Positions 1 through 64,000 of a stretch of 64,000 bases of DNA are shown here, piece after piece; the first letter of the stretch is position 1; each line of letters opens with the position of its first letter. The translations under genes and the position numbers were made by a program. The stretch is from Astropecten irregularis (taxonomy: Eukaryota > Echinodermata > Asteroidea > Paxillosida > Astropectinidae): assembly GCA_963971285.1 (NCBI GenBank), contig OZ020252.1, positions 18,079,662 through 18,143,661 on the forward strand, written 5' to 3'. The notes below the pieces were generated by a model that saw nothing but the letters and a program-made list of their open reading frames with translations, had not been told where the DNA came from and did not search any database.

Positions 1-48
1 ACATGGCAGACAGAAGGATCAAGTGCTGCATGTAGCTAAGACATTGGA

Positions 49-146
49 AGGTAAACAAAGAAAACTTGACTGGAGTAGGATTCGAACCAGCAACCCCCGG
101 AGTACCATACCGATGCTCTAAACCAACTGAGCTATTCAACCCTACA
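49..146 (-). mobile_element. tRNA-derived SINE, family 1
   Basis: The minus strand has an A-box like AGCTCAGTTGG and a B-box like GGTTCGAATCC. It is followed by the family tail matching CTTTGTT(T/C)AC. The same body recurs at about 8126, 19836, 20935, 31520, 47159, 50250 and 61590, so this is an interspersed element and not a functional tRNA gene. Confidence 0.8.
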
Positions 147-1377
147 TTGTACAGACAACAGTGTGCAGTGGCCACACACAAAATCTGAAAACACCAAGGA
201 AAAAGCTGAAATTTTAAAGGTTGTATATTTTTCTACAGAGCAGGTGTACAAAAAGAAGCTGAAATTCTGAGTTAAAATCTAAACCAAAAAATCAGAAAAT
301 TTTCAGATTTAAATCTGAAGTTTCACATCCCTGCAATTATCAAAAATGGCCTTGCAGTATTTGACTGTCCAAGCAGGTTATGGGAAATTGCGTAGGTCCA
401 ATGACAAAATTATCTAGAGATCTTACACTACAGCATACAATGTAATAATTACAGGTTGTACATACATCCAAGCCATCCAAGTTACTTCATACATGTAAGC
501 ACATGTGCAGTATTATCATAATTCCAGCATAATGTACAATGGTCCAGTACACACTGTCCATTCATGGACATCACAGGTTGCGCATGCAACCATGCAGGCC
601 AGAGATGACAACCATATTAATTACCACAATTACATAATTATGCACTGTATATAATGTACATACATACAGTGTACACTCACTATGATGCATACCACTGGAA
701 CCCATTCATGCTTAATGCTGCACACACACCCATGCATAAAACATACACAGATTGTAACTTATAATACAATATTACACTACATGGTACAGTACATGTATGT
801 GTACAATGTGATTTGCCAGTACTTTTACACAATGTTCACGTACACAAGGTGGTGACATACAGTTGTACAATGTATGTACGCGAATAGTTCACAATTTCTC
901 TCTCAAATTCAATTTCATGAGCTGTTTAGCGCATGTGGAATATGAATTCAATCATGATATTTGGGGAGAAATGTTAAATTATTCATGCATTTGTAGGCAT
1001 CTGGAGAATAGATCAATTCAATACAGTGGACATACTGTACAAGTAGTGTACTGCATGTCATATAGTCACGCCTCAGAGATCTACAATGTACATGAGAGGA
1101 AGACTAGTCTTGAAATTAAGGAATCCCAATACAATGCGGTGTCCCTTCAGCCAATCAGCATGAACCATACTTCAGATTTGAACTTGGACCAAATGTGGCC
1201 AGCCAGCAGCATGAGCTAGCCCCCACTAAGTCACAATGTCTGGGACAGACTCGCACACAATATGCAGACTACATATTTTTCACATGAAATCCAAATGAGA
1301 TGGATTCTAATTGGTTAGAAATTTATGTTAATTCATGTTAATTCATTCATTAAGAGTCCATTTGGTTTAAATTCCAA

Positions 1378-1673
1378 TTAAAGGTAGTATCATACTTTGG
1401 TTTTTGTCAAAGAAATACAGATTCATGGGCAAAAATATCAAGACAGATACAGTAACAGTCATCTGTGAAAATTTCAGTCCCACACGATGCCCACTTTTTG
1501 AGAAAACAGTGAAAAACGGCCACAGTGTATGTATCATAATGTATGTTTAAAATCTTTTCACCGTTATTTTGTATCTTTAAAAGATCAAAATTGTTTTTGG
1601 TCATAAGTAAATCTGTAAACATTTCTGTTTTGGTTTCCTACCAAAGTATGATAGTACCTATAACAACTCAGAT
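1378..1673. mobile_element. MITE family A (TIR, TTAA-flanked), diverged copy
   Basis: Begins TTAAAGGTAGTATCATACTT and ends with the inverted form (AAGTATGATAGTACC). The interior, with CAGATTCATGGGCAAAAATA and TTTTTGAGAAAACAGTGAAA, is shared with copies at 24204-24568 and 34617-34991. No coding capacity. Confidence 0.85.
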
Positions 1674-2304
1674 TTCCATAACAATTTTAACAGAAAATGC
1701 ACCAAAATTACTAAGTACTGAAAGTAGGTAAAGCGTGTGAGTGTAACAGGAGCCGGATGCAATGGTGACCCCAGAAGTTAAATTAAGTTCCTTGTTTTGT
1801 AACCATACCAACCGTAATTCACTTTTAATTTTATCTCTGCTGTTCAGGGCGGGTAAGGTTGGGGGGTGGTTACTTGTAAAAAATAATTTCTTGCCGCTTT
1901 GCCTGACCCCCCCCCCCAAAAAAAAAACACTGATTAATTTGGAGATTGCCAAAGCAGCAATTCCTTGACAAAACTTAAATTTGTCTTTCCCTAACTTCAC
2001 CATATTTGTACAGACAAAAATAAAATGAAGAGAGGCAAATGCATACATGCAAGGAAATTTGAATTGTCAGGCCTGCAATATTGTGCCAAATGATAAAGTT
2101 TGCCAATTGCAGTGTGGTAATTAATTATTAACCTTCTTTCGAGGTCACCTACAGGTGCTGGACGACTCGATAACAGGTCAACTCTGAACTATTTTGGAGA
2201 AGCTCAGGCCATCCCTGATATTTCAAGGTTGAGCCCACATGTCTACCATTTTGCATGCTTAGTCAGTAATCTATCTTGCTAAGCAGGAAAGACCCTTGTA
2301 GCGC

Positions 2305-2535
2305 TTAAAAAACAGAGGCTCAGGCTCTGGCTCAGACTCCAGCTCCATTTTGTGAATCCATTCTAAATTAACAGGTACCAAAATAGAGGCTTTTGGCTGC
2401 AGTTCAGAAGTAAATTTCTCTTGTTTGAAAAGGAAAACAGAGCTTCAGCTTCAAAGAAAAAACCACAACCTATATTTTCAGCATAGTATGGGTGACAAAG
2501 CTGGAGCCTGAGCCTCCATTTCATTTCGTAAACCT
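2305..2535. mobile_element. Repeat family D (GAGGCTCAGGCTC ends)
   Basis: Starts with GAGGCTCAGGCTCTGGCTC and ends with an imperfect inverted version (GGAGCCTGAGCCTCC). The interior AACAGAGCTTCAGCTTC and AACCACAACCTAT recurs in opposite orientation at about 26685-26930, so it is a short interspersed inverted-repeat element. Confidence 0.7.
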
Positions 2536-2569
2536 CCTATGTTCTACAGAGAGCTGAAGCTGTCCTTAC

Positions 2570-4421
2570 CTGATCAAAGACTTCCTTAGCGTCTTCCTCC
2601 TCATCGTCCTCTTGGGCAGAGTCTATGATCTCAATGAAGGCAGATCTACCTCTCCCGTTTATTATATCCCGAGCCTCCCGGCTCAACTGCAGCTCAAGTT
2701 CTTTGGTATCCATCTCGTTTTCCACCATGTCATCATCATCTTCATCTTCATCTTCATCGTCATCATTAGTTATCGCTGTCTCTTTGGTCTGCATTGCAAT
2801 CTCTAGTTTGTCCAAGGCGCTGGTGGCCACTGGATCGCAGCCAGGGCTCTGCTCGGTGTCCACGTACGAGGATGCGATAAGGCTGGGTTCATCCACGTGG
2901 CCCGTCGAGGAAAGGAATGTTGAAGAAGCATCTGTGTTTGCATCTGTGTTAGTCTGGTTGCCTGTCTTGCCCCGGGATTCCCCTGCGAGGGGGCCTCGAC
3001 CGGGGCGATCAGTCCGAGTCAACACGATGCTCGAGTCCCAATTTGGGCTCGCTTCGGTCTCCTCGGCTGTGGCGGCAGACACGGTGATCTCGCGCTCTTC
3101 CACGGTGGTGTCAGAGGCGGATGCCTGAGTGCTGTATTCAGAAGACATTTCTTCGCTATCCTCCTCTTCATACTCCTTGGAATAGCGGCGAATTCCCGTC
3201 CTGAGCTTGTGGGGGGAGCCAGACGAACGCATGACAACTTTCTTGGCAGTTGGAGAGGTCGGAGAGGTTGGGGACACGGGGGATTTTCTATCTTCTAAGT
3301 ACGCTCCGCCCTCTATATCAAGACCAAGTTTTTCATGTAGATTAATCTCGGGCTCGTCCAAGGCAATGAGAGCTGATGCAGAAACAGCTGCCTTGGTCTT
3401 GGGGGCCTGCACATGGTGGATATTTGTGGGACTTACTTCCATTCGTACAAAAGGCACAGGATCATCCAGGCTCCTACGCTTCTTTTCCTCCTCAGGCGAC
3501 ATGGAGCGCATCCGTGCACGACGCACCACTGCCGATTCTCCCTGGTCTTCAGCTTGCCTCTCTGTTCTGCCATTTTCCACAGTCGCGACTTGCTGAGGTC
3601 TTGTTGGCCTTGGCGAGGTCGGAGGTGAAAGCGTGGACCTCTCCTGTGGCCGCTGTTGGTGAACAGGTTCAGTGCTAGATGATTGAAGAGGTGAGTAAAA
3701 ATCTTGAACAACTTTGGAAAGGGGGCCAGCACTGCGAGTACTAGTACTATCAGAAACCTTGCCATCAAAACGGCGCGACGGTTTTTCAGGAACATCTACA
3801 GGAGATGGCCGGCCAGTTAGAGTCCTCTTGGGAGATTCGTTCTCTATGGAACTACCTGTGCTATCTGTGGAAGTATTGCGGCTGTAGCGTTTCTTGTTGA
3901 CGTGAGGACTGGTGGGTGGACTAAGAGGCTGCTTTGCTGTTGTGGTCATGCCCTTTCTGGAGGTTGGTGGGCTAGTGGCATGGTTGGTGGCCTCAAAGAG
4001 CATCCGGGCATTCTTGAACCGCATCCTAGGATCAACCTTGTTGTCGGACGACCGATCCTCATCTTGGTCCTCGTGCTGTTGATGCGTCAGTATGTTCAAG
4101 TTGAACTCCTGACTGGACGGCCGCGGCCTACTGGAATGCTGTGGTGCTGCGGTCTGCGGGGGATGCGCCACCCCGTTGGCCGTGTTGACCTTCGGTCTGA
4201 GAGGAGGCTTGGTGTCTTGCGGGGCCGCCTCAAAGAGATGGCGCAGCTTGCTGACCTTTGCTCCCGGCGTGGTGGCGATGTGCATCTCCCTAGCGACGGA
4301 GGTTCTCCTCTCAACGTTGATGCTGCCACTACCGCCTCCGCTGCTCCCGCCGCTACCTCCACTGCTGCTGACTCTGGTTGTCATGGTAGCGGACATCTCT
4401 ATCTCATCATTCCCCAAGGAT
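2570..4421 (-). CDS. PPP1R9: Neurabin/spinophilin-like scaffold, first coding exon (partial gene)
   Basis: Neurabins are F-actin-binding scaffolds that dock protein phosphatase 1 at synapses and cell junctions. The exon runs from a polypyrimidine/CTGCAG acceptor (exon start 4421) to a CAG|GTAAGG donor (last base 2570). The first in-frame ATG, at 4396-4394, gives 609 codons ending in phase 0. The upstream acceptor implies at least one 5' noncoding exon. The protein is Ser/Thr/Pro-rich and probably disordered, with many S/T-P sites (SPTSPTSPT). It has neurabin-style hydrophobic repeats: VSKLRHLFEA (about residues 48-57), RFKNARMLFEA (126-136) and a weaker SKVVQDFYSPL (227-237). Near the end is an Asp/Glu run. 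These resemble the N-terminal repeats of vertebrate neurabins (IKNLF, TRKMFE, LSAVFE). The PP1-binding RVxF motif, PDZ domain and coiled coil would lie on exons left of the window and are not seen. Head-to-head position with sarcoglycan supports the call. Another actin-binding scaffold remains possible. Confidence 0.75.
2741..2766 (-). repeat. GAT/GAA trinucleotide run encoding an acidic tract
   Basis: The plus strand shows CATCATCATCTTCATCTTC-type repeats. Read on the minus strand they encode an Asp/Glu tract inside the neurabin-like exon. Such runs vary in length between alleles. Acidic stretches also precede the PP1-docking motif in vertebrate neurabins, which I know from the family and do not see here. 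Confidence 0.8.
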
Positions 4422-5754
4422 CTGCAGAAAAAAAAAAAATTGTTCATACTATCAAGAGTTTGAAGCATCTTAGATTCTGCATTGCTTGCAAATGACCCTG
4501 AAATTGAGATTATAAACAGCTGCCCTGTTCACACAACATTCATGCATCCTGCATGTACATGTACAAGGCTATCAATCGATTAAATGAAAGGGTCAAACAT
4601 AAATGTTGGCTGCACACAAGAAAATCGCAATAACTGATCACTGATAAGATCACTGTACCTCTTGTTCTTTCTAGGGAAAAAATAAGATTAGATCAGTCTG
4701 ACTTTATTATAATGTAACATATGTCTGACTTGAAATGCGAATGAACCACTGGACATGTAACATGTATGGAGCCATGCATGTACCATACAGTTAGCACTTT
4801 AGGAGCACTGACTCCATCATACTGCAAAATTTTAGTCTGTGTATAAAACTGTATATACACAGATAAAAAGTCAAGTGTAAAAAATGCCTTTTAAACATAC
4901 AATGCACATCCCACGAATCATATGTTTTTGTGTACAGTTTGCACAATTGTGCATTTCCATCAATGGAATACAAGTCCAGTGAACTGTGGCGAGAAGTGAT
5001 GAATACAAACAAGCGTTTGCAAGCAACGCCTTTTAAAAAGCACACCTACACGTATGGACGTGTACCGGCACCTTTCATTGCTACACACACATATTCCACA
5101 GCAAAAGGGCCCTGAAATTGCACACGGTATACTAAACAGTCAGTAGTTCCCATCGCTGTTGTCACTGGTTTTGCTACAATGGCCAGTATAAGGCACAATA
5201 GATTTGTGTGGTACATGTATGTGGTCGTGTAGACAGTGTACGAATGTCACGGAGTACACAAGTCACATGATAAGAACCACTACATACAGTAATGCATGGG
5301 TATTAACATTGCGAGTGGGCAAAAATGTTCACAATGATCTCATGTGTCTTTCATAATGTAAGCTTCCCATGAACTTAACAAATAATGCTGGAAAATCAAG
5401 TACACCTGTACATGTGTAGAATACACCTGTATGCCAGCAGATGATTGATACTGTGTCAAATGATCGCAATACATGTACTGCAGCATAAAATTCATTGCAC
5501 TGGAGCATCATTCACATTCACCATCACTGAATAATGGAATCATGCAATAAAGCAAATCTTACATGATCCTGCTTCGGATAGCTCTGTTTAATAATAATTT
5601 TTTTCAATAATGCATCATTTCTCCATATATCCCTCCTTGCCATCGTTGCTTGGGGCCTGAATGCGTAGCTCTGATCACTGCATGAGAAACAATCTCCCCC
5701 TGGGCCCGATGTGGAGCAACGAAGAAGAAATGACCAGACACCTGCTCATTTGGG

Positions 5755-5875
5755 GACCATTTCCGGGTGATGATAACCCGAGACGTAATCAAGCAGGGAG
5801 ATGAAAAACCCAATCAGCAGAGTGCCTCCGGTGGGATTTGAACCATCAACCCCTGAGATGCGAACCGAGGAAAAT
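5755..5875 (-). mobile_element. tRNA-like SINE fragment, family 3
   Basis: The minus strand carries a B-box like GGTTCAAATCCCACCGG next to GGGTTGATGG, and the A-box half is poorly preserved. It differs from SINE families 1 and 2. A single copy gives only modest support. Confidence 0.45.
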
Positions 5876-6540
5876 TACAATTATGTCATCACGACTGCCC
5901 AACTTAAACAGAAAAAAATAAAAGCTGTTGCTTTTTGGGTATAAGACACACCTCTGGCCCCTAATTTTCCTCAAATCCACACCATTTAATTTCCGGTTCA
6001 AATCCTGGTAACTCATAACCACACAACCACGCAATTTTACTATGAATTACATACATTCCAGTGGGTGACAGTGCCAGTGGTACAGAGAAAGTCAAGTAAA
6101 TAACCCATTTCAATAGCTCAATAGAGGCAATATGACCAAACAACAAACATTACCAAAAAGGCACTGCCAATTCCAAATTATTGAACGTGAACAGCTAGAA
6201 ATACGTGAAGCTTTTCAAAAGATTTAGGAAATTGTAACAATGACAAAAAATGTCAGTTCATGACAACAATTCATAGATAAATTTAATTCTATCGTCACCT
6301 TTTGATGCAAATCTAGCAAATTATCTTGATCATGATCTTGAAATCTCTAAAATATGACCAAAAGCACTGATTCTTCATGCATCTCTACCACTGTTTTATA
6401 AACATAAATTATAGATTAAAATCATAATTCTGCAATACGAAAACAAAACCCTACAATTTCCGGATTTGATTTGGTGGACATTTTATTTGAATGATACTAA
6501 AATATTTTTAATAATCATATAAATTGTAGGCCTTGTACAG

Positions 6541-6735
6541 TATCATTTCATACTACATGTACATTGTACATGTACATTATGTACTACATAGTATCAAAAA
6601 AACAATTTATACAGTGTAGCAAAATGTTTCTTAACTTTTACATATATTTTTACAATAATGTACATAAGCACATGTATGTATTATATTACATAGGCCTGTA
6701 CATTGTAAATGTACAATACATGTATCACACATGTA
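6541..6735. repeat. Cluster of TACATGTA / TGTACA palindromes
   Basis: TACATGTA, GTACATGTAC and variants occur many times in under 200 bp. The same octamer recurs across the left 16 kb. This is a compositional repeat with no known function from sequence alone. Confidence 0.7.
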
Positions 6736-8125
6736 TGTAGGTCAATGCATGAGGAATGCAATTTTAGGCAAGTGTGAAGCTTATGACCCATTATGTGTCC
6801 ATACATGAGGTGACATTATGGCATGGCCTCATTGTGATGGCTCAAGGGGAGCAGCCAGACACAATAGGGATTATCCTGAAATAACCTTAGGCAGTTGCAA
6901 TTATTGGCCATAATTCTGTCCTCCTTTCAACCAGGACAGCAGGACAGCCGGCAACAATTGGATTCCTCCTTCATTCTGTCATCCTCCTCCTGAGACAACA
7001 ATGGTTTCCATCCAAAGATGGCTTCTCCACTAGTGACAATTTAAGGTCAAGCACAATCAGCAGAGAATGTTTTCATTTTTCCGCTTCGAGTCTGTCACAT
7101 TCCTATTATCCGACTGACCATTACCAACTGGTCAAGTATTAAATTCGGACCACATGTATAGCAATTAGTGCAATGTTTGGATCAAGGTAACACTAAAGAC
7201 TAAGGTTGGCCAAATTTACACTCAATTTGTAACGGTCACCTTAAAATGTCAACTGCCCTGGAAACATGATGTCCAAAAGATGGCCAGACGGACACCCCCT
7301 GTGGCTGAAGTCTTGCATCAATTGGTGGTCTAAATTGTAGAATCTCCCAAGACTTATTGTATACTGTACACATCATGTAGGCCTAAGGGGAGTTACAGTA
7401 TGTACATCTTGCTGGTAGCCAAAACGCACACATAAAGTACATGAATGAATGAATATAGCTCTCATTTGCAGTTATGAGTAACCGATATACACACATAAAT
7501 GTACACATGGGTGGGGTTGTTTATCAGAATATGCTCCATGTAATTTTCAACATGATGTCTTTATCGTCAAGCTGGATGCAAATCCATCACATGATTCAGC
7601 CCCTGCTGTGCTGAAGATTGGCTGTGAAGCCACTCGACCCTGACTGGACTAAAGCTACATGCAGTTACCTAATAAGATCCTAATAATATGACCATGTGAC
7701 TGGCAGGATATGAGTTAATAAATTTAAGCTATAATGTGCGACAGGTGCAACCTGTGTTATTAAGAAAAATTAATAATCTTTAATTTTAATGGCAAACAAT
7801 AACATCCAGTAGTGAGAAAGTTACAGACGGGTTTTAGGATATTTATTGGCAATACTGTACTTGAAATTACTTTCGGCCATCTGAAATCAAAAAAATTATT
7901 TTTTATTTTGTTTCAATAATAAATGCATGAATCCAGTGTATACGTGTTGGCACTGGAGCACCATATATGTTCACAGAATATTGTGTTACATGTTACACTG
8001 TACATGTATGTAATTGTTACCCTACAGGGCCTATATGCACACCTGTGTGAATGCCGTCACATCATACTAAGTACCAGATATTTTTTTTTCATTCTTCAAT
8101 TCTAATTGAAAATGTATCTGAAAAG

Positions 8126-8252
8126 TGAACAAAGAAAAATTTACTGGAGCGGGATTCGAACCGGCGACCTCCTGAATACCGTACAGGCGCTCTACCAACT
8201 GAGCCATCTAGCCCTGCGTTGGTGGTGACCCCAATAGTCAATTATCTTTGTT
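8126..8252 (-). mobile_element. tRNA-derived SINE, family 1
   Basis: The minus strand reads GGGCTAGATGGCTCAGTTGG, then B-box GGTTCGAATCCCGCTCCAGT, then the CTTTGTTCAC tail. Its flank (GACTATTGGGGTCACCACC) matches the 5' flank of other family-1 copies. Both Pol III boxes are well preserved. Confidence 0.88.
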
Positions 8253-10094
8253 CGTTTGAAAATGTATCTAACGTATAATTAAGATTGTGTCCTATTTTGT
8301 TTTGGTTGGTATTTTCTTTGAGTAATGTTTGAGTACACATAATAGGCCTATACGTTGTTTATTTTTTATCTATTTTCCCTTTTTGTCATTAATTGTCAAT
8401 TTGAACATGGTCCTTAAGAATGGCAGTTTTGTAACTGATGGAGCCAACCTGTTTGCATACTAGTATAATTCAACTGCAAATAAAAAAATCTTAATTTATT
8501 ATAAATGACAACACCATTTAATTTCATCAAATGCCGTTCCGGAAACCTTTCCCGTGATGAGTACCAAATAATTAACTCCATAAATTCTTCTGACAAGTCT
8601 CCTCCCCTTCCAAAAATAATAATAATTACAATTCTAATCAAAGACTGGGCATAATTCACTCAATAATACTAACCGTGTTACATTACACACGTGGGACTGG
8701 TCATTATAGTGTCAGACTGCAAAATGAGTCACGATATTGTAATGTATAGAGCCCAGCACTGTATGCGCTCAGTCATTGCCACGGTGAAACTTGTTGTGTG
8801 CACGATGATGTGTGCATGTACAATATCATTTCCCAGAAACATGAGCCCTGTATGAACTTATCATGTGCAATATTATTACTGTGCTAGTTAGAACTTGTCT
8901 GTACTTGTGTTACAGAAAGGAAGGTATTTGTGGATAATTATAAAACCACAGGAAGTTTCTGTACAATTTCCTGGCAGACCTTTGAAGATGTGTGAATAAA
9001 GGAGACAAGATCCATAGATATCAATGTGGCTCCTAAATCTGTTTTTTTAAACAAAAATTTCCAAAAGTTGTTTATAATTAAACTACCATGAACCTCGACC
9101 CACTGAAAACATATACTGTACTTGTAGGGCCTACATGTTTATCATCAAATTTCCAATCAGCTTTTTGAAGTGAATTCTAAAACTGAATGAAAAAAGAAAT
9201 AACTGAAAGAACATTTGTACCCAACTACATAGTATTTTATTTGATGCCGAGATTAAAACTGCCTACAGCAATGACATAGGAAACTGCCACTGCACATAGC
9301 AACAAAAAGGACAGAGAAAATTGAAAAGCAGTGCAATTATGCCCAAACAATGGCAGCTTCCTACGTGTATGCTGTGCACATACCTGACAATTTAGCAGAT
9401 TCTTTTCATCATTTCCAATGCTTGTATCAGGAAAAAATTATTCCTCAGGCAAATTCAACTTTCTCTTGGCAAGAAAAGAGCTATGTACTTTATTTAGGAG
9501 TGGTTTCCAGTTGCAATCCCAGCAGGGTTCCAACCAAAAGTCAGATCAGACAGATTCTCAAAAAAACACAGCAACTCTGCTGTGTCAGCTCTGCTAAGTA
9601 AAAGGGTCCAGCTAGGGTAGGGTCAAAATGTGAAACCACCAAATAGAATTCTGCATATTACAGACGATATTGAGGTATCATTTGTTGGTTTTAGTGGTTT
9701 GCAGTGTACAGTGCTCATATGTGAGCTAAATGCTGTTTCAAAGCTAGTCTCTGTACATTCCGGGCTATTTTTTGAGAATGGAATGTTACAAATTATATTT
9801 ATTAGTGTAAAGTACAAAAGAATTGTCACTGCTGCTATTTTGCCTCAGTGATTAGAGAATGCTGCCATCTACAATAATCTCACTTTGAATTAAAATTTTA
9901 CAATATATTTATAAATTACATGTACACTGATTAGTTTCCCTACCTGTGAAGTTCACTTACATGCGTATAGCGTCATTTATTAATAAAAGGTGAAATAAAT
10001 CATATTTGTATTCAAGTTCAAGATAAAAATGTGGCTACAAATATTTTAAACATACAATCCGAGTAAACATCCTGAATACACAGCTGGTGTTCCA

Positions 10095-10205
10095 ACTCCG
10101 TAATTCAGACATTTTTGGACAACCGCAAAAACAGATGCCTAGCGGGTACGCCGTCTGCACTAGTAAGCAGGAGTTTGTGGGTTCGAATCCCAACTGAGTC
10201 AGCAC
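10095..10205 (+). mobile_element. tRNA-derived SINE, family 2
   Basis: Contains CTAGTAAGCAGGAG followed by B-box GTGGGTTCGAATCCCA and CTGAGTCAG. It matches a copy at 33735-33850. The acceptor stem does not close as in a working tRNA. Confidence 0.75.
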
Positions 10206-11029
10206 ATGATATTTGTTTTCATGTGTGCTCAAAGGCACTTTAGTGTAAAGTGCTTATCTACAATGTACGTCGTTGAAGGGCAATAAATCGTTTCTCCTCG
10301 AGGAATAAATCAATTATAACATAAACTTATTCTTGTATAATTTGCTACTCCTCCCCAATTCTTTTAAAATGTTCAAAAGTTGTATTGTGACAGTGATCTT
10401 TACAAGTCCTAAGCATTCATATTACGTAGACATTTCCATTTTCCCAACTAATGGAAAAGTCCCTCAGTGCTGTATTTCTTCCCACTTAAGATGCATAGAG
10501 TGGAATTCAAGGCCTACAGTAATACAGTATTAATTCTTCCCTTCCGAGGTTTATCATTATAATATTGAATATGATCACCATTACATACAGCCAGACAGGC
10601 AAACAGGAGGAAATGAGCAAAACATGGCAGGATTTGACGTGGAGAAACAGGGAGGACACCTGTGCCTCTTCTTAAACAATAGACTTCTTTGTTCAAACTG
10701 ACACACCCATTTTGAGTTAACAAGGTCTGGACAAGGCATTTTGCTAAGTCCAGATTTCTTCTTATTTTTATTATTAGTCTGTACAAATCTCCATTTACTG
10801 TCGTTTGTAATGACTAAAGAACTTAACTGCACAAATCAGCACATTAGAGAAGCTCATTTTTGATATCCAGTCTGAGTGTACATAATGTATTTCTGTGAAA
10901 ATGACTAGCACAAAGGAAGAATTCAGTAAAAAGAAATGTACATGTATGTCTTTCATCTTGAAAATAGAAAACTTGACATCATAACAGAAAATTAATGTAT
11001 AGTAGTACCATATATTATGAAAATTAGCC

Positions 11030-11110
11030 TTCGATGAAGATCCTGCTAGGATTGAAACACATCAGGCCCTCCTAAGTCCAATCATTAATAAAAAGAATTA
11101 GATTAAAATG
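11030..11110 (+). mobile_element. Family H fragment (GATCCTGCTAGGATC core)
   Basis: Reads GATGAAGATCCTGCTAGGAT, then TGAAAC and CATCAGGCCCTCCTAA. It shares this core with copies at about 16372, 29590, 37470, 47090 and 47285. Confidence 0.75.
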
Positions 11111-12681
11111 TGTTATCATGCTGAAAGGACAGTGCTTTCTATAGTCACAAAACTAACATGTAAATGCAATATGTTCGTATATCACTGTACTACAGTACAT
11201 CAATGCTTTGGAGAGATTTTGTTTACATCTTTTTTTGCACATGGTGTGAACTCAAGTATATTATAATACCAGTAAATGTTGAAAACTGCTCTAAATTTCA
11301 AAACGAACACTGCACTTAAATGTTTACTGGAAACTTCCAGGGTATAATAACATGTTTTGATTACCAACTTTAAAATATGTGTAGATTGTATTCAGATATG
11401 ATATGGGCTGGATATTTTACCAAATTCATTTGTACACGTACATGTGTACGTGTGCGCATTTGGTTGTCAATGAAAAAACTGCTAGTGTTGAACTAGTGTT
11501 GTTCCTAAATGGACCGTTTTGGCTTTGCTCTTAAGCCCTGCCTACCTTAGCAATGCCATGTGTTGTACACATATGTACAACATGACCGAGGTACATGTAA
11601 TGGACAACAATGGCAATGGTCAATATGCACATTTTGATCATGACAGGCCGAAAGGGCCCATTAGCTAAAAAAGAGAATCGTTTATGTTGTTGCTAAACCC
11701 ACATGCACTGCTGTAACTGGTTTAAATCAATTGTATGTTGGTCCACACATGGTCCGCTGGCTTACCTATAAGCGTGACATGAAACAGTCAATGATATGTG
11801 GTCGTGTTCCCAGTCTTCATGTATAGGTTTGTACATGGGCCCATTGCTAAAGCACGTGAGGATCTTTTCATCGCGCACAAATGTATGGAACCTTCAAACA
11901 CTGTGTGCATTCAAAGTGACACGCGACAAATTTGTTGAAATTGCAATCCAAAAAATAATCGTAAGTACCACTGAAGTACCACTTGTTCATGTTTGACATA
12001 TAGAAGCCGGCAGGTGCTTTTATGGAATGTTTTGACTTGATTTCAGGTGTTTTTGAGGCGATCTGTTTATGATTTAAGTTTTACTACATTACTTAGCGTG
12101 GGACGTTAGTGCGACTGATGAAGTCAAAAATCGTTAAAAACAAGCTCTAATGAGTAACGGCCCAGTAAGTGGGACCAGGGCCGGGCCTATTTATTTAGTA
12201 CTTTATTTAATATTAATAATATTACACTTACAGAATAGGGATTAGTGTCAAGTTTTACGCCACCCATTATTATTTTAACAGTATTTATTTAGCTTCTAAG
12301 TTTTACTGTTCCAAAATGAGATTGTTACATAAAAGCAAATATTCATGGGGGTCCTGTAAACCCTGAAATGAACATATTTCGGTAATATTTCAGTGAAAAA
12401 AAACCACAACAGTTTCCTTACTTACCCCAAATAATTACTGAAAATGATATGGGTAAAAGACACCAATGCCCAGAAAGGGGCCTAAAAATCCTTCCACTGA
12501 CTGAAGTAGAACATAATATATTTGTAAACACCATGGTAGATATTGCAATATTTTTTTCCAAAGCGAGTATGAAATGAAATGAACCCTCCCCCTTTCCACA
12601 ACACACTGTACACGCGCTATCTAGACTACAGCATCAACAAAGTACCTGCCATTTCTAATGTTACGTCGACAACGATGACTT

Positions 12682-12684
12682 ACC
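12682..12684 (-). other. Candidate 5' splice site of a neurabin 5' UTR exon
   Basis: On the minus strand the sequence CAG|GTAAGT is a perfect consensus donor with the exon end at 12684, about 870 bp from the sarcoglycan start codon. A noncoding neurabin exon upstream of this donor would place the two divergent starts close together. One consensus donor can occur by chance. Confidence 0.3.
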
Positions 12685-13555
12685 TGTAATATTACGAACT
12701 CGTAATGATAATCCAAAGAAAACACGCGCTAAATCCGTTGTATCTCCTTAAATTAGTAGCAGAGCTACACACTATGTAAAACGGGTTCCAAAAAATGATA
12801 AGGGGCTTGCAACCCAGTGATAAATACCCCCAAAAGATTCTACTAAACGAAGGGAGTCTTCCGTGTTCGGTCTCTACTCGGCCACCATTTTGTTCAAGTG
12901 GGCAGTGTGTGTTGTATTGACATTTGGATCGAATCTTTTCGATGCATCGATTATATAAAATATGCCAACAATCCAAGAAGTCACTTCAATCCATCATGAA
13001 AAAATACCAAAATTATCAGACACACCCTTATTATATTTTAAATATTCTATACTCAAGTGAAAATTAATTTTTCAGTCGCTTTTATGATTTTCTGTCCTTC
13101 ACTTTTTGATGTATCGATTTGTCCCGATATTGACAAGAAGCGAAGGGTGTTTGACCTTATCGAAATCATCTTTGGCGTAGTTCATTTTTTAAGAGGAATC
13201 CAATTTCATATTCCCAATAAAGTGAATCTAATTTTTAATATGTAGGGACGAAATGTTTACAATCAATAATATTATTAAATCTATTATAATCTATTGACTA
13301 GTTTAAAAGAGATATTGTGAATATTATATCCATTATATAATTTATTTTATGATATAATATCGCAGTCCCTTTAAATTTACCCCCTTTGTAATAATGGTTG
13401 TGTCCATACCAGGTCAACATAACAAGATCTTTCCGTCTGCTGTGTGTGTGACTGGACGAGTTTCATTTCCAAATTATCGCTATTTTTCCTTCATAATAAA
13501 CAGTTTTTCTCTGCCAGGAGGGCCGGACAGAAGCTGATTGGTGTGCACGATCACC

Positions 13556-13589
13556 ATGGCATCTGACATATTATATGCTGTTATTTTAG
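13556..13589 (+). CDS. SGCE: Sarcoglycan exon 1 (start, signal peptide)
   Basis: ATG in CACCATGG context, 11 codons plus one base (MASDILYAVIL), then donor TTTTAG|GTATGC. Together with exon 2 it forms the hydrophobic signal peptide. Any upstream 5' UTR limit cannot be set from sequence. Confidence 0.85.
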
Positions 13590-16500
13590 GTATGCAATTA
13601 TTTGTTATTTCAACTTGGCCGTCCAGACGATCGCATGATGTGTTGCCATGTTCATGAATGAATCATAATGCATAATCATATGCAATGCATTTTGTATGGT
13701 CCTACTACTAGCCTACAGTGTACTGTACAGTTTCACTACTATCACTGTACAGTACACGTAGTACGGTGCTTTAGCATGCATTTGGGACTAGTTAACTATT
13801 AGTAGCTTTTTAGTTAATTAATTAGCGCCTTTGATAACTTGTCTGTTGTCAGTGGAATGGGAGACATGAAAACCGGTCTTCAAGTCAACAGCGCACACGC
13901 ACGCAATTGTGAGCATGCGCACGTTGTTTTGCGCCTGCGCTGTTGCGCGTGCGCAGTTGACTTGAAGACCGGTTCTCAAATTGTCTCCCATTGTCTGCGA
14001 ATCTGGATTCACCGAATCGCTTTATAAATAAAAACTATTATATTATTCGTGCTTTACTGTACTGTAGTCTGAGTAACTTGGACCTTTTTTAAACATTTGG
14101 ACATGATCTGGCGATAGTAGGGTCCAAGTCCCTTGTGTGTGAAAAAGTGGTAAGAGCTCTTTTTTTAATTGATCACCTATCTCACCATGCACCAACTGCC
14201 AATTCTAATCTAAACAGCTGTAGCAGACATACGAGATATAATAATACCTCCCAAACGATCCTTAATTGTCTCATGCGGCCAGCTATGGATCAAGGGAGAA
14301 TTGGAGATTCCAATAATGACAAGGTTTACAGACGTTTTTGAAGAAAAGAGAAATTTTTCCCTAAAAATGGGCACAGAGACCTCCTATTCACGAGCATTTT
14401 ACAGCTGCCATCTTGTTGTTTAAATTAAATGCACATAGTGCATAGCACTGCATGGTTACCAGTGATGCGTTAGATGCCCTAGCATGCACTGCATAGTAGC
14501 CGGGTACCAGTGTACAATTTAAAAAACATGTATGTCTTCTGCCAAAATCTTTAAGGTAAAAGGATGACCAATCGGTGCACTTTACAAGTGGTGTGTATGG
14601 AACAGGGCAGATGTAGATAGCCTTGACCGTCAAATGGTCTTAACATCCATGGGCCAACCATGATAAGACCAAAGGTTGTAATCAACTCAGCCAGATAGGG
14701 CTGATCTACATACTACAAATAGACTTGTATGCCAAGGGTATTTTGATCAGATAACATCATATGCTAGTCAACTTGTATGCCAACCAACTCGTATGCCCTA
14801 ACTCGTATGCTGACCAACTTGTATGCTATCCAACTCATACGCTGACCAACTCGTACACTAACCAACTTGTTGTTGATCAGCGTACGATTTAAGTGGCATA
14901 CCAGTTGACCAAACAGCATACGAGTTGACCGGCATGCATACGAGTTGACCTGCTTCGATCATAATTATCAATGAGGTAAATTAAATTCATCTTCATACTC
15001 TTTGGTGTCTGGAAATCATATATGAATTAGTAGAAAGATATGAATATTGAATATTTAAGACACTGCTGGATAGCATCTTCTTGTTTCTGTTTTACTTCAG
15101 TTTGATAAACATTCTCGATTGCGTATACACAGTCTTACACCAGAATGTACATGTAAATAAGTGAAAACAATACCTGTGCAGTTGAAACTATAGGGATACC
15201 TATGTACATAATGGGACTAAAGCTCATATTCGACATGACACATGATCTCCATGATGCCAACAGTCTCAACACCAGGATATACAATTTTCCTGTGGCAATT
15301 TCAACAATTTTCAGAGACTTTTTTCACATTTCTCTGTTACCAGTCATGGGGGTTGATTTTCAGATTCTTCTATGACAGTGTTGAAGAATGAAAACATTTC
15401 ATATCTGAATAATGTGTTGTGTGGCACATGTACATGCGTGTACATTCTATATGTACATGTACATGTTCTATGTGTACATCATGTACATGTACACAATGTA
15501 CATGGCTCTATTTGAGTGCTGATTCTGCCAGGAAGTATGACTAACTCTTTGTAATTCCCTTCTCCCTCGACTGCAAACCCGTGGCAGCGACACCCGCATC
15601 ACGGACTGCAGCAGGATTCCTAGCGATATGCTATATACAATTGGAAAACTAAATAAGCGAATTAAGAAGGATTTCCTTTCACTGTTGAAATGCACACGAG
15701 TAGATTGGAGCAAAAACATTCAGTGATTAATAACTCGTGTGAGCAAGCAGTATATGGTCACGCATTGCTGCTAAAATGCACTTATCTTGTTCCCACAGAA
15801 ATTTTCGTTAAATATTTTTTAATGAAATCTCCAGGAAGGCAAGTTTTTATAGTCAATTTTGATGCAGCAGCAAGCAGCTACGATTAGAGGTCTGCATTCT
15901 AACAATTGAATTTGAACGTGACTATTGATACGTACTTCACTTCTATTCCGAGTCTCCATTTGTAATACTTACAAAATTAAAGTTGTAGATATAGAATACA
16001 GAGTATTTTTAAGTAAATTGTGGGTAGCCATGTCAGTCTATCGAAATGATAAGAAAATTAGGGTAGCACTTAAAGACTAACTAGGAGAAAAACTACATGA
16101 GTATTTTTAGAACAGCTTAGTTTCTAGAGAAAACAAAATCCACACTATTAGTTACTGTGATCACCTAGAAATTTCACTCCCCTTGGATAAAAATTTAATG
16201 CCCTCGTCACCAGGGTATTCTTATTCCTGGACAGTTTTATGTAGGAAATAGTGTCCCTGCTGGTCACAGCCTCACAGGTATATGTCTCATGGCCTGATGC
16301 AGGAAGTTGTTCCCTTAGAAAATGCGTCCCATCATCCCACGAGAATAAGTTTTTTAACAAAAATAGCAAATACAAGTAATAAACTGCTTTAAGAAAGATC
16401 GGCTAGGATCGAAAAGCGTCAGGCCTTCCTAACTCCAAGTAGTTATAAATTGCAGGTCTTTATTTTTGCTGATGAGCAGTTTGCAGTAGTTTATTACTTG

Positions 16501-19500
16501 TATTAATCATTAAAAAAGACTCTTGGGCATTTTGAAAGCAGATTACTAGACATCCTAGACTAACCATCCTGGGATATAGGCCTACATGTATCTCTTTTGG
16601 CAAATTTCAGAAATCAAAATACAATTAAAATATCAATGTTATTGGCCTTGATGCCGTTGGTCAGATGTGAAAAATAATTTTACGTATATTTTTGTTGGGC
16701 TGTTCTTGTTTGTGGTTATGGTATTATAATTTTTCATTACCGGCCAGGCTAGTGAAAGACGGATTGTTTTGATGATTACAATTTTATGAAGATTTCACAA
16801 AAAAGCAGACTCTCAGAAATGTTATCCAAAAACCTGTGATTTAAAAGAAAAATCTTTATAAACATGTTTAAGTACAAATTGTGTTCCCAACACACTGTAA
16901 AACTCACTGGGCAGGATTAGGTTGATTGAAATGGGCCAACATTCCACCAGGTTAACTGTGAGGATTCCAAAATTAAGGAACTTGGTTTTGAGTTGACCTC
17001 GTCCTTGGTAAAACCATGTGACAAAAAAATGAAGGTACGAGCACCCTCCCAATTTTTTAGTCCAGTGTGAACGCGGCCTTCACTCGCATATTATACTTCA
17101 CTGCTTGTTGGCACTTTGGGCGAGTCTGGTCTGGACACAGGAAGAACTGTCTGGGTCAGGGCAATGGCCATAAGCAGATGATCCCACAAGAGTTGATGAA
17201 ACGGGCCCTGGAAAATCTGATGTCTTAGTGTGACTATGGGCGTTGTATTTCATCTATACTGGCAGTCAGAATGCTGTGTCATTATTGTGTATCTCTGGGC
17301 TCAATCAATCTTCTAGATAGTAGATACTACAATGTAGATCATAAAGTATCAATGTAATCCCGCATGGAGAGGTTTTTAGCCAGAGATGTGTTAGGCATTT
17401 GCAGTTTTTATAGTTTGTATGTAAAGGTGCTTCACATTCAATATTTTGGCATATCTTTTCACTGCTAGCCGAACTGACCCTTTTTATCCTAATCTAGTTG
17501 CCACACCCATACCCTCATAGGCTCATAGACTCTGATAGCTCACAATAAGTTATCGAAACGTACAATGTACATTGAAGATAACTGGAACCATTTTGGTGTC
17601 ATTTACAATGTGTATGTTCTGTACCTACATGCATTTTTCTTAGTAGTTCCTGTTGCTCACAAATTCAGGAATGCATCGAACAGTATCTTCTAAAAGAAAT
17701 CCTGATTTGCCTTCACAATTTCATTTATTGATGAACTGGTACATATAGCAAGAAATCTAACATTTATTACCTTAAGATTAAGACTTACGTTTAGAAGTAT
17801 ATGTAAGCACGAACAACTTCATGTACAGTAGTAGAAGTCTGCTAAAAGAGTAATAGGAAGCAGACTTTGTTATGGTTTAGGAAAGGTTTAAAATCAGCCA
17901 TGATCAGTGATGATACCTAACATATAACAAGTTTTCAATGGGCACGCAGCCTGCAGACCTACTGCTAAGTGTAAATGTCAAATCGTTAAGCAACTAACCT
18001 GATATGAATAGTCTTCTTGTGTCCGAGCTGGACTGGAAGGAACGTGCGCATAACAACAGCCATCTTGCAAAGTTAAGACAATTCCCCGAAAAAAAATGAA
18101 AAACAAAAAACAAAAACAAAAATTCCTGGGGATGATGATAACTGTATGTCCGTGCAGTAGGTCTTGTTCACTCGAGTCTCACGTTAAACATAAAAGATAA
18201 ACTGAGTCAGTACCAAGAAGAATCCAAGGGTTGTTTATAAGTCGGGGTTACACGATGATGACCATGATCGATTTCCTAATGGTGGTTGCCCACTTCGTCA
18301 CCGATGCTGAGAAATACCCTAGAATCATCGCCCATAGTTTGTACAGACCAGTTAACGTCTTCTGGTTTATCACGGTTTAAAAGTAACCCACTGTTTCCCC
18401 TTTGGTGGAATTGAAAATTCCCTTTTTTTCCCCCTCTCTCTTTGACCCTGCCTTCTAAAGTTCACATCCTCCTCGCGGTGAGAATGGAATAGTCCATCCA
18501 GGACAGAGCTGTTAAGTGAAAGTTGTAGTTGCCATAGCAGCATCCTAGTAACGGTGCCAAGTTTTAATTTGTGATTTATTATGCCGTATGGACTATGGCA
18601 TATTCCACCCCAAAAGACATGAAAGAGTTCTGGATGTAAAATTAGAATGTAGGAAATGCAGTCATATAAATAATGTGAATTTTGGAGACAAAAAAAAATC
18701 ATGCGATTTGTGTCATTGGGTTAGCTGAGGTTTTTTTTTTTTTTTTTTCTAATTTTTGTTGCCATATTGTGCAACCAGATTATATGATTTTTTTTCTTGA
18801 ATATGTAAAAGCTCAAATGTAAACATGTAATAATGTCATTTTTGAGCCATCTACCCCTCAACAGGAACAATAGAAAGATAGATAAATAAACACACAGTGT
18901 ATTCATGTGTGTATTTCTTCTGGTCCAGAAAAAAAATCAAACATAATCGACAAAAGTGAATAAAGGCATAAACGGAAAATGAATCCCCAAATCAATGTAA
19001 GATTCTCTAAATTTTAGATGAAAATGGATTACTGATGAAGTGGGATCTAAAATCCTCTTGAAAAATTCCCTGCCAACTTAAGGCCAACTTTCTTTCCCCG
19101 ACCATGTACAGTTCACAGTGAAGTCTTTAGTCTGGTATGATGCCAAACTATCAACCCCCTCTTTGTCCGTAACATTTAGACGAGTCCCACTGATTCGGGA
19201 CATGAGTCAGTGGCATAGGACTTAGTTAGAGGATACCTAAGGAGTCACGGCAGGGGGGATAGAGTAGACACCGATATACCAATGACTGTCTCTCCACCTC
19301 CAGAGGAAGGAACAAGACCTGATCTCGTTTTTCCTGGTTTTTGGCCTCTTGATACTTTTTTTTTTTTTAGACGTGCGTCAATAAAAAGCTTTGGGGAGTT
19401 GGTGACTTGGTGAAAGTGTAAGGAAACGTTGTGATCCGTTACCTTTTCTCTGAGATTGTTTTTCATGATCCTGGCATTCGTGACGAAACATGAATATTCT

Positions 19501-22500
19501 CAGTGTACATGTATATTAAAGGTAATGTAAGTCACAAAGAGGCAGAGACATATTAAATAGAAAGGAAAGAAAACAAAGAATTCTTCAAAGGAGAATTAAC
19601 TATGAAAGGAGTTTAAGAGAGCTGAACATCCTAACAGAAGGGTCCTAACAGTTCCCATTTCATCCTGAAAAGCCAAATAGAAAGGGCCAATTTCTGTTAA
19701 CAGGACAATAAATGACCAGCTGTGTACAATTAACATGTAATTTTTTATACTTTTGGCTATTGGAGGTCTAATAGTCTGTACTCTATGCAATTCTGATATG
19801 ACCTGCTCTTCAGAATTAGGCAAAGTTGGACAAGCAAGCCACTATATGGTATTCTGGAGGTCACAGGTTCGAATCCCACTCCAGTCACTTTTTCTTTGTT
19901 AACTTTTCAATGACCCTTTTAGTTGTTTGGTGATCATAGAGATGGATTTAGGCAGATTTAGTATGGTTGGTGGTCTGGAATGTCACTAAGACACACAGAT
20001 TGCAAAGGCCCCTCTTCTGGCCAAAATACCTCCTTCAAAAGTTCCCTCAAACATTTTATATTTTCCAATGAAAATGCCTGTACTACCTTGCCTCGCAAGA
20101 ATCAACCTTCAGACCGCTCATGCTTCCTTGCAAATCATGTTACCAGTGTTTTTCACTTTTCATTTTGTGACATTAATCTAAACAGGTGTATGAAGCACAG
20201 TGATGATAGATATTTATCTTGAACATTCACTGAGGCTAGATGTCCAATTTCATATCCTTTTCCATTCTTTCTCTTTCTCTCTTTGCAGTTTTAGCGTTTG
20301 CAGTCTCTCCGTTTTCCTGCGACGAGGCAGCAGTGGGTGTCATCTATCAGTATCCACTCAACATGGGAGATTTCTTTGGACCCTTTTCATCGGGTAAATG
20401 TCGCATCAATGAGTCATGCATGTCTTTGTTAATCTGTGTTTTGCTAAGAAATTTAATTTCTCTGTTTCTTTTGGGTCTTTTTAATAAGATGGCAAACTTA
20501 CATTCAGTCGTGGCTTGGTGTTTCTATTTGAGAGAGGTAGGACATTGATGTTTCATGTTTGGATGACAAGTCAAAATTCATGGAAGAGATTTGCGCAAAT
20601 ATGGCTCTGGTCTGAACCATTTTGACAGTGTCACTGGTTATCAATCATAAATTAATTGTTTATTTTGGAAGCATTTCCTCAGCAATGATTCATGCCAAGA
20701 AGTTTGTAGAAAAAGGACATAGATCCCATTCTTCACTGTAAAAATTTGACATCAAAGTCCAGGCCAGGGCTATAAGAAAGGTGCTTCATAGTCATACATA
20801 TATTGTTACGAAAACAAAATGATCCTCTTTGAGTGATCCCCCATGCACCATTTCTCAGGTTGCAGCATTGCTAATGCTGCATGTATCGTACATTATCTGT
20901 GGGATATAACGGTATATGAGTAGTTCCATGGCTTCTGGATGCCCAATTAACAAAGATAATTGACAATTAGGGACACCACCAATATAGGGCTGGGTAGCTC
21001 AGTTGGTAGAGTACCTGTACTGTATTCCGGTGGTCACTGGTTCGAGTCCTGCTCCAGTCAATTGTTCTTTGTTCACTTTTCATTGAAAAAAACCCTGCAG
21101 TATTAGGTGAGAAATACATTCTTCGCACTACCAAAAATTTATAAAGTACTTGGTGCAATCAAGACAGTTTGGCATGAACAGGCATTTTTTTTTTTTTTTG
21201 TTGAAATGTCACTATTAATGATCATCCGAATATTTTGCCGTGTGCCTTTGTTTTGTCATAATAGGTATTAATTCCCATAGGTTATGCATGTATGTCTGTT
21301 TGTTTCAGTGAGTAAATATTTATCACACAGTGTGAACAAAAGACAGATTGACTCAGGAGCCCTGATTGTCTAGAAGGATACAAAGCCACGAGATTCTTCC
21401 CAGTGGGAGTACGTCCCTTGTAGTGCCCTGCTCCCTACAGCCGGTCATCAGTTAGTGTCCGTGTCATGCCGTAACTGGCTCTCTACCCCCGCCCCCCTCT
21501 CCAAAGAATTTGTTTGAACTTGATTCAGAAAATTGGTTTCTCTCTTTTTTCTCTTTTTTCATTTACCCCTAAAGACTGTCAACTGTGATTACATTTAACC
21601 TCTCCTATCTAAATGAATCTTCCGGAATCCAATGGAAGGATTCTGAAGAGCTCTGAAAAGTAGAGCCCAGGGGTCGATTTCTCGAAGCCCTATGATCGAT
21701 CTTAACTCAAGTTACGAAGGGTCATCCCTTCGTATCCTACATTTGGCTGCAATGCATTATTAGTCCTATGATTGTTAGTAAGTTAAGATGAGTTTGGTGA
21801 AATCGACCTCCGTTGGCATAGCATTTTTTGAAGTTTGATGGCCCAACTCGGTCCAACTCTAAAGCATGTGCCATATTCTAGGTGTTTGATGCACTTTAGG
21901 AGTTCAAGGGATTCAAGAAGGTCCAGAAAAAAATGCCTACATTTAGGGTGGGGATTAACTTAAATTAGCTACCGGTATAATTTTTTTTAAAATGGCAATT
22001 CTAAAGGCTTTACGCAGGTTTTGCATTTGTTAAAAAAATGAAGGAATGTTCATAGATTTAAAACCTAAAGCGACTCAGTATGAAGATTATAATGCAAGCA
22101 GCCTCCAAGTGAAATATTTTATTTCTATAAGTTTTTATAGAAAAAGAGTAAAACAATGTCCAAGAGTTACTTTGTGTCGATCAGCCAGAGATCTTGAAAT
22201 GCGTGATAAATGTGCTCAATATCACTGCTATGAAGCAGAACGGCTAGTGTTACATTGCTTTCTTGTAGCAGTACCTAGATAGAATTTTCACAGGTGTTTT
22301 GCTTCATGTACATTTTCATACAAGTTCATTATGTTGAGTCAGACAAGTTTGACTCTCATTCTGTTCTGCTCTGACCTAAAGCAGTCATGTGTCAAACAAA
22401 ATTTCTCAACATGTGTAGTTGTCAACAGATTTCTTTATACAGTTTTACATTCTTATACTTTCTTACAGTCTAACCCGTCAACATTGTATGTCTATAGAGG

Positions 22501-25500
22501 TGCCTGTGAAAAAAGACAATGAACATATCGGTGTGGGTTTCCATCTGTCTGAAGCCGACATTTGAGCTGTCGGAGTGCTCTAAAATGTTTCGAAGTGAAA
22601 TTTTGTGTGGCATGTGGGAATGTGACTCATGGAGTACATGATGAATGATAGGTCACAAATCAGCAGTGAAATGTGTCTCAATTTGATCGGCTGTAGCTTG
22701 TGTATGGACGTATGACGCCAACACCATCTGTGTCCAATGGGGGGCTTTTGAGATGTTGGCGGCAGCAGACTGAAGTCTCTTTTTATGCTAACTCTGAGCA
22801 TGCGTGCGCAATTGTGGGCATGCGCTCGCTGCTGTGCGCTTGCGCTATCAAGTTGAAGACCCAGCTCCAAAGTCTTCCATTTTCAAATTCGTGGTAGATT
22901 TTTCAGGATCTCAAAAATGATAAAATTCAGAATGTTTTTCAAGAAAGTTGTACCATCAGGAATGTCTTCTTCAAACCAGCTTGTTTTGGGAAAATTTGTT
23001 CAATGTACATTGTGAAGCTTTTTCAAATTTCATTATGGCAGCATTTGAGATTAATAAAGGAAGATAGGAATGGCCGGTAGCAAAGGATTTCTCTATTTGA
23101 CAGGGAAAGGCACTTTTCGTCAGCAACAGTCACAGACACAGTGACAGTTACCCCCTTCTCTCTGGAGGAGTGTGTGTTGTAGAGAGCGTTGAAATTGGAA
23201 ATGTGCAAGTTGACGACCGACGTTGATCATCATTGTATGGGTCATCCAGTTTTGCTGACCTGTCCAGACAGAATAGACAAAGGTCACAAGTACGATGACC
23301 GGACTGATGGGAGGGGGAGGGTGGTCGGTCAGTTGTGACTGGTTCTTGAGGTCTGCTTTATGTTTTCCCCGTCAGGTGAAGTGACTCAAGAGGAATCCCA
23401 CCAATGATAGTGTGTGTGAACGCATATCTGGTGTCTTGTGGAGGTTGAATATGTCTCCACAGGGAAATTCTAAAGGTGTATACACTGTAGGTCTCAACAA
23501 GGTTCTCACAAAACTTATATTTGGAATTATTCAAAAAGCAGGAATTTCCAAGGTGTACTTACCTGTCGCGAAGAGAAGTACATGTATTTTATATCAGGGA
23601 AGTTCGCTTGAAATTTTAAGTTTTTCATCCAAGGAAAGTGATTCTGGTTCAAATGGGAGTCTGTGATAATGGCTGCAGTCACTTTGCTAGTGGCTACCAT
23701 ATGCGCTACCATTACTTACAGCCACAGCCAGATATTTGGGACAAAGCCTAAGCCTATAGTTGAAGACCCGAAAACAGATCTATGTACACATGCTTCACAG
23801 AATGTTTCAATGACGTGTATAGCTCATACACTTTGTAACCATCTGTCACAATTAGTTGCATCATCTCAGTAACATCAAATTTTACTCCCTTCCGTGTGTA
23901 CATGTACCTCCCTCCTCCCCCACTTCCAGGTCCTGTCGTCTACAAGCCGTCCCTGGTTGGCAAGCCAGGCCTGCCAAGTTGGCTGAGCTACCTACAGACA
24001 GACCCCGCCCGCCAGGCCTTCGTGTACGGCACACCTGCCGCCAATAACATCGGCAATATTACTCTAGAGGTATGTAGTGCGTGACTGTAGCCTATAGGTT
24101 ACAGCCACCATCGGGAGATTATCTCAGAGACTGTATTCTAATTTCATAGCTGCGGGGGATTTTTTTTTTTGGTGGGGAGGTAGAAATGGGGCGGTATTTA
24201 AACTTAAAGGTAATATCATACTTTGGTTTGTATCAAAGAAATACAGATTCATGGGCATAAATATCAAGACAGATACAGTAACAGTCATCTGTGAAAATTT
24301 CAGTCCCATACGGTGTCCACTTTTTGAGAAAACAGTGAAAAACAGCCACAGTATTTCTGAAGTCTTTTCTCTTTTATTTTTGATCTTTTAAAAGGTCAAA
24401 AAGATTTCCGGTCGTTGTTTTACTAATTTCTGGATAAATACACCATTTCAGGCGGAAAAATGTTAACGGTATGTTTCTACCACCACCATCTTCATACCCT
24501 GTAAGATATACGTAAATCTGTGAACATTTCTGTTTTGGTTTCTTACCAACGTATGATACTACCTTTAACATGATGTTCAGACAATGACTTGTCTACGCCC
24601 AATTTTTATTCCGATTGCTGAATTTGCTTTATGTGTGCATTTTGATTCCACCCCAGTTTTAAACGTGGTAGCATGTGCTTGGAATCAGTCCCTGACCCTC
24701 TTGGCTGTTTCCACTAATTTCCAAGCCGAGCAGGGGCGCAAGACCTAAAGGAAGGGCAGTGTCAGTCTGTCCTTTGTCACGCTCCCCTTCCAACTTTTAT
24801 AAATACCGTACCGGCACAGGAACCAGATGGATGCCTTGTCATACAAGCCCTCTAGTAATATTACAACACGATCGGTGCATTGTTGTCTGATAAACTTGAT
24901 TGATGTGTCCGTAAATCCAGGATTCCAGGTCAGAATTAATAATGTAGGACTGACGTTTGTGTGTGGCATTCCCTTGAATGGGGGAAAAAAGGAACAAAAT
25001 TGCTACAAACAAAAGTCTACTTGATGTGTCAACCAGATATCAGCTCCCCCCCCCCCCCCCACTTAATAATAATTATAATTATTATAACTGGTTTTTATTA
25101 AGCGCCTTTACAAGAATGCCAAAGCACTGTACAGAACATATAGACAAGCAACAAGACAAAGACGGGTTTATGTGAACAAGTTCTTGAAATACTTGTTGCA
25201 AATTTTAGGCTCTGGGGAATGACTGCACATAAATGAACATTATTCAGGAGATTGCTAAAAGTAGAACTGAAGTTGTGATGTGGGAAGGCCATGTCATGTA
25301 CAATGAAGCACTGTGGATGAGAGGTATGGAAAATTAAGACCCCATGTTTGAAACCCACCGTAGGTCATGTGACTTTAGAGGACCGAATCGATCTGTTGAC
25401 ATTACAAAAGACTTTATCTTGACTGTGTGAAAGTTACAGGCAATTTTTTAAATGGCGGCCTGTATTAATATTGAAAGACAGATATGGGGGATAGGAATCT

Positions 25501-28500
25501 CTCTTTACATGAATAACCTTTGACCTTAAGGTCATAGATAAGAAAAACAAAAGAGAACACCACAGCAACATGTGTAATTCTGACATCGTTAGAAATACCC
25601 TCCCGTAGAAGTATTGTCTTTCAGTGTCAAATTTTATGGTAATGTTTTGTTTCACAGGTCTCCATTTCATTACATCCTGAATTTCTCGTACTTGTGTTCA
25701 GCCAGGGTAGTTTAATTCATTCTAAGTATATCCGGGTATCGTTCGTCGAGTGAGAGGTAATTTTTCTCGTCGATTAGTCACCTTGTTCATCGGGAGAACG
25801 TGATGAATGCCGGCGAGACCTTTGGCTTGGCTTGGCTTGGCTTGGCATTTTAAAACTCAATTACCAGGAGGGGAAATGAGGTGCTTGTTTCGTCAATTTC
25901 CAGATATTTCTCTCTGATAAAAGGGGACGTTACCTGTCTGTATTTTTCTCGTTATGGATGTCTGCTGGGTGCAGAGGAGACAATAGTGCCATATCAATCA
26001 TCTTGACAGGGATCGATTTCATCAAACTCATTGTAACTTACTAACAATCATAGAAGTTATATGATGCATTGCAGTGCCTATGTATATGATGGGTTATCCT
26101 TCGTGACTGATCGTAGGACTTCGTGAAATTGACCCCAGGTCTGTTTCAGATGGATTCCCACAAAAGTCATGAGAGTTTTGAATCGCTTAACTCTGACAAA
26201 ATTAAGTATTGCTTCCCAATCTTGGGTTCATAGTTTTGTTATTTTGGTAATTTGACACTTAGATTTTTGTTGAAGAAATGCACAAAAATCATGGACAAAA
26301 ATATAAAAAAAGTAACAGTCAAATTCCCTGTCCCATACGGTGCCCACTTTTTGAGAAAACAAATCAAAAATGTTTTTTGTCAATTGGTTTTACTCTTTTC
26401 TCGATAAATACATCATTTCAGGCAGAAAACTTTAATTGAATGAATTGAACTATATTAAGTAACACTAGTAATACTAAGTAACACGACATCACGTGACTTA
26501 AATCAACTTTTTCCTTAAACCCTTTACGCCTTTGTCTTTATACAGTTTTTCAATTATTTGTTCTTTGTTTTTATTTTGACAGATTATAGCTCTGAACACC
26601 AACACCTACCAGTCAGCAAGGGTCAAGGTGCCCATCACAGTCACTGACCAGTCAGGTACGTCCAACATAACCTTTGACCTCTTTCGTGTCTTTGGAGCCT
26701 TTCTCAAAACTCGGCTTCGGCTCCAGCTTCATGTCTGTCATATAGGTTGTGGTTTTTCATTGAAGCTGAAGCTCTGCTTTCTTATTCAAACCATGAGAAT
26801 CTACTTCCGAACCGCTGCCAAAAGTCTCTATTTTGATATCCGTAATCCCTGTCCGTAATCTTAGAATGGATTCATGAAATGGAGTTGGAGCCTCAGCCTG
26901 AGCCCAAGCCGAGCTTTATGAAAGGCCCATGGCCTGCTTCACTACAACTTTTGTACAAGTATATATTTGAGGTGCTATGGTAAAGTTTTGTGCAATGGAG
27001 TCCATGGAGCTGTGTAGCATTTAAGCATGTACTACAAGGGGCTTTGTGAACATGTAGGTGTACTCATAGGTTAGGCATGGAGGATTGTGCCAGCTTTCTG
27101 TAATCGCATTTTGGACAGGTCTGTGATTTAGCTCTTGGATAAAATGCAGGGAACACAAAATATATCATAGATGGCACTCAGTGACAAGCTTGCTTTATAA
27201 ATCAGTATTTTCTGCGCATCCCATTTTATTCCATCACCTGAGAAGATCAGCGGGTCCAAGTATTATTCTTGCCAATGCAAAAGCCAGGCGACTTTTTATG
27301 AATCCATTTTTCCTTTAATACCTTAATGTAGTCAGATGGTAGAGATGACTAAAATGCCACAGGAAGTTCCAAACTCTAAATTTAGGCTCACATTTTACAC
27401 GCTGAGTTGAGTTGATGAACTCATCAACACATAAATATAACATCGGGTGAAATGTAAAAAAAAGTTTAAACACTCACCTTCCAGTCTCACCGTTGCAGGT
27501 TCGAACCCCTCGCGGGCATATTGTTACAGTCTTATCTTGGGTGACGCCCATTGTTGCTTGCTTTGTTTTCAAACAGCAGCACCCCAAAAAATGGAAATAA
27601 TTTAGTGAATGTCAGCGGCAACAAAAAATTTATGTGTTGCAGTGACTCATCGGCAGAAGGCTGCTTATTCTGCCAGATTCTTCAGCTGAGTGATCTCTTC
27701 TTATTTTATTGACTTCTGTTTTTTTTTCAATCTCGGGAGGAACTTTGGATGCATGTACTTTGTAGTGCCATAATTCATATCTTTCGTTTCCTGTGTGGAG
27801 CCCTGACGATGTGGGTACCAGTCAGTAGCAGTGAGGAGGTTAGTTAATCAAATGCATTAACTCGATGTGCCTACTGCCGGGCCGGTCCTGTAAATGCAAT
27901 CCTGAGGGCCAATTAGAAATGGCCTTCTATTTAACAAAGTGTAGTGAAGGTGGTAGCTTGTCTCCTATCGGATCTTTGACCATAATCAACTTTGGAATTT
28001 CGATGCACTTTGATCCTGGGAGATTTGAAATTAGCCTCTGTACCAAAGTGGTTTCTCCAAAATGTCTGGGTGGTAATTTTTCATCAGCCTCTTGAATGCT
28101 TTGAAAATGATAAAGAACATTCGGAAAGCAGATCAGTGTTTCGGGCTCCGCTCGAGCATCCTTCTACGACCTTCTTGAAATTTGATCTGCAATCAGTCAC
28201 TCCAGCTGGTAATTAGCTGACAGTTTGAGGGAAGTGTGAAGTTTACAGAAGCAGGACCCACATTGACTCATCAACAATCAGGAAATGTTGCTTCAAGTAA
28301 GAGTTTCCTTGTAGCTCCGGAATTCTCCTCTGACATCTGTCCTGCAGATGCTCGAAGAGACGGGTGAAAAGAAAATAAGTCTTCAGGATGTGAGCTCCAA
28401 GCTATTATGGTCTGTCCACGCTTTGCTTTCCTTGGAAGCTTTCCCGCGCGTGCACCGTCGTTGGGATGGAATGACACAGATAACCATCAAGAGGTCGAAG

Positions 28501-31500
28501 GCCTGTCCATTTGATCACTACCCTTACGAAATTTGCTTTGAGCAGGTGCAGTGGTAACTAATTAATGGCTGTTCTTCATGTCGGGGTAATATAATCCTCA
28601 TGAAAGCTTCCAGCTTGGTTGTCTAGATTCAGAGGTGAACGTTTTCATGTCTTTGCCAAACCTGACACTCTTGTAGTCTTGATGGACCCTTGCAGCTGTA
28701 GCTTCTTTGAAGTGAAAGGAAAAGCCAATGTCTGTCAGGTGATTGGGTTTGAGACTCAACATACGTAGCTCAGCAGAGATAAGTCGTTGAGAAGAATGGC
28801 AAGTTTACACCGGTGTCCCGTATCATTTTAACCAGCGGCTTTCCTCCGACACTAGTGACTTACAGTCACAGGTTGATGCTCTCTCCTATTAAACTAAAGA
28901 CACCAATTGTCTCCAGAGGCCTAATACGCTTAATAAACCACGGATGCTACCGACATTATCACTCAGCTCGTACTATAATGCCTGTTGGATCTTTCATCAC
29001 CGACCAGTCACCATCATCCACTGGTCAATTGGTCACTGGTCAGTTGGCCAGACTTTCCAGACCATTGGAGGGGAGCGAGCCAACCTCTCAGCACCTGAAC
29101 GGAGCTTTATCCGCCAGACCCGATTCCAGCAAATCCGTGACTCGATCTTCACCTCCTTCATTATGGTTTCCTGCTTTCTCAGACATGTTTCAACCTTGAG
29201 ACTTGTCCATTGCCTCCTTCCCTTCCAAACAGAGGACGGCAAGAAGATCTTTGGTCCTTGGAATCATATGTTTCTTGGAAATCGGAAGCAGTGAAGGGGT
29301 TTTCAATTATTCAAATGTTTATAGTCCTGGACTCTATCATCCATTTGTGTTTTTGTTTGCTTTGCAAATAAAATTTCAAGACACTCCTGAAAGCTCACCT
29401 GTTTCAGGAGGTGTACCATCAATAACTTTTCTTCTTTTTGTGCCTCAGCGACTTAGAGCAAACTTTTGATGTTGGCACTTTATAAATGTCTTTTGATCGA
29501 TTGATTGAAAATTTCATTTAAACTAACAAAAACAAACAAACAATAAGTGTTCCAAAATTTGATTAAATTTGTTGTTCAGAACTATTTTTAATACACTCAG
29601 TAATAAACTGCTGCAAATTGCTCATCAGCCAAAAATAATGACCTGAAATAAATATAATGCTTGGAGTTAGGAGGGCCTGATGCATTTCGATCCTAGCAGG
29701 ATCTTTCTCAAAGGCTGAATGACAAGAGGACAAGAACATGCAAGTAAAATTAAGATGTACACATAAATTAATGAGAGGATCAGAACAAAGGCCGAGGGGT
29801 GGTTCAGAGTGGCCAGGGAGGGTGGTGGTGTTTCAGAAGTATTTCTGGCGAAAAGGAAAAGTTCCAAAAAAAATTGACGGATGTACTTCGCTTATCACTA
29901 TTTTTACGTATTTTTATGGTTCTTCCCATAGATGCTCCTATCTACCTGGCCACCTTTCACCTCAGCAACCACAATGTGGAAGACATGTTGCCTATTGCCA
30001 AGCAACAGGAGTTCCTGGACAGTGTGGCACTGGTCTGGTCCCGGAGGCTGCCCTTGGTCGTCCACGAGCTGAGGCCGGCATCAGACGAGGTCCCTCAGGA
30101 GCAGAGAGGGTGAGTAATCCAGAGCGATGTAGGTCAATGCACAATGAGGTTGAGAGAAAGGTTTAGTATCAATCATTTGATACCAGGCATAGTGCGGACG
30201 TGACGGGGATCGTGATAGATCAACCGTTATTGGCCTTGTTTTCTGACATTTTGGACTGAATTAAGGTCAACATCTAAATCTCCTGCTGCAGCCTCAAGTA
30301 AGGAACAAGTCTACAAAAGTTGCTGAAGTCACTGGCTAGTGGCTGCCATAAGTGTGCTTGTAATTTTGGGCACTAGCCAGGGTTGTAAGAAGTAAGCTTG
30401 ATCCAAAAATGTTTCAAATTAACGAGGGGCGGTCTTAATTTCATGTTTAAATCCAGCTGGGGCCGCTATATGCTGTCATCTGGGTATTTTGTTAGCATCG
30501 AGGGATACTTTGTCAGAGAAAGGAAAAAAGAAAGAAATTATCTCAAATTAAGGAAGGAAAAGGGCATGTCCTTCTTGAGAGTTCAGACTCCTGATGAGCA
30601 CAGAGGATCAGCTGCTTCTTTAGGGAGGAAGGAAGGAACCAATTTCTCAAAACATCCTGCCCACCCTTTCCCCTACTCCAGCTCCCTCGGCACTAATGAC
30701 ATGATTATCCATTACAAGCGAGGAGATTGATACAAGCTAACCTTTTTTTTCTTCCCCGGGTCTATCTTGTCGAGTTTCATCAGCTGACCGCTGGGAGAAG
30801 CCCCTTTGCGTAACTTTCAGGAAGGCGCTAACAAGAGCATTACCTCTTTGGGTCATTTTCCTTCCTCCTGTCTCATCCTGCTTCTAGTTTGTGCATGTTT
30901 TGCCCAGTGTGTCAGACCACAAACTGGAATGAATCCGTCCTGATCTCCCTGAGATGACCTCTGTAAATTTGATAATCCTCGGTTGGTGTGAATCCTCTGT
31001 CCGCCCACCTTGTACTGGGCGTTGACAGATGGAATCAAATTGCTGGGGGGAAGGGGAGTCTGGCTGCGTTTTCAGTGAGGGATGAATGTTTTTTAGTCAT
31101 GAAATTCTCAAACCGAAGTCTCTCATCATACAATATTCCTTCATATGTAGATCTAAAAGTATCTGTACCTTAGGTGGTCGCAAACAAACACCCCAACTCA
31201 GCATTTCAACATGACCATCTTTATACCCTGTAAGTTATAGGTAAATCTGTAAAGATTTCTGTTTTGGTATGCTACCAAAGTATGATAGTACCAACTCACT
31301 TGAAATATCGTAAAGAATTGCCTGTGTTTTGATACTCATTTCAATTCCACAGTGTGTATGTCATCGTGGGCTCCACGATACCATTCTCTCCTGAACTACT
31401 GAGGGCGCTCTCAGAGGCAAAGACCAAATGCGTCAACGGGACCTACGTACCGTTTCGGCTGCCCGATGCTTTTGAGCCGGAGTTCAGCGTCGAGTGGTGT

Positions 31501-34500
31501 AGCCTGGTCTTGGTATGTCACAATAAATATATTGATGGTCGCTGGTTTGAATCCCACTCCAGTCAAATTTTTGTTTGGTTCACTTTTTCAATGACTTAAA
31601 ATGAATCCATTGTGGTTATTTGATTATTACATCATTTGTTTGTTTTTAATCAGACTCCACCTGAACAGTCATCTGAGACCAATGACCCCGCCCACCTGAA
31701 GCCCATCCCCCTGGGTGGGGAGTACATGCCCCCAGCACTGAGCGATGAACCCAACACCCGTCTGATTGAGTTCTTGCTGATCGTCGTGCCCCCGCTGGTT
31801 GTGGCTCTGGTCTTCATCATTGTCTTGGGATTCCTCATGTGCACATGCCGTGGAAGAACGTAAGTGCTCATGACAGAGTTGTTGACTCGAGTCGGTGACT
31901 TGGACTCGAGTCCGACTCGAGTCACTGATTTTAGTGACTTGCGACTTGACTTGACTTGAGCCAAAATGACTTGCGACTTGACTTGACTTGAACCAAAATG
32001 ACTTGAGACTTGACTTGACTTGAGCCAAAATGACTTGACTATTAAAAAAATGACTTGCAAGTCAACATTAGACCATCTTGTATTTTAAATGATTTGCCTC
32101 CCAAAAGAAGAAAATTTAACTTTTTCTGCCATAAAGCACCGAAACAATGTTCTGTAGCGTAAAACTTACACAGCACGTATCGGGCGATAGAGCTCACACA
32201 ACGGTCGAAATATCTTGATCGCACGGTGCCTACACAGCGACCACGAGGTATACGGTGTGCTGTGAAGAACGATGGGCCTGTTGTGCTCGGAATTATTAGA
32301 CTTGCCTCAGTCTTCGGATTACTTTAACAACCGGGGTATTTTAAGTACGACGTATGACGTCGTAATGATTTGCTCAATAGTTCAGCTCACGTGCGTGTGT
32401 AGCCTAGCGCCGGCCGTGTACACACGAGAGTCAAGTAATGTTGTTTACCGATAGACGAGGGAAAGCTTTTCGCGTAAAAATTCCCATGATATCGACTGAT
32501 ACAAGTTTACTAGGTCTGGTTCTTGACTACTCTTGAGTCTCGTCTCTAGTTTACTATTATGTGATTCCGTAACCAGACTTCCATTGCATCGACGGTACGT
32601 TTTGTGCCATGTGTGTAGGGAACACGAAGCAAGTGTTTCTGCTGGTCGTAGAGGACATTAATTTCCGACATTAGGACCTATTTTTTTGTTTCGCTGGGTG
32701 AGGAAATCTTCCATAACCCACAGTGAATGTTCATTTTGCTTGTGCTTATAACTCGCAAATGGCAGGATCATTATGATGTTGGATTATTAAAATGGAACGA
32801 CAGGAACGCACTTCGTAACAAGTTTTTTCACCACTAGCATGGAGGAAGGAAAAGCTAACGTCAGCTTTCGATTAACGTTAGTTTTAATATAATTTTTACA
32901 GTGTGATATTTTTGCTATGATTTTTTAATGTTTTATATTTATTTGTATGAATTTTTTGACGATCGAAAAACAAGTTTTCAGCCGTGTTGTGTTTATGGGT
33001 TCTTTAACTAGGCCTACCATGCCACTGAGTACCAGTAAAATGGAACAGACTCACCGTGTCAACTTCAACTGTCGTGGCATGGCGGCTGCCATTTTATTCA
33101 CACGCTCCATGCCCAACTCTTGTAACATGAAGCTGGTGTCTTTATAGTAAACACACAGTTATATACAACAGGCCGATCTTAAAAGCTCTTTATTCTTGTT
33201 TCATTATGCACCCTCTAATGTGTTAGATGTCCCTTCTTTTATTCAACGGCCATCTATTAAATAAACAGTTTTCCCATCTGCAGCAAAGACTGTGCGGATT
33301 AGTTTATTTTGGTGCAAAATATTTTATGGTTGACTTGTTGACTTGACTTGACTTGCGACGAAATGACTTGTGACTTGACTTGACTTGCGACGAAATGACT
33401 TGCGACTTGACTCGACTTGCGACGAAATGACTTGTGACTTGACTTGACTTGAGACAGAATGACTTGCGACTTGACTTGACTTGAGGAAAAATGACTTGGT
33501 TACAACTCTGGCTCATGACGCTTGGGTCAGGGATTATTTGAGTATCCTACCCTTCTAATAGATTGTGTGAGTTTTGTAGTTGTAATCACGGCTTGATATT
33601 GAGAGTGGAAAAATAATAACAATTACGACAACAGTATTCATTAAGTGCCAAACAACCGCAATGAAAAGTCACTACTAACAATGATTAATTGCGGTAAACG
33701 CTGCTATATTGGATTTTACTTAACCTGGTGATCCCAGCTAGCTTGTTGGCCTAGTGGGAAGACATCTGCTCTAGTAAGCAGGAGATCGTGGGTTCGAATC
33801 CCACCTGAGCCAGTTTATAAATTTTGTTCTTGCAGTGAGTATGCAGTGCTGAAATATCGGTGAAGGGCAAGCCTAATTTGTATTGGATAATTTGAGTATT
33901 AGGGAGACAGGCAAGCATTTGAAATTGAACATTGGGAGACATTTGGAATTAGGGAGACATTTTGATGTCTTCCTAAGGTGTTAGCTAACATTTGAAGAAA
34001 ATTTTGATCGTCCATATTAATAGAGAATGCTCTAGCTCAATATGACCATATACCGTATCCATTTTAAGTTCATTGGTTTGGAGGATGTTTAGGAATAGGT
34101 AATTAAAGTTTGTGCACGACTCTATGGGAATGTCTGCCTATGTTTTCAAATAGAGGTATACTAAATATTAAAGTTATTGATATTAACTGTTTGTATTCTT
34201 CTGTGTTTTTTCTGCAGGAAAAGCATTTCAAGAACTCCTGAGTAAGTCAATATTTTTGTTGCCCTGGTCGGAACTTGACTAAAGCACATTTGATTTCCGT
34301 TCTGTGCACAAAACAATTATGACTAATTATAATACATCAAAACTCATTACAAAGTCAGCTGTGTATTAATTTCCTATAATTAACCTTTTAAAGTTTCAAG
34401 GTCCTTATGACTAATACTCATAAAATATAGTTTACTACTACTAATTTAGATGTGTAATAATCACATATTTATCTGTATTTCCACAGTATGTAATTTTCTG

Positions 34501-37500
34501 TCATGTTTGTGTGAGCATTCTTACATGTTCCCCTAAAGGCCAACAGTTATTTTTTGAAAAAGATGCCTTTTGTATTTTTTTATTCTAAGATTTAATATGA
34601 GGAGTTGAATTCCTCTTTAAAGGTAATATCATAGGTCATAAAGGTTTTTATCAAAGAAATACAGATTCATGGGCAAAAATATCAAGGAAGATACAGTAAC
34701 AGTCATCTGTGAAAATTTCAGTCCCATACGGTGCCCACTTTTTGAGAAAACGGTGAAAAACGGCCACAGTATTTTTTAAGTCTTTTCTCTTTTATTTTTG
34801 ATCTTTTAAAAGATCAAAAAGATTTTCGGTCGTTGTTTTACTATTAATTTCTGGATAAATACACCATATCAGGCGGAAATATTTTAACGGTATGTTTCTA
34901 ACACCCCCATCTTCATACCCTGTAAGTTTTATAGGTAAATCTGTGAATATTTCTATTTTGGTTTCTTACGAAAGTATGATACAACCTTTAACAGCTTATT
35001 TGTTTAGTGGTTGATTTTTTTCTTCTTCGTTCCCCCTGGCAATTAAACAATATTTTTAGACTGGTGCCCCTCCCGTCCTAACACCTTGAACTCGAGGACG
35101 GCACCACCGGTTTCCTGCACACTTGGAAGTGTTGACAGGGTCAGAGTCAAAGATCGATTTGGCCCAAGGCCCAGGCCTTGGGCCACGCTTCAAAGTCGTC
35201 CAATACCTATGTTTTATAACCTTCCTACGCATAAATTAAAACCTAGAAAGGTTTTTTTCTTTAGGGTCCTTTCGCTCAGCAGCATCGAAGGTTTCATATT
35301 CCTTTCCCTTTGACTTACACAGCATGGAAAAACGTTGACGATGTTATCTGTATTTTTCTGGAAATGGCTGTGATTTTGAGCAGCTGGAAGCTAGTTAGCT
35401 GTCTGAAGAGGATATGTGACACAAGAGGGTTTGTGGAAGATCATGCATCAAGTACATCCCCCCATAAGCTTATCTTGTTTCTTAGTGCACCAGAAAAGGA
35501 AAACTCTGTCGGGACCCGAACAAGTGCAGGGGACACGGGAGTTGAACAGCGCCCTCTGTTGATTCTCACCGGTTCCCCGCCTGGCAATCTTCCCTATTTC
35601 TGATCATGTGATCTACATCCTGACAGAGGAAGCGCACGTCCTTATTGAATATCCTCCCTCTCTCTCTCTCCCGTTTGGCATTTTGTCACTGGTCCCCCGT
35701 CTCCTCATGCCGGGTTACCGTTTGCATTCTCTCTCCCGATGGAGGAAAGTCCCTATCTGTCACTGGGCGTTTTTGAAATTAATATCGGTGTAGCTTGTAT
35801 TGACGGCATTTCTGGTCTTGTATTTAAACCCTCGCGAGAGGAGGTTGAAGTCAAAGTGCAGGGTGGTGTTTTCTCAGTGACGTTCTATCGTCGGCAGCTC
35901 AGAGGTCAACTTGCCATTTGACCCTCTATTAAGTTACTGCTATCCACTGTTACATCTGGTTCTCATTAAATGCAACCTGGTTGAGAAAGTGCCTTGACAT
36001 TGAAGCTGACATAGACCATTACCGAGTGCCGCTTCTCAGTCGGCAAATGACACTTCTTAGAAACCAGATGAGCTGATTGAGCGGAACACTAGTCACACAG
36101 AATAATCTTTGTTGAAGGGTGCATGACCGCCCCAGGAGTCAGGAACATTCCCATAAAGCTAATATATTAACTGTTGTCCAGTAACTTGTCACTTGCTCTC
36201 TAAGAGCTCATGAATGCAGCTTTTTTTGCACTGAATAAATGGAATACCACAGACTTCTTAAATACGGCGTGCTAGAATTGGGGATTGTTTTGTACTCTTA
36301 CTCCACCTGGAGCCAATTTCATCGAGCTGCTTAAGCACACAATTTGTTTAAGCATGAAAAGTCTTCCTCAAAGACTTGAACAAAATGTCTTCAAAAAGTG
36401 ATTAAAGTGGCGTTAACACAGCCCTTCCTACTCTCTCACGTATCATCTACTCTCAACCCGTTTCACAATTCTATTTAACCTTTACAGAATCGTATAAACT
36501 AATAACGGCAATGTGTATAGGATCACTTGTTGGCTTCCTCAATGTCCAACAGGTGTTTGGCTATTGAGCAGTTGTTAGTTGTGAGTCAAATGGGGGCCCC
36601 CTGATTGCGGTTAAATCAGAATAACCAGTGATTCTGATTCATTCATTCTTTGCCCTTTATGTCCAGGGCGCTAAACTATTATCCTTCATTGTTGCTCAAT
36701 CGGTTTAATTTTGTAAGGAGGATTCCGTGCCGGTCGAAACAAAAAAAGAATGATATATCCTGTGGTAGGTGAATTTACTTTTAGGCTTGTTGGGACTTTC
36801 TGGGTTTTTTCTGTTTGAAAACCAAAATTTGTTCGTCCACAAGATCCTGAATTCTGCATCTGTGGGAAACGTGTGGTTGATTAAAGCTCATAGAGCTGCT
36901 TAAGCACCAAAATTTGCTTAAGCCCCCAAACCCATTGTAAATAAAATAAGTATGCCAGCCCAAACTCCTTGTGAATGTTATGCTCAGCAAACAATGGCCG
37001 AATACAAGTCAAAAGCAGTAAACATCACATGAAAATTTAGTTGGTAATCCCGTTTGATCAAGGAAGACTTTTCATGCTGAAGCAAATTTTGTGGGGAAGC
37101 ATGAAATTGGCCCCTGATCTGCCCTGTATTACAAGAGGATTATGGTTTGGAATCAGGGATTAGCCAAATCCCCTCTAGGAAAGGATTTCTCGCTCTTAAT
37201 CCCCAGATATCTTTTACCGGTATACATATCTGAAAACAGGAATCATTGCTTAGTGAATGCTCATTGCATGTTGGTAAATGTCAACTCTGACCTTTAGACC
37301 AACCAAACTAGCCATGTAGGTGACCATGATGGGTTTATCCATGGAGCTATAAACAGATTTATAGCTCCATGGTTTATCCATCCCAATCGGAGTATATGTT
37401 TGTGTATAAATGTCATCTAACTTAAAGGTTAATCCAATTATTCATTATTGACTGATGATAAGCTATTTTATTCATGCTTGCAGTTAGGAAGGCCTAAAGT

Positions 37501-40500
37501 TTCGATCCTATTAGGGTCCTATCAGGATTGTTAGCAACAAGATGGCTGATTTACCGTAACAAGTTCTTATTCCAGTTTAGTCTACTTTGATCGATTCTCT
37601 GCTAGCATTGGATAACATTTGTTGCTAAGGCAAAAAAAAAAAAATGGCTGATATGGCGGATTGTCTTTTTCTATTTTAGTCTCGCTCAAGTGAACATCTG
37701 CTAGTTGGTTGGGAATAGAAAGGTTTTGACATTCGTTTCTAGTTCAAGTTCATCTCTGACACTTGTTCAAGTTCATCTTAAACACTGGTTCAAGTTTATC
37801 TTTGACACATTGAAACAACTGGATGACTCCTTATCTTGTGAATCTATATCTTGCTACATCTTCAGTGGATTTCCTTGTCTGTTCCATCATGGTTAGATCA
37901 CGGCTAATTCAGATTTGCCTGTCTCTCAACGTAATTATCCGCAAGAAGCAACGAGTGGCATGCGTACTCTTCCAACATGTCCAACATGTCCAATGGCTAG
38001 AAAACACAACACCAATTCTTGTGTTTGTACTGATTAAGTTGACCTACATACATGTACAATATGTAAAACACATGGAGCAATATCATACTTCAGGTGTGTG
38101 GACTGTGTGAGATTTCCGGGTTTTTTTGGTTCAGATTTTAACTCAGAAATTCAGCTTTTTTGTTCACCTGCTCTGTACTAGGAATTTTTATATTTCAGCT
38201 TTGTGTGTGTGTGGCCGCTCACATCCCAGATAATTATTTAAGAAGTGAAATTGGTTGGGACTCATCATAAGTTTGGGGAATCCTTGAGTTGGATGCATGT
38301 TTAGAACAAGTTTTTGTTTCTGAGGCTCTCGTTAGTGTTTTTTTTTTTTTTTTTCACCCAGGGTGCTTATTTCCAAATGCTAAATGTTTACCCAGATGTG
38401 CCTGGTTCCCAGATGAAACATCTTTTGCAATGGGCTTTTTGTTTGTGTGTCTTTTTATGATGGAGTTTCTGTATCTCTTCAAATAAATTATGGTGAAAAA
38501 AGGCAATTCATTGTATCTATGCCATGCATTCTCTGCTGTCATCATTCATTGGCCGTGTCCTCGAGGAAAAGATCGGAGCACTTTGGCTCAATCCCACAAT
38601 TATCCACTAAATTTCTAAATATAACAAGCTTGCAAGGAAAATGTCGGGCTTCTTTGACTAGCATAGCCGGCAGGATCATCTAATTTGATGCACAACTCTG
38701 AATTTTGCAACAGGCCTTGCTAGTAGATTAAATAGTAAAGCAAACAATCGTCAAAACACATGATTTATGTTCAGAGTTGGTAACTTTTTTCGCGATTTGT
38801 ATTTTTGTTCAGCAATAATTTTGTTCTTAAAAATCCTGTACTTAGCACTGACAACTTCAATCTCCTCAACTTGACTTTTTGTCGGTACACAAAGTTTATG
38901 GATATTTTTGACGTCCTTTGTGCTGTATCCGAGGGCAGACACTGTACACTTCAGCGAGTGTGTCTTAGTCATATTTGATGCCACAGAAGTCTTTTTTCTT
39001 TTTATTGAGGGTCAGATCTGTAGTCAGTGGCCATAGCAACAGGCCGTCTGTTGCTGAGTGATATCAGTTGAATCATCATTAGTTCTCCACTATAAAACAC
39101 ACAAGCTGGTTTTTCTTTCTTTTTCTTTTTCTCCTCCAATCCTTGACCCTCGAAATGTTATTTTTAGCAAGACCTTGAAGTCCTACTACTGAAATTCATG
39201 AAAATGCACAAGGCTTGTGGATAGTTTGAGTGTACATGTATCATAGTGTGTATCAATGATTCGGTGAAGTTCTATAGTTTTTGTTGTTATAAGTGGGTCG
39301 TTTGAGTACCAAATTCATTACAAAAATGGATCTTGTGGAGAAAATTTGTCCTTATGTTTTATTGTCTTAAAACCTGTTTTCGGACATCGGTGCAAAATTG
39401 CAAACAGGATAATGTCTCTTCGTAGCATGAAAACAATCAAAGTTTTAGTCTGTTATTTCTTGTCCTAGACCGCCTTTTAAACTTGAAACAGGTTCTCAGA
39501 TATGCATTTTCCCAACTTTGTTTTTTACGCTGTTATGTTTGTGTGTTACGTATGAAGATGTGTAGAATTTGGAGCAGACAAGTTTTCTTCAGAAGATGTG
39601 CGATGCTCTTTTGCAGTCTTGCTTCATGTACTTTGCTTTTGTATTTTACTAATAGCCATTGTGTTGCACAGTGGTGAATCCTTGTAGATTTTCATTATTC
39701 AGCATTGAATCGAGACCATGATATTGTGATATCACACTGATTTATGTTTGTTTCCTCCACTAAACAAACAAACACTAGACCGGCTTTCTTCAGGTTGGTA
39801 AATGGTTTATTAAGTTTTCAGGTTTTTCCCTGCATGACATCCTTCTATTTCTGTAGATTTTTTGTTGGGGTGGGTGACAAGAGAAAAAAAAATTAGAGGA
39901 ATTATTTCTTGTTTACTTTGTGATAATGGCCGTGGCACATTTGGCTAATGAAATGATTGCATTGTATCACATGACTATGCCCTTTTTTTGTTCTTTTTTT
40001 TTTATCCTCTTGAATATTATTGTAGAACTTTGTACTCAATTTTTACGCCCCCATAAGAGAAAAAAAATATCGAAGAAAATGGAAAGTAAAAAAAGATATC
40101 CATGCACTTTCCATCACCTTTATTCCGTTGTCCTGTTCGGGAACACCCTTCCCATTTTCTCTTCCGGAACAAAAAACATCTGTTCTTCTCCTGTGTGTCT
40201 CTGCACGGAACAGCCGTGCGCATCATATGCTGGTGCGTAAATGTCAGACTTTCATGCACTCATATCAGACATAGATCTCTGCTGTGATTGGTCGGAGCAC
40301 CATAGAGCGTGGCTGAAGGGGTTAATCGGTTGTTACAGGAAGATGTCCAAATGGGATTTAAAGGAAAGTCGAAAGTGTATATTTTATCTTTTTTTTTTAT
40401 CTACCAATCCTAACCTTCTATTGGTAGTGTCTTGTGTGGGATGTACACCTCGTGTTAGTGCTCCTAATATTGGAAATCCTACAAAAATATTAGTGTGTGC

Positions 40501-43500
40501 TATGAAGGGTAGTGCCTTTTTTATACTTAAAGGTATAATATATGATTGGTAAAGGTCACAGAACAGCACTCACACTTTGTCTAAGCAACTGCAAAAAATT
40601 TGAGCTCAACATGTGGGTCACAAGAAAATAGAGAAAAACCAACTACGTTTTTCTTTTATAACATAAAGAATGGTTTTGGTCTTACCCCGAGATCAGAACT
40701 GTTTTCGGTCTTTGTTTTACTCATTTCTGGATAAATACACCATTTCAGGTGGAAATATTTTAACCGTATGTTTCTACCAGCACCATCTTCATATCCTTAA
40801 ATTTCTACCTAAATCTGTGAACATTTCTGTTTGGGTATGTTACCAATCCTGTACTGTACAAAGCTTAGCAAAAACTTGCACCGAATCTCAATCAGGAGTC
40901 TTACAAGTCAATGGGAATAGTGTTGTAGACTACACCCTATCAACAAACAAATCGTCAGAAACATGAAGATGTAAGTTAGCATCTCTGAAATAAGAGATCT
41001 GACTGCTTCTTTGGGTTTGTCTGATTTGTTCTCCTACAAGCCTGATAGAGTCTAGTGACAGGCCTCCTTCCCCACCTAGGTGGACCGAGCATCGTCTCCG
41101 ACCCCAGTTGTTCTACAGTTGTTTGACAGAATGACTTGGCCGGTTTCCCTAAAACAAATCCCCCTAAAACAATAGAGATTCCCCATCTGAGCTGACAATG
41201 GCTCGGTTGCCTGTCCAATTGCCGTTGCTCGCACCACTTGTCTCAATTATCTCTGGGAAAACTGCAGAGTCACCTAAATAAAGTTTGTGGGTGTATTTTG
41301 TGGTCGCCTCACAAGGGTTTCATTAACTTTCAAAGGACGAATTGGGTTATTTCTGGAAATACCCACCCCTGACTTCGATGAAGAGTTTATATCTTTATCT
41401 TTATAAGGACAGGTTTGCGGAGACACCATGTATAAACTCTTTATAGATGTGTGGTTCTGAAAAGAACCGATGAGAAGTTTGATCTCGACGTTCCGGCCAG
41501 TGTACTCTGGCCGTCCTCAGAAGAGTGTGTAAGGACATCCACAGTACACTGTCTGGAATGTCGAGATCCAACTTCTCACTGGTTCTTTTCAGAACCACAC
41601 ATCTATAAAGAGATTATACATGGTGTCTCCGCAAACCTTTCCTGATTACGTGACTTCCACTACGTAAGCTTCATATCCTACTTATCTTTATTTTCCCAAT
41701 TGAGCGAAGAATGCATAAAACAAGTATTCACGCCAAGAGCAAAATGTACAAGGTTTCAAGCTTCAAGAATTTCAATTCCAATCTTCGTTGTTCCTCTCAT
41801 TATCAGTTTTACCCGTGCATGTGTTGTCATTTTCATATTTTTTAATATTTATAGCAGTAATTAATTCCCAGTCATGCATCAGTTCTCCCTTCTCTCAGAA
41901 TTTGAATTGGTTTTTAATGTTGGATCCACTTCCTAATGGCAACAAGTTTGCATGATTTTGTTTGTTGTTTTATTTCAATATTACAAATTATTTTTCATTT
42001 TCTGTAGTTGATCCGTAGGTATCTGTTTTCCCTGTTTATTTATATTTTTTGTTTGGTTGCAGAGTGTGTTGAAATGATTTGATTTTGTTTTGGAGAAATA
42101 GATTTTATATATTTCTTTTTTAATTGGAAATGTTATTTTCTAATTGAATACAGATAATATTGAAAGAACGCTGATGCAATAATTTTTACTTCATAATTTC
42201 TCAACACTGTACGTCTGAATGTGATATTCTGAGGTTATGCAAGTTACAGGCTAATATTAGTCAATTCTTGGACATCCAAATGCTGATGAACAGATCTACA
42301 TGTATAAGAAGACTAGGTTGATGACTGAGGCTGGTCGTAATAAGTACCGGTATTCAATCATGTTTGACAATTTGAAGCAAGTGGTTAGATGGGATGCATA
42401 TCTCTTTCCATCCAGTGTGATCTGAGGCAGAATCCGGATATGTCTTATTGAGTCTCATCTGATGAAGGACAGGAAAGATGTCATAGAGAAGGGGATCAAG
42501 AAACTAACATGTGACAGTTTGGTGCAATGCTGCCAATGCTCCACGACAAGTGGTCTCTATCAGTTTATAGCTGATAGGCTTTGGCCTAAAATTCTGCTTC
42601 TCATGGCGGAGTTTCTGAAATAAATTGCTTTGGAGGTTAGGGTTTTGTTTAAGAAGTCGATTTTAGGACTTACCGTTTAATACCCCGTATCCCATGCTTC
42701 CCCCTCTCTGCAGAATACAATTGACCCATCACCAAGGTATTCGTCAGGCTAGTCGTCAACTGAGGGCGCTGTCCAATCGTCGAGACGCTGCTCCTTCGTC
42801 CTCACCAACGACTCCTATTATTCCCCACGGTGCAAATCCAGCAGTCAGTAGCGTGCATTCCACGCCTCGGCATCATATACGGTATGTCCTGGTGTACGTG
42901 GAAGTGGAAGTTAGCATGAGGTCACTTGAGGTTACATTGGGGTTGGGCTGGGATGGGTTGGGATGGGATGGGATGGTTTGGCTTGGATTGGGTTTGGTTT
43001 GGTTTGGTTGGGTTGGGTTGGGTTGGGTTGGTTGAGATCAGTTGGGTTGAGTACATGTATGTCTTGGCTGGGCTTGACTTGTTGTGGATTGGGTTTGGTT
43101 TGGTTGATGAGGTACTGGGTTGGCATGGGTTGGGTTGGGTTGTGTTAGGCTAGGTTAGGTTAGGTTAGGTTAGGTTGGGTTAGAGTGAGTTTGTAATGGC
43201 ATCCAAATATGTGGTCCACCTTTGGTAAAAGGTCCATGATTGGAAAGCATGTGTACAAAACCACTGGAGCTGCTGCCAAACAAAAGAGGAACAATATGGG
43301 TCCACTGTTACAGGAATTTACACTCTGGGGTTGGGTTGGTTTTTCAATGAAGTTTGGCTATGCCTGTCTTTTTTCATGTAGAGTTTGTTCGTTATGAAGT
43401 CCTTTATCGATATCAGCTAAAACAATAGCATTTTAAAAATTTATAAGTTTCTTCCAATATTAAGCTCAGATATTCATACTCTCATCAGAGCTTTATACAG

Positions 43501-46500
43501 AGTCCGTCCCTGTCACAAATGAAATTCTGACACCCCAAATCAGAAGCTAGTAACATCCATTTAGCCACTTTGAAGAGGAACAGTTGATGCAGAGATTTGA
43601 CCCAAGGGCAGCAATTAATCAGCCAAGACGTTCTTGTACTTTTTGGTGAAACTTGGGAGGATGTGCCCCAGGAAACACCGATTTATCCCCAGACAACGTC
43701 CCAACGTCATTTGCCTCGGCAGTACCCCCCTTCCCCTTGAAGGTTTCGGATTGGCCCGTTAAAAACTGGCAGCGTTATGCAGCGATGACGGAGCTTGATT
43801 GCACCCTCATTAAACAAAAATAGAATTCTGTCATCATAAAGCAGAATCCTGAAGAAATTGATCTTTGATTTCTGAAAAGTTTAACCGTTGTGGGTTTTTC
43901 TTTGCACTGCCTGCTTTTCTCAGTTCATTTGATCTGGTAATAATATCTCCTTGACTCGGCGATTAGAAAATGGTTAATTATTCTAGCAAAATTAAACAAG
44001 AGATTAAAGTAATTAGACAAGCTACAAATGAATCCAGTGACACTCACCTTGCAGTCTGATAGGTATTTACTCCTTCAATTCGTAGTCGCTGATCTTCGCT
44101 ATTTCCAGCTCTCGTGTTCCAATTGCAATGGATATCCAGCCTTGACATTAAGCCAGCCGATGTAAACCGTAGAATTCCTTGATAGATCTGTCGTGATTTA
44201 GAGAAACTATGTTCCACTTGTTCGGCCTCCTCTGACCGCGGCATGTAGAATCCCCCAACTAATGTATGTATGCACCTGTCTTCCTGCTACCATTTGAAAT
44301 ATCCTGCCGAGCTGACGTCAGGGAGGGGGGCAAAGACAGACACAGAGAGACACACACACAGAGAGAGTTTGAGAGAGAGAGACTAGGGGGAAGGTTGTAT
44401 CAAACCCAACGTGGCGTAGCACGTCTCGGAGTGTGCTTTAGTTCTGCTGCATGACCTTTTACCCTGGCAAGTTTTGCTATTTAGGAAGTTTCCTGGCCTA
44501 GATTAGCAGATGACTCCTGTGGGAAAGTTGTCATGAGTCGATCTATAAATACATTGCAATGGTTGCAAAGCTTTTTTCTTCACCCTCGTCTCATTCACTA
44601 ATTTTGCCCCCTCTCCCTCGAAAAAAAAAACGAAAGAAGATACAATTTTTAAAAAGGAAACCAGTGAGGGTATAAGATAGAGGAAAAGAGTCATTAAGAC
44701 CTAGCATTTGTCACATATGAAATCAAAACATTTCATCTTTTTGTCTGTTGTACATAATTTGTATGAGCAAGTGGATCCTTCTTCCGGACTGTGTTGGTAT
44801 TCCCTGGAGCTAGGAAGCTGGGGTGTTTGCAATTAGGGGAAGGTTTGGATTATCTACTCATGGAAGTGTTAGCTGCGGTTTAATTTATTAATTAACTGTT
44901 TGTCTTTGTTTGTTATGAATGTGGAAGGGCATTGATGATGTTTTCTAGGAAAAGAATTTATTTTTTTTATTTACTTGGTTTGGTTGGGTTAATAGGTCAG
45001 GTTGAACTGGCTGGGCTGGGCTGGGCTGAGATTGGCAGGGATGGGTTAGGTTTGGCTGAGTTGGGTTGGGTTGGGTTAGATTGGATTGGCTTGGCTTGGC
45101 TTGGCTTGGCTTGGCTTGGCTTGGCTTGGATTGGATTGGCTTGGCTTGGGTTGGTTTGGATTGGATTAGGTTGGATTGGACTGGCTTGGCTTGGATTGGG
45201 TTGGGTTGGTCTGGCTGGGCTAGGCTGAGATTGGCTGGGCTGGGTTAGGTTTAAAAATTGGGTTGGTAAATTTTGGTTTGGGTGCCTTTGGGTGGATTTG
45301 GCTTTGGATGATTGAGTTGGTTGGGTTGGGTTGGGTTGAGGTTGGGTAGAGTGGGGTGTGGTGGTTTGGGTTTTGGGTTGGGTTGGGTTGGGTTGGGTCG
45401 GGCTGGGCTGGGCTGAGATTGTAAGGGTTGGGTTAGATTAGATTTGGAAATTGGGTTGGTAGGTTTTGGTTTGGTTTCCTTTGGATAGATTTGGCTTTGG
45501 ATGATTGAGTTGGGTCGGGTTAGGCTGGGCTGGGCTGGGCTGGGCTGGGCTGGGTTGACTTGGCTGGACTTGGCTTGGCATGGGCTAAGTTGACTCTGTC
45601 TCGGCTTGGCTTGGCTTGATTGAGTTTTGTTGACTCTGGTCAGGTTAGGGTAGGGGTGTATCGACTTAATAAAATTGGACCAGGGCTGGGGTAGTTTGCC
45701 TTGAGACGTTGGCTATGGTCTTCATACATGTATCCGCTCTTTCTTGTTCATTTGAAAGAATGTCTGTGTCTGGTGCCCAGACTTGTTGGAGAGCAAAAAC
45801 ATGTCTGAAGATTATTCAAATTCACCGATTCCTATCTCACAATAACTGAACATGGGTTCATTGACTGATTTGAGTCCCCCTAAAAAAATGTATTTCTAGT
45901 CAGCGATGCTTCCCTTGCCTGCAGTCAGGCACAGCATGTACCTTGTATGGAGGACATTCCATGAGATTGGTTGGCTTCCATGTCTGTATGGGTATAAAAA
46001 CCAGGTCAGAGAGCCCTGAACTTCCAGCAGACCTGTACGTCATGTCCTTCTCCTTCATCTGTATAAATGGACTCAGTATCTGGCCGGGGGTAGCTGTCCC
46101 AAACCATTATCTTAATTGCGACGGTTAAAAGAGAGGTTCAGGGGTTAAACTAAAGGAGAAGGGATTACGTTTGGACTGACGTAGACCATTCTCCCTCTCA
46201 ATACCCCAAGAAAGCAAGCAGGTTCCTGGAGCACCAATCCAGGCCTGTGCCCCCTGATCTTCTAGACGATCAGCATAAGGTCAACCCTTGAAGGTCAATG
46301 TGTGTATTTATATAAATTATAAATACATGTAACATGCTGTGACCTTCTTGGTTTGCGATAACCCAAGATACGTCGGCTACCTTGAAAGACAAACCAACTC
46401 ATCGACACTCCAGACATTGGGTGTTCCTTATTCTAAAGACAATGAATAAGTTATTGTTTCGGCGCACTTCTGGCTAGAAAAAGAAGTGCGACAAAATATA

Positions 46501-49500
46501 AAGAAGTGCGAAAGAACAAACGATTCTTACATGGTGTTTCTGCACACTGATCCACATGCCAATTGTCATCATGCAAAGCCTCAAATCTTTCATGGATAGG
46601 TTATTATTTAAGGGATGGTTCTTGCCAATTATATTGTTCAGTGGTAAAATTCAACCACCACGAGGGTGACATTTCTTGGGATAAGAGGCGGTGTTAAAAG
46701 AACCTTTAGAGATGTCGACTGTGCATTCTGGCTAATATATGCACTGACCGTCTTTGAGAGGAGGGAAGGAATTCAGAGTTTATGGTTCTGCTCTTGAATG
46801 ATGTCATTTCCTGCCATTAGCCTCGTGCACCAGCATTGTGCTTGTCACATGTTCATGATGTGCACCATCTATGTGATATCTCAACCATCTTCACTCGATG
46901 TTCAGAACATTATTCAGTCTGCACAAGTGCTCATTTAGTGGCTTTGAATATGTAGTTGTAATTTTTCTCCCTTTTTTTGGCAGCATCTTGTGAGAGAGAT
47001 CCATTTCTTTTGGTTCTTTCAGAACCAAACAAAGCCCCAGTATCTTATAAATATCAGTTACTTCCTTGTTTGAGGTTTAGTTCCAATTCTTTCTTTAGTG
47101 CTTAGAGTTAGGGGCCTAATGTTTCGATCCTAGCAGGATCTTTCGCAAAGGCTTTGATCATTTGGTAGACTGCTTGTACAGTATTCCAGTGGTCACTGGT
47201 TTGAGTCTTTTTTTTTCTGTGTTCAATGACTTTTTTTCAATGACTTTGAGAAAGGGTTAGGGTTAGAGTTAAGGTTAAGAATCTTTCTTTGAGCCTTTGA
47301 GAAAGATCCTTCTTGGATCGAAATGCGTCAGGCCCTCCTAACTCCAAGCATGTCATATGTATTTCAGGTCATTTTGGATGATGAGCAGCAGTTTCTAACT
47401 TGTAACATTTGTTTTTCTTTAGAATCAAGTTGAGGTATTGTTTAATCTGAAACTCACAGGGTCATACTCCAAGCAATTTGTAAAGCGAAGTGAATTTGAT
47501 GTTTGCCGCAAACAGTTAGCACAAGTTGAAATGTGCTTATCTTCTTGCGAACATTCGTTACGAATATCCTGTTGTGACGTCAGTTTCACTTCACACTCGC
47601 TTGGACTGGTGTATGAATCGTGCTTTTGGAAATACTCCTGTTTCTGTTTTTTTAAAGATATTGGCAAATTTAGTTGTTTCTTTCTCCAAAGACACATGTT
47701 TAGAATGAATTTGATTGAAAATTGCAGAGATCCGGACACGATACCAATGGCCAGCACTCCGATGTTCTGTCGCACACCCCCTCCCCCGTATCGAGTGCCT
47801 CCGCAGCACACATCGACCCCCACGACCCCAGGCCACCAAGAGACAAGCTTCAGGTAGGCCTGGAAAATCATATTTTAAACAAATTGTTAATTCAGAATAA
47901 TTCAGAATTAAAAACACGACAACATTTCTGATGAAGCCAACAATTTTGTGAATTGGATTAATTTTCGATCGCCTTTTTTCCCTTATTGTTTCAGTGACCC
48001 CTTTGATAGTCGGAGGTCGTCCGAACCCGGAAATGCAAGAGGTAAATTTGATTCGTCATCAGGTCTGTTCTCTCTCTTTGGCTTCCCAGCATTCCCTTGT
48101 TTCTATTTCCTGTCCGGCTCACGTTTTTCTTACCCCCGTGTCGTCAGGGCAATGCTGCTTCCTGATAAGTTTCTCTGAGATACATATGGTATCCTAGGGA
48201 TGGCCAGAGCACACTGTTTGACCAAAAAAATGTAGTTTTTAACTTGTCGGTTCTTCTCAGAACTACGCCTCTTCCATTAAAGGATTTGACTTAGTGTACC
48301 CGCAAATCTAACTAAATACATATGGTTGTTTTCTTAATCACCAAATTCCACCTTATTTTACCTAATCCCAGTGGGAAAAAACAGTTTTTTTATTCAGGAA
48401 TGGTACCAGGTAATTAAAATTCCTCCATATGTCTGCTTTTGTATTAAATTTATAAATACACTGAACCTGGTTTCAAAACATCACATCCTTTTCATGTAGA
48501 AGTTTCGTACATGATTAATTTTCTGATTGACTTGCAAAACCATGCACCTCAAAGGTAAATTTCATTAAACATCCTTAAATTATAAAGCAAATGATAACTT
48601 TCAGGCGCTTTTTATTTCTCAACTTTGACATTTGACTTACAGAATTTTGATCCTATTAATAGCTATAGCCTGATACACTCATTCAGGGCAGATATTTATA
48701 GAGCTGCGAAGCCCACAACCTTTCTGAGGCTAGAAAAAAATCTTGGCTCAGTATGAAAGAGTTGGTTACCAACCCAAAGTCCATATAATTTTATGGCTTG
48801 AGAGCTGGTTCCCTTGCTGGTGTTCTTGTGCGTAATATAAAAATATGCTTACCTAGCGATATTTTCGTGCTAAGCGACATTTGGGGCTCTGTTGTTTCAT
48901 GGACTTACCACTTTCCTTTTCTTTCTTCCACTTTTTCTCTCTTTCTCTCTGGTTTCCGTGCCTTTCTCTTTCTCTCTGTTGTGTCTGCCTCGCCTCTCTG
49001 ATGCATGGGTCTGCCTCTGTCCTCTCAAATCTTTCTCATTCTTTCAACTGCAACATGATCTGCTTCTGTTTAAAATCCTCTTCGTTCATGAACCCTGTGC
49101 CTCCCGATATTGTTTGTCAATGTTCCCTGCTATTCTCCTTGAGCGTCTGTTGCTTTCTGCTTTGTCTTGACTCCACAAAATATCATCTTCGCTGTTCCTT
49201 TCTTCTACCTCTACCATCTTTCTTATTCTTGCCTGTCTTCTAATGCTCATCCCCAAACGTTTGTATGTCATCTTCCTCCAATTTTTTCAATGCTGCTTTC
49301 GTTTCTTTCTCTTTATGTCTCTAATTTCTGATGCTTCGGTAAAAATGTTTACTCTGGAATCTTTCTCCTTCTTTGTTCTTTGGTCTTGTGAATCTTTGTC
49401 TCTTTGTTTCATTCTGTGACCGTTGTGTTGTTCATCACTGCATCTGTCTTTCAACATCATCTGGATATGTTGTGTCTCTGTTACTTTTGCATCGTGTTGT

Positions 49501-52500
49501 CGTTATCTTTGATTTCGGGTGTCGTTTTACTTTCCTCTCTCACATCACCTCATCTTGAATTCTACATCACGCTCTTCTTGTTTTCTTGTTTCCTTCTCAT
49601 GTGTTTCTTTGTCATAATTTGGGGGAATCCTCTCCACTTTCTGTCGTCTCATCTTTGCTTCATCTTCTTCTCCCAACTCTTTCTCTTCAAATTTTGTTGA
49701 TAATTTGCTGACCTCTGCATCTCTTGTTGGTTCCTGCTGTCATTTCTTCCCAACGTGGTCTCTTTCCCGCTTCCTCTGTACCATTCTATCGGAACACCTC
49801 CATACCTGTCTTCTATCTAACCCTGTCCTCTACTGCTTCAACCCTACCTGGTGTGGTGGTTTTTTGTTTAACCCCTGATTCATTTAACAACATCTCCTCT
49901 TCTGCCTGTCCTCTCTCTCTCTCTCTCTGTCTGTCTGTCGCCACCTTCAGGCCTCAAACTCTGCAATTCCATGCCTGGGATCTCCCTCTCATTCTGACCG
50001 TCCTACGTGGTCAGTTTCCTTTGCTTTCTTTCTTTCTTTTCTGCCTGTGAGCTCAGTTCTTTAGGTTGGCGATGACAAAATACAGTTCATTTCTTTTTGT
50101 TCTGAATTAAAACGAATGGTTTTGGAATGTGCAAATACAACCCGAATGCACAGATTGAGTCTATGCATGTAGTGTTTTGACCATTCAGGATCTGTTGTTT
50201 TAATTGGTCCTTGGGATATACTGGTACTGGTATGTTGATGGTTTCATGGCTTCTGACTGCCAAACAAACAAAGATAATTGACTATTTGGGACACCGCAAA
50301 CATAGGGCTGGATAGCTCAGTTGTTAGAGCACTGGTACGATATTCTGGGGGTTGCAGGTTCGAATCTCTTTCAAGTCAATTTTTTTTTTTCACTTTTCAA
50401 GATCAGAAATCATTTGTCTAAGACCCCTTCGAGTCTTGAGCTAAATTCTGGTTCAAAAGTGGTTTTTAGTACATTATCGGAAGTATTCCTTTCAAGATTT
50501 CAACTGGCAAGCTTGTAAAATTGTGCATTTCTGTATTTAGAAAGTCCTGATTGTGGTATATTGAAAAGCAAATAGTTCTTTTCTTTGAAGGGGGGATCAA
50601 ATCCAACTTAGAGGACTTTTTACAATTCAAAATGATTACTTACGTACAGTTTTGATCTTTAGGAATATTCTCTCTGGGGAGGAACAAAACTTTATTTAAT
50701 TCGAGCCAGTCAGGCTTTGATAAGTGTGCAATTTCCCTGTAGGACTGTATTTGGCAACACTATATCAAAGAATTGTTACCAGCCAGAGGGAAGGATAAAA
50801 AATTACCCTCCCTTGTGAAATGTTCTGGGTTTTGTTTCAGTATCTGGTACTATCCCTTGTCCTGAAGTCGGACGTTGTTTGAGGCATGTAATGATGATGG
50901 ACATGTTTGCATCAAGCAAATGTCTTTGTTTGGTTTTTCATTTTACTGCAAAAATTAAGTTTTTTATTGTTTTTTTTACTCTTTGCTTTGGTTACTTGGC
51001 CTTTAAGAAAGATTTGAGGCTTTGCATGGTGACAATTGGTATGTGGGTCGGCTTGCTGAAACACTATGTAAGAATTGTTTGTACTTTCACACTTCTATTT
51101 CGTTCGCACTTTCGGGGAAGGTCTCAACATTTCGACTAACCTGCTCTAGTCTCCTGATGATGACTAGAGCAGGCTAGTCGAAACGTTGAGACCTTACGAG
51201 AAGTGTGAACGAAATAGAAGTGCAAAATTTCGAACAATTCTTACATGGTGTTTCCTCAAACTGCTCCACTTACTCGGCCTTTGCTTGAATCTGAAATTAA
51301 AAATGTCAAATTTCAGTTTCTTATTTTGGAAAGAGAACTTTGTGTGTATGATATGATTGGAGTACTTTGAAAAAAAATATATGCCATACATTTCAGTTTG
51401 TTTTGATTTAATAATTTGGGGCTTTTGAAATGTTTGGAAGTTCTTTTTATTTTTGTTGGCTTATCTTCTAAACTTTCAGGAAAACAATTTGCTGTAGTCT
51501 TTTGGAGCCTTTTTGGTTTTGGAAGTGTCTCCTGACAGGTTAAGTCAGGGATTGAATCTGAATTCCGATTTTTTGGTGTAGAGGTACTTCAGTTCTTCAA
51601 AATTCTCACACGCCATCCTCCCAAACAAAAATTATCTAACTGCTCAAATAAGACCCATTCAATCAATGCACCAACAGCCTTGATCAATTGTGGTGTATAG
51701 ACCGATCCACCATTACTGCGGTGTCCCTGCCCGCCTTTTTTGTGGCAACAAAAGAATGTTCGCTCCGCCGCACTCTTTCGCCAATTTCATGAATTGCAAG
51801 TCAGATTCATGTATAGACACAAGACATTTGATATTATATGGACACATTGTTGCTGTTATCTTTACAAGGCCTCTATTCTGGAAAGAAAATCCTGCAAAAC
51901 CTCCGAGGAGGGTTCAGGAAAAGTCTGGGTTGAGATGATGACTTCATAAAAGAGAAAAGAGATCAAGCAGCCAAATGTAACAAATAACAGGGCAACCATC
52001 TGGATTGGACATGATCATGATGTATGGGTCCGGGACCTAGTCAAATATCATACAGTTCCTGCATGACGTTCCGCGCTCCTTGAGGGTTGCGTATCGATCC
52101 CCTCTGTCCGTTCAACGCCCCCACAATCAGAAGCTGTTTCCGCCGAGTATGTTACTAGGGTCTGTGACAAGCAGCTTGTCCTGGTTTACTCTCCCTCATG
52201 ATGAGTTTTGCTTTCAATGAAAACTGTGCGTGGATTGGAAGTGGAAACTGTGTCATATGTTTCTGTTTGTCTTTGTTTTCTATGATAATGAGTCATTCTA
52301 CTAGGTTAGGCATGTTTGGGCACGGTTTGTGATGATGTCCATGTTACATGCACATGCTTGAAGTTGAAATGAATGATCTTTTATCCAGAGTAGTATCAAT
52401 GTCTTTATCCTGTTTTAGTCACGGATTGATTTAATTCTGTTCTGAGGAACAGCTTAAAATGTGCACTTAAGAGTAAAGGATAATAGATGTCCAGAGGGCC

Positions 52501-53144
52501 AATTTCATAGAGCTGCTTAAGCACAAAATTTGCTTAAGCATGAAAAGTCTTCCTTGATCAAACTGGATTACCAACCAAATGTTCATGTGATGATTACTGC
52601 TTTTGACTTGTATTCGGCCATTGTTTGCTGAGCATAACATTAACAAGGAGTTTTGGACTGGCATACTGATTTTTGTTACCAAGGTTTTTGGTGCTTACCG
52701 GTAAGCACATTTTGGTGCTTAAGCAGCAATTGGACAATATACTGCATACTCTTGAATGTTGCTCATGGAGATTATACCTAACCAATGGCAGACTAATAGC
52801 TCATAAATATGCATGAGATGTGAATAATAGGGAATGAGTTGCCATGGCATTGCCGGAGGACAAAAAGAAAACAAATTATTGCCTTGAGAATGTCTAAATC
52901 TTCAAATCTTCAGAAAGCGAGACCACAAGTTTTTCTATGTTGAGGAAACTCAAACTCTGTAACATCTTTCATTTAGTTGTTTCTATTTACTAATAAATCA
53001 TCATTGTTTTTGCCCCTGTTTTATTCTTCTTCTTTTTTTTATTTCCCCTCAGGACGTCAGATGCCCTCACCGATCAGGTCTCCACCCCCATTCATGAGTG
53101 GTGCGCCCGGAAGAGGCACCTCCACTGGTGTGTCTGCATCCTAG
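13556..53144 (+). CDS. SGCE: Alpha/epsilon-sarcoglycan, complete 12-exon gene
   Basis: Single-pass membrane glycoprotein of the sarcoglycan complex, which stabilises dystroglycan-dystrophin at the plasma membrane. Exons: 13556-13589, 20289-20393, 23930-24069, 26583-26655, 29932-30109, 31353-31512, 31654-31859, 34218-34241, 42714-42881, 47728-47853, 47995-48041, 53053-53144. All introns are GT-AG and phases agree throughout; CDS 1353 nt, 450 aa (human epsilon about 437). The start has a good context (CACCATGG). Features: hydrophobic signal peptide (about 1-21); extracellular cadherin-like part with LPSWLSYLQ and FVYGT, typical of the family; N-glycosylation sites NIT (N89) and NGT (N205); Cys203 and Cys226 (EWC, like DWC in vertebrates); transmembrane helix about 269-292 followed by CTCRGR; cytoplasmic EIQLTHH matching DIQLVHH of epsilon-sarcoglycan; Pro-rich tail. 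An invertebrate gene would be co-orthologous to SGCA and SGCE, so the symbol is a convenience. Confidence 0.95.
13848..14005. mobile_element. Foldback element, family E
   Basis: Arms AACCGGTCTTCAAGTCAAC and its reverse complement GTTGACTTGAAGACCGGTT are perfect over 19 bp, extended outward by GGGAGACA / TGTCTCCC. The loop is CpG-rich with alternating GCGCA. A decayed relative lies at about 22725-22885 (CATGCG, GCGCAATTGTG, AAGTTGAAGACC). Confidence 0.85.
14764..14953. repeat. Inverted tandem array of a 16-17 bp unit
   Basis: About seven units like ACCAACTCGTATGCTG in direct orientation are followed by about three in reverse complement (GCATACGAGTTGACC). The orientation switches near 14875-14895. 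Confidence 0.85.
15425..15505. repeat. TACATGTA palindrome cluster
   Basis: GTACATGTAC and ATGTACAT repeat about six times in 80 bp. The compositional motif is the same as at 6541-6735. Confidence 0.75.
16372..16502 (+). mobile_element. Family H element with terminal inverted repeats
   Basis: Left end CAAGTAATAAACTGC and right end GCAGTAGTTTATTACTTG are near-perfect inverted repeats about 130 bp apart. Between them is the family core (GCTAGGATCGAAA, GTCAGGCCTTCCTAACTCC). This copy defines the element ends best. Confidence 0.8.
19836..19920 (+). mobile_element. tRNA-derived SINE family 1, 3' half
   Basis: Only the B-box half is kept: GGTCACAGGTTCGAATCCCA, CTCCAGTCA, then CTTTGTTAACTTTTCAATGA. 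Confidence 0.75.
20289..20393 (+). CDS. SGCE: Sarcoglycan exon 2
   Basis: Acceptor CTTTGCAG, donor TCGG|GTAAAT, 105 nt. It completes the signal peptide (LAFAVSPFSC) and begins the mature extracellular domain. Confidence 0.9.
20935..21090 (+). mobile_element. tRNA-derived SINE family 1, near full length
   Basis: The leader AACAAAGATAATTGACAATT and GGGACACC is followed by GGGCTGGGTAGCTCAGTTGG (A-box) and ACTGGTTCGAGTCC (B-box), then CTCCAGTCAATTGTTCTTTG. The leader is shared with the copies at 50250 and 61590. Confidence 0.9.
21668..21812. mobile_element. MITE family C (GGTCGATTTC ends)
   Basis: Ends GGGGTCGATTTC and GAAATCGACCTCC are inverted. The interior CTTCGTA, GCAATGCATTATTAGTCC and GTAAGTTAAGATGAGTT is shared with copies at 26005-26142 and 61918-62075. 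Confidence 0.8.
22725..22885. mobile_element. Decayed foldback, family E
   Basis: Shares GAGCATGCGTGCGCAATTGT and AAGTTGAAGACC with the element at 13848-14005. The arms no longer pair well. Confidence 0.6.
23930..24069 (+). CDS. SGCE: Sarcoglycan exon 3
   Basis: Acceptor CTTCCAG, donor GAG|GTATGT, 140 nt. Encodes the family signature PSWLSYLQ followed by FVYGTP and the NIT glycosylation site. GC-rich codons stand out from the AT-rich flanks. Confidence 0.95.
24204..24568. mobile_element. MITE family A, complete copy (365 bp)
   Basis: Begins TTAAAGGTAATATCATAC and ends GTATGATACTACCTTTAA, an inverted repeat of about 20 bp. Both ends carry TTAA, compatible with a TTAA target site or with the terminal repeat itself. 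No open frame for a transposase. Confidence 0.9.
25047..25160 (+). repeat. Poly-C tract and dispersed 'TTATTAAGCGCCTTT' tail motif
   Basis: A run of about 17 C is followed by (AAT)n and TTTTTATTAAGCGCCTTTAC with CCAAAGCACTGTACA. A motif of this kind (AGCGCCTTT...AAAGCGCTTTACA) ends many SINE/LINE repeats in animals, from general knowledge. Confidence 0.6.
25824..25850 (+). repeat. (GGCTT)n pentanucleotide run
   Basis: GGCTTGGCTTGGCTTGGC, the same unit as in the long intron-9 tract at 45090-45130. Confidence 0.8.
26005..26142. mobile_element. MITE family C
   Basis: Ends GGGATCGATTTCATCAAACT and TTCGTGAAATTGACCCC are inverted. The interior AACTTACTAACAATCATAG and GGGTTATCCTTCGTGA matches the other two copies. 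Confidence 0.8.
26255..26435. mobile_element. Partial MITE family A
   Basis: CCCATACGGTGCCCACTTTT, TTGAGAAAAC and CATCATTTCAGGC match the family-A interior. Terminal repeats are lost. Confidence 0.7.
26583..26655 (+). CDS. SGCE: Sarcoglycan exon 4
   Basis: Acceptor TTTTGACAG, donor TCAG|GTACGT, 73 nt. Encodes a beta-strand pair (IIALNTNTY, VKVPITVTD) that matches the VIEVTAYN...LVLEIGD region of vertebrate family members. Confidence 0.93.
26685..26930. mobile_element. Repeat family D
   Basis: Reverse orientation relative to 2305-2535. Shares GGTTGTGGTTTTTCATTGAA, GAAGCTCTGCTTTC and GGAGCCTCAGCCTGAGCC. Confidence 0.7.
27470..27545 (+). mobile_element. tRNA-like fragment
   Basis: CACCTTCCAGTCTCACCGTT then B-box GCAGGTTCGAACCCCT. 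No second copy is found in the window. Confidence 0.4.
29345..29510 (+). mobile_element. 3' end of a LINE-type retrotransposon
   Basis: One frame reads FKTLLKAHLFQE at about 29375-29410, the classic C-terminal tail of LINE reverse-transcriptase ORFs (FK..LKTHLF). It is followed by a short 3' UTR with CTCAGCGACTTAGAGCAA, CACTTTATAAATG and GATTGATTGA, typical of such elements. Heavily 5'-truncated. Confidence 0.7.
29590..29720 (-). mobile_element. Family H element
   Basis: Reverse copy: AGTAATAAACTGCTGCAAAT, GCTCATCAGCC, then CTTGGAGTTAGGAGGGCCTG and CGATCCTAGCAGGATCTTTC. Confidence 0.8.
29932..30109 (+). CDS. SGCE: Sarcoglycan exon 5
   Basis: Acceptor TTCCCATAG, donor AGG|GTGAGT, 178 nt. Encodes an extracellular segment (ATFHLSNHNVEDML), equivalent to the EFLVRSHDAEEVLP region of alpha-sarcoglycan. 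Confidence 0.94.
30110..31352. other. Sarcoglycan intron 5
   Basis: 1.2 kb. Apart from a family-A MITE end (31196-31292) close to the exon 6 acceptor I see nothing recognisable. Confidence 0.7.
31196..31292. mobile_element. MITE family A, 3' end only
   Basis: CCATCTTTATACCCTGTAAG, TTTCTGTTTTGG and CTACCAAAGTATGATAGTAC match the right part of family A. It ends 60 bp before sarcoglycan exon 6. Confidence 0.75.
31353..31512 (+). CDS. SGCE: Sarcoglycan exon 6
   Basis: Acceptor ATTCCACAG, donor TTG|GTATGT, 160 nt. Encodes GVYVIVGST, Cys203, the NGT glycosylation site and EWCSLVL, aligned with VYIKVGS and DWCNVTLV of the vertebrate proteins. Confidence 0.95.
31520..31640 (+). mobile_element. SINE family 1, 3' half, filling intron 6
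   Basis: GGTTTGAATCCCACTCCAGT, CACTTTTTCAATGACTTAAA and GTGGTTATTTGATTATTA match the 3' half and tail of family 1 (compare 61590-61756). Intron 6 is 141 bp (31513-31653), so the SINE makes up most of it. Confidence 0.8.
31654..31859 (+). CDS. SGCE: Sarcoglycan exon 7 (transmembrane helix)
   Basis: Acceptor TTTAATCAG, donor AAC|GTAAGT, 206 nt. Encodes the juxtamembrane linker, the membrane helix (core IVVPPLVVALVFIIVLG) and the CTCRGR stop-transfer segment. A hAT element begins 14 bp after the last exon base. Confidence 0.95.
31935..32055 (+). repeat. Left subterminal minisatellite of the hAT element
   Basis: About three units of 32 bp: TGACTTGCGACTTGACTTGA then CTTGAGCCAAAA. Confidence 0.85.
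33330..33500 (+). repeat. Right subterminal minisatellite of the hAT element
   Basis: About five units of about 32 bp: TGACTTGCGACTTGACTTGA then CTTGCGACGAAA. Same strand orientation as the left array, so the arrays are direct and not inverted. Confidence 0.85.
33735..33850 (+). mobile_element. tRNA-derived SINE, family 2
   Basis: GCTTGTTGGCCTAGTGGGAA resembles an A-box arm. CTAGTAAGCAGGAGATCGTG and GGGTTCGAATCCCACC give the B-box. Relative at 10095-10205. Confidence 0.8.
34218..34241 (+). CDS. SGCE: Sarcoglycan exon 8, 24-nt microexon
   Basis: Acceptor TTTCTGCAG, donor CTGA|GTAAGT. Encodes KSISRTP with split codons on both sides. Being 24 nt, it can be skipped without changing frame (exon 7 and exon 9 share phase). 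As I recall, human SGCE has a similarly tiny cassette exon at this place. Confidence 0.85.
   Translation, partial: EKHFKNS
34617..34991. mobile_element. MITE family A, complete copy (375 bp)
   Basis: Begins TTAAAGGTAATATCATAG and ends GTATGATACAACCTTTAA. Interior nearly identical to the copy at 24204-24568. Confidence 0.88.
36309..36385 (+). mobile_element. MITE family B, left end
   Basis: CCAATTTCATCGAGCTGCTT, AAGCACACAATTTG and AAGCATGAAAAGTCTTCCTC match the complete copy at 52499-52735. Confidence 0.7.
36880..37115 (-). mobile_element. MITE family B (about 235 bp)
   Basis: Reverse orientation to 52499-52735. Shares CAGCAAACAATGGCCGAATA, CAAGTCAAAAGCAGTAA and TGATCAAGGAAGACTTTTCA. Ends carry TGCTTAAGCA-like inverted motifs. 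Confidence 0.8.
37470..37525 (-). mobile_element. Family H fragment
   Basis: GCAGTTAGGAAGGCCTAAAG followed by TTTCGATCCTATTAGGGTCC, a diverged copy of the core. Confidence 0.6.
40690..40855. mobile_element. MITE family A, right half
   Basis: TTTCTGGATAAATACACCAT, TTCAGGTGGAAATATTTTAA and CACCATCTTCATATCC match the family-A right half. The end is degraded. Confidence 0.7.
41401..41645. mobile_element. Foldback element, family G
   Basis: Arms of about 90 bp: AGGTTTGCGGAGACACCATG, TATAAACTCTTTATAGATGT and GTGGTTCTGAAAAGAACC, repeated in reverse complement on the right with few mismatches. The centre is CCAGTGTACTCTGGCC. A partial relative is at about 48235-48310. Confidence 0.88.
42714..42881 (+). 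CDS. SGCE: Sarcoglycan exon 9 (cytoplasmic)
   Basis: Acceptor CTCTCTGCAG, donor ATACG|GTATGT, 168 nt. Begins EIQLTHH, followed by RQASRQLRAL, the conserved cytoplasmic start seen as DIQLVHH...ELRDM in vertebrate epsilon-sarcoglycan. Ser/Pro-rich after that. Confidence 0.93.
42935..43195 (+). repeat. G-rich TTGGG/ATGGG tract ending in GGTTA repeats
   Basis: Irregular GGGTTGGGATGGGATGGG and GGTTGGGTTGGGTTGGG runs, then TTAGGTTAGGTTAGGTTAGG near 43151-43175. The G-rich strand is the sarcoglycan coding strand. Confidence 0.9.
44985..45660 (+). repeat. Long G-rich TTGGC/TTGGG/CTGGG tract with higher-order duplication
   Basis: About 675 bp of pentamer arrays (GGCTTGGCTTGGCTTGG, GGGTTGGGTTGGG, GGCTGGGCTGGG). 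A segment with AATTGGGTTGGTA, GATTTGGCTTTGGATGATTG and GAGTTGG occurs twice, about 185 bp apart, giving a higher-order repeat. Confidence 0.9.
46440..46595 (-). mobile_element. Foldback family F, remnant
   Basis: AAGAAGTGCGAAAGAACAAA, CGATTCTTACATGGTGTTTC and CATGCAAAGCCTCAAATCTT match, in reverse, the outer arm of the element at 51010-51275. Confidence 0.75.
47090..47160 (-). mobile_element. Family H fragment
   Basis: GAGTTAGGGGCCTAATGTTT then CGATCCTAGCAGGATCTTTC. Confidence 0.7.
47159..47250 (+). mobile_element. SINE family 1 fragment
   Basis: TACAGTATTCCAGTGGTCAC, TGGTTTGAGTC and the TTCAATGACTTT tail. Degraded. Confidence 0.6.
47285..47410 (+). mobile_element. Family H element
   Basis: TTTGAGAAAGATCCTTCTTG, GATCGAAATGCGTCAGGCCC and TCCTAACTCCAAGCATG, ending in GATGAGCAGCAGTTTC. 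It lies 130 bp from a reverse copy, so the pair flanks a SINE fragment. Confidence 0.78.
47728..47853 (+). CDS. SGCE: Sarcoglycan exon 10 (cytoplasmic)
   Basis: Acceptor AATTGCAG, donor CAG|GTAGGC, 126 nt. Encodes IPMASTPMFCRTPPPPYRVP, matching the PLSTLPMF...PP segment of the vertebrate tail. Confidence 0.92.
47995..48041 (+). CDS. SGCE: Sarcoglycan exon 11 (cytoplasmic)
   Basis: Acceptor TTGTTTCAG, donor AGAG|GTAAAT, 47 nt. Encodes SDPFDSRRSSEPGNAR, an Arg/Ser segment with possible basophilic kinase sites. The preceding intron is only 141 bp. Confidence 0.88.
48235..48310. mobile_element. Foldback family G, remnant
   Basis: GTCGGTTCTTCTCAGAACTA, then TAAAGGATTTGACTTAGTGT and CCGCAAATC. 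It shares the layout of the right arm at 41555-41640. Confidence 0.5.
48880..50050 (+). repeat. 1.2-kb pyrimidine-rich (T/C) stretch
   Basis: Strong strand asymmetry, with long CTTTCTCTCT and TTCTTTGTTC runs, a (CT)n/(GTCT)n microsatellite at 49911-49938 and (CTTT)n near 50020-50040. Open frames here reflect absence of purine-rich stops, not genes. Confidence 0.85.
50250..50410 (+). mobile_element. tRNA-derived SINE family 1, near full length
   Basis: Leader AACAAAGATAATTGACTATT and GGGACACC, A-box GGATAGCTCAGTTGTTAGAG, B-box GCAGGTTCGAATCTC, then CAAGTCAATTTTT and CACTTTTCAA. Confidence 0.87.
51010..51275. mobile_element. Foldback element, family F, with hammerhead-like core
   Basis: Arms: CTATGTAAGAATTGTTTGTA, CACTTCTATTTCGTTCGCAC and GGTCTCAACATTTCGACTAA on the left, repeated in reverse complement on the right, meeting at about 51153-51161. 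The centre has CTGATGA (51154-51160) and GAAAC (51180-51184) bracketing a GACTAG/CTAGTC stem. Remnant copy at 46440-46595. Confidence 0.85.
52499..52735 (+). mobile_element. MITE family B, complete copy
   Basis: Starts CCAATTTCATAGAGCTGCTT and ends TTGGTGCTTAAGCAGCAATT. The termini form inverted GCTGCTTAAGCA motifs. Interior GACTTGTATTCGGCCATTGT matches 36880-37115. Confidence 0.82.
53053..53144 (+). CDS. SGCE: Sarcoglycan exon 12 (C-terminus and stop)
   Basis: Acceptor TTTCCCCTCAG, 92 nt ending in TAG at 53142-53144. Encodes RQMPSPIRSPPPF and a Gly/Ser/Thr-rich end. The 3' UTR follows. Confidence 0.9.
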
Positions 53145-53246
53145 GAGATACCAAGTTTGATGCCGGTGTAGGGGGGTTCCTGATATCAATTGGGGACCAC
53201 CAAGTGCATGTGCAATGTATCCATATAGTATTCAAGTTATATTCTG

Positions 53247-53252
53247 AATAAA
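53247..53252 (+). terminator. Candidate poly(A) signal, sarcoglycan
   Basis: AATAAA about 100 bp downstream of the sarcoglycan stop codon. A second candidate at 54936-54941 would give a 1.8-kb 3' UTR. Confidence 0.5.
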
Positions 53253-54935
53253 TTTTGCTTCAATTATATACAGTAGAGATATTTAGTGAGTTTTTAAAGA
53301 TATTGATATCTTAAAAAGCATGGATGTTTTTTTATATTTTTTCAGTGAAGTTATTGTTCAACGGTTATTTGACGGCATTGTGCTTCTTTTCATGAAAGTG
53401 ATGACAGAAATCCTTAAGCCATTTTGTTTGTCATGGATGGCAGCAATTTGGTATATCAAAATGAAAATTAAATTGCCTGGTGTCTGTAACATGTCTGAAA
53501 TACATGCAGTATATGAAATGACTATTTACATGATCTAACTACAATGCGGACAATCATTTTCAGATTCTTTTGAAATTGGTCAGTTGCATCTCTATAAAAC
53601 CCCTCTGCCATTTATCATGGACGTTGCACATACTTGAAGAGATAAGCATCTTGTAAGGTTCAACCTTTATAAAAGTGTGTAGCATTCATACATCCTGTGA
53701 CATACATAGGCTGGTGAGCAGGTTTCGGATCACTAGGCTCTCCAAGAGCAAAATAACATCCTTTACTGTTTCTATTTCAATCTGGCTTAGGGCTAGACTA
53801 AAATATACCCCCAAACAACTACACCCCTTCAAAAATGTCAAGACACCAAGCTATTTAAGACCCATGTATGTGGCTGATTCGATCAGGGAGACCTGTTTTG
53901 CCAAAGAGCAGAAAATGGAGTGTGGAGGCAGTTACTTTGGGTAGCATAGGCTGCACCCAAGCCAAAACAGGATGGCAGGATTTAGGCCCTGTAGACGTAC
54001 CCCTCATGATCACTCTCTCGTCACTGGGTAGGGGCGTTTCTCATGTTGGGTGTAAGACAATAAGTCTGAAAACAAAGACCAGGGGTGTATGGTTCATGTA
54101 TTTTGGGGGATAAAATGTCAGAGGTTATGTTGATTGAAGTGACCATGAGAGAAATTATGAAGTTGGGTCAACAACCAAGCAGTGATGACTAAAGGAGCAT
54201 TTCGTGTCAAAGGAGAGGTTTTGTTGTAGGACAGAAATTGACCTAGTGACATTTAAATCTTTAAAATCCACTTGTTGTATACAAATGATATGAAATCTTA
54301 CCCCCAAGACAATGACTAGGCTAGATGGAGGACTTCTAACGATTTTTTGTTTGTTTCTTCAAAATGTTTAGATAGCATACACAGAGACTTATTGGAGTTT
54401 AATCTGTTGCACAAATACTTAGGGGAAGGGTTAGGGCTAGTATTTTTGTAAATGATGTATTGTCTTGTATTTTGGAAATTATGGAGTGAAAATTGTTGAG
54501 TGGTAAGTAGGGCCAATTTCATAGAGTTGCTTAAGCACAAAAATTTGCTTTAAGCATGAAAAGTTCATAAAAAGTTAAAACAAGGGGCGTCGGTCTCTTT
54601 CAAAATGTCACTTTTGTAAGATTTCACAACCATTAGAGAATTTCTCGATGGTTGAGAGGTTTTTTAGCATCGTGTGAAAAGGCCTATAGATTTTCTATTT
54701 GGAAGCTCTTTGTTATGCCAATGATATATCTCAGTTTTAGATTCTAGGAACTTTTTCATCCATTTTGTGTTACAGGGTCAAATATGTGAAAGATGTTAAT
54801 GTTTAATTTCAAGATAAACATTTTTCTGTTTCAGAATTTTATAGTTTTTTTTTCACTCTGTTCTTATATTGACCTGCACACATTTCTTTTTGAGTTTGAA
54901 TTGTCTTTCTTTTTATAATGTGCTGAATATCATGA

Positions 54936-54941
54936 AATAAA
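54936..54941 (+). terminator. Alternative distal poly(A) signal
   Basis: AATAAA followed within about 15 bp by the T/G-rich ATGTTTATTGTGTATT, which resembles a downstream element. Confidence 0.45.
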
Positions 54942-55461
54942 TTGCAATGTTTATTGTGTATTATCAGATTGCTCCATGCAAAACTGCACATTGTTGAATT
55001 GTTATTGTTGCCATAGCAATTGCTTATTTGTCTTTGTTTGAGAGGTTGTTTATACCAAAAACAATTTTGAGCTATGATTTTGAATTCATGTTTCTGTATT
55101 CATGTTTCTGTTTGTTGTTTTTATTTTAAGGGTCTTATCATGTTTTGAGCCACTTTAATTTATTGAGTTATTCATCACAAAGTTTTAATTGAATCGCACT
55201 GCATGTTGTTCTTGAAATTTTGTTTCGAGTTTGGTTAAAAGATGCAATATTTGTCCCCAAAGTGCAGAACTTGTCAACAGGAATTTCTCAGCTATTGAAA
55301 TGTCAACCTTTTTTTCAAATTGCTGAATACAAAACTCAGATTTGTTTTACCTTTTCCAAAAAATATTACATTTTTCCAGATGTTCTTCAGATTGAATTCA
55401 TTATTAGTTGTTACATCTTGTTCAGCTTTGTAGATTTTATATTTTGTGGCCAATGACCCAG

Positions 55462-55528
55462 AAAAGTCTACATCTATATCAAGATCAAATCGGACAATTT
55501 CTTTTTGTGGAAACAACAGAAAAAATTG
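55462..55528 (+). CDS. Unassigned gene, exon a
   Basis: 67 nt open in one frame, KVYIYIKIKS then DNFFLWKQQKKL. An in-frame TGA just upstream of the acceptor shows translation must arrive by splicing. This is the weakest of the three exons. Confidence 0.35.
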
Positions 55529-57129
55529 GTAAGTGAATTGTAGCTTCACTGCTTCTCAAATTGAGACATACTGCATATCAGAAACTTTCAACCATTTGGA
55601 AAGAAAAACTCATTGAACCCTAGTGTTTACCTTATTTCTGTGGGGGGAGGGGGAGCAAGGGTCATATTCTGGTGAAAATATAACATTAACACACAAACAA
55701 ATCATAGCAACAGAAACAAATATAAAAGCAGTTCTTGTGCTTTTTTATTATTACTCTATAGGAATATCATTTTTATTTTTTTATCACTACAGACCTACAA
55801 GTTCCTCGGGTTAAACCCTGTCGCCAAGAACCTATTTCGGTATTTGATGTCTGCCAAGGTAAGGAGATTCTTCTATTAATAGAAAGATGACCACACAGGG
55901 TACCAGTCATCCACCAATATGAATCAAGTCAAATTTTAACCGGTAACAAAATCCATGTTTTATGAAAATCATACAATGGTATTTCTGTTTGCAAAGATTT
56001 GGCACTCAAATTAACTAAAGAAAATTCATGTTATTTGAAAATCTTTTTTGTAATCAGTGTGGAGAATACCCAAAGAAATGTACGAATTTTAAACGCGAGT
56101 GTTCATAGGAATCAGATATGATATTTTAAAGAGTTTGAAAATTGAATGACCATGAAGTTGATAAATGTTGTCCACCACCAGCAAATCTAACACACTTTCT
56201 GATTTTGTAGAAATATAGCAATTCTACACATGATCTTTTCTCCTTTTTTTATCACAAATACACATCAAATTAAGTTTTTGTTTTTAATACACGCAGTTGA
56301 AGCTTCAAGAATTGGCACAAGGAAAATTCAGAACGATGATTTCAAACTGTACAGAAAAAAAGACCCCAACCCAAAACAAAACAATTTCCAAAATATTTAA
56401 AAAAGCAAGCTTAAGCCTAAGGTTATCGAAAAATGCACAGAATTTAGTGCTGCATTGCCTGGAGTGTTGTGTCTATCAAAATGCCAAAAGTTTCCTAAGG
56501 AAGAAGGTTCAGAAAAGCTAGAAGTGAAACGCATTCGATCTATTATAATGATAAGCTAGGAGACATTCATGTCTTCACAATGTTGTGTTCTTTAAGCGAC
56601 ATCAATGGAGACGTCTATTTGTTTGTGTGAGAGGGGCTGTGATTGTCTGCTCTAAGCAATGCTTGGCCCACAGCCATCTTAAAACCATCAGACAAATTTT
56701 GGTCCAAAAGCATTCACAAAACATAAAATCCAAAAAAGACACATGATGACAATTTCTTAGGTTATTACAAGTCGCCCAGTGTCTTTCTGTTTTCCTTTGA
56801 CCAACTTGTCTCAGGTCCAACGACTCCAAAAAGAGCGCAAAACTTCTCTATATTTTGGAAACGGACTGACATTGCCTTATTGTAATAGACAATCATTTGT
56901 TACCATTGACCCAAACTTACACATTTTCTTACATTATATGGATGTTGAAAATAATACTGAATATGTAATAAAATTCAAAACTTTTCAATGATAGCCAATA
57001 AAATATCATTTTCACATTATATGCTGTAATTTATTTATTTTTCCCCAGACAAAGGAAAATGACATCTTCAAAAGGAACTTGATGCTTGGCCTGCAGTTAC
57101 ATTCTTGTCGAGCCAAGAAGGAATTCTAA
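55462..57129 (+). CDS. Unassigned 3'-terminal exons (about 70-aa C-terminus)
   Basis: Three exons with matching phases: 55462-55528 (acceptor GACCCAG, donor TTG|GTAAGT, starts by completing a split codon), 55793-55858 (acceptor TCACTACAG, donor AAG|GTAAGG) and 57049-57129 (acceptor TTCCCCAG, stop TAA 57127-57129). The peptide starts KVYIYIKIKSDNFFLWKQQ, continues TYKFLGLNPVAKNLFRYLM and ends HSCRAKKEF. I do not recognise the family. The strand-strand-helix pattern could be the tail of a PH/PTB or FERM-F3-like lobe, but this is a guess. No upstream exon ending in the required phase was found between 53144 and 55461. Sarcoglycan exons 7, 8, 9 and 10 all end in that phase, so these could be alternative sarcoglycan terminal exons. 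An ATTAAA at about 57186 could serve as poly(A) signal. Confidence 0.45.
55793..55858 (+). CDS. Unassigned gene, exon b
   Basis: 66 nt, strong acceptor and donor. The GC content of GGTTAAACCCTGTCGCCAAG contrasts with AT-rich flanks. Encodes TYKFLGLNPVAKNLFRYLM. Confidence 0.5.
57049..57129 (+). CDS. Unassigned gene, terminal exon c
   Basis: 81 nt including the stop. Encodes TKENDIFKRNLMLGLQLHS and a basic end (CRAKKEF). Only this frame avoids an early stop when joined to exon b. Confidence 0.48.
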   Translation, partial: TKENDIFKRNLMLGLQLHSCRAKKEF

Positions 57130-58421
57130 CTAAAGGATGTAAAGACAAAGACAAGGAATTCTGCTAAGCAAGGAATCTCACGTTATTAAACCAGCCAGCA
57201 TTCTGTCTCTTCCAGCACTTGTAAAGAAACTCTCTCAAAAACTAAGCAACTTGCTATGCGGTAAGCAGAACAAACAATTTTGACTTGTACCAATAACACA
57301 CCATGGCTTCTATGAAGCTACCAGCCCTACCACATAATGTATAGTGGACATTGTTGTTTTTAAGTTTCCAGGCTTGTATTTTGGTACTATGAGAAATGAA
57401 CATGAACAATACAGTTTCTCTAATCATACATTTGAAGCACTGTCTAGCTTAACCATAATTATTTCAAAACAGCCACAGAAACGACGCAAACAACATTTTC
57501 CCGCCATTTTGCCAACAAGTGCATCGCAAACATAACCCACAATGCCACAAACATGCAACATGATGTGTTTCTTTTTTTTTCATATCAAAAGCCCAAGCAA
57601 CACAAAATGACCACAGAGCAAATTTTGTATCATCAAATCAAAATTATACAAAGGAAGCTGCATAACCCATGTTCAATGCACCATCAGAAATCGCTTCTTT
57701 TTTTTAAAACTCACTTTACTGCTTGCAAACTTATTTTTGTTCAAAATTTGCGCGACCCTCCATTATCAAATGTTCCAAATCATCTCAACTTTTTCAGTTT
57801 CGTTTTCCACCAATCCAAAAAAACTTTAAATGAAGTAATTCAGTGATTTTTTTTTTTGAAGACACAAAAAATTGAAAAAAAAAAAAAAAAAAAAAAATTG
57901 TGAATATTGGTATATCTTTATCAATTCAGTTATTTTGTAATTACTTCATGCAACTGCAAGAGAATATGTTGCAAGTCAGTAATCATTTTAAAGTACGCAA
58001 GTTTTTGGCGTGCCAATTTTGTAGTTGAGTTTTTGTAGTTGTATCTTCACAAAAAAAACAAAATTTGGTAGGTCAAATCGTATAAAAATTTACTATCACC
58101 TTGTGGAATCTCATTGAGAACCAGTCCCTACAGTTCGGACAATAATGAAAAGCAGGGAAATCCGTTGCACAAAATCAGGAAGTCACTCCGTAATTTGCAG
58201 AATCCTTTCATTTTTTTTATTCATTTTTTTTCAAAGTGTATCTTTTCTCTCCCTTACAAAAAAACTGGCCCTTGTATAGAAAACCCCTCCCTCAGACAGA
58301 CCTCTCAGGCCAACAAGATTTGATTCCCTCTTGGTAACCACTGTTCTCCTTTGTACATCTGATGACAAGGTCACGAGGTGGTTCACGAAGGGGAGAGAGA
58401 GATGGGAGGGCAAATGCCTTC
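57130..58421. other. Convergent 3' ends (unassigned gene and PA2G4)
   Basis: AT-rich DNA between two stop codons on opposite strands. It has a long poly-A run near 57877-57897 and the PA2G4 poly(A) signal. I see no other gene. Confidence 0.65.
58216..58221 (-). terminator. Candidate PA2G4 poly(A) signal
   Basis: TTTATT on the plus strand is AATAAA on the minus strand, about 200 bp downstream of the PA2G4 stop codon. Confidence 0.6.
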
Positions 58422-58499
58422 TCACTTGCCCTGCTCGACGAGTTCGGGAGCTTCCGCATCCTCCATCGCCTCGGCGGCATCGGCCGCTTTGCTGGCCGC
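58422..58499 (-). CDS. PA2G4: PA2G4 exon 9 (C-terminus)
   Basis: 78 nt including TGA (58424-58422). Encodes [20 protein letters not shown] then VEQGK, an acidic tail comparable in length to the human one but diverged. Confidence 0.92.
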   Translation of the reverse strand, partial: AASKAADAAEAMEDAEAPELVEQGK

Positions 58500-61400
58500 C
58501 TGAGACAGGGAGAAAGGACAGGAAAGGTAATCACTCGGAATGATGTAAGCACGTCCTGAATTGTCCATTTTTATCGAGCCGCATCATCAAAGGTGACAAT
58601 TTACCAACAATATCAGGCTTTGTGGTCGGATCCTAGAATCCCCTGCACACACAAACACAAGGGTACGGGTTCATATCCCATCCACTTAATAACCAGACAC
58701 TTGGGAATCTTTTCACACCATCAGTATTGCTGAAATACCACAGTTGATGTGAAAGCTTGACGAGTTGGATCATTACCAAGTAGATAATGGTGATTTCATA
58801 TTTTATTTCACATTCTTCTGACATGTTTAAGTGGCACACTTCTCCCCACTCGACTCGCATTGGTCAATCACAGTGCACAGAATTGGTCAACCCTTTCCAG
58901 ATACGCATTGGGTCGACAAATTCTGTGCGTTTCGATTGGCCAACACATTGCAGACTCTTGGAGGCGCACTATTGTCAATCGCCCATATTAGTCTACATTG
59001 TATTTTGAGGAATCTGGGGCATTTTTCCAGAATATTTTTGTTGAAATTTAGAGGGTATATCATATCTGTAGATTTCATTATTTTTGTTATAAAAATATTC
59101 AATGATTGAATGAGTAACATACCTTCTTACGCTTCTTCTTGGCTGCCTTGCGGTTAGCCGACAGCTGAAGTAGAGCCTGTGAATTGGCACAAGAAAGCAA
59201 ACGTAAATAAACAAGACTCTTCCATTCATTCTGTTCACAGCTCAGTGTGGGGAGGCATTGGAGAGTGAGCCCTCGCTTGGTAGCAAGTCGTAACCTTGGA
59301 TATTGCCACACGGCCATGTGACCTCAAAGTGACATTCTGTTCGGCCTTGGTGTTCTTAAAGGTAGGTAGGTTGCTCAGGGTGACGTAATAACCTGAGATT
59401 TGTTTTAAGATGTTGCATCAACAACTGATGCTGTTCATCTGCTGAATCAAGGAGACTGCAGCTTATTCTTTGTTGCAGAATCAAAATGATTCTGTGATAT
59501 AACTGAACAGACTCAAAGAAATGCTCCGTTCTGATCCAAGTGAGTGAAGGCAGAGAGGAAAGAGACAGCCTTAAGAGGAATGGATGATGAATTGTGTAAG
59601 ATTGCAGAATATCAAAATTCAGAGTTCAAGAGTTTAAAATTGAAGGGGAAAACTCAACTTTGTCTAACAGACAAATGCAACATTCTCTTGGAGATGACTA
59701 AGAGCCTTTTAGTTGGATAAACAAGTTCCTTGTGATCCATCTCTTTGCCTCCAAGAGAGTCCTTTCCAACGCACAACAAACCACACTACATCATTTTTGT
59801 TTGATACTTCTTTTTTTGGTTCTTTCTAAAGACCTACCTTAACTTCTGGATCTTTGACCGTGTGGCTGGACTTGTAGAATTCTGGGTGGTGTACACCTTG
59901 CGTAATCCTGAGCGGGCCGTTGGGACCGACAATCACGGTGAACTTGAACTGCGCCACACACTCGCCGTCTTTCTCAAACAGGACCGGGTAAGGCTCCAGC
60001 ACCTTGTGGCTCAGGCACTCCTTGATGCCCATGCGGGCCTTGCCCTCCTCCTTAAAGGCCCTTTGGAGAGAGAGAAGGATAAGGAGGGAGGTCTGGGATT
60101 ATTGTAGGAAGCATAAAACTGACATGGAAGATCAAGATGAAGTTGAATAGCACTCGAGCCTCGGAATAAGAGGAAGGTGGAGAGACAAGATGAGAGAGTA
60201 AGGTAGGATAGAAAACAGTTGAAGAAGCTTTCCATCAGCAGAGGGGCTTAACGAGGCTCCAACAAGACCTGGACTTCAGCTGATTGAAAGAGTCTCCTAG
60301 CCAAAATGTCCAACATCGGAAACTTTTAGGGGGTATCATTACCTGAGAGTGAAAGGCATGACCGAAAACCGGCTCTCCATCTGGCTGTACAGCGCCCTGG
60401 CAGACTTGATCTTCAGGGAGTAGACCACGTCCGTCTTCTTGAATACGGTGGTGCGGGTGTCCCGCTCCTTGACTTTGCCTTCCCCGGTAGACACCAAGAC
60501 ATCGATGGCGTAGACCTCATGATCCTCGACTTCACAAGCTTTGTGGTCTTTCCTTGATGACGTAAATAAAAAAAAAAGAATCAATAACTATACTAATTCC
60601 TGTTTGCGTCAAAATGACCAATATTCCTGACCAAAATCATCCGAGGAAGAAAAGAACATCTCGTAAGTCTTCGGCCTACCTTTGCTCGTCTGTAGGATTC
60701 TGGATGATGGATTTCTCTCCATCAATGACGTTTTGCTTGAGCTGATGCGAGAGCATCCCTTGAACGGGCTTACACTCAAACGTCTCCGAGATTGTCTGGA
60801 ACAGTTTTGTGATGTCGTAATTCTGCAAACAAAATGAATAGAAAACCTTCCTTATTAACTCCAGAAGAGCAGGTGCGGGACAAAAAAGGTGACCTTCGAA
60901 TCAAATTATACCATCAATTCTCCTCGCCACAAGCTGGCTGGCAATGGTTCCCCATTACCTTGCTGTAATGGATGCTGAAAATTTGACTTCAAACATAAGA
61001 ACAGGGAAAGAAATGTCCTTTATATGAACAGCAGCTTCCCGCAAGACCTTCTTTATACAAGGCCTGTGTTAACTATTTCCCAAGACTAGTCTACCAGGCT
61101 TACCTGGCTGTATCAATGATTCTTCAAGGTAGCTCTCCTCAATTTCTACTTGCCCAGTCTTTCAAGCAACTTGGAAAATCACATGTTAGGTATGGTAAGT
61201 TGCTTCTTTTGACAAAACCAGCGAGAGTTTCAAGATGCAAGTCTGACTAGCCAGCCCACAGTGCTCTAGGACGACATCTGCATGCAGGAATTGTGTCTAG
61301 TAAATCAAACCATTTGGCCCAAGGTCTAGTACCTGTACTCCCGGCATGATCTTTCTGAGAGCTGCTTCTGCGCAGGTGTACGCCGCCTGAATGACGTCAG

Positions 61401-64000
61401 CTTTCCTGCCGGTCACCTTCTTGTCGGCTGAGGCACCAATGACAAACGTCTGAGCGACAACAGCGATGAAGCCGTCGATGTGACCACCCATATCACTGCA
61501 AAAAAAAACCCAGAGAAATCACATTTTAATATAAAGGAAAAGCTGAGAGAGAAAGGTAGTTACAAATCTGCTTTATCAATTTTAGACAATTGACTATTAG
61601 GGACATACAGTCTGGATAGCTCAGTTCATAAGAACGACGGTACTGTATTCCGATGGTCACAGGTTCGAATTCCGCGCCAGTCAATTTTTCTTTGTCCACT
61701 TTTCAATGACTTAAAATCAATCCAGTCAGTTTCCCTTGTGGTTATTTGATGATTAACTTACATTTTGACGACATCCCCGTCCTTCAAGGTGAGCTCCGGG
61801 TCGCTCCTGAGCGGTGAGAAATGGCAGACACACTCGTTGATGGACACACAGGTGGGGAATGCAATACCTGCCATCCATAAAGACAAGGAAAAGACCAGGT
61901 TATCATTACTGTGCATACAGGGGTTGATTTCACCATTTCACCCAACTCATCATAACTTACTATCAATCGTAGGACTTATGATGCATTGCATGCCCCATGT
62001 AGAAGGATATGATGGGTTATCCTTCGTATCTAGAGTTGCGATCGATTGTAGGGCTTTGTGAAATCGATCCCAGAACCCACAGAGGGCTCCCATCCTCTTT
62101 GCACAAAAACCGTCTAACATGCTGAAATTGAAAGACAAAGTCTAGATTTTGAAGGACACATGTCTTCTAAAGACCTAGGCATTTGCTCTCTGGGACTGAG
62201 TGGAAATGTGATACTTATGCTGCATAACGTTGGACGTAAGTGGATTGAGCAACGTTCCCGGCCAGAAATCATGTACCTAGGTGATGGTTAATGGGATAAC
62301 AATTAACATGAACTAAGATATTTAGCTTAACAAATTCCCATCTTGTCTGCAAATTTCTCCATTTCTTTTTTTTTTTTCATATTACAGAACTTGATTCAAA
62401 TGTTAACCTCTGACCTTTCTTCATTTCTTTGTTCTTTTTGAAGATCTTGCTAGTCTCCTCCTCGATGAAGCTGTCTCCTAGATCACATAGTGATAGCACC
62501 GTCTCCCCGGCAACCGCCTTGGCAACAACTGTCTTAAGAGCATCTAAAAACAGATACATAAATGAATACATTTACAGTAACGTAAAAAATAAAATCAGAA
62601 ATTTGATAAGGTCTTTTCTTTTACATTTTGAGTAAACACAAAAGTTATGAAATTAGATGGTGTTCTTTCATTCTTTGTTTTAAAGAGAATGTTTATCTCA
62701 TTCAATACTTATTAGCGTGCTACTCGAGGCAAGTCCGTTCATAAGCGACTCCTAATATTCTCTAACTTGGTTGCGCCAGCATTCTCGATCATCAATTTTT
62801 TTTTTCCGGGCCCACAACCATTTTCGATGTGGAACAAAATGGCAATATCGATGAATATCGTTATGTTGAACAAGCACAGACAGATTCCCATTGTGGTCAT
62901 GTCAATACCCTCTGTCAGTGTCAATACCACGCTTTTATTCAGGCCCTATTCTTTGACACTGAGCACGCACGATTGTGCTAGCGCTGTCATATAATGAAGG
63001 TCATTTACATCAGTTAAATGTTTACCCAATTTTTTTTTTCAATTGGAAATTGGATATGAGATTACCCGTTTTTGCCCAGCACCAACTATAACTAGCAATT
63101 TCGTCTATGAAATGTTGAATCTTCATTCCCGTTTAATCCCATAATAGAGTCCCTCAATAATAAAAGCCCTGCTCTCTTTCCACAAATTTAACCTTGCTAA
63201 TTAGTAATATTAATATTCAAGAGGACATTACCACCAACATATTTACCCGAGTTACTTTACGTTACAACAAGTGTTTTTATTTCCTTGAATATTGTGAGGT
63301 AGGGCCTAATAAAGTTCAATAGGCCTAGGAGTATTAAATAAATTATTTTTTAAACTGTCCAGGAAACCAGCTGGTTTGTGTATTGTGGTCCCCCATTTTG
63401 TCTTTTTCGTCAAAAATAAAACCAAGTAGGCCTAGGCCTAGGGCATAAGGTTAGGCAAAACAAAACAAGACACAAAATTAGGCCTATGCCCTAACTAATA
63501 TTAATATTTTTCATGGTTTACAAACAAAAATACAAGTTCAACAATGTAATTTCACAATCACAATAGTGAAAATGAAATCATTTCAACAACACGCATGGCA
63601 TGCAGGATCCAGGAGAGCCTAAGTAAAAACAGAAATGGAAATCTATTGCAACATCAGTTGCAAGAACACCGCACATGTTGCCCCCAATGCATGAGTCTGA
63701 TGCCCGTGCATGTACGTCACATTTGTACGCAATATTGAATAGGCCCTACACGAAGTGCAGTAAATTGAGGATAAAAAATGGCATGCTTTATTGTTCGTAG
63801 GCTAGAGAGATTTAAATCCAGCTGTCATGCATTTCAAGTACTTTCCCGCCAAATGACACCTAGGAATTTCCCCGAGACCGAAGCCCACTGCTGACCGGGA
63901 CTCCTTCGAGTCCGATTCTACTCACTGTTGACAATTTCGCCGATGGTTTTGTACTTGGTGACCACATTATCTTGAGCCGCAGTTTGCTCATCTTCTGAAC
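58422..64000 (-). CDS. PA2G4: PA2G4 / EBP1 (ErbB3-binding protein), nine exons, 5' end clipped
   Basis: PA2G4 is a catalytically dead methionine-aminopeptidase-fold protein that binds RNA, ribosomes and ErbB3 and controls growth. Exons (minus): 63926-64000, 62415-62543, 61762-61867, 61333-61495, 60680-60822, 60343-60552, 59838-60060, 59123-59176, 58422-58499. All introns are GT-AG with phases consistent; 392 complete residues plus stop (human 394), so only about two codons, including the ATG, lie beyond the window. Seen in order: SEDEQ near the N-terminus (human SGEDEQ), [104 protein letters not shown], and a basic [11 protein letters not shown] tail used for nucleolar/RNA contact. One metal-ligand Asp of true aminopeptidases is Val here (Asn in human), and a Glu is Asp in AID, as expected for the non-enzymatic branch. 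Confidence 0.97.
58500..59122. other. PA2G4 intron 8
   Basis: AT-rich, nothing recognisable beyond splice sites. Confidence 0.7.
59123..59176 (-). CDS. PA2G4: PA2G4 exon 8 (basic tail)
   Basis: 54 nt encoding [18 protein letters not shown], which matches human ALLQSSASRKTQKKKKKK. Confidence 0.95.
59177..59837. other. PA2G4 intron 7
   Basis: Nothing recognisable beyond splice sites. Confidence 0.7.
59838..60060 (-). CDS. PA2G4: PA2G4 exon 7
   Basis: 223 nt. Encodes [40 protein letters not shown] and GPLRIT. Confidence 0.97.
60343..60552 (-). CDS. PA2G4: PA2G4 exon 6
   Basis: 210 nt. Encodes [43 protein letters not shown] and MPFTLR. Confidence 0.97.
60680..60822 (-). CDS. PA2G4: PA2G4 exon 5
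   Basis: 143 nt. Encodes [20 protein letters not shown] and [12 protein letters not shown], very close to the human segment. Confidence 0.97.
60823..61332. other. PA2G4 intron 4
   Basis: 510 bp, nothing recognisable. Confidence 0.7.
61333..61495 (-). CDS. PA2G4: PA2G4 exon 4
   Basis: 163 nt. Encodes [33 protein letters not shown] and [14 protein letters not shown]. Confidence 0.97.
61590..61756 (+). mobile_element. tRNA-derived SINE family 1, antisense in PA2G4 intron 3
   Basis: GACAATTGACTATTAGGGAC leader, GGATAGCTCAG A-box, CACAGGTTCGAATTCC B-box, then the tail CACTTTTCAATGACTTAAAA and GTGGTTATTTGATGATTA. It ends about 5 bp from the PA2G4 exon 3 donor. Confidence 0.9.
61762..61867 (-). 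CDS. PA2G4: PA2G4 exon 3
   Basis: 106 nt, donor AAAAT|GTAAGT. Encodes [20 protein letters not shown] and KDGDVVKI. A family-1 SINE lies within a few bases of its donor. Confidence 0.96.
61868..62414. other. PA2G4 intron 2
   Basis: 547 bp containing a family-C MITE; otherwise nothing recognisable. Confidence 0.7.
61918..62075. mobile_element. MITE family C
   Basis: Ends GGGTTGATTTCACC and GTGAAATCGATCCC are inverted. Interior CATCATAACTTACTATCAAT and GGGTTATCCTTCGTAT is shared with 21668-21812 and 26005-26142. Confidence 0.82.
62415..62543 (-). CDS. PA2G4: PA2G4 exon 2
   Basis: 129 nt, acceptor TTTTTAG, donor AAAG|GTCAGA. Encodes [20 protein letters not shown] then KKNKEMKK. Confidence 0.96.
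62544..63925. other. PA2G4 intron 1
   Basis: 1.4 kb, AT-rich, with several GGCCTA-type short motifs. No exon or known repeat recognised. Confidence 0.65.
63926..64000 (-). CDS. PA2G4: PA2G4 exon 1 (partial)
   Basis: Encodes [17 protein letters not shown] and the start of the pita-bread fold. Donor AACA|GTGAGT. The start codon is just past 64000. Confidence 0.93.

Follow-up and report, generated by a model that had tools for sequence, protein, structure and literature searches.

A divergent neurabin-sarcoglycan gene pair in the sea star Astropecten irregularis, a likely pre-duplication counterpart of the vertebrate SGCE-PPP1R9A and SGCA-PPP1R9B loci

Results

Gene content of the window

The stretch of Astropecten irregularis DNA analyzed in this study (hereafter the window; 64,000 nucleotides) corresponds to C16:18079662-18143661, where C16 is the contig bearing it in an assembly of 475.7 Mb and 168 contigs. 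Three genes were found in the window: the start of a neurabin gene on the minus strand, an alpha/epsilon-sarcoglycan gene on the plus strand and a nearly whole PA2G4 gene on the minus strand (Table 1). An earlier sequence-only reading had seen a neurabin-like exon on the minus strand and a complete sarcoglycan gene on the plus strand, divergent and with about 9 kb between their coding starts. The exon is borne out as the large first coding exon of neurabin (PPP1R9), the ends named for the span (2570 and 53144) agree with our exon and stop coordinates, and the coding starts lie 9160 bp apart, provided that exon 1 of the sarcoglycan is the predicted one at 13556-13589. Completeness holds with two reservations: the sarcoglycan model has 11 exons, 442 residues and a stop, but its exon 1 is a prediction and a 27-nt exon 8 was not found. 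The pair itself is confirmed.

As modeled, neurabin spans at least 170 kb and the sarcoglycan about 40 kb. Six-frame Pfam searches of the interval between them (4430-13545) gave nothing at E up to 0.05, a criterion that a gene without a Pfam domain would escape; by this criterion the two genes are adjacent, with no intervening gene. Minus-strand Pfam scans of C16:18059662-18079661 gave no other gene above the cut-off.

Several repeats were observed in and around the genes. tRNA-like sequences at 67-141, 8141-8213, 20988-21060 and 33739-33813, together with matching stretches, lie within repeats that are dispersed over the window and are probably tRNA-derived SINEs. Long GGGTT/GGCTG pentanucleotide arrays occupy 42940-43181 and 45009-45618 in a sarcoglycan intron, and tandem repeats of the TTGACTTGACTTGAG type, at 31935-32037 and at 33331-33498, flank 32001-33000, the stretch with the highest CpG o/e in the window (1.26).

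Table 1. Features of the neurabin-sarcoglycan locus and its surroundings (window positions unless a contig is given)
Feature	Position	Strand	Remarks
Neurabin matches on C16	17976012, 17953957, 17947848, 17920393 (weak, E 0.13), 17910766	-	Spinophilin query
RKLKF exon (neurabin)	C16:18060224-18060126	-	KHVAELDALSDTDEEDALTLKSRKLKFSKEPIR; phase 0 at both ends; best acceptor taken
Neurabin/PPP1R9 first coding exon	2570..4421	-	Met at 4396; 609 codons; phase 0 end
CpG-preserved stretch, candidate shared divergent promoter	12501..13500	.	CpG o/e 1.05; window mean 0.52
Predicted non-coding neurabin first exon (5' end approximate)	12684..12900	-	Donor CAG/GTAAGT; first intron base 12683
Sarcoglycan predicted exon 1	13556..13589	+	Kozak CACCATGG; signal-peptide start; phase 1 end
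Sarcoglycan exon 2	20289..20393	+	
Sarcoglycan exon 3	23930..24069	+	Core of PF05510 match
Sarcoglycan exon 4	26583..26655	+	
Sarcoglycan exon 5	29932..30109	+	
Sarcoglycan exon 6	31353..31512	+	
Sarcoglycan exon 7	31654..31859	+	Transmembrane segment
Sarcoglycan cytoplasmic exon	42714..42881	+	IQLTHH...
Sarcoglycan cytoplasmic exon	47728..47853	+	
Sarcoglycan cytoplasmic exon	47995..48041	+	
Sarcoglycan last coding exon	53053..53144	+	Stop TAG 53142-53144; AATAAA at 53247
PA2G4 (Ebp1)	58422..64000	-	Stop codon ends 58422; first codons just past right edge
CASD1-family gene (Cas1_AcylT, multi-exon)	C16:18473770-18480654	-	341 kb past sarcoglycan stop

The neurabin gene

The first coding exon is preceded by the acceptor TTCTGCAG (before 4421) and ends GATCAG/GTAAGG, the first intron base being 2569. 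Its 609 codons had no Pfam match, and a phage-collection search with the exon gave nothing useful. Full-length alignment to vertebrate neurabins was no better than alignment of shuffled sequences and was set aside: 34/300 (spinophilin) and 138/300 (neurabin) shuffles reached the score with BLOSUM62, and 61/300 did so for each with BLOSUM45. When five neurabin blocks were used instead, B and E stood out (3 and 46 of 1000 shuffles reaching the score) while A, C and D did not (181, 819 and 539 of 1000). Blocks A and D, which match one and the same place, were shortened after this first block test; a colinear A-B-E chain was then reached by 0/1000 global and 0/1000 local shuffles, and an A-B-D-E chain by 0/1000 global and 1/1000 local shuffles. 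The match of block E to the last part of the window exon was rejected as coincidence, the true counterpart sitting in the RKLKF exon described below, and the A-B-E figure is inflated as a consequence. A and B together were reached by 6/1000 shuffles before shortening and 0/1000 after. What remains as evidence for neurabin in the window exon is these two blocks and the exon phase. From the window alone, the identity of the left gene was only suggestive.

The same exon contains VSKLRHLFE (4255-4229, minus), an exact copy of the motif VxxLxxxFE that 17/5000 shuffles also contain, and FKNARMLFE (4018-3992, minus), a partial fit in which FE is present and V and L are absent. The motif is defined in PMC13364712 as a short actin-filament motif found in 103 human proteins, with PPP1R9A among the alignments (Fig. 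3 legend); for the proteins traced there, the paper reports no motif-positive orthologues in Cnidaria, Mollusca or Nematoda.

The sequence to the left of the window settles the identification. The C-terminal half of spinophilin, confirmed in part by PDB, was used as a genome-wide query (E up to 1) and gave 20 matches. Five of them lie on C16 to the left of the window, all on the minus strand and arranged as in the protein. Two of these five are the best two genome-wide (E 1.6e-13 and 3.1e-13) and the weakest has E 0.13; the remaining matches are weaker and scattered, as expected of other PDZ proteins. By this query, the genome holds one clear neurabin locus. A gap of 106 kb separates the window exon from the one at C16:17976149, and a splice-site and motif scan of this gap returned 33 candidate exons. 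The RKLKF exon ranked seventh of these by splice score and was picked for its sequence, which resembles the vertebrate docking region. It lies 22.0 kb beyond the window exon and its phase 0 fits the phase-0 end of that exon, the splice between the two being a predicted join. The exon closes with SRKLKFSKEPIR, a PP1-docking motif of RVxF type that aligns with SRKIHFSTAPIQ / NRKIKFSSAPIK; with leucine at the V/I position it is a variant of this motif, and docking is putative.

A PDZ domain of neurabin type is encoded by the exons at C16:17953957-17954106 and 17947848-17947964, and its top PDB matches are neurabin-1/spinophilin, well above the DLG and afadin PDZs. The coiled-coil exon (C16:17910766-17910978; 34% identity, E 1.2e-4) follows in order, on the minus strand like the other exons, and would supply the C-terminal coiled coil, a putative helical coil. 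With all exons joined, neurabin-1 and spinophilin come first in PDB (6.2e-61), DLG4 being the first clearly other protein (6.2e-24). The sequence-only reading had proposed that RVxF, PDZ and coiled-coil exons left of the window would confirm PPP1R9 and that a left gene lacking docking motif and PDZ would speak against it; all three were found on C16, minus and in order, and RKLKF and the PDZ dispose of the latter case. These results support the assignment of the left gene to PPP1R9.

The predicted protein shares with neurabin-1/spinophilin (PPP1R9A/B) an RVxF-type motif followed by a PDZ and then a coiled coil, and 92/132 residues from docking motif through PDZ are identical to human spinophilin. 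It differs in carrying RKLKF where the human proteins have RKIHF/RKIKF, and in an N-terminal exon that has diverged beyond full-length alignment. The parts present in the sequence are the N-terminal actin motif, the docking motif, the PDZ and the coiled coil, and, going by the family, the protein would anchor protein phosphatase 1 on actin filaments.

The sarcoglycan gene

The coding sequence of the sarcoglycan model comprises 1329 nt, including the stop. Its protein matches PF05510 (Sarcoglycan_2; E 6e-15, 55.4 bits, cut-off 24) and, under the cut-off of 24.1, the second sarcoglycan domain PF20989 (E 4.8e-4, 20.6 bits). In a PDB search the model aligned over residues 46-318 with alpha-sarcoglycan (E 2.7e-28), which it resembles in ectodomain, transmembrane helix (segment aligned with segment) and proximal tail, and from which it differs in a proline-rich tail past the aligned part. 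A search for the 27-nt exon 8 of human SGCA gave 17 candidates, none convincing, and exons 7 and 9 join in frame without it. Pfam and PDB searches with single exons gave nothing useful. The introns of human SGCA, which fall after c.37, 157, 312, 384, 584, 747, 956 and 983, agree in phase with those of the model in seven of eight cases, the fourth being in phase 1 here and in phase 0 in the human gene.

Exon 1 was predicted on the strength of its phase, a signal peptide and the Kozak context, and is one among many candidates; its donor scores only 6/9, and translation could instead begin at an in-frame ATG at 20240. The signal peptide is a by-eye prediction that depends on this exon. Going by its family, the protein would be a glycoprotein of the dystrophin complex that crosses the membrane once. 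Over the whole genome PF05510 gave two matches, with one above the cut-off, that of the window. The other, at C14:875587-875706 (E 0.2, below the cut-off), is possibly a diverged sarcoglycan relative; C14 also carries fibrillar collagens and a PDK-type kinase.

The interval between the coding starts

A CpG-preserved stretch in this interval (12501-13500) is second in CpG o/e only to the repeat-rich intron stretch 32001-33000. The start of PA2G4 has a similar level (1.05-1.07), as does much of the right flank; because the right flank and 32001-33000 are also near or above 1, CpG level alone is a weak promoter sign. The coding exon of neurabin has a good 3' splice site in front of it, so that the first exon of the gene probably lies further right. 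A non-coding first exon is predicted within the stretch from a minus-strand donor at 12683 that scores 9/9. The expected number of such donors is 0.0145 for 12500-13555 and 0.12 for 4422-13555; the minus strand of the window has four. A YY1-like AAAATGGTGGCC from 12891 (minus) falls inside this predicted exon, sites of this kind numbering three on the minus strand of the window and none on the plus strand (0.75 expected per strand), with the pattern written after seeing the sequence. On the plus strand, the Kozak sequence CACCATGG at 13552-13559, one of three copies on that strand, starts the predicted sarcoglycan exon 1 (13556).

The region at 12.7-13.5 kb is thus a possible compact divergent promoter, a proposal we regard as less likely than not. 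Under it, the neurabin transcript would start near 12.9 kb with a non-coding exon, which splicing would join across 8 kb to the coding exon. Sarcoglycan transcription would begin near 13.5 kb.

Neighboring genes in the genome

PA2G4 stands tail-to-tail with the sarcoglycan and matches PA2G4 entries in PDB (up to 4e-154). Its identity to human PA2G4 is 59.5% (228/383), a value we regard as lower than a vertebrate would give. Human PA2G4 is at 12q13, and PA2G4, SGCE and SGCA would lie on three Hox-bearing human chromosomes; a position of PA2G4 on a third member of the Hox paralogon would be consistent with different copies having been lost once the region was duplicated.

Three families that neighbor the vertebrate loci were searched in the genome (CASD1, fibrillar collagen and PDK), and one of the three, CASD1, is on C16. 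Cas1_AcylT had 10 matches in the genome, 7/10 at the C16 locus, which by sequence is a CASD1 family member, and 3/10 on C23. The chance of one of two such loci lying within 341 kb, on either side, is about 0.3%. The C16 gene converges on the sarcoglycan, just as human CASD1 converges on SGCE. The second Cas1_AcylT locus (C23:13787387-13789884) has a long open frame (369 aa) and may be either a retrocopy or another member of the family. Fibrillar collagens (23 matches in the genome, all on C24 and C14) and PDK-type kinases (five, all on C10 and C14) have no match on C16. Judged from these positions, the neurabin-sarcoglycan-CASD1 linkage looks old, while the collagen and kinase links either arose later or were lost in this genome.

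Discussion

The human SGCE-PPP1R9A and SGCA-PPP1R9B pairs are both divergent, like the pair described here. For mammals, gene orders are given in two papers: Casd1, Sgce, Peg10, Ppp1r9a (PMC7642923), and, in mouse, H1f9, Sgca and Ppp1r9b sharing one 100-kb region with Col1a1 on chromosome 11 (PMC13135081). For zebrafish, a table in PMC1851013 lists col1a1 as a one-sided syntenic neighbor of sgca, and casd1 likewise of sgce. The sea star locus resembles the SGCE-PEG10-PPP1R9A locus (7q21, 6A1 and chr 9 in human, mouse and pig) in having the sarcoglycan next to neurabin and CASD1 on the far side of the sarcoglycan (PMC7642923). It differs in that mammals have the retrotransposon-derived PEG10 in between as well as imprinting (PMC3820666 and PMC7642923), that COL1A2 adjoins CASD1 in mammals whereas no fibrillar collagen is found on C16, and that the immediate sarcoglycan neighbor here is PA2G4. 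With the COL1A1-SGCA-PPP1R9B locus (17q21, mouse 11) it shares the proximity of sarcoglycan and neurabin, which in mouse fall in that one 100-kb region (PMC13135081); COL1A1, present there in mouse and syntenic with sgca in zebrafish (PMC13135081 and PMC1851013), is again without a fibrillar counterpart on C16.

The locus is very probably a single, unduplicated head-to-head pair that preserves the gene order ancestral to SGCE-PPP1R9A and SGCA-PPP1R9B, which genome duplication produced from it. The earlier proposal of one ancestral pair before the vertebrate genome duplication is well supported by the presence of one locus each, the CASD1-family linkage and the published mammalian orders. The simplest reading, and a well supported one, is that the pair predates the vertebrate duplications; it is drawn from this one genome and the human arrangement. 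It provides a clear new instance of deep microsynteny and no new kind of system.

Two other explanations would change what the pair is. The same adjacency could have been assembled separately here and in vertebrates, as might be argued from the COL1A- and PDK-type neighbors of the vertebrate loci, which are elsewhere in this genome, and from a comparison confined to this genome and vertebrates. However, the same two genes are involved, they are divergent as in human, and the CASD1-family gene has the same relative orientation as in human; the probability of this by chance is very small, and we consider convergence extremely improbable. Alternatively, the 609-codon exon could belong to a separate actin-binding protein gene between neurabin and sarcoglycan. 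It lacks a Pfam match and aligns poorly full-length with neurabins, and its actin motif is shared by those 103 human proteins (PMC13364712). Against this, the exon ends in phase 0, matching the phase-0 RKLKF exon 22 kb away; Pfam scans covering most of that 22-kb gap on the minus strand gave no other gene above the cut-off; and the FKNARMLFE stretch is the best of 1314 window frames for one neurabin block. A separate gene thus appears quite unlikely, if slightly less so than convergence.

Why an ancestral pair has stayed together is a more evenly balanced matter. A divergent promoter region at about 12.7-13.5 kb would be a likely reason for its persistence, and the CpG-preserved stretch, the 9/9 minus donor and the opposite-strand Kozak start do resemble such a promoter. 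The linkage could instead be ancestral and kept without any shared control region, through slow rearrangement of a large gene-poor block, an explanation to which we give an even chance. A single stretch of introns in neurabin exceeds 100 kb by itself (the 106 kb from the window exon to C16:17976149), the coding starts are 9.16 kb apart, and one genome cannot show a conserved regulatory element; the CASD1-family gene has also remained linked, at 341 kb, which is what large-scale rearrangement at a slow pace would produce. Moreover, Peg10 lies between Sgce and Ppp1r9a in mammals (PMC7642923), which implies that tight promoter sharing is unneeded today. The fuller proposal is that one compact divergent promoter (12.7-13.5 kb) drives the pair and, before vertebrates arose, joined a scaffold for actin and PP1 with a glycoprotein of the dystrophin complex, that the imprinted SGCE/PEG10 domain of mammals goes back to a PPP1R9-SGC-CASD1 block, and that PEG10 was inserted later into the former shared promoter interval. 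Taken as a whole, we hold this to be conceivable but somewhat less probable than persistence through slow rearrangement. The idea of a shared control region is now tied to one named 1-kb stretch and is hence testable.

Among the papers listed by a literature search that did not reach most subscription journals, none describes the pair outside vertebrates, which is weak evidence of novelty. SGCE is the myoclonus-dystonia gene, within an imprinted domain, and SGCA is a limb-girdle dystrophy gene. If VSKLRHLFE binds actin, the actin motif of neurabin predates vertebrates. The pair described here offers a likely pre-duplication state for the two human loci, SGCE/PEG10/PPP1R9A and SGCA/PPP1R9B, and allows the linkages that look old (neurabin, sarcoglycan and CASD1) to be told apart from those absent here (COL1A and PDK).
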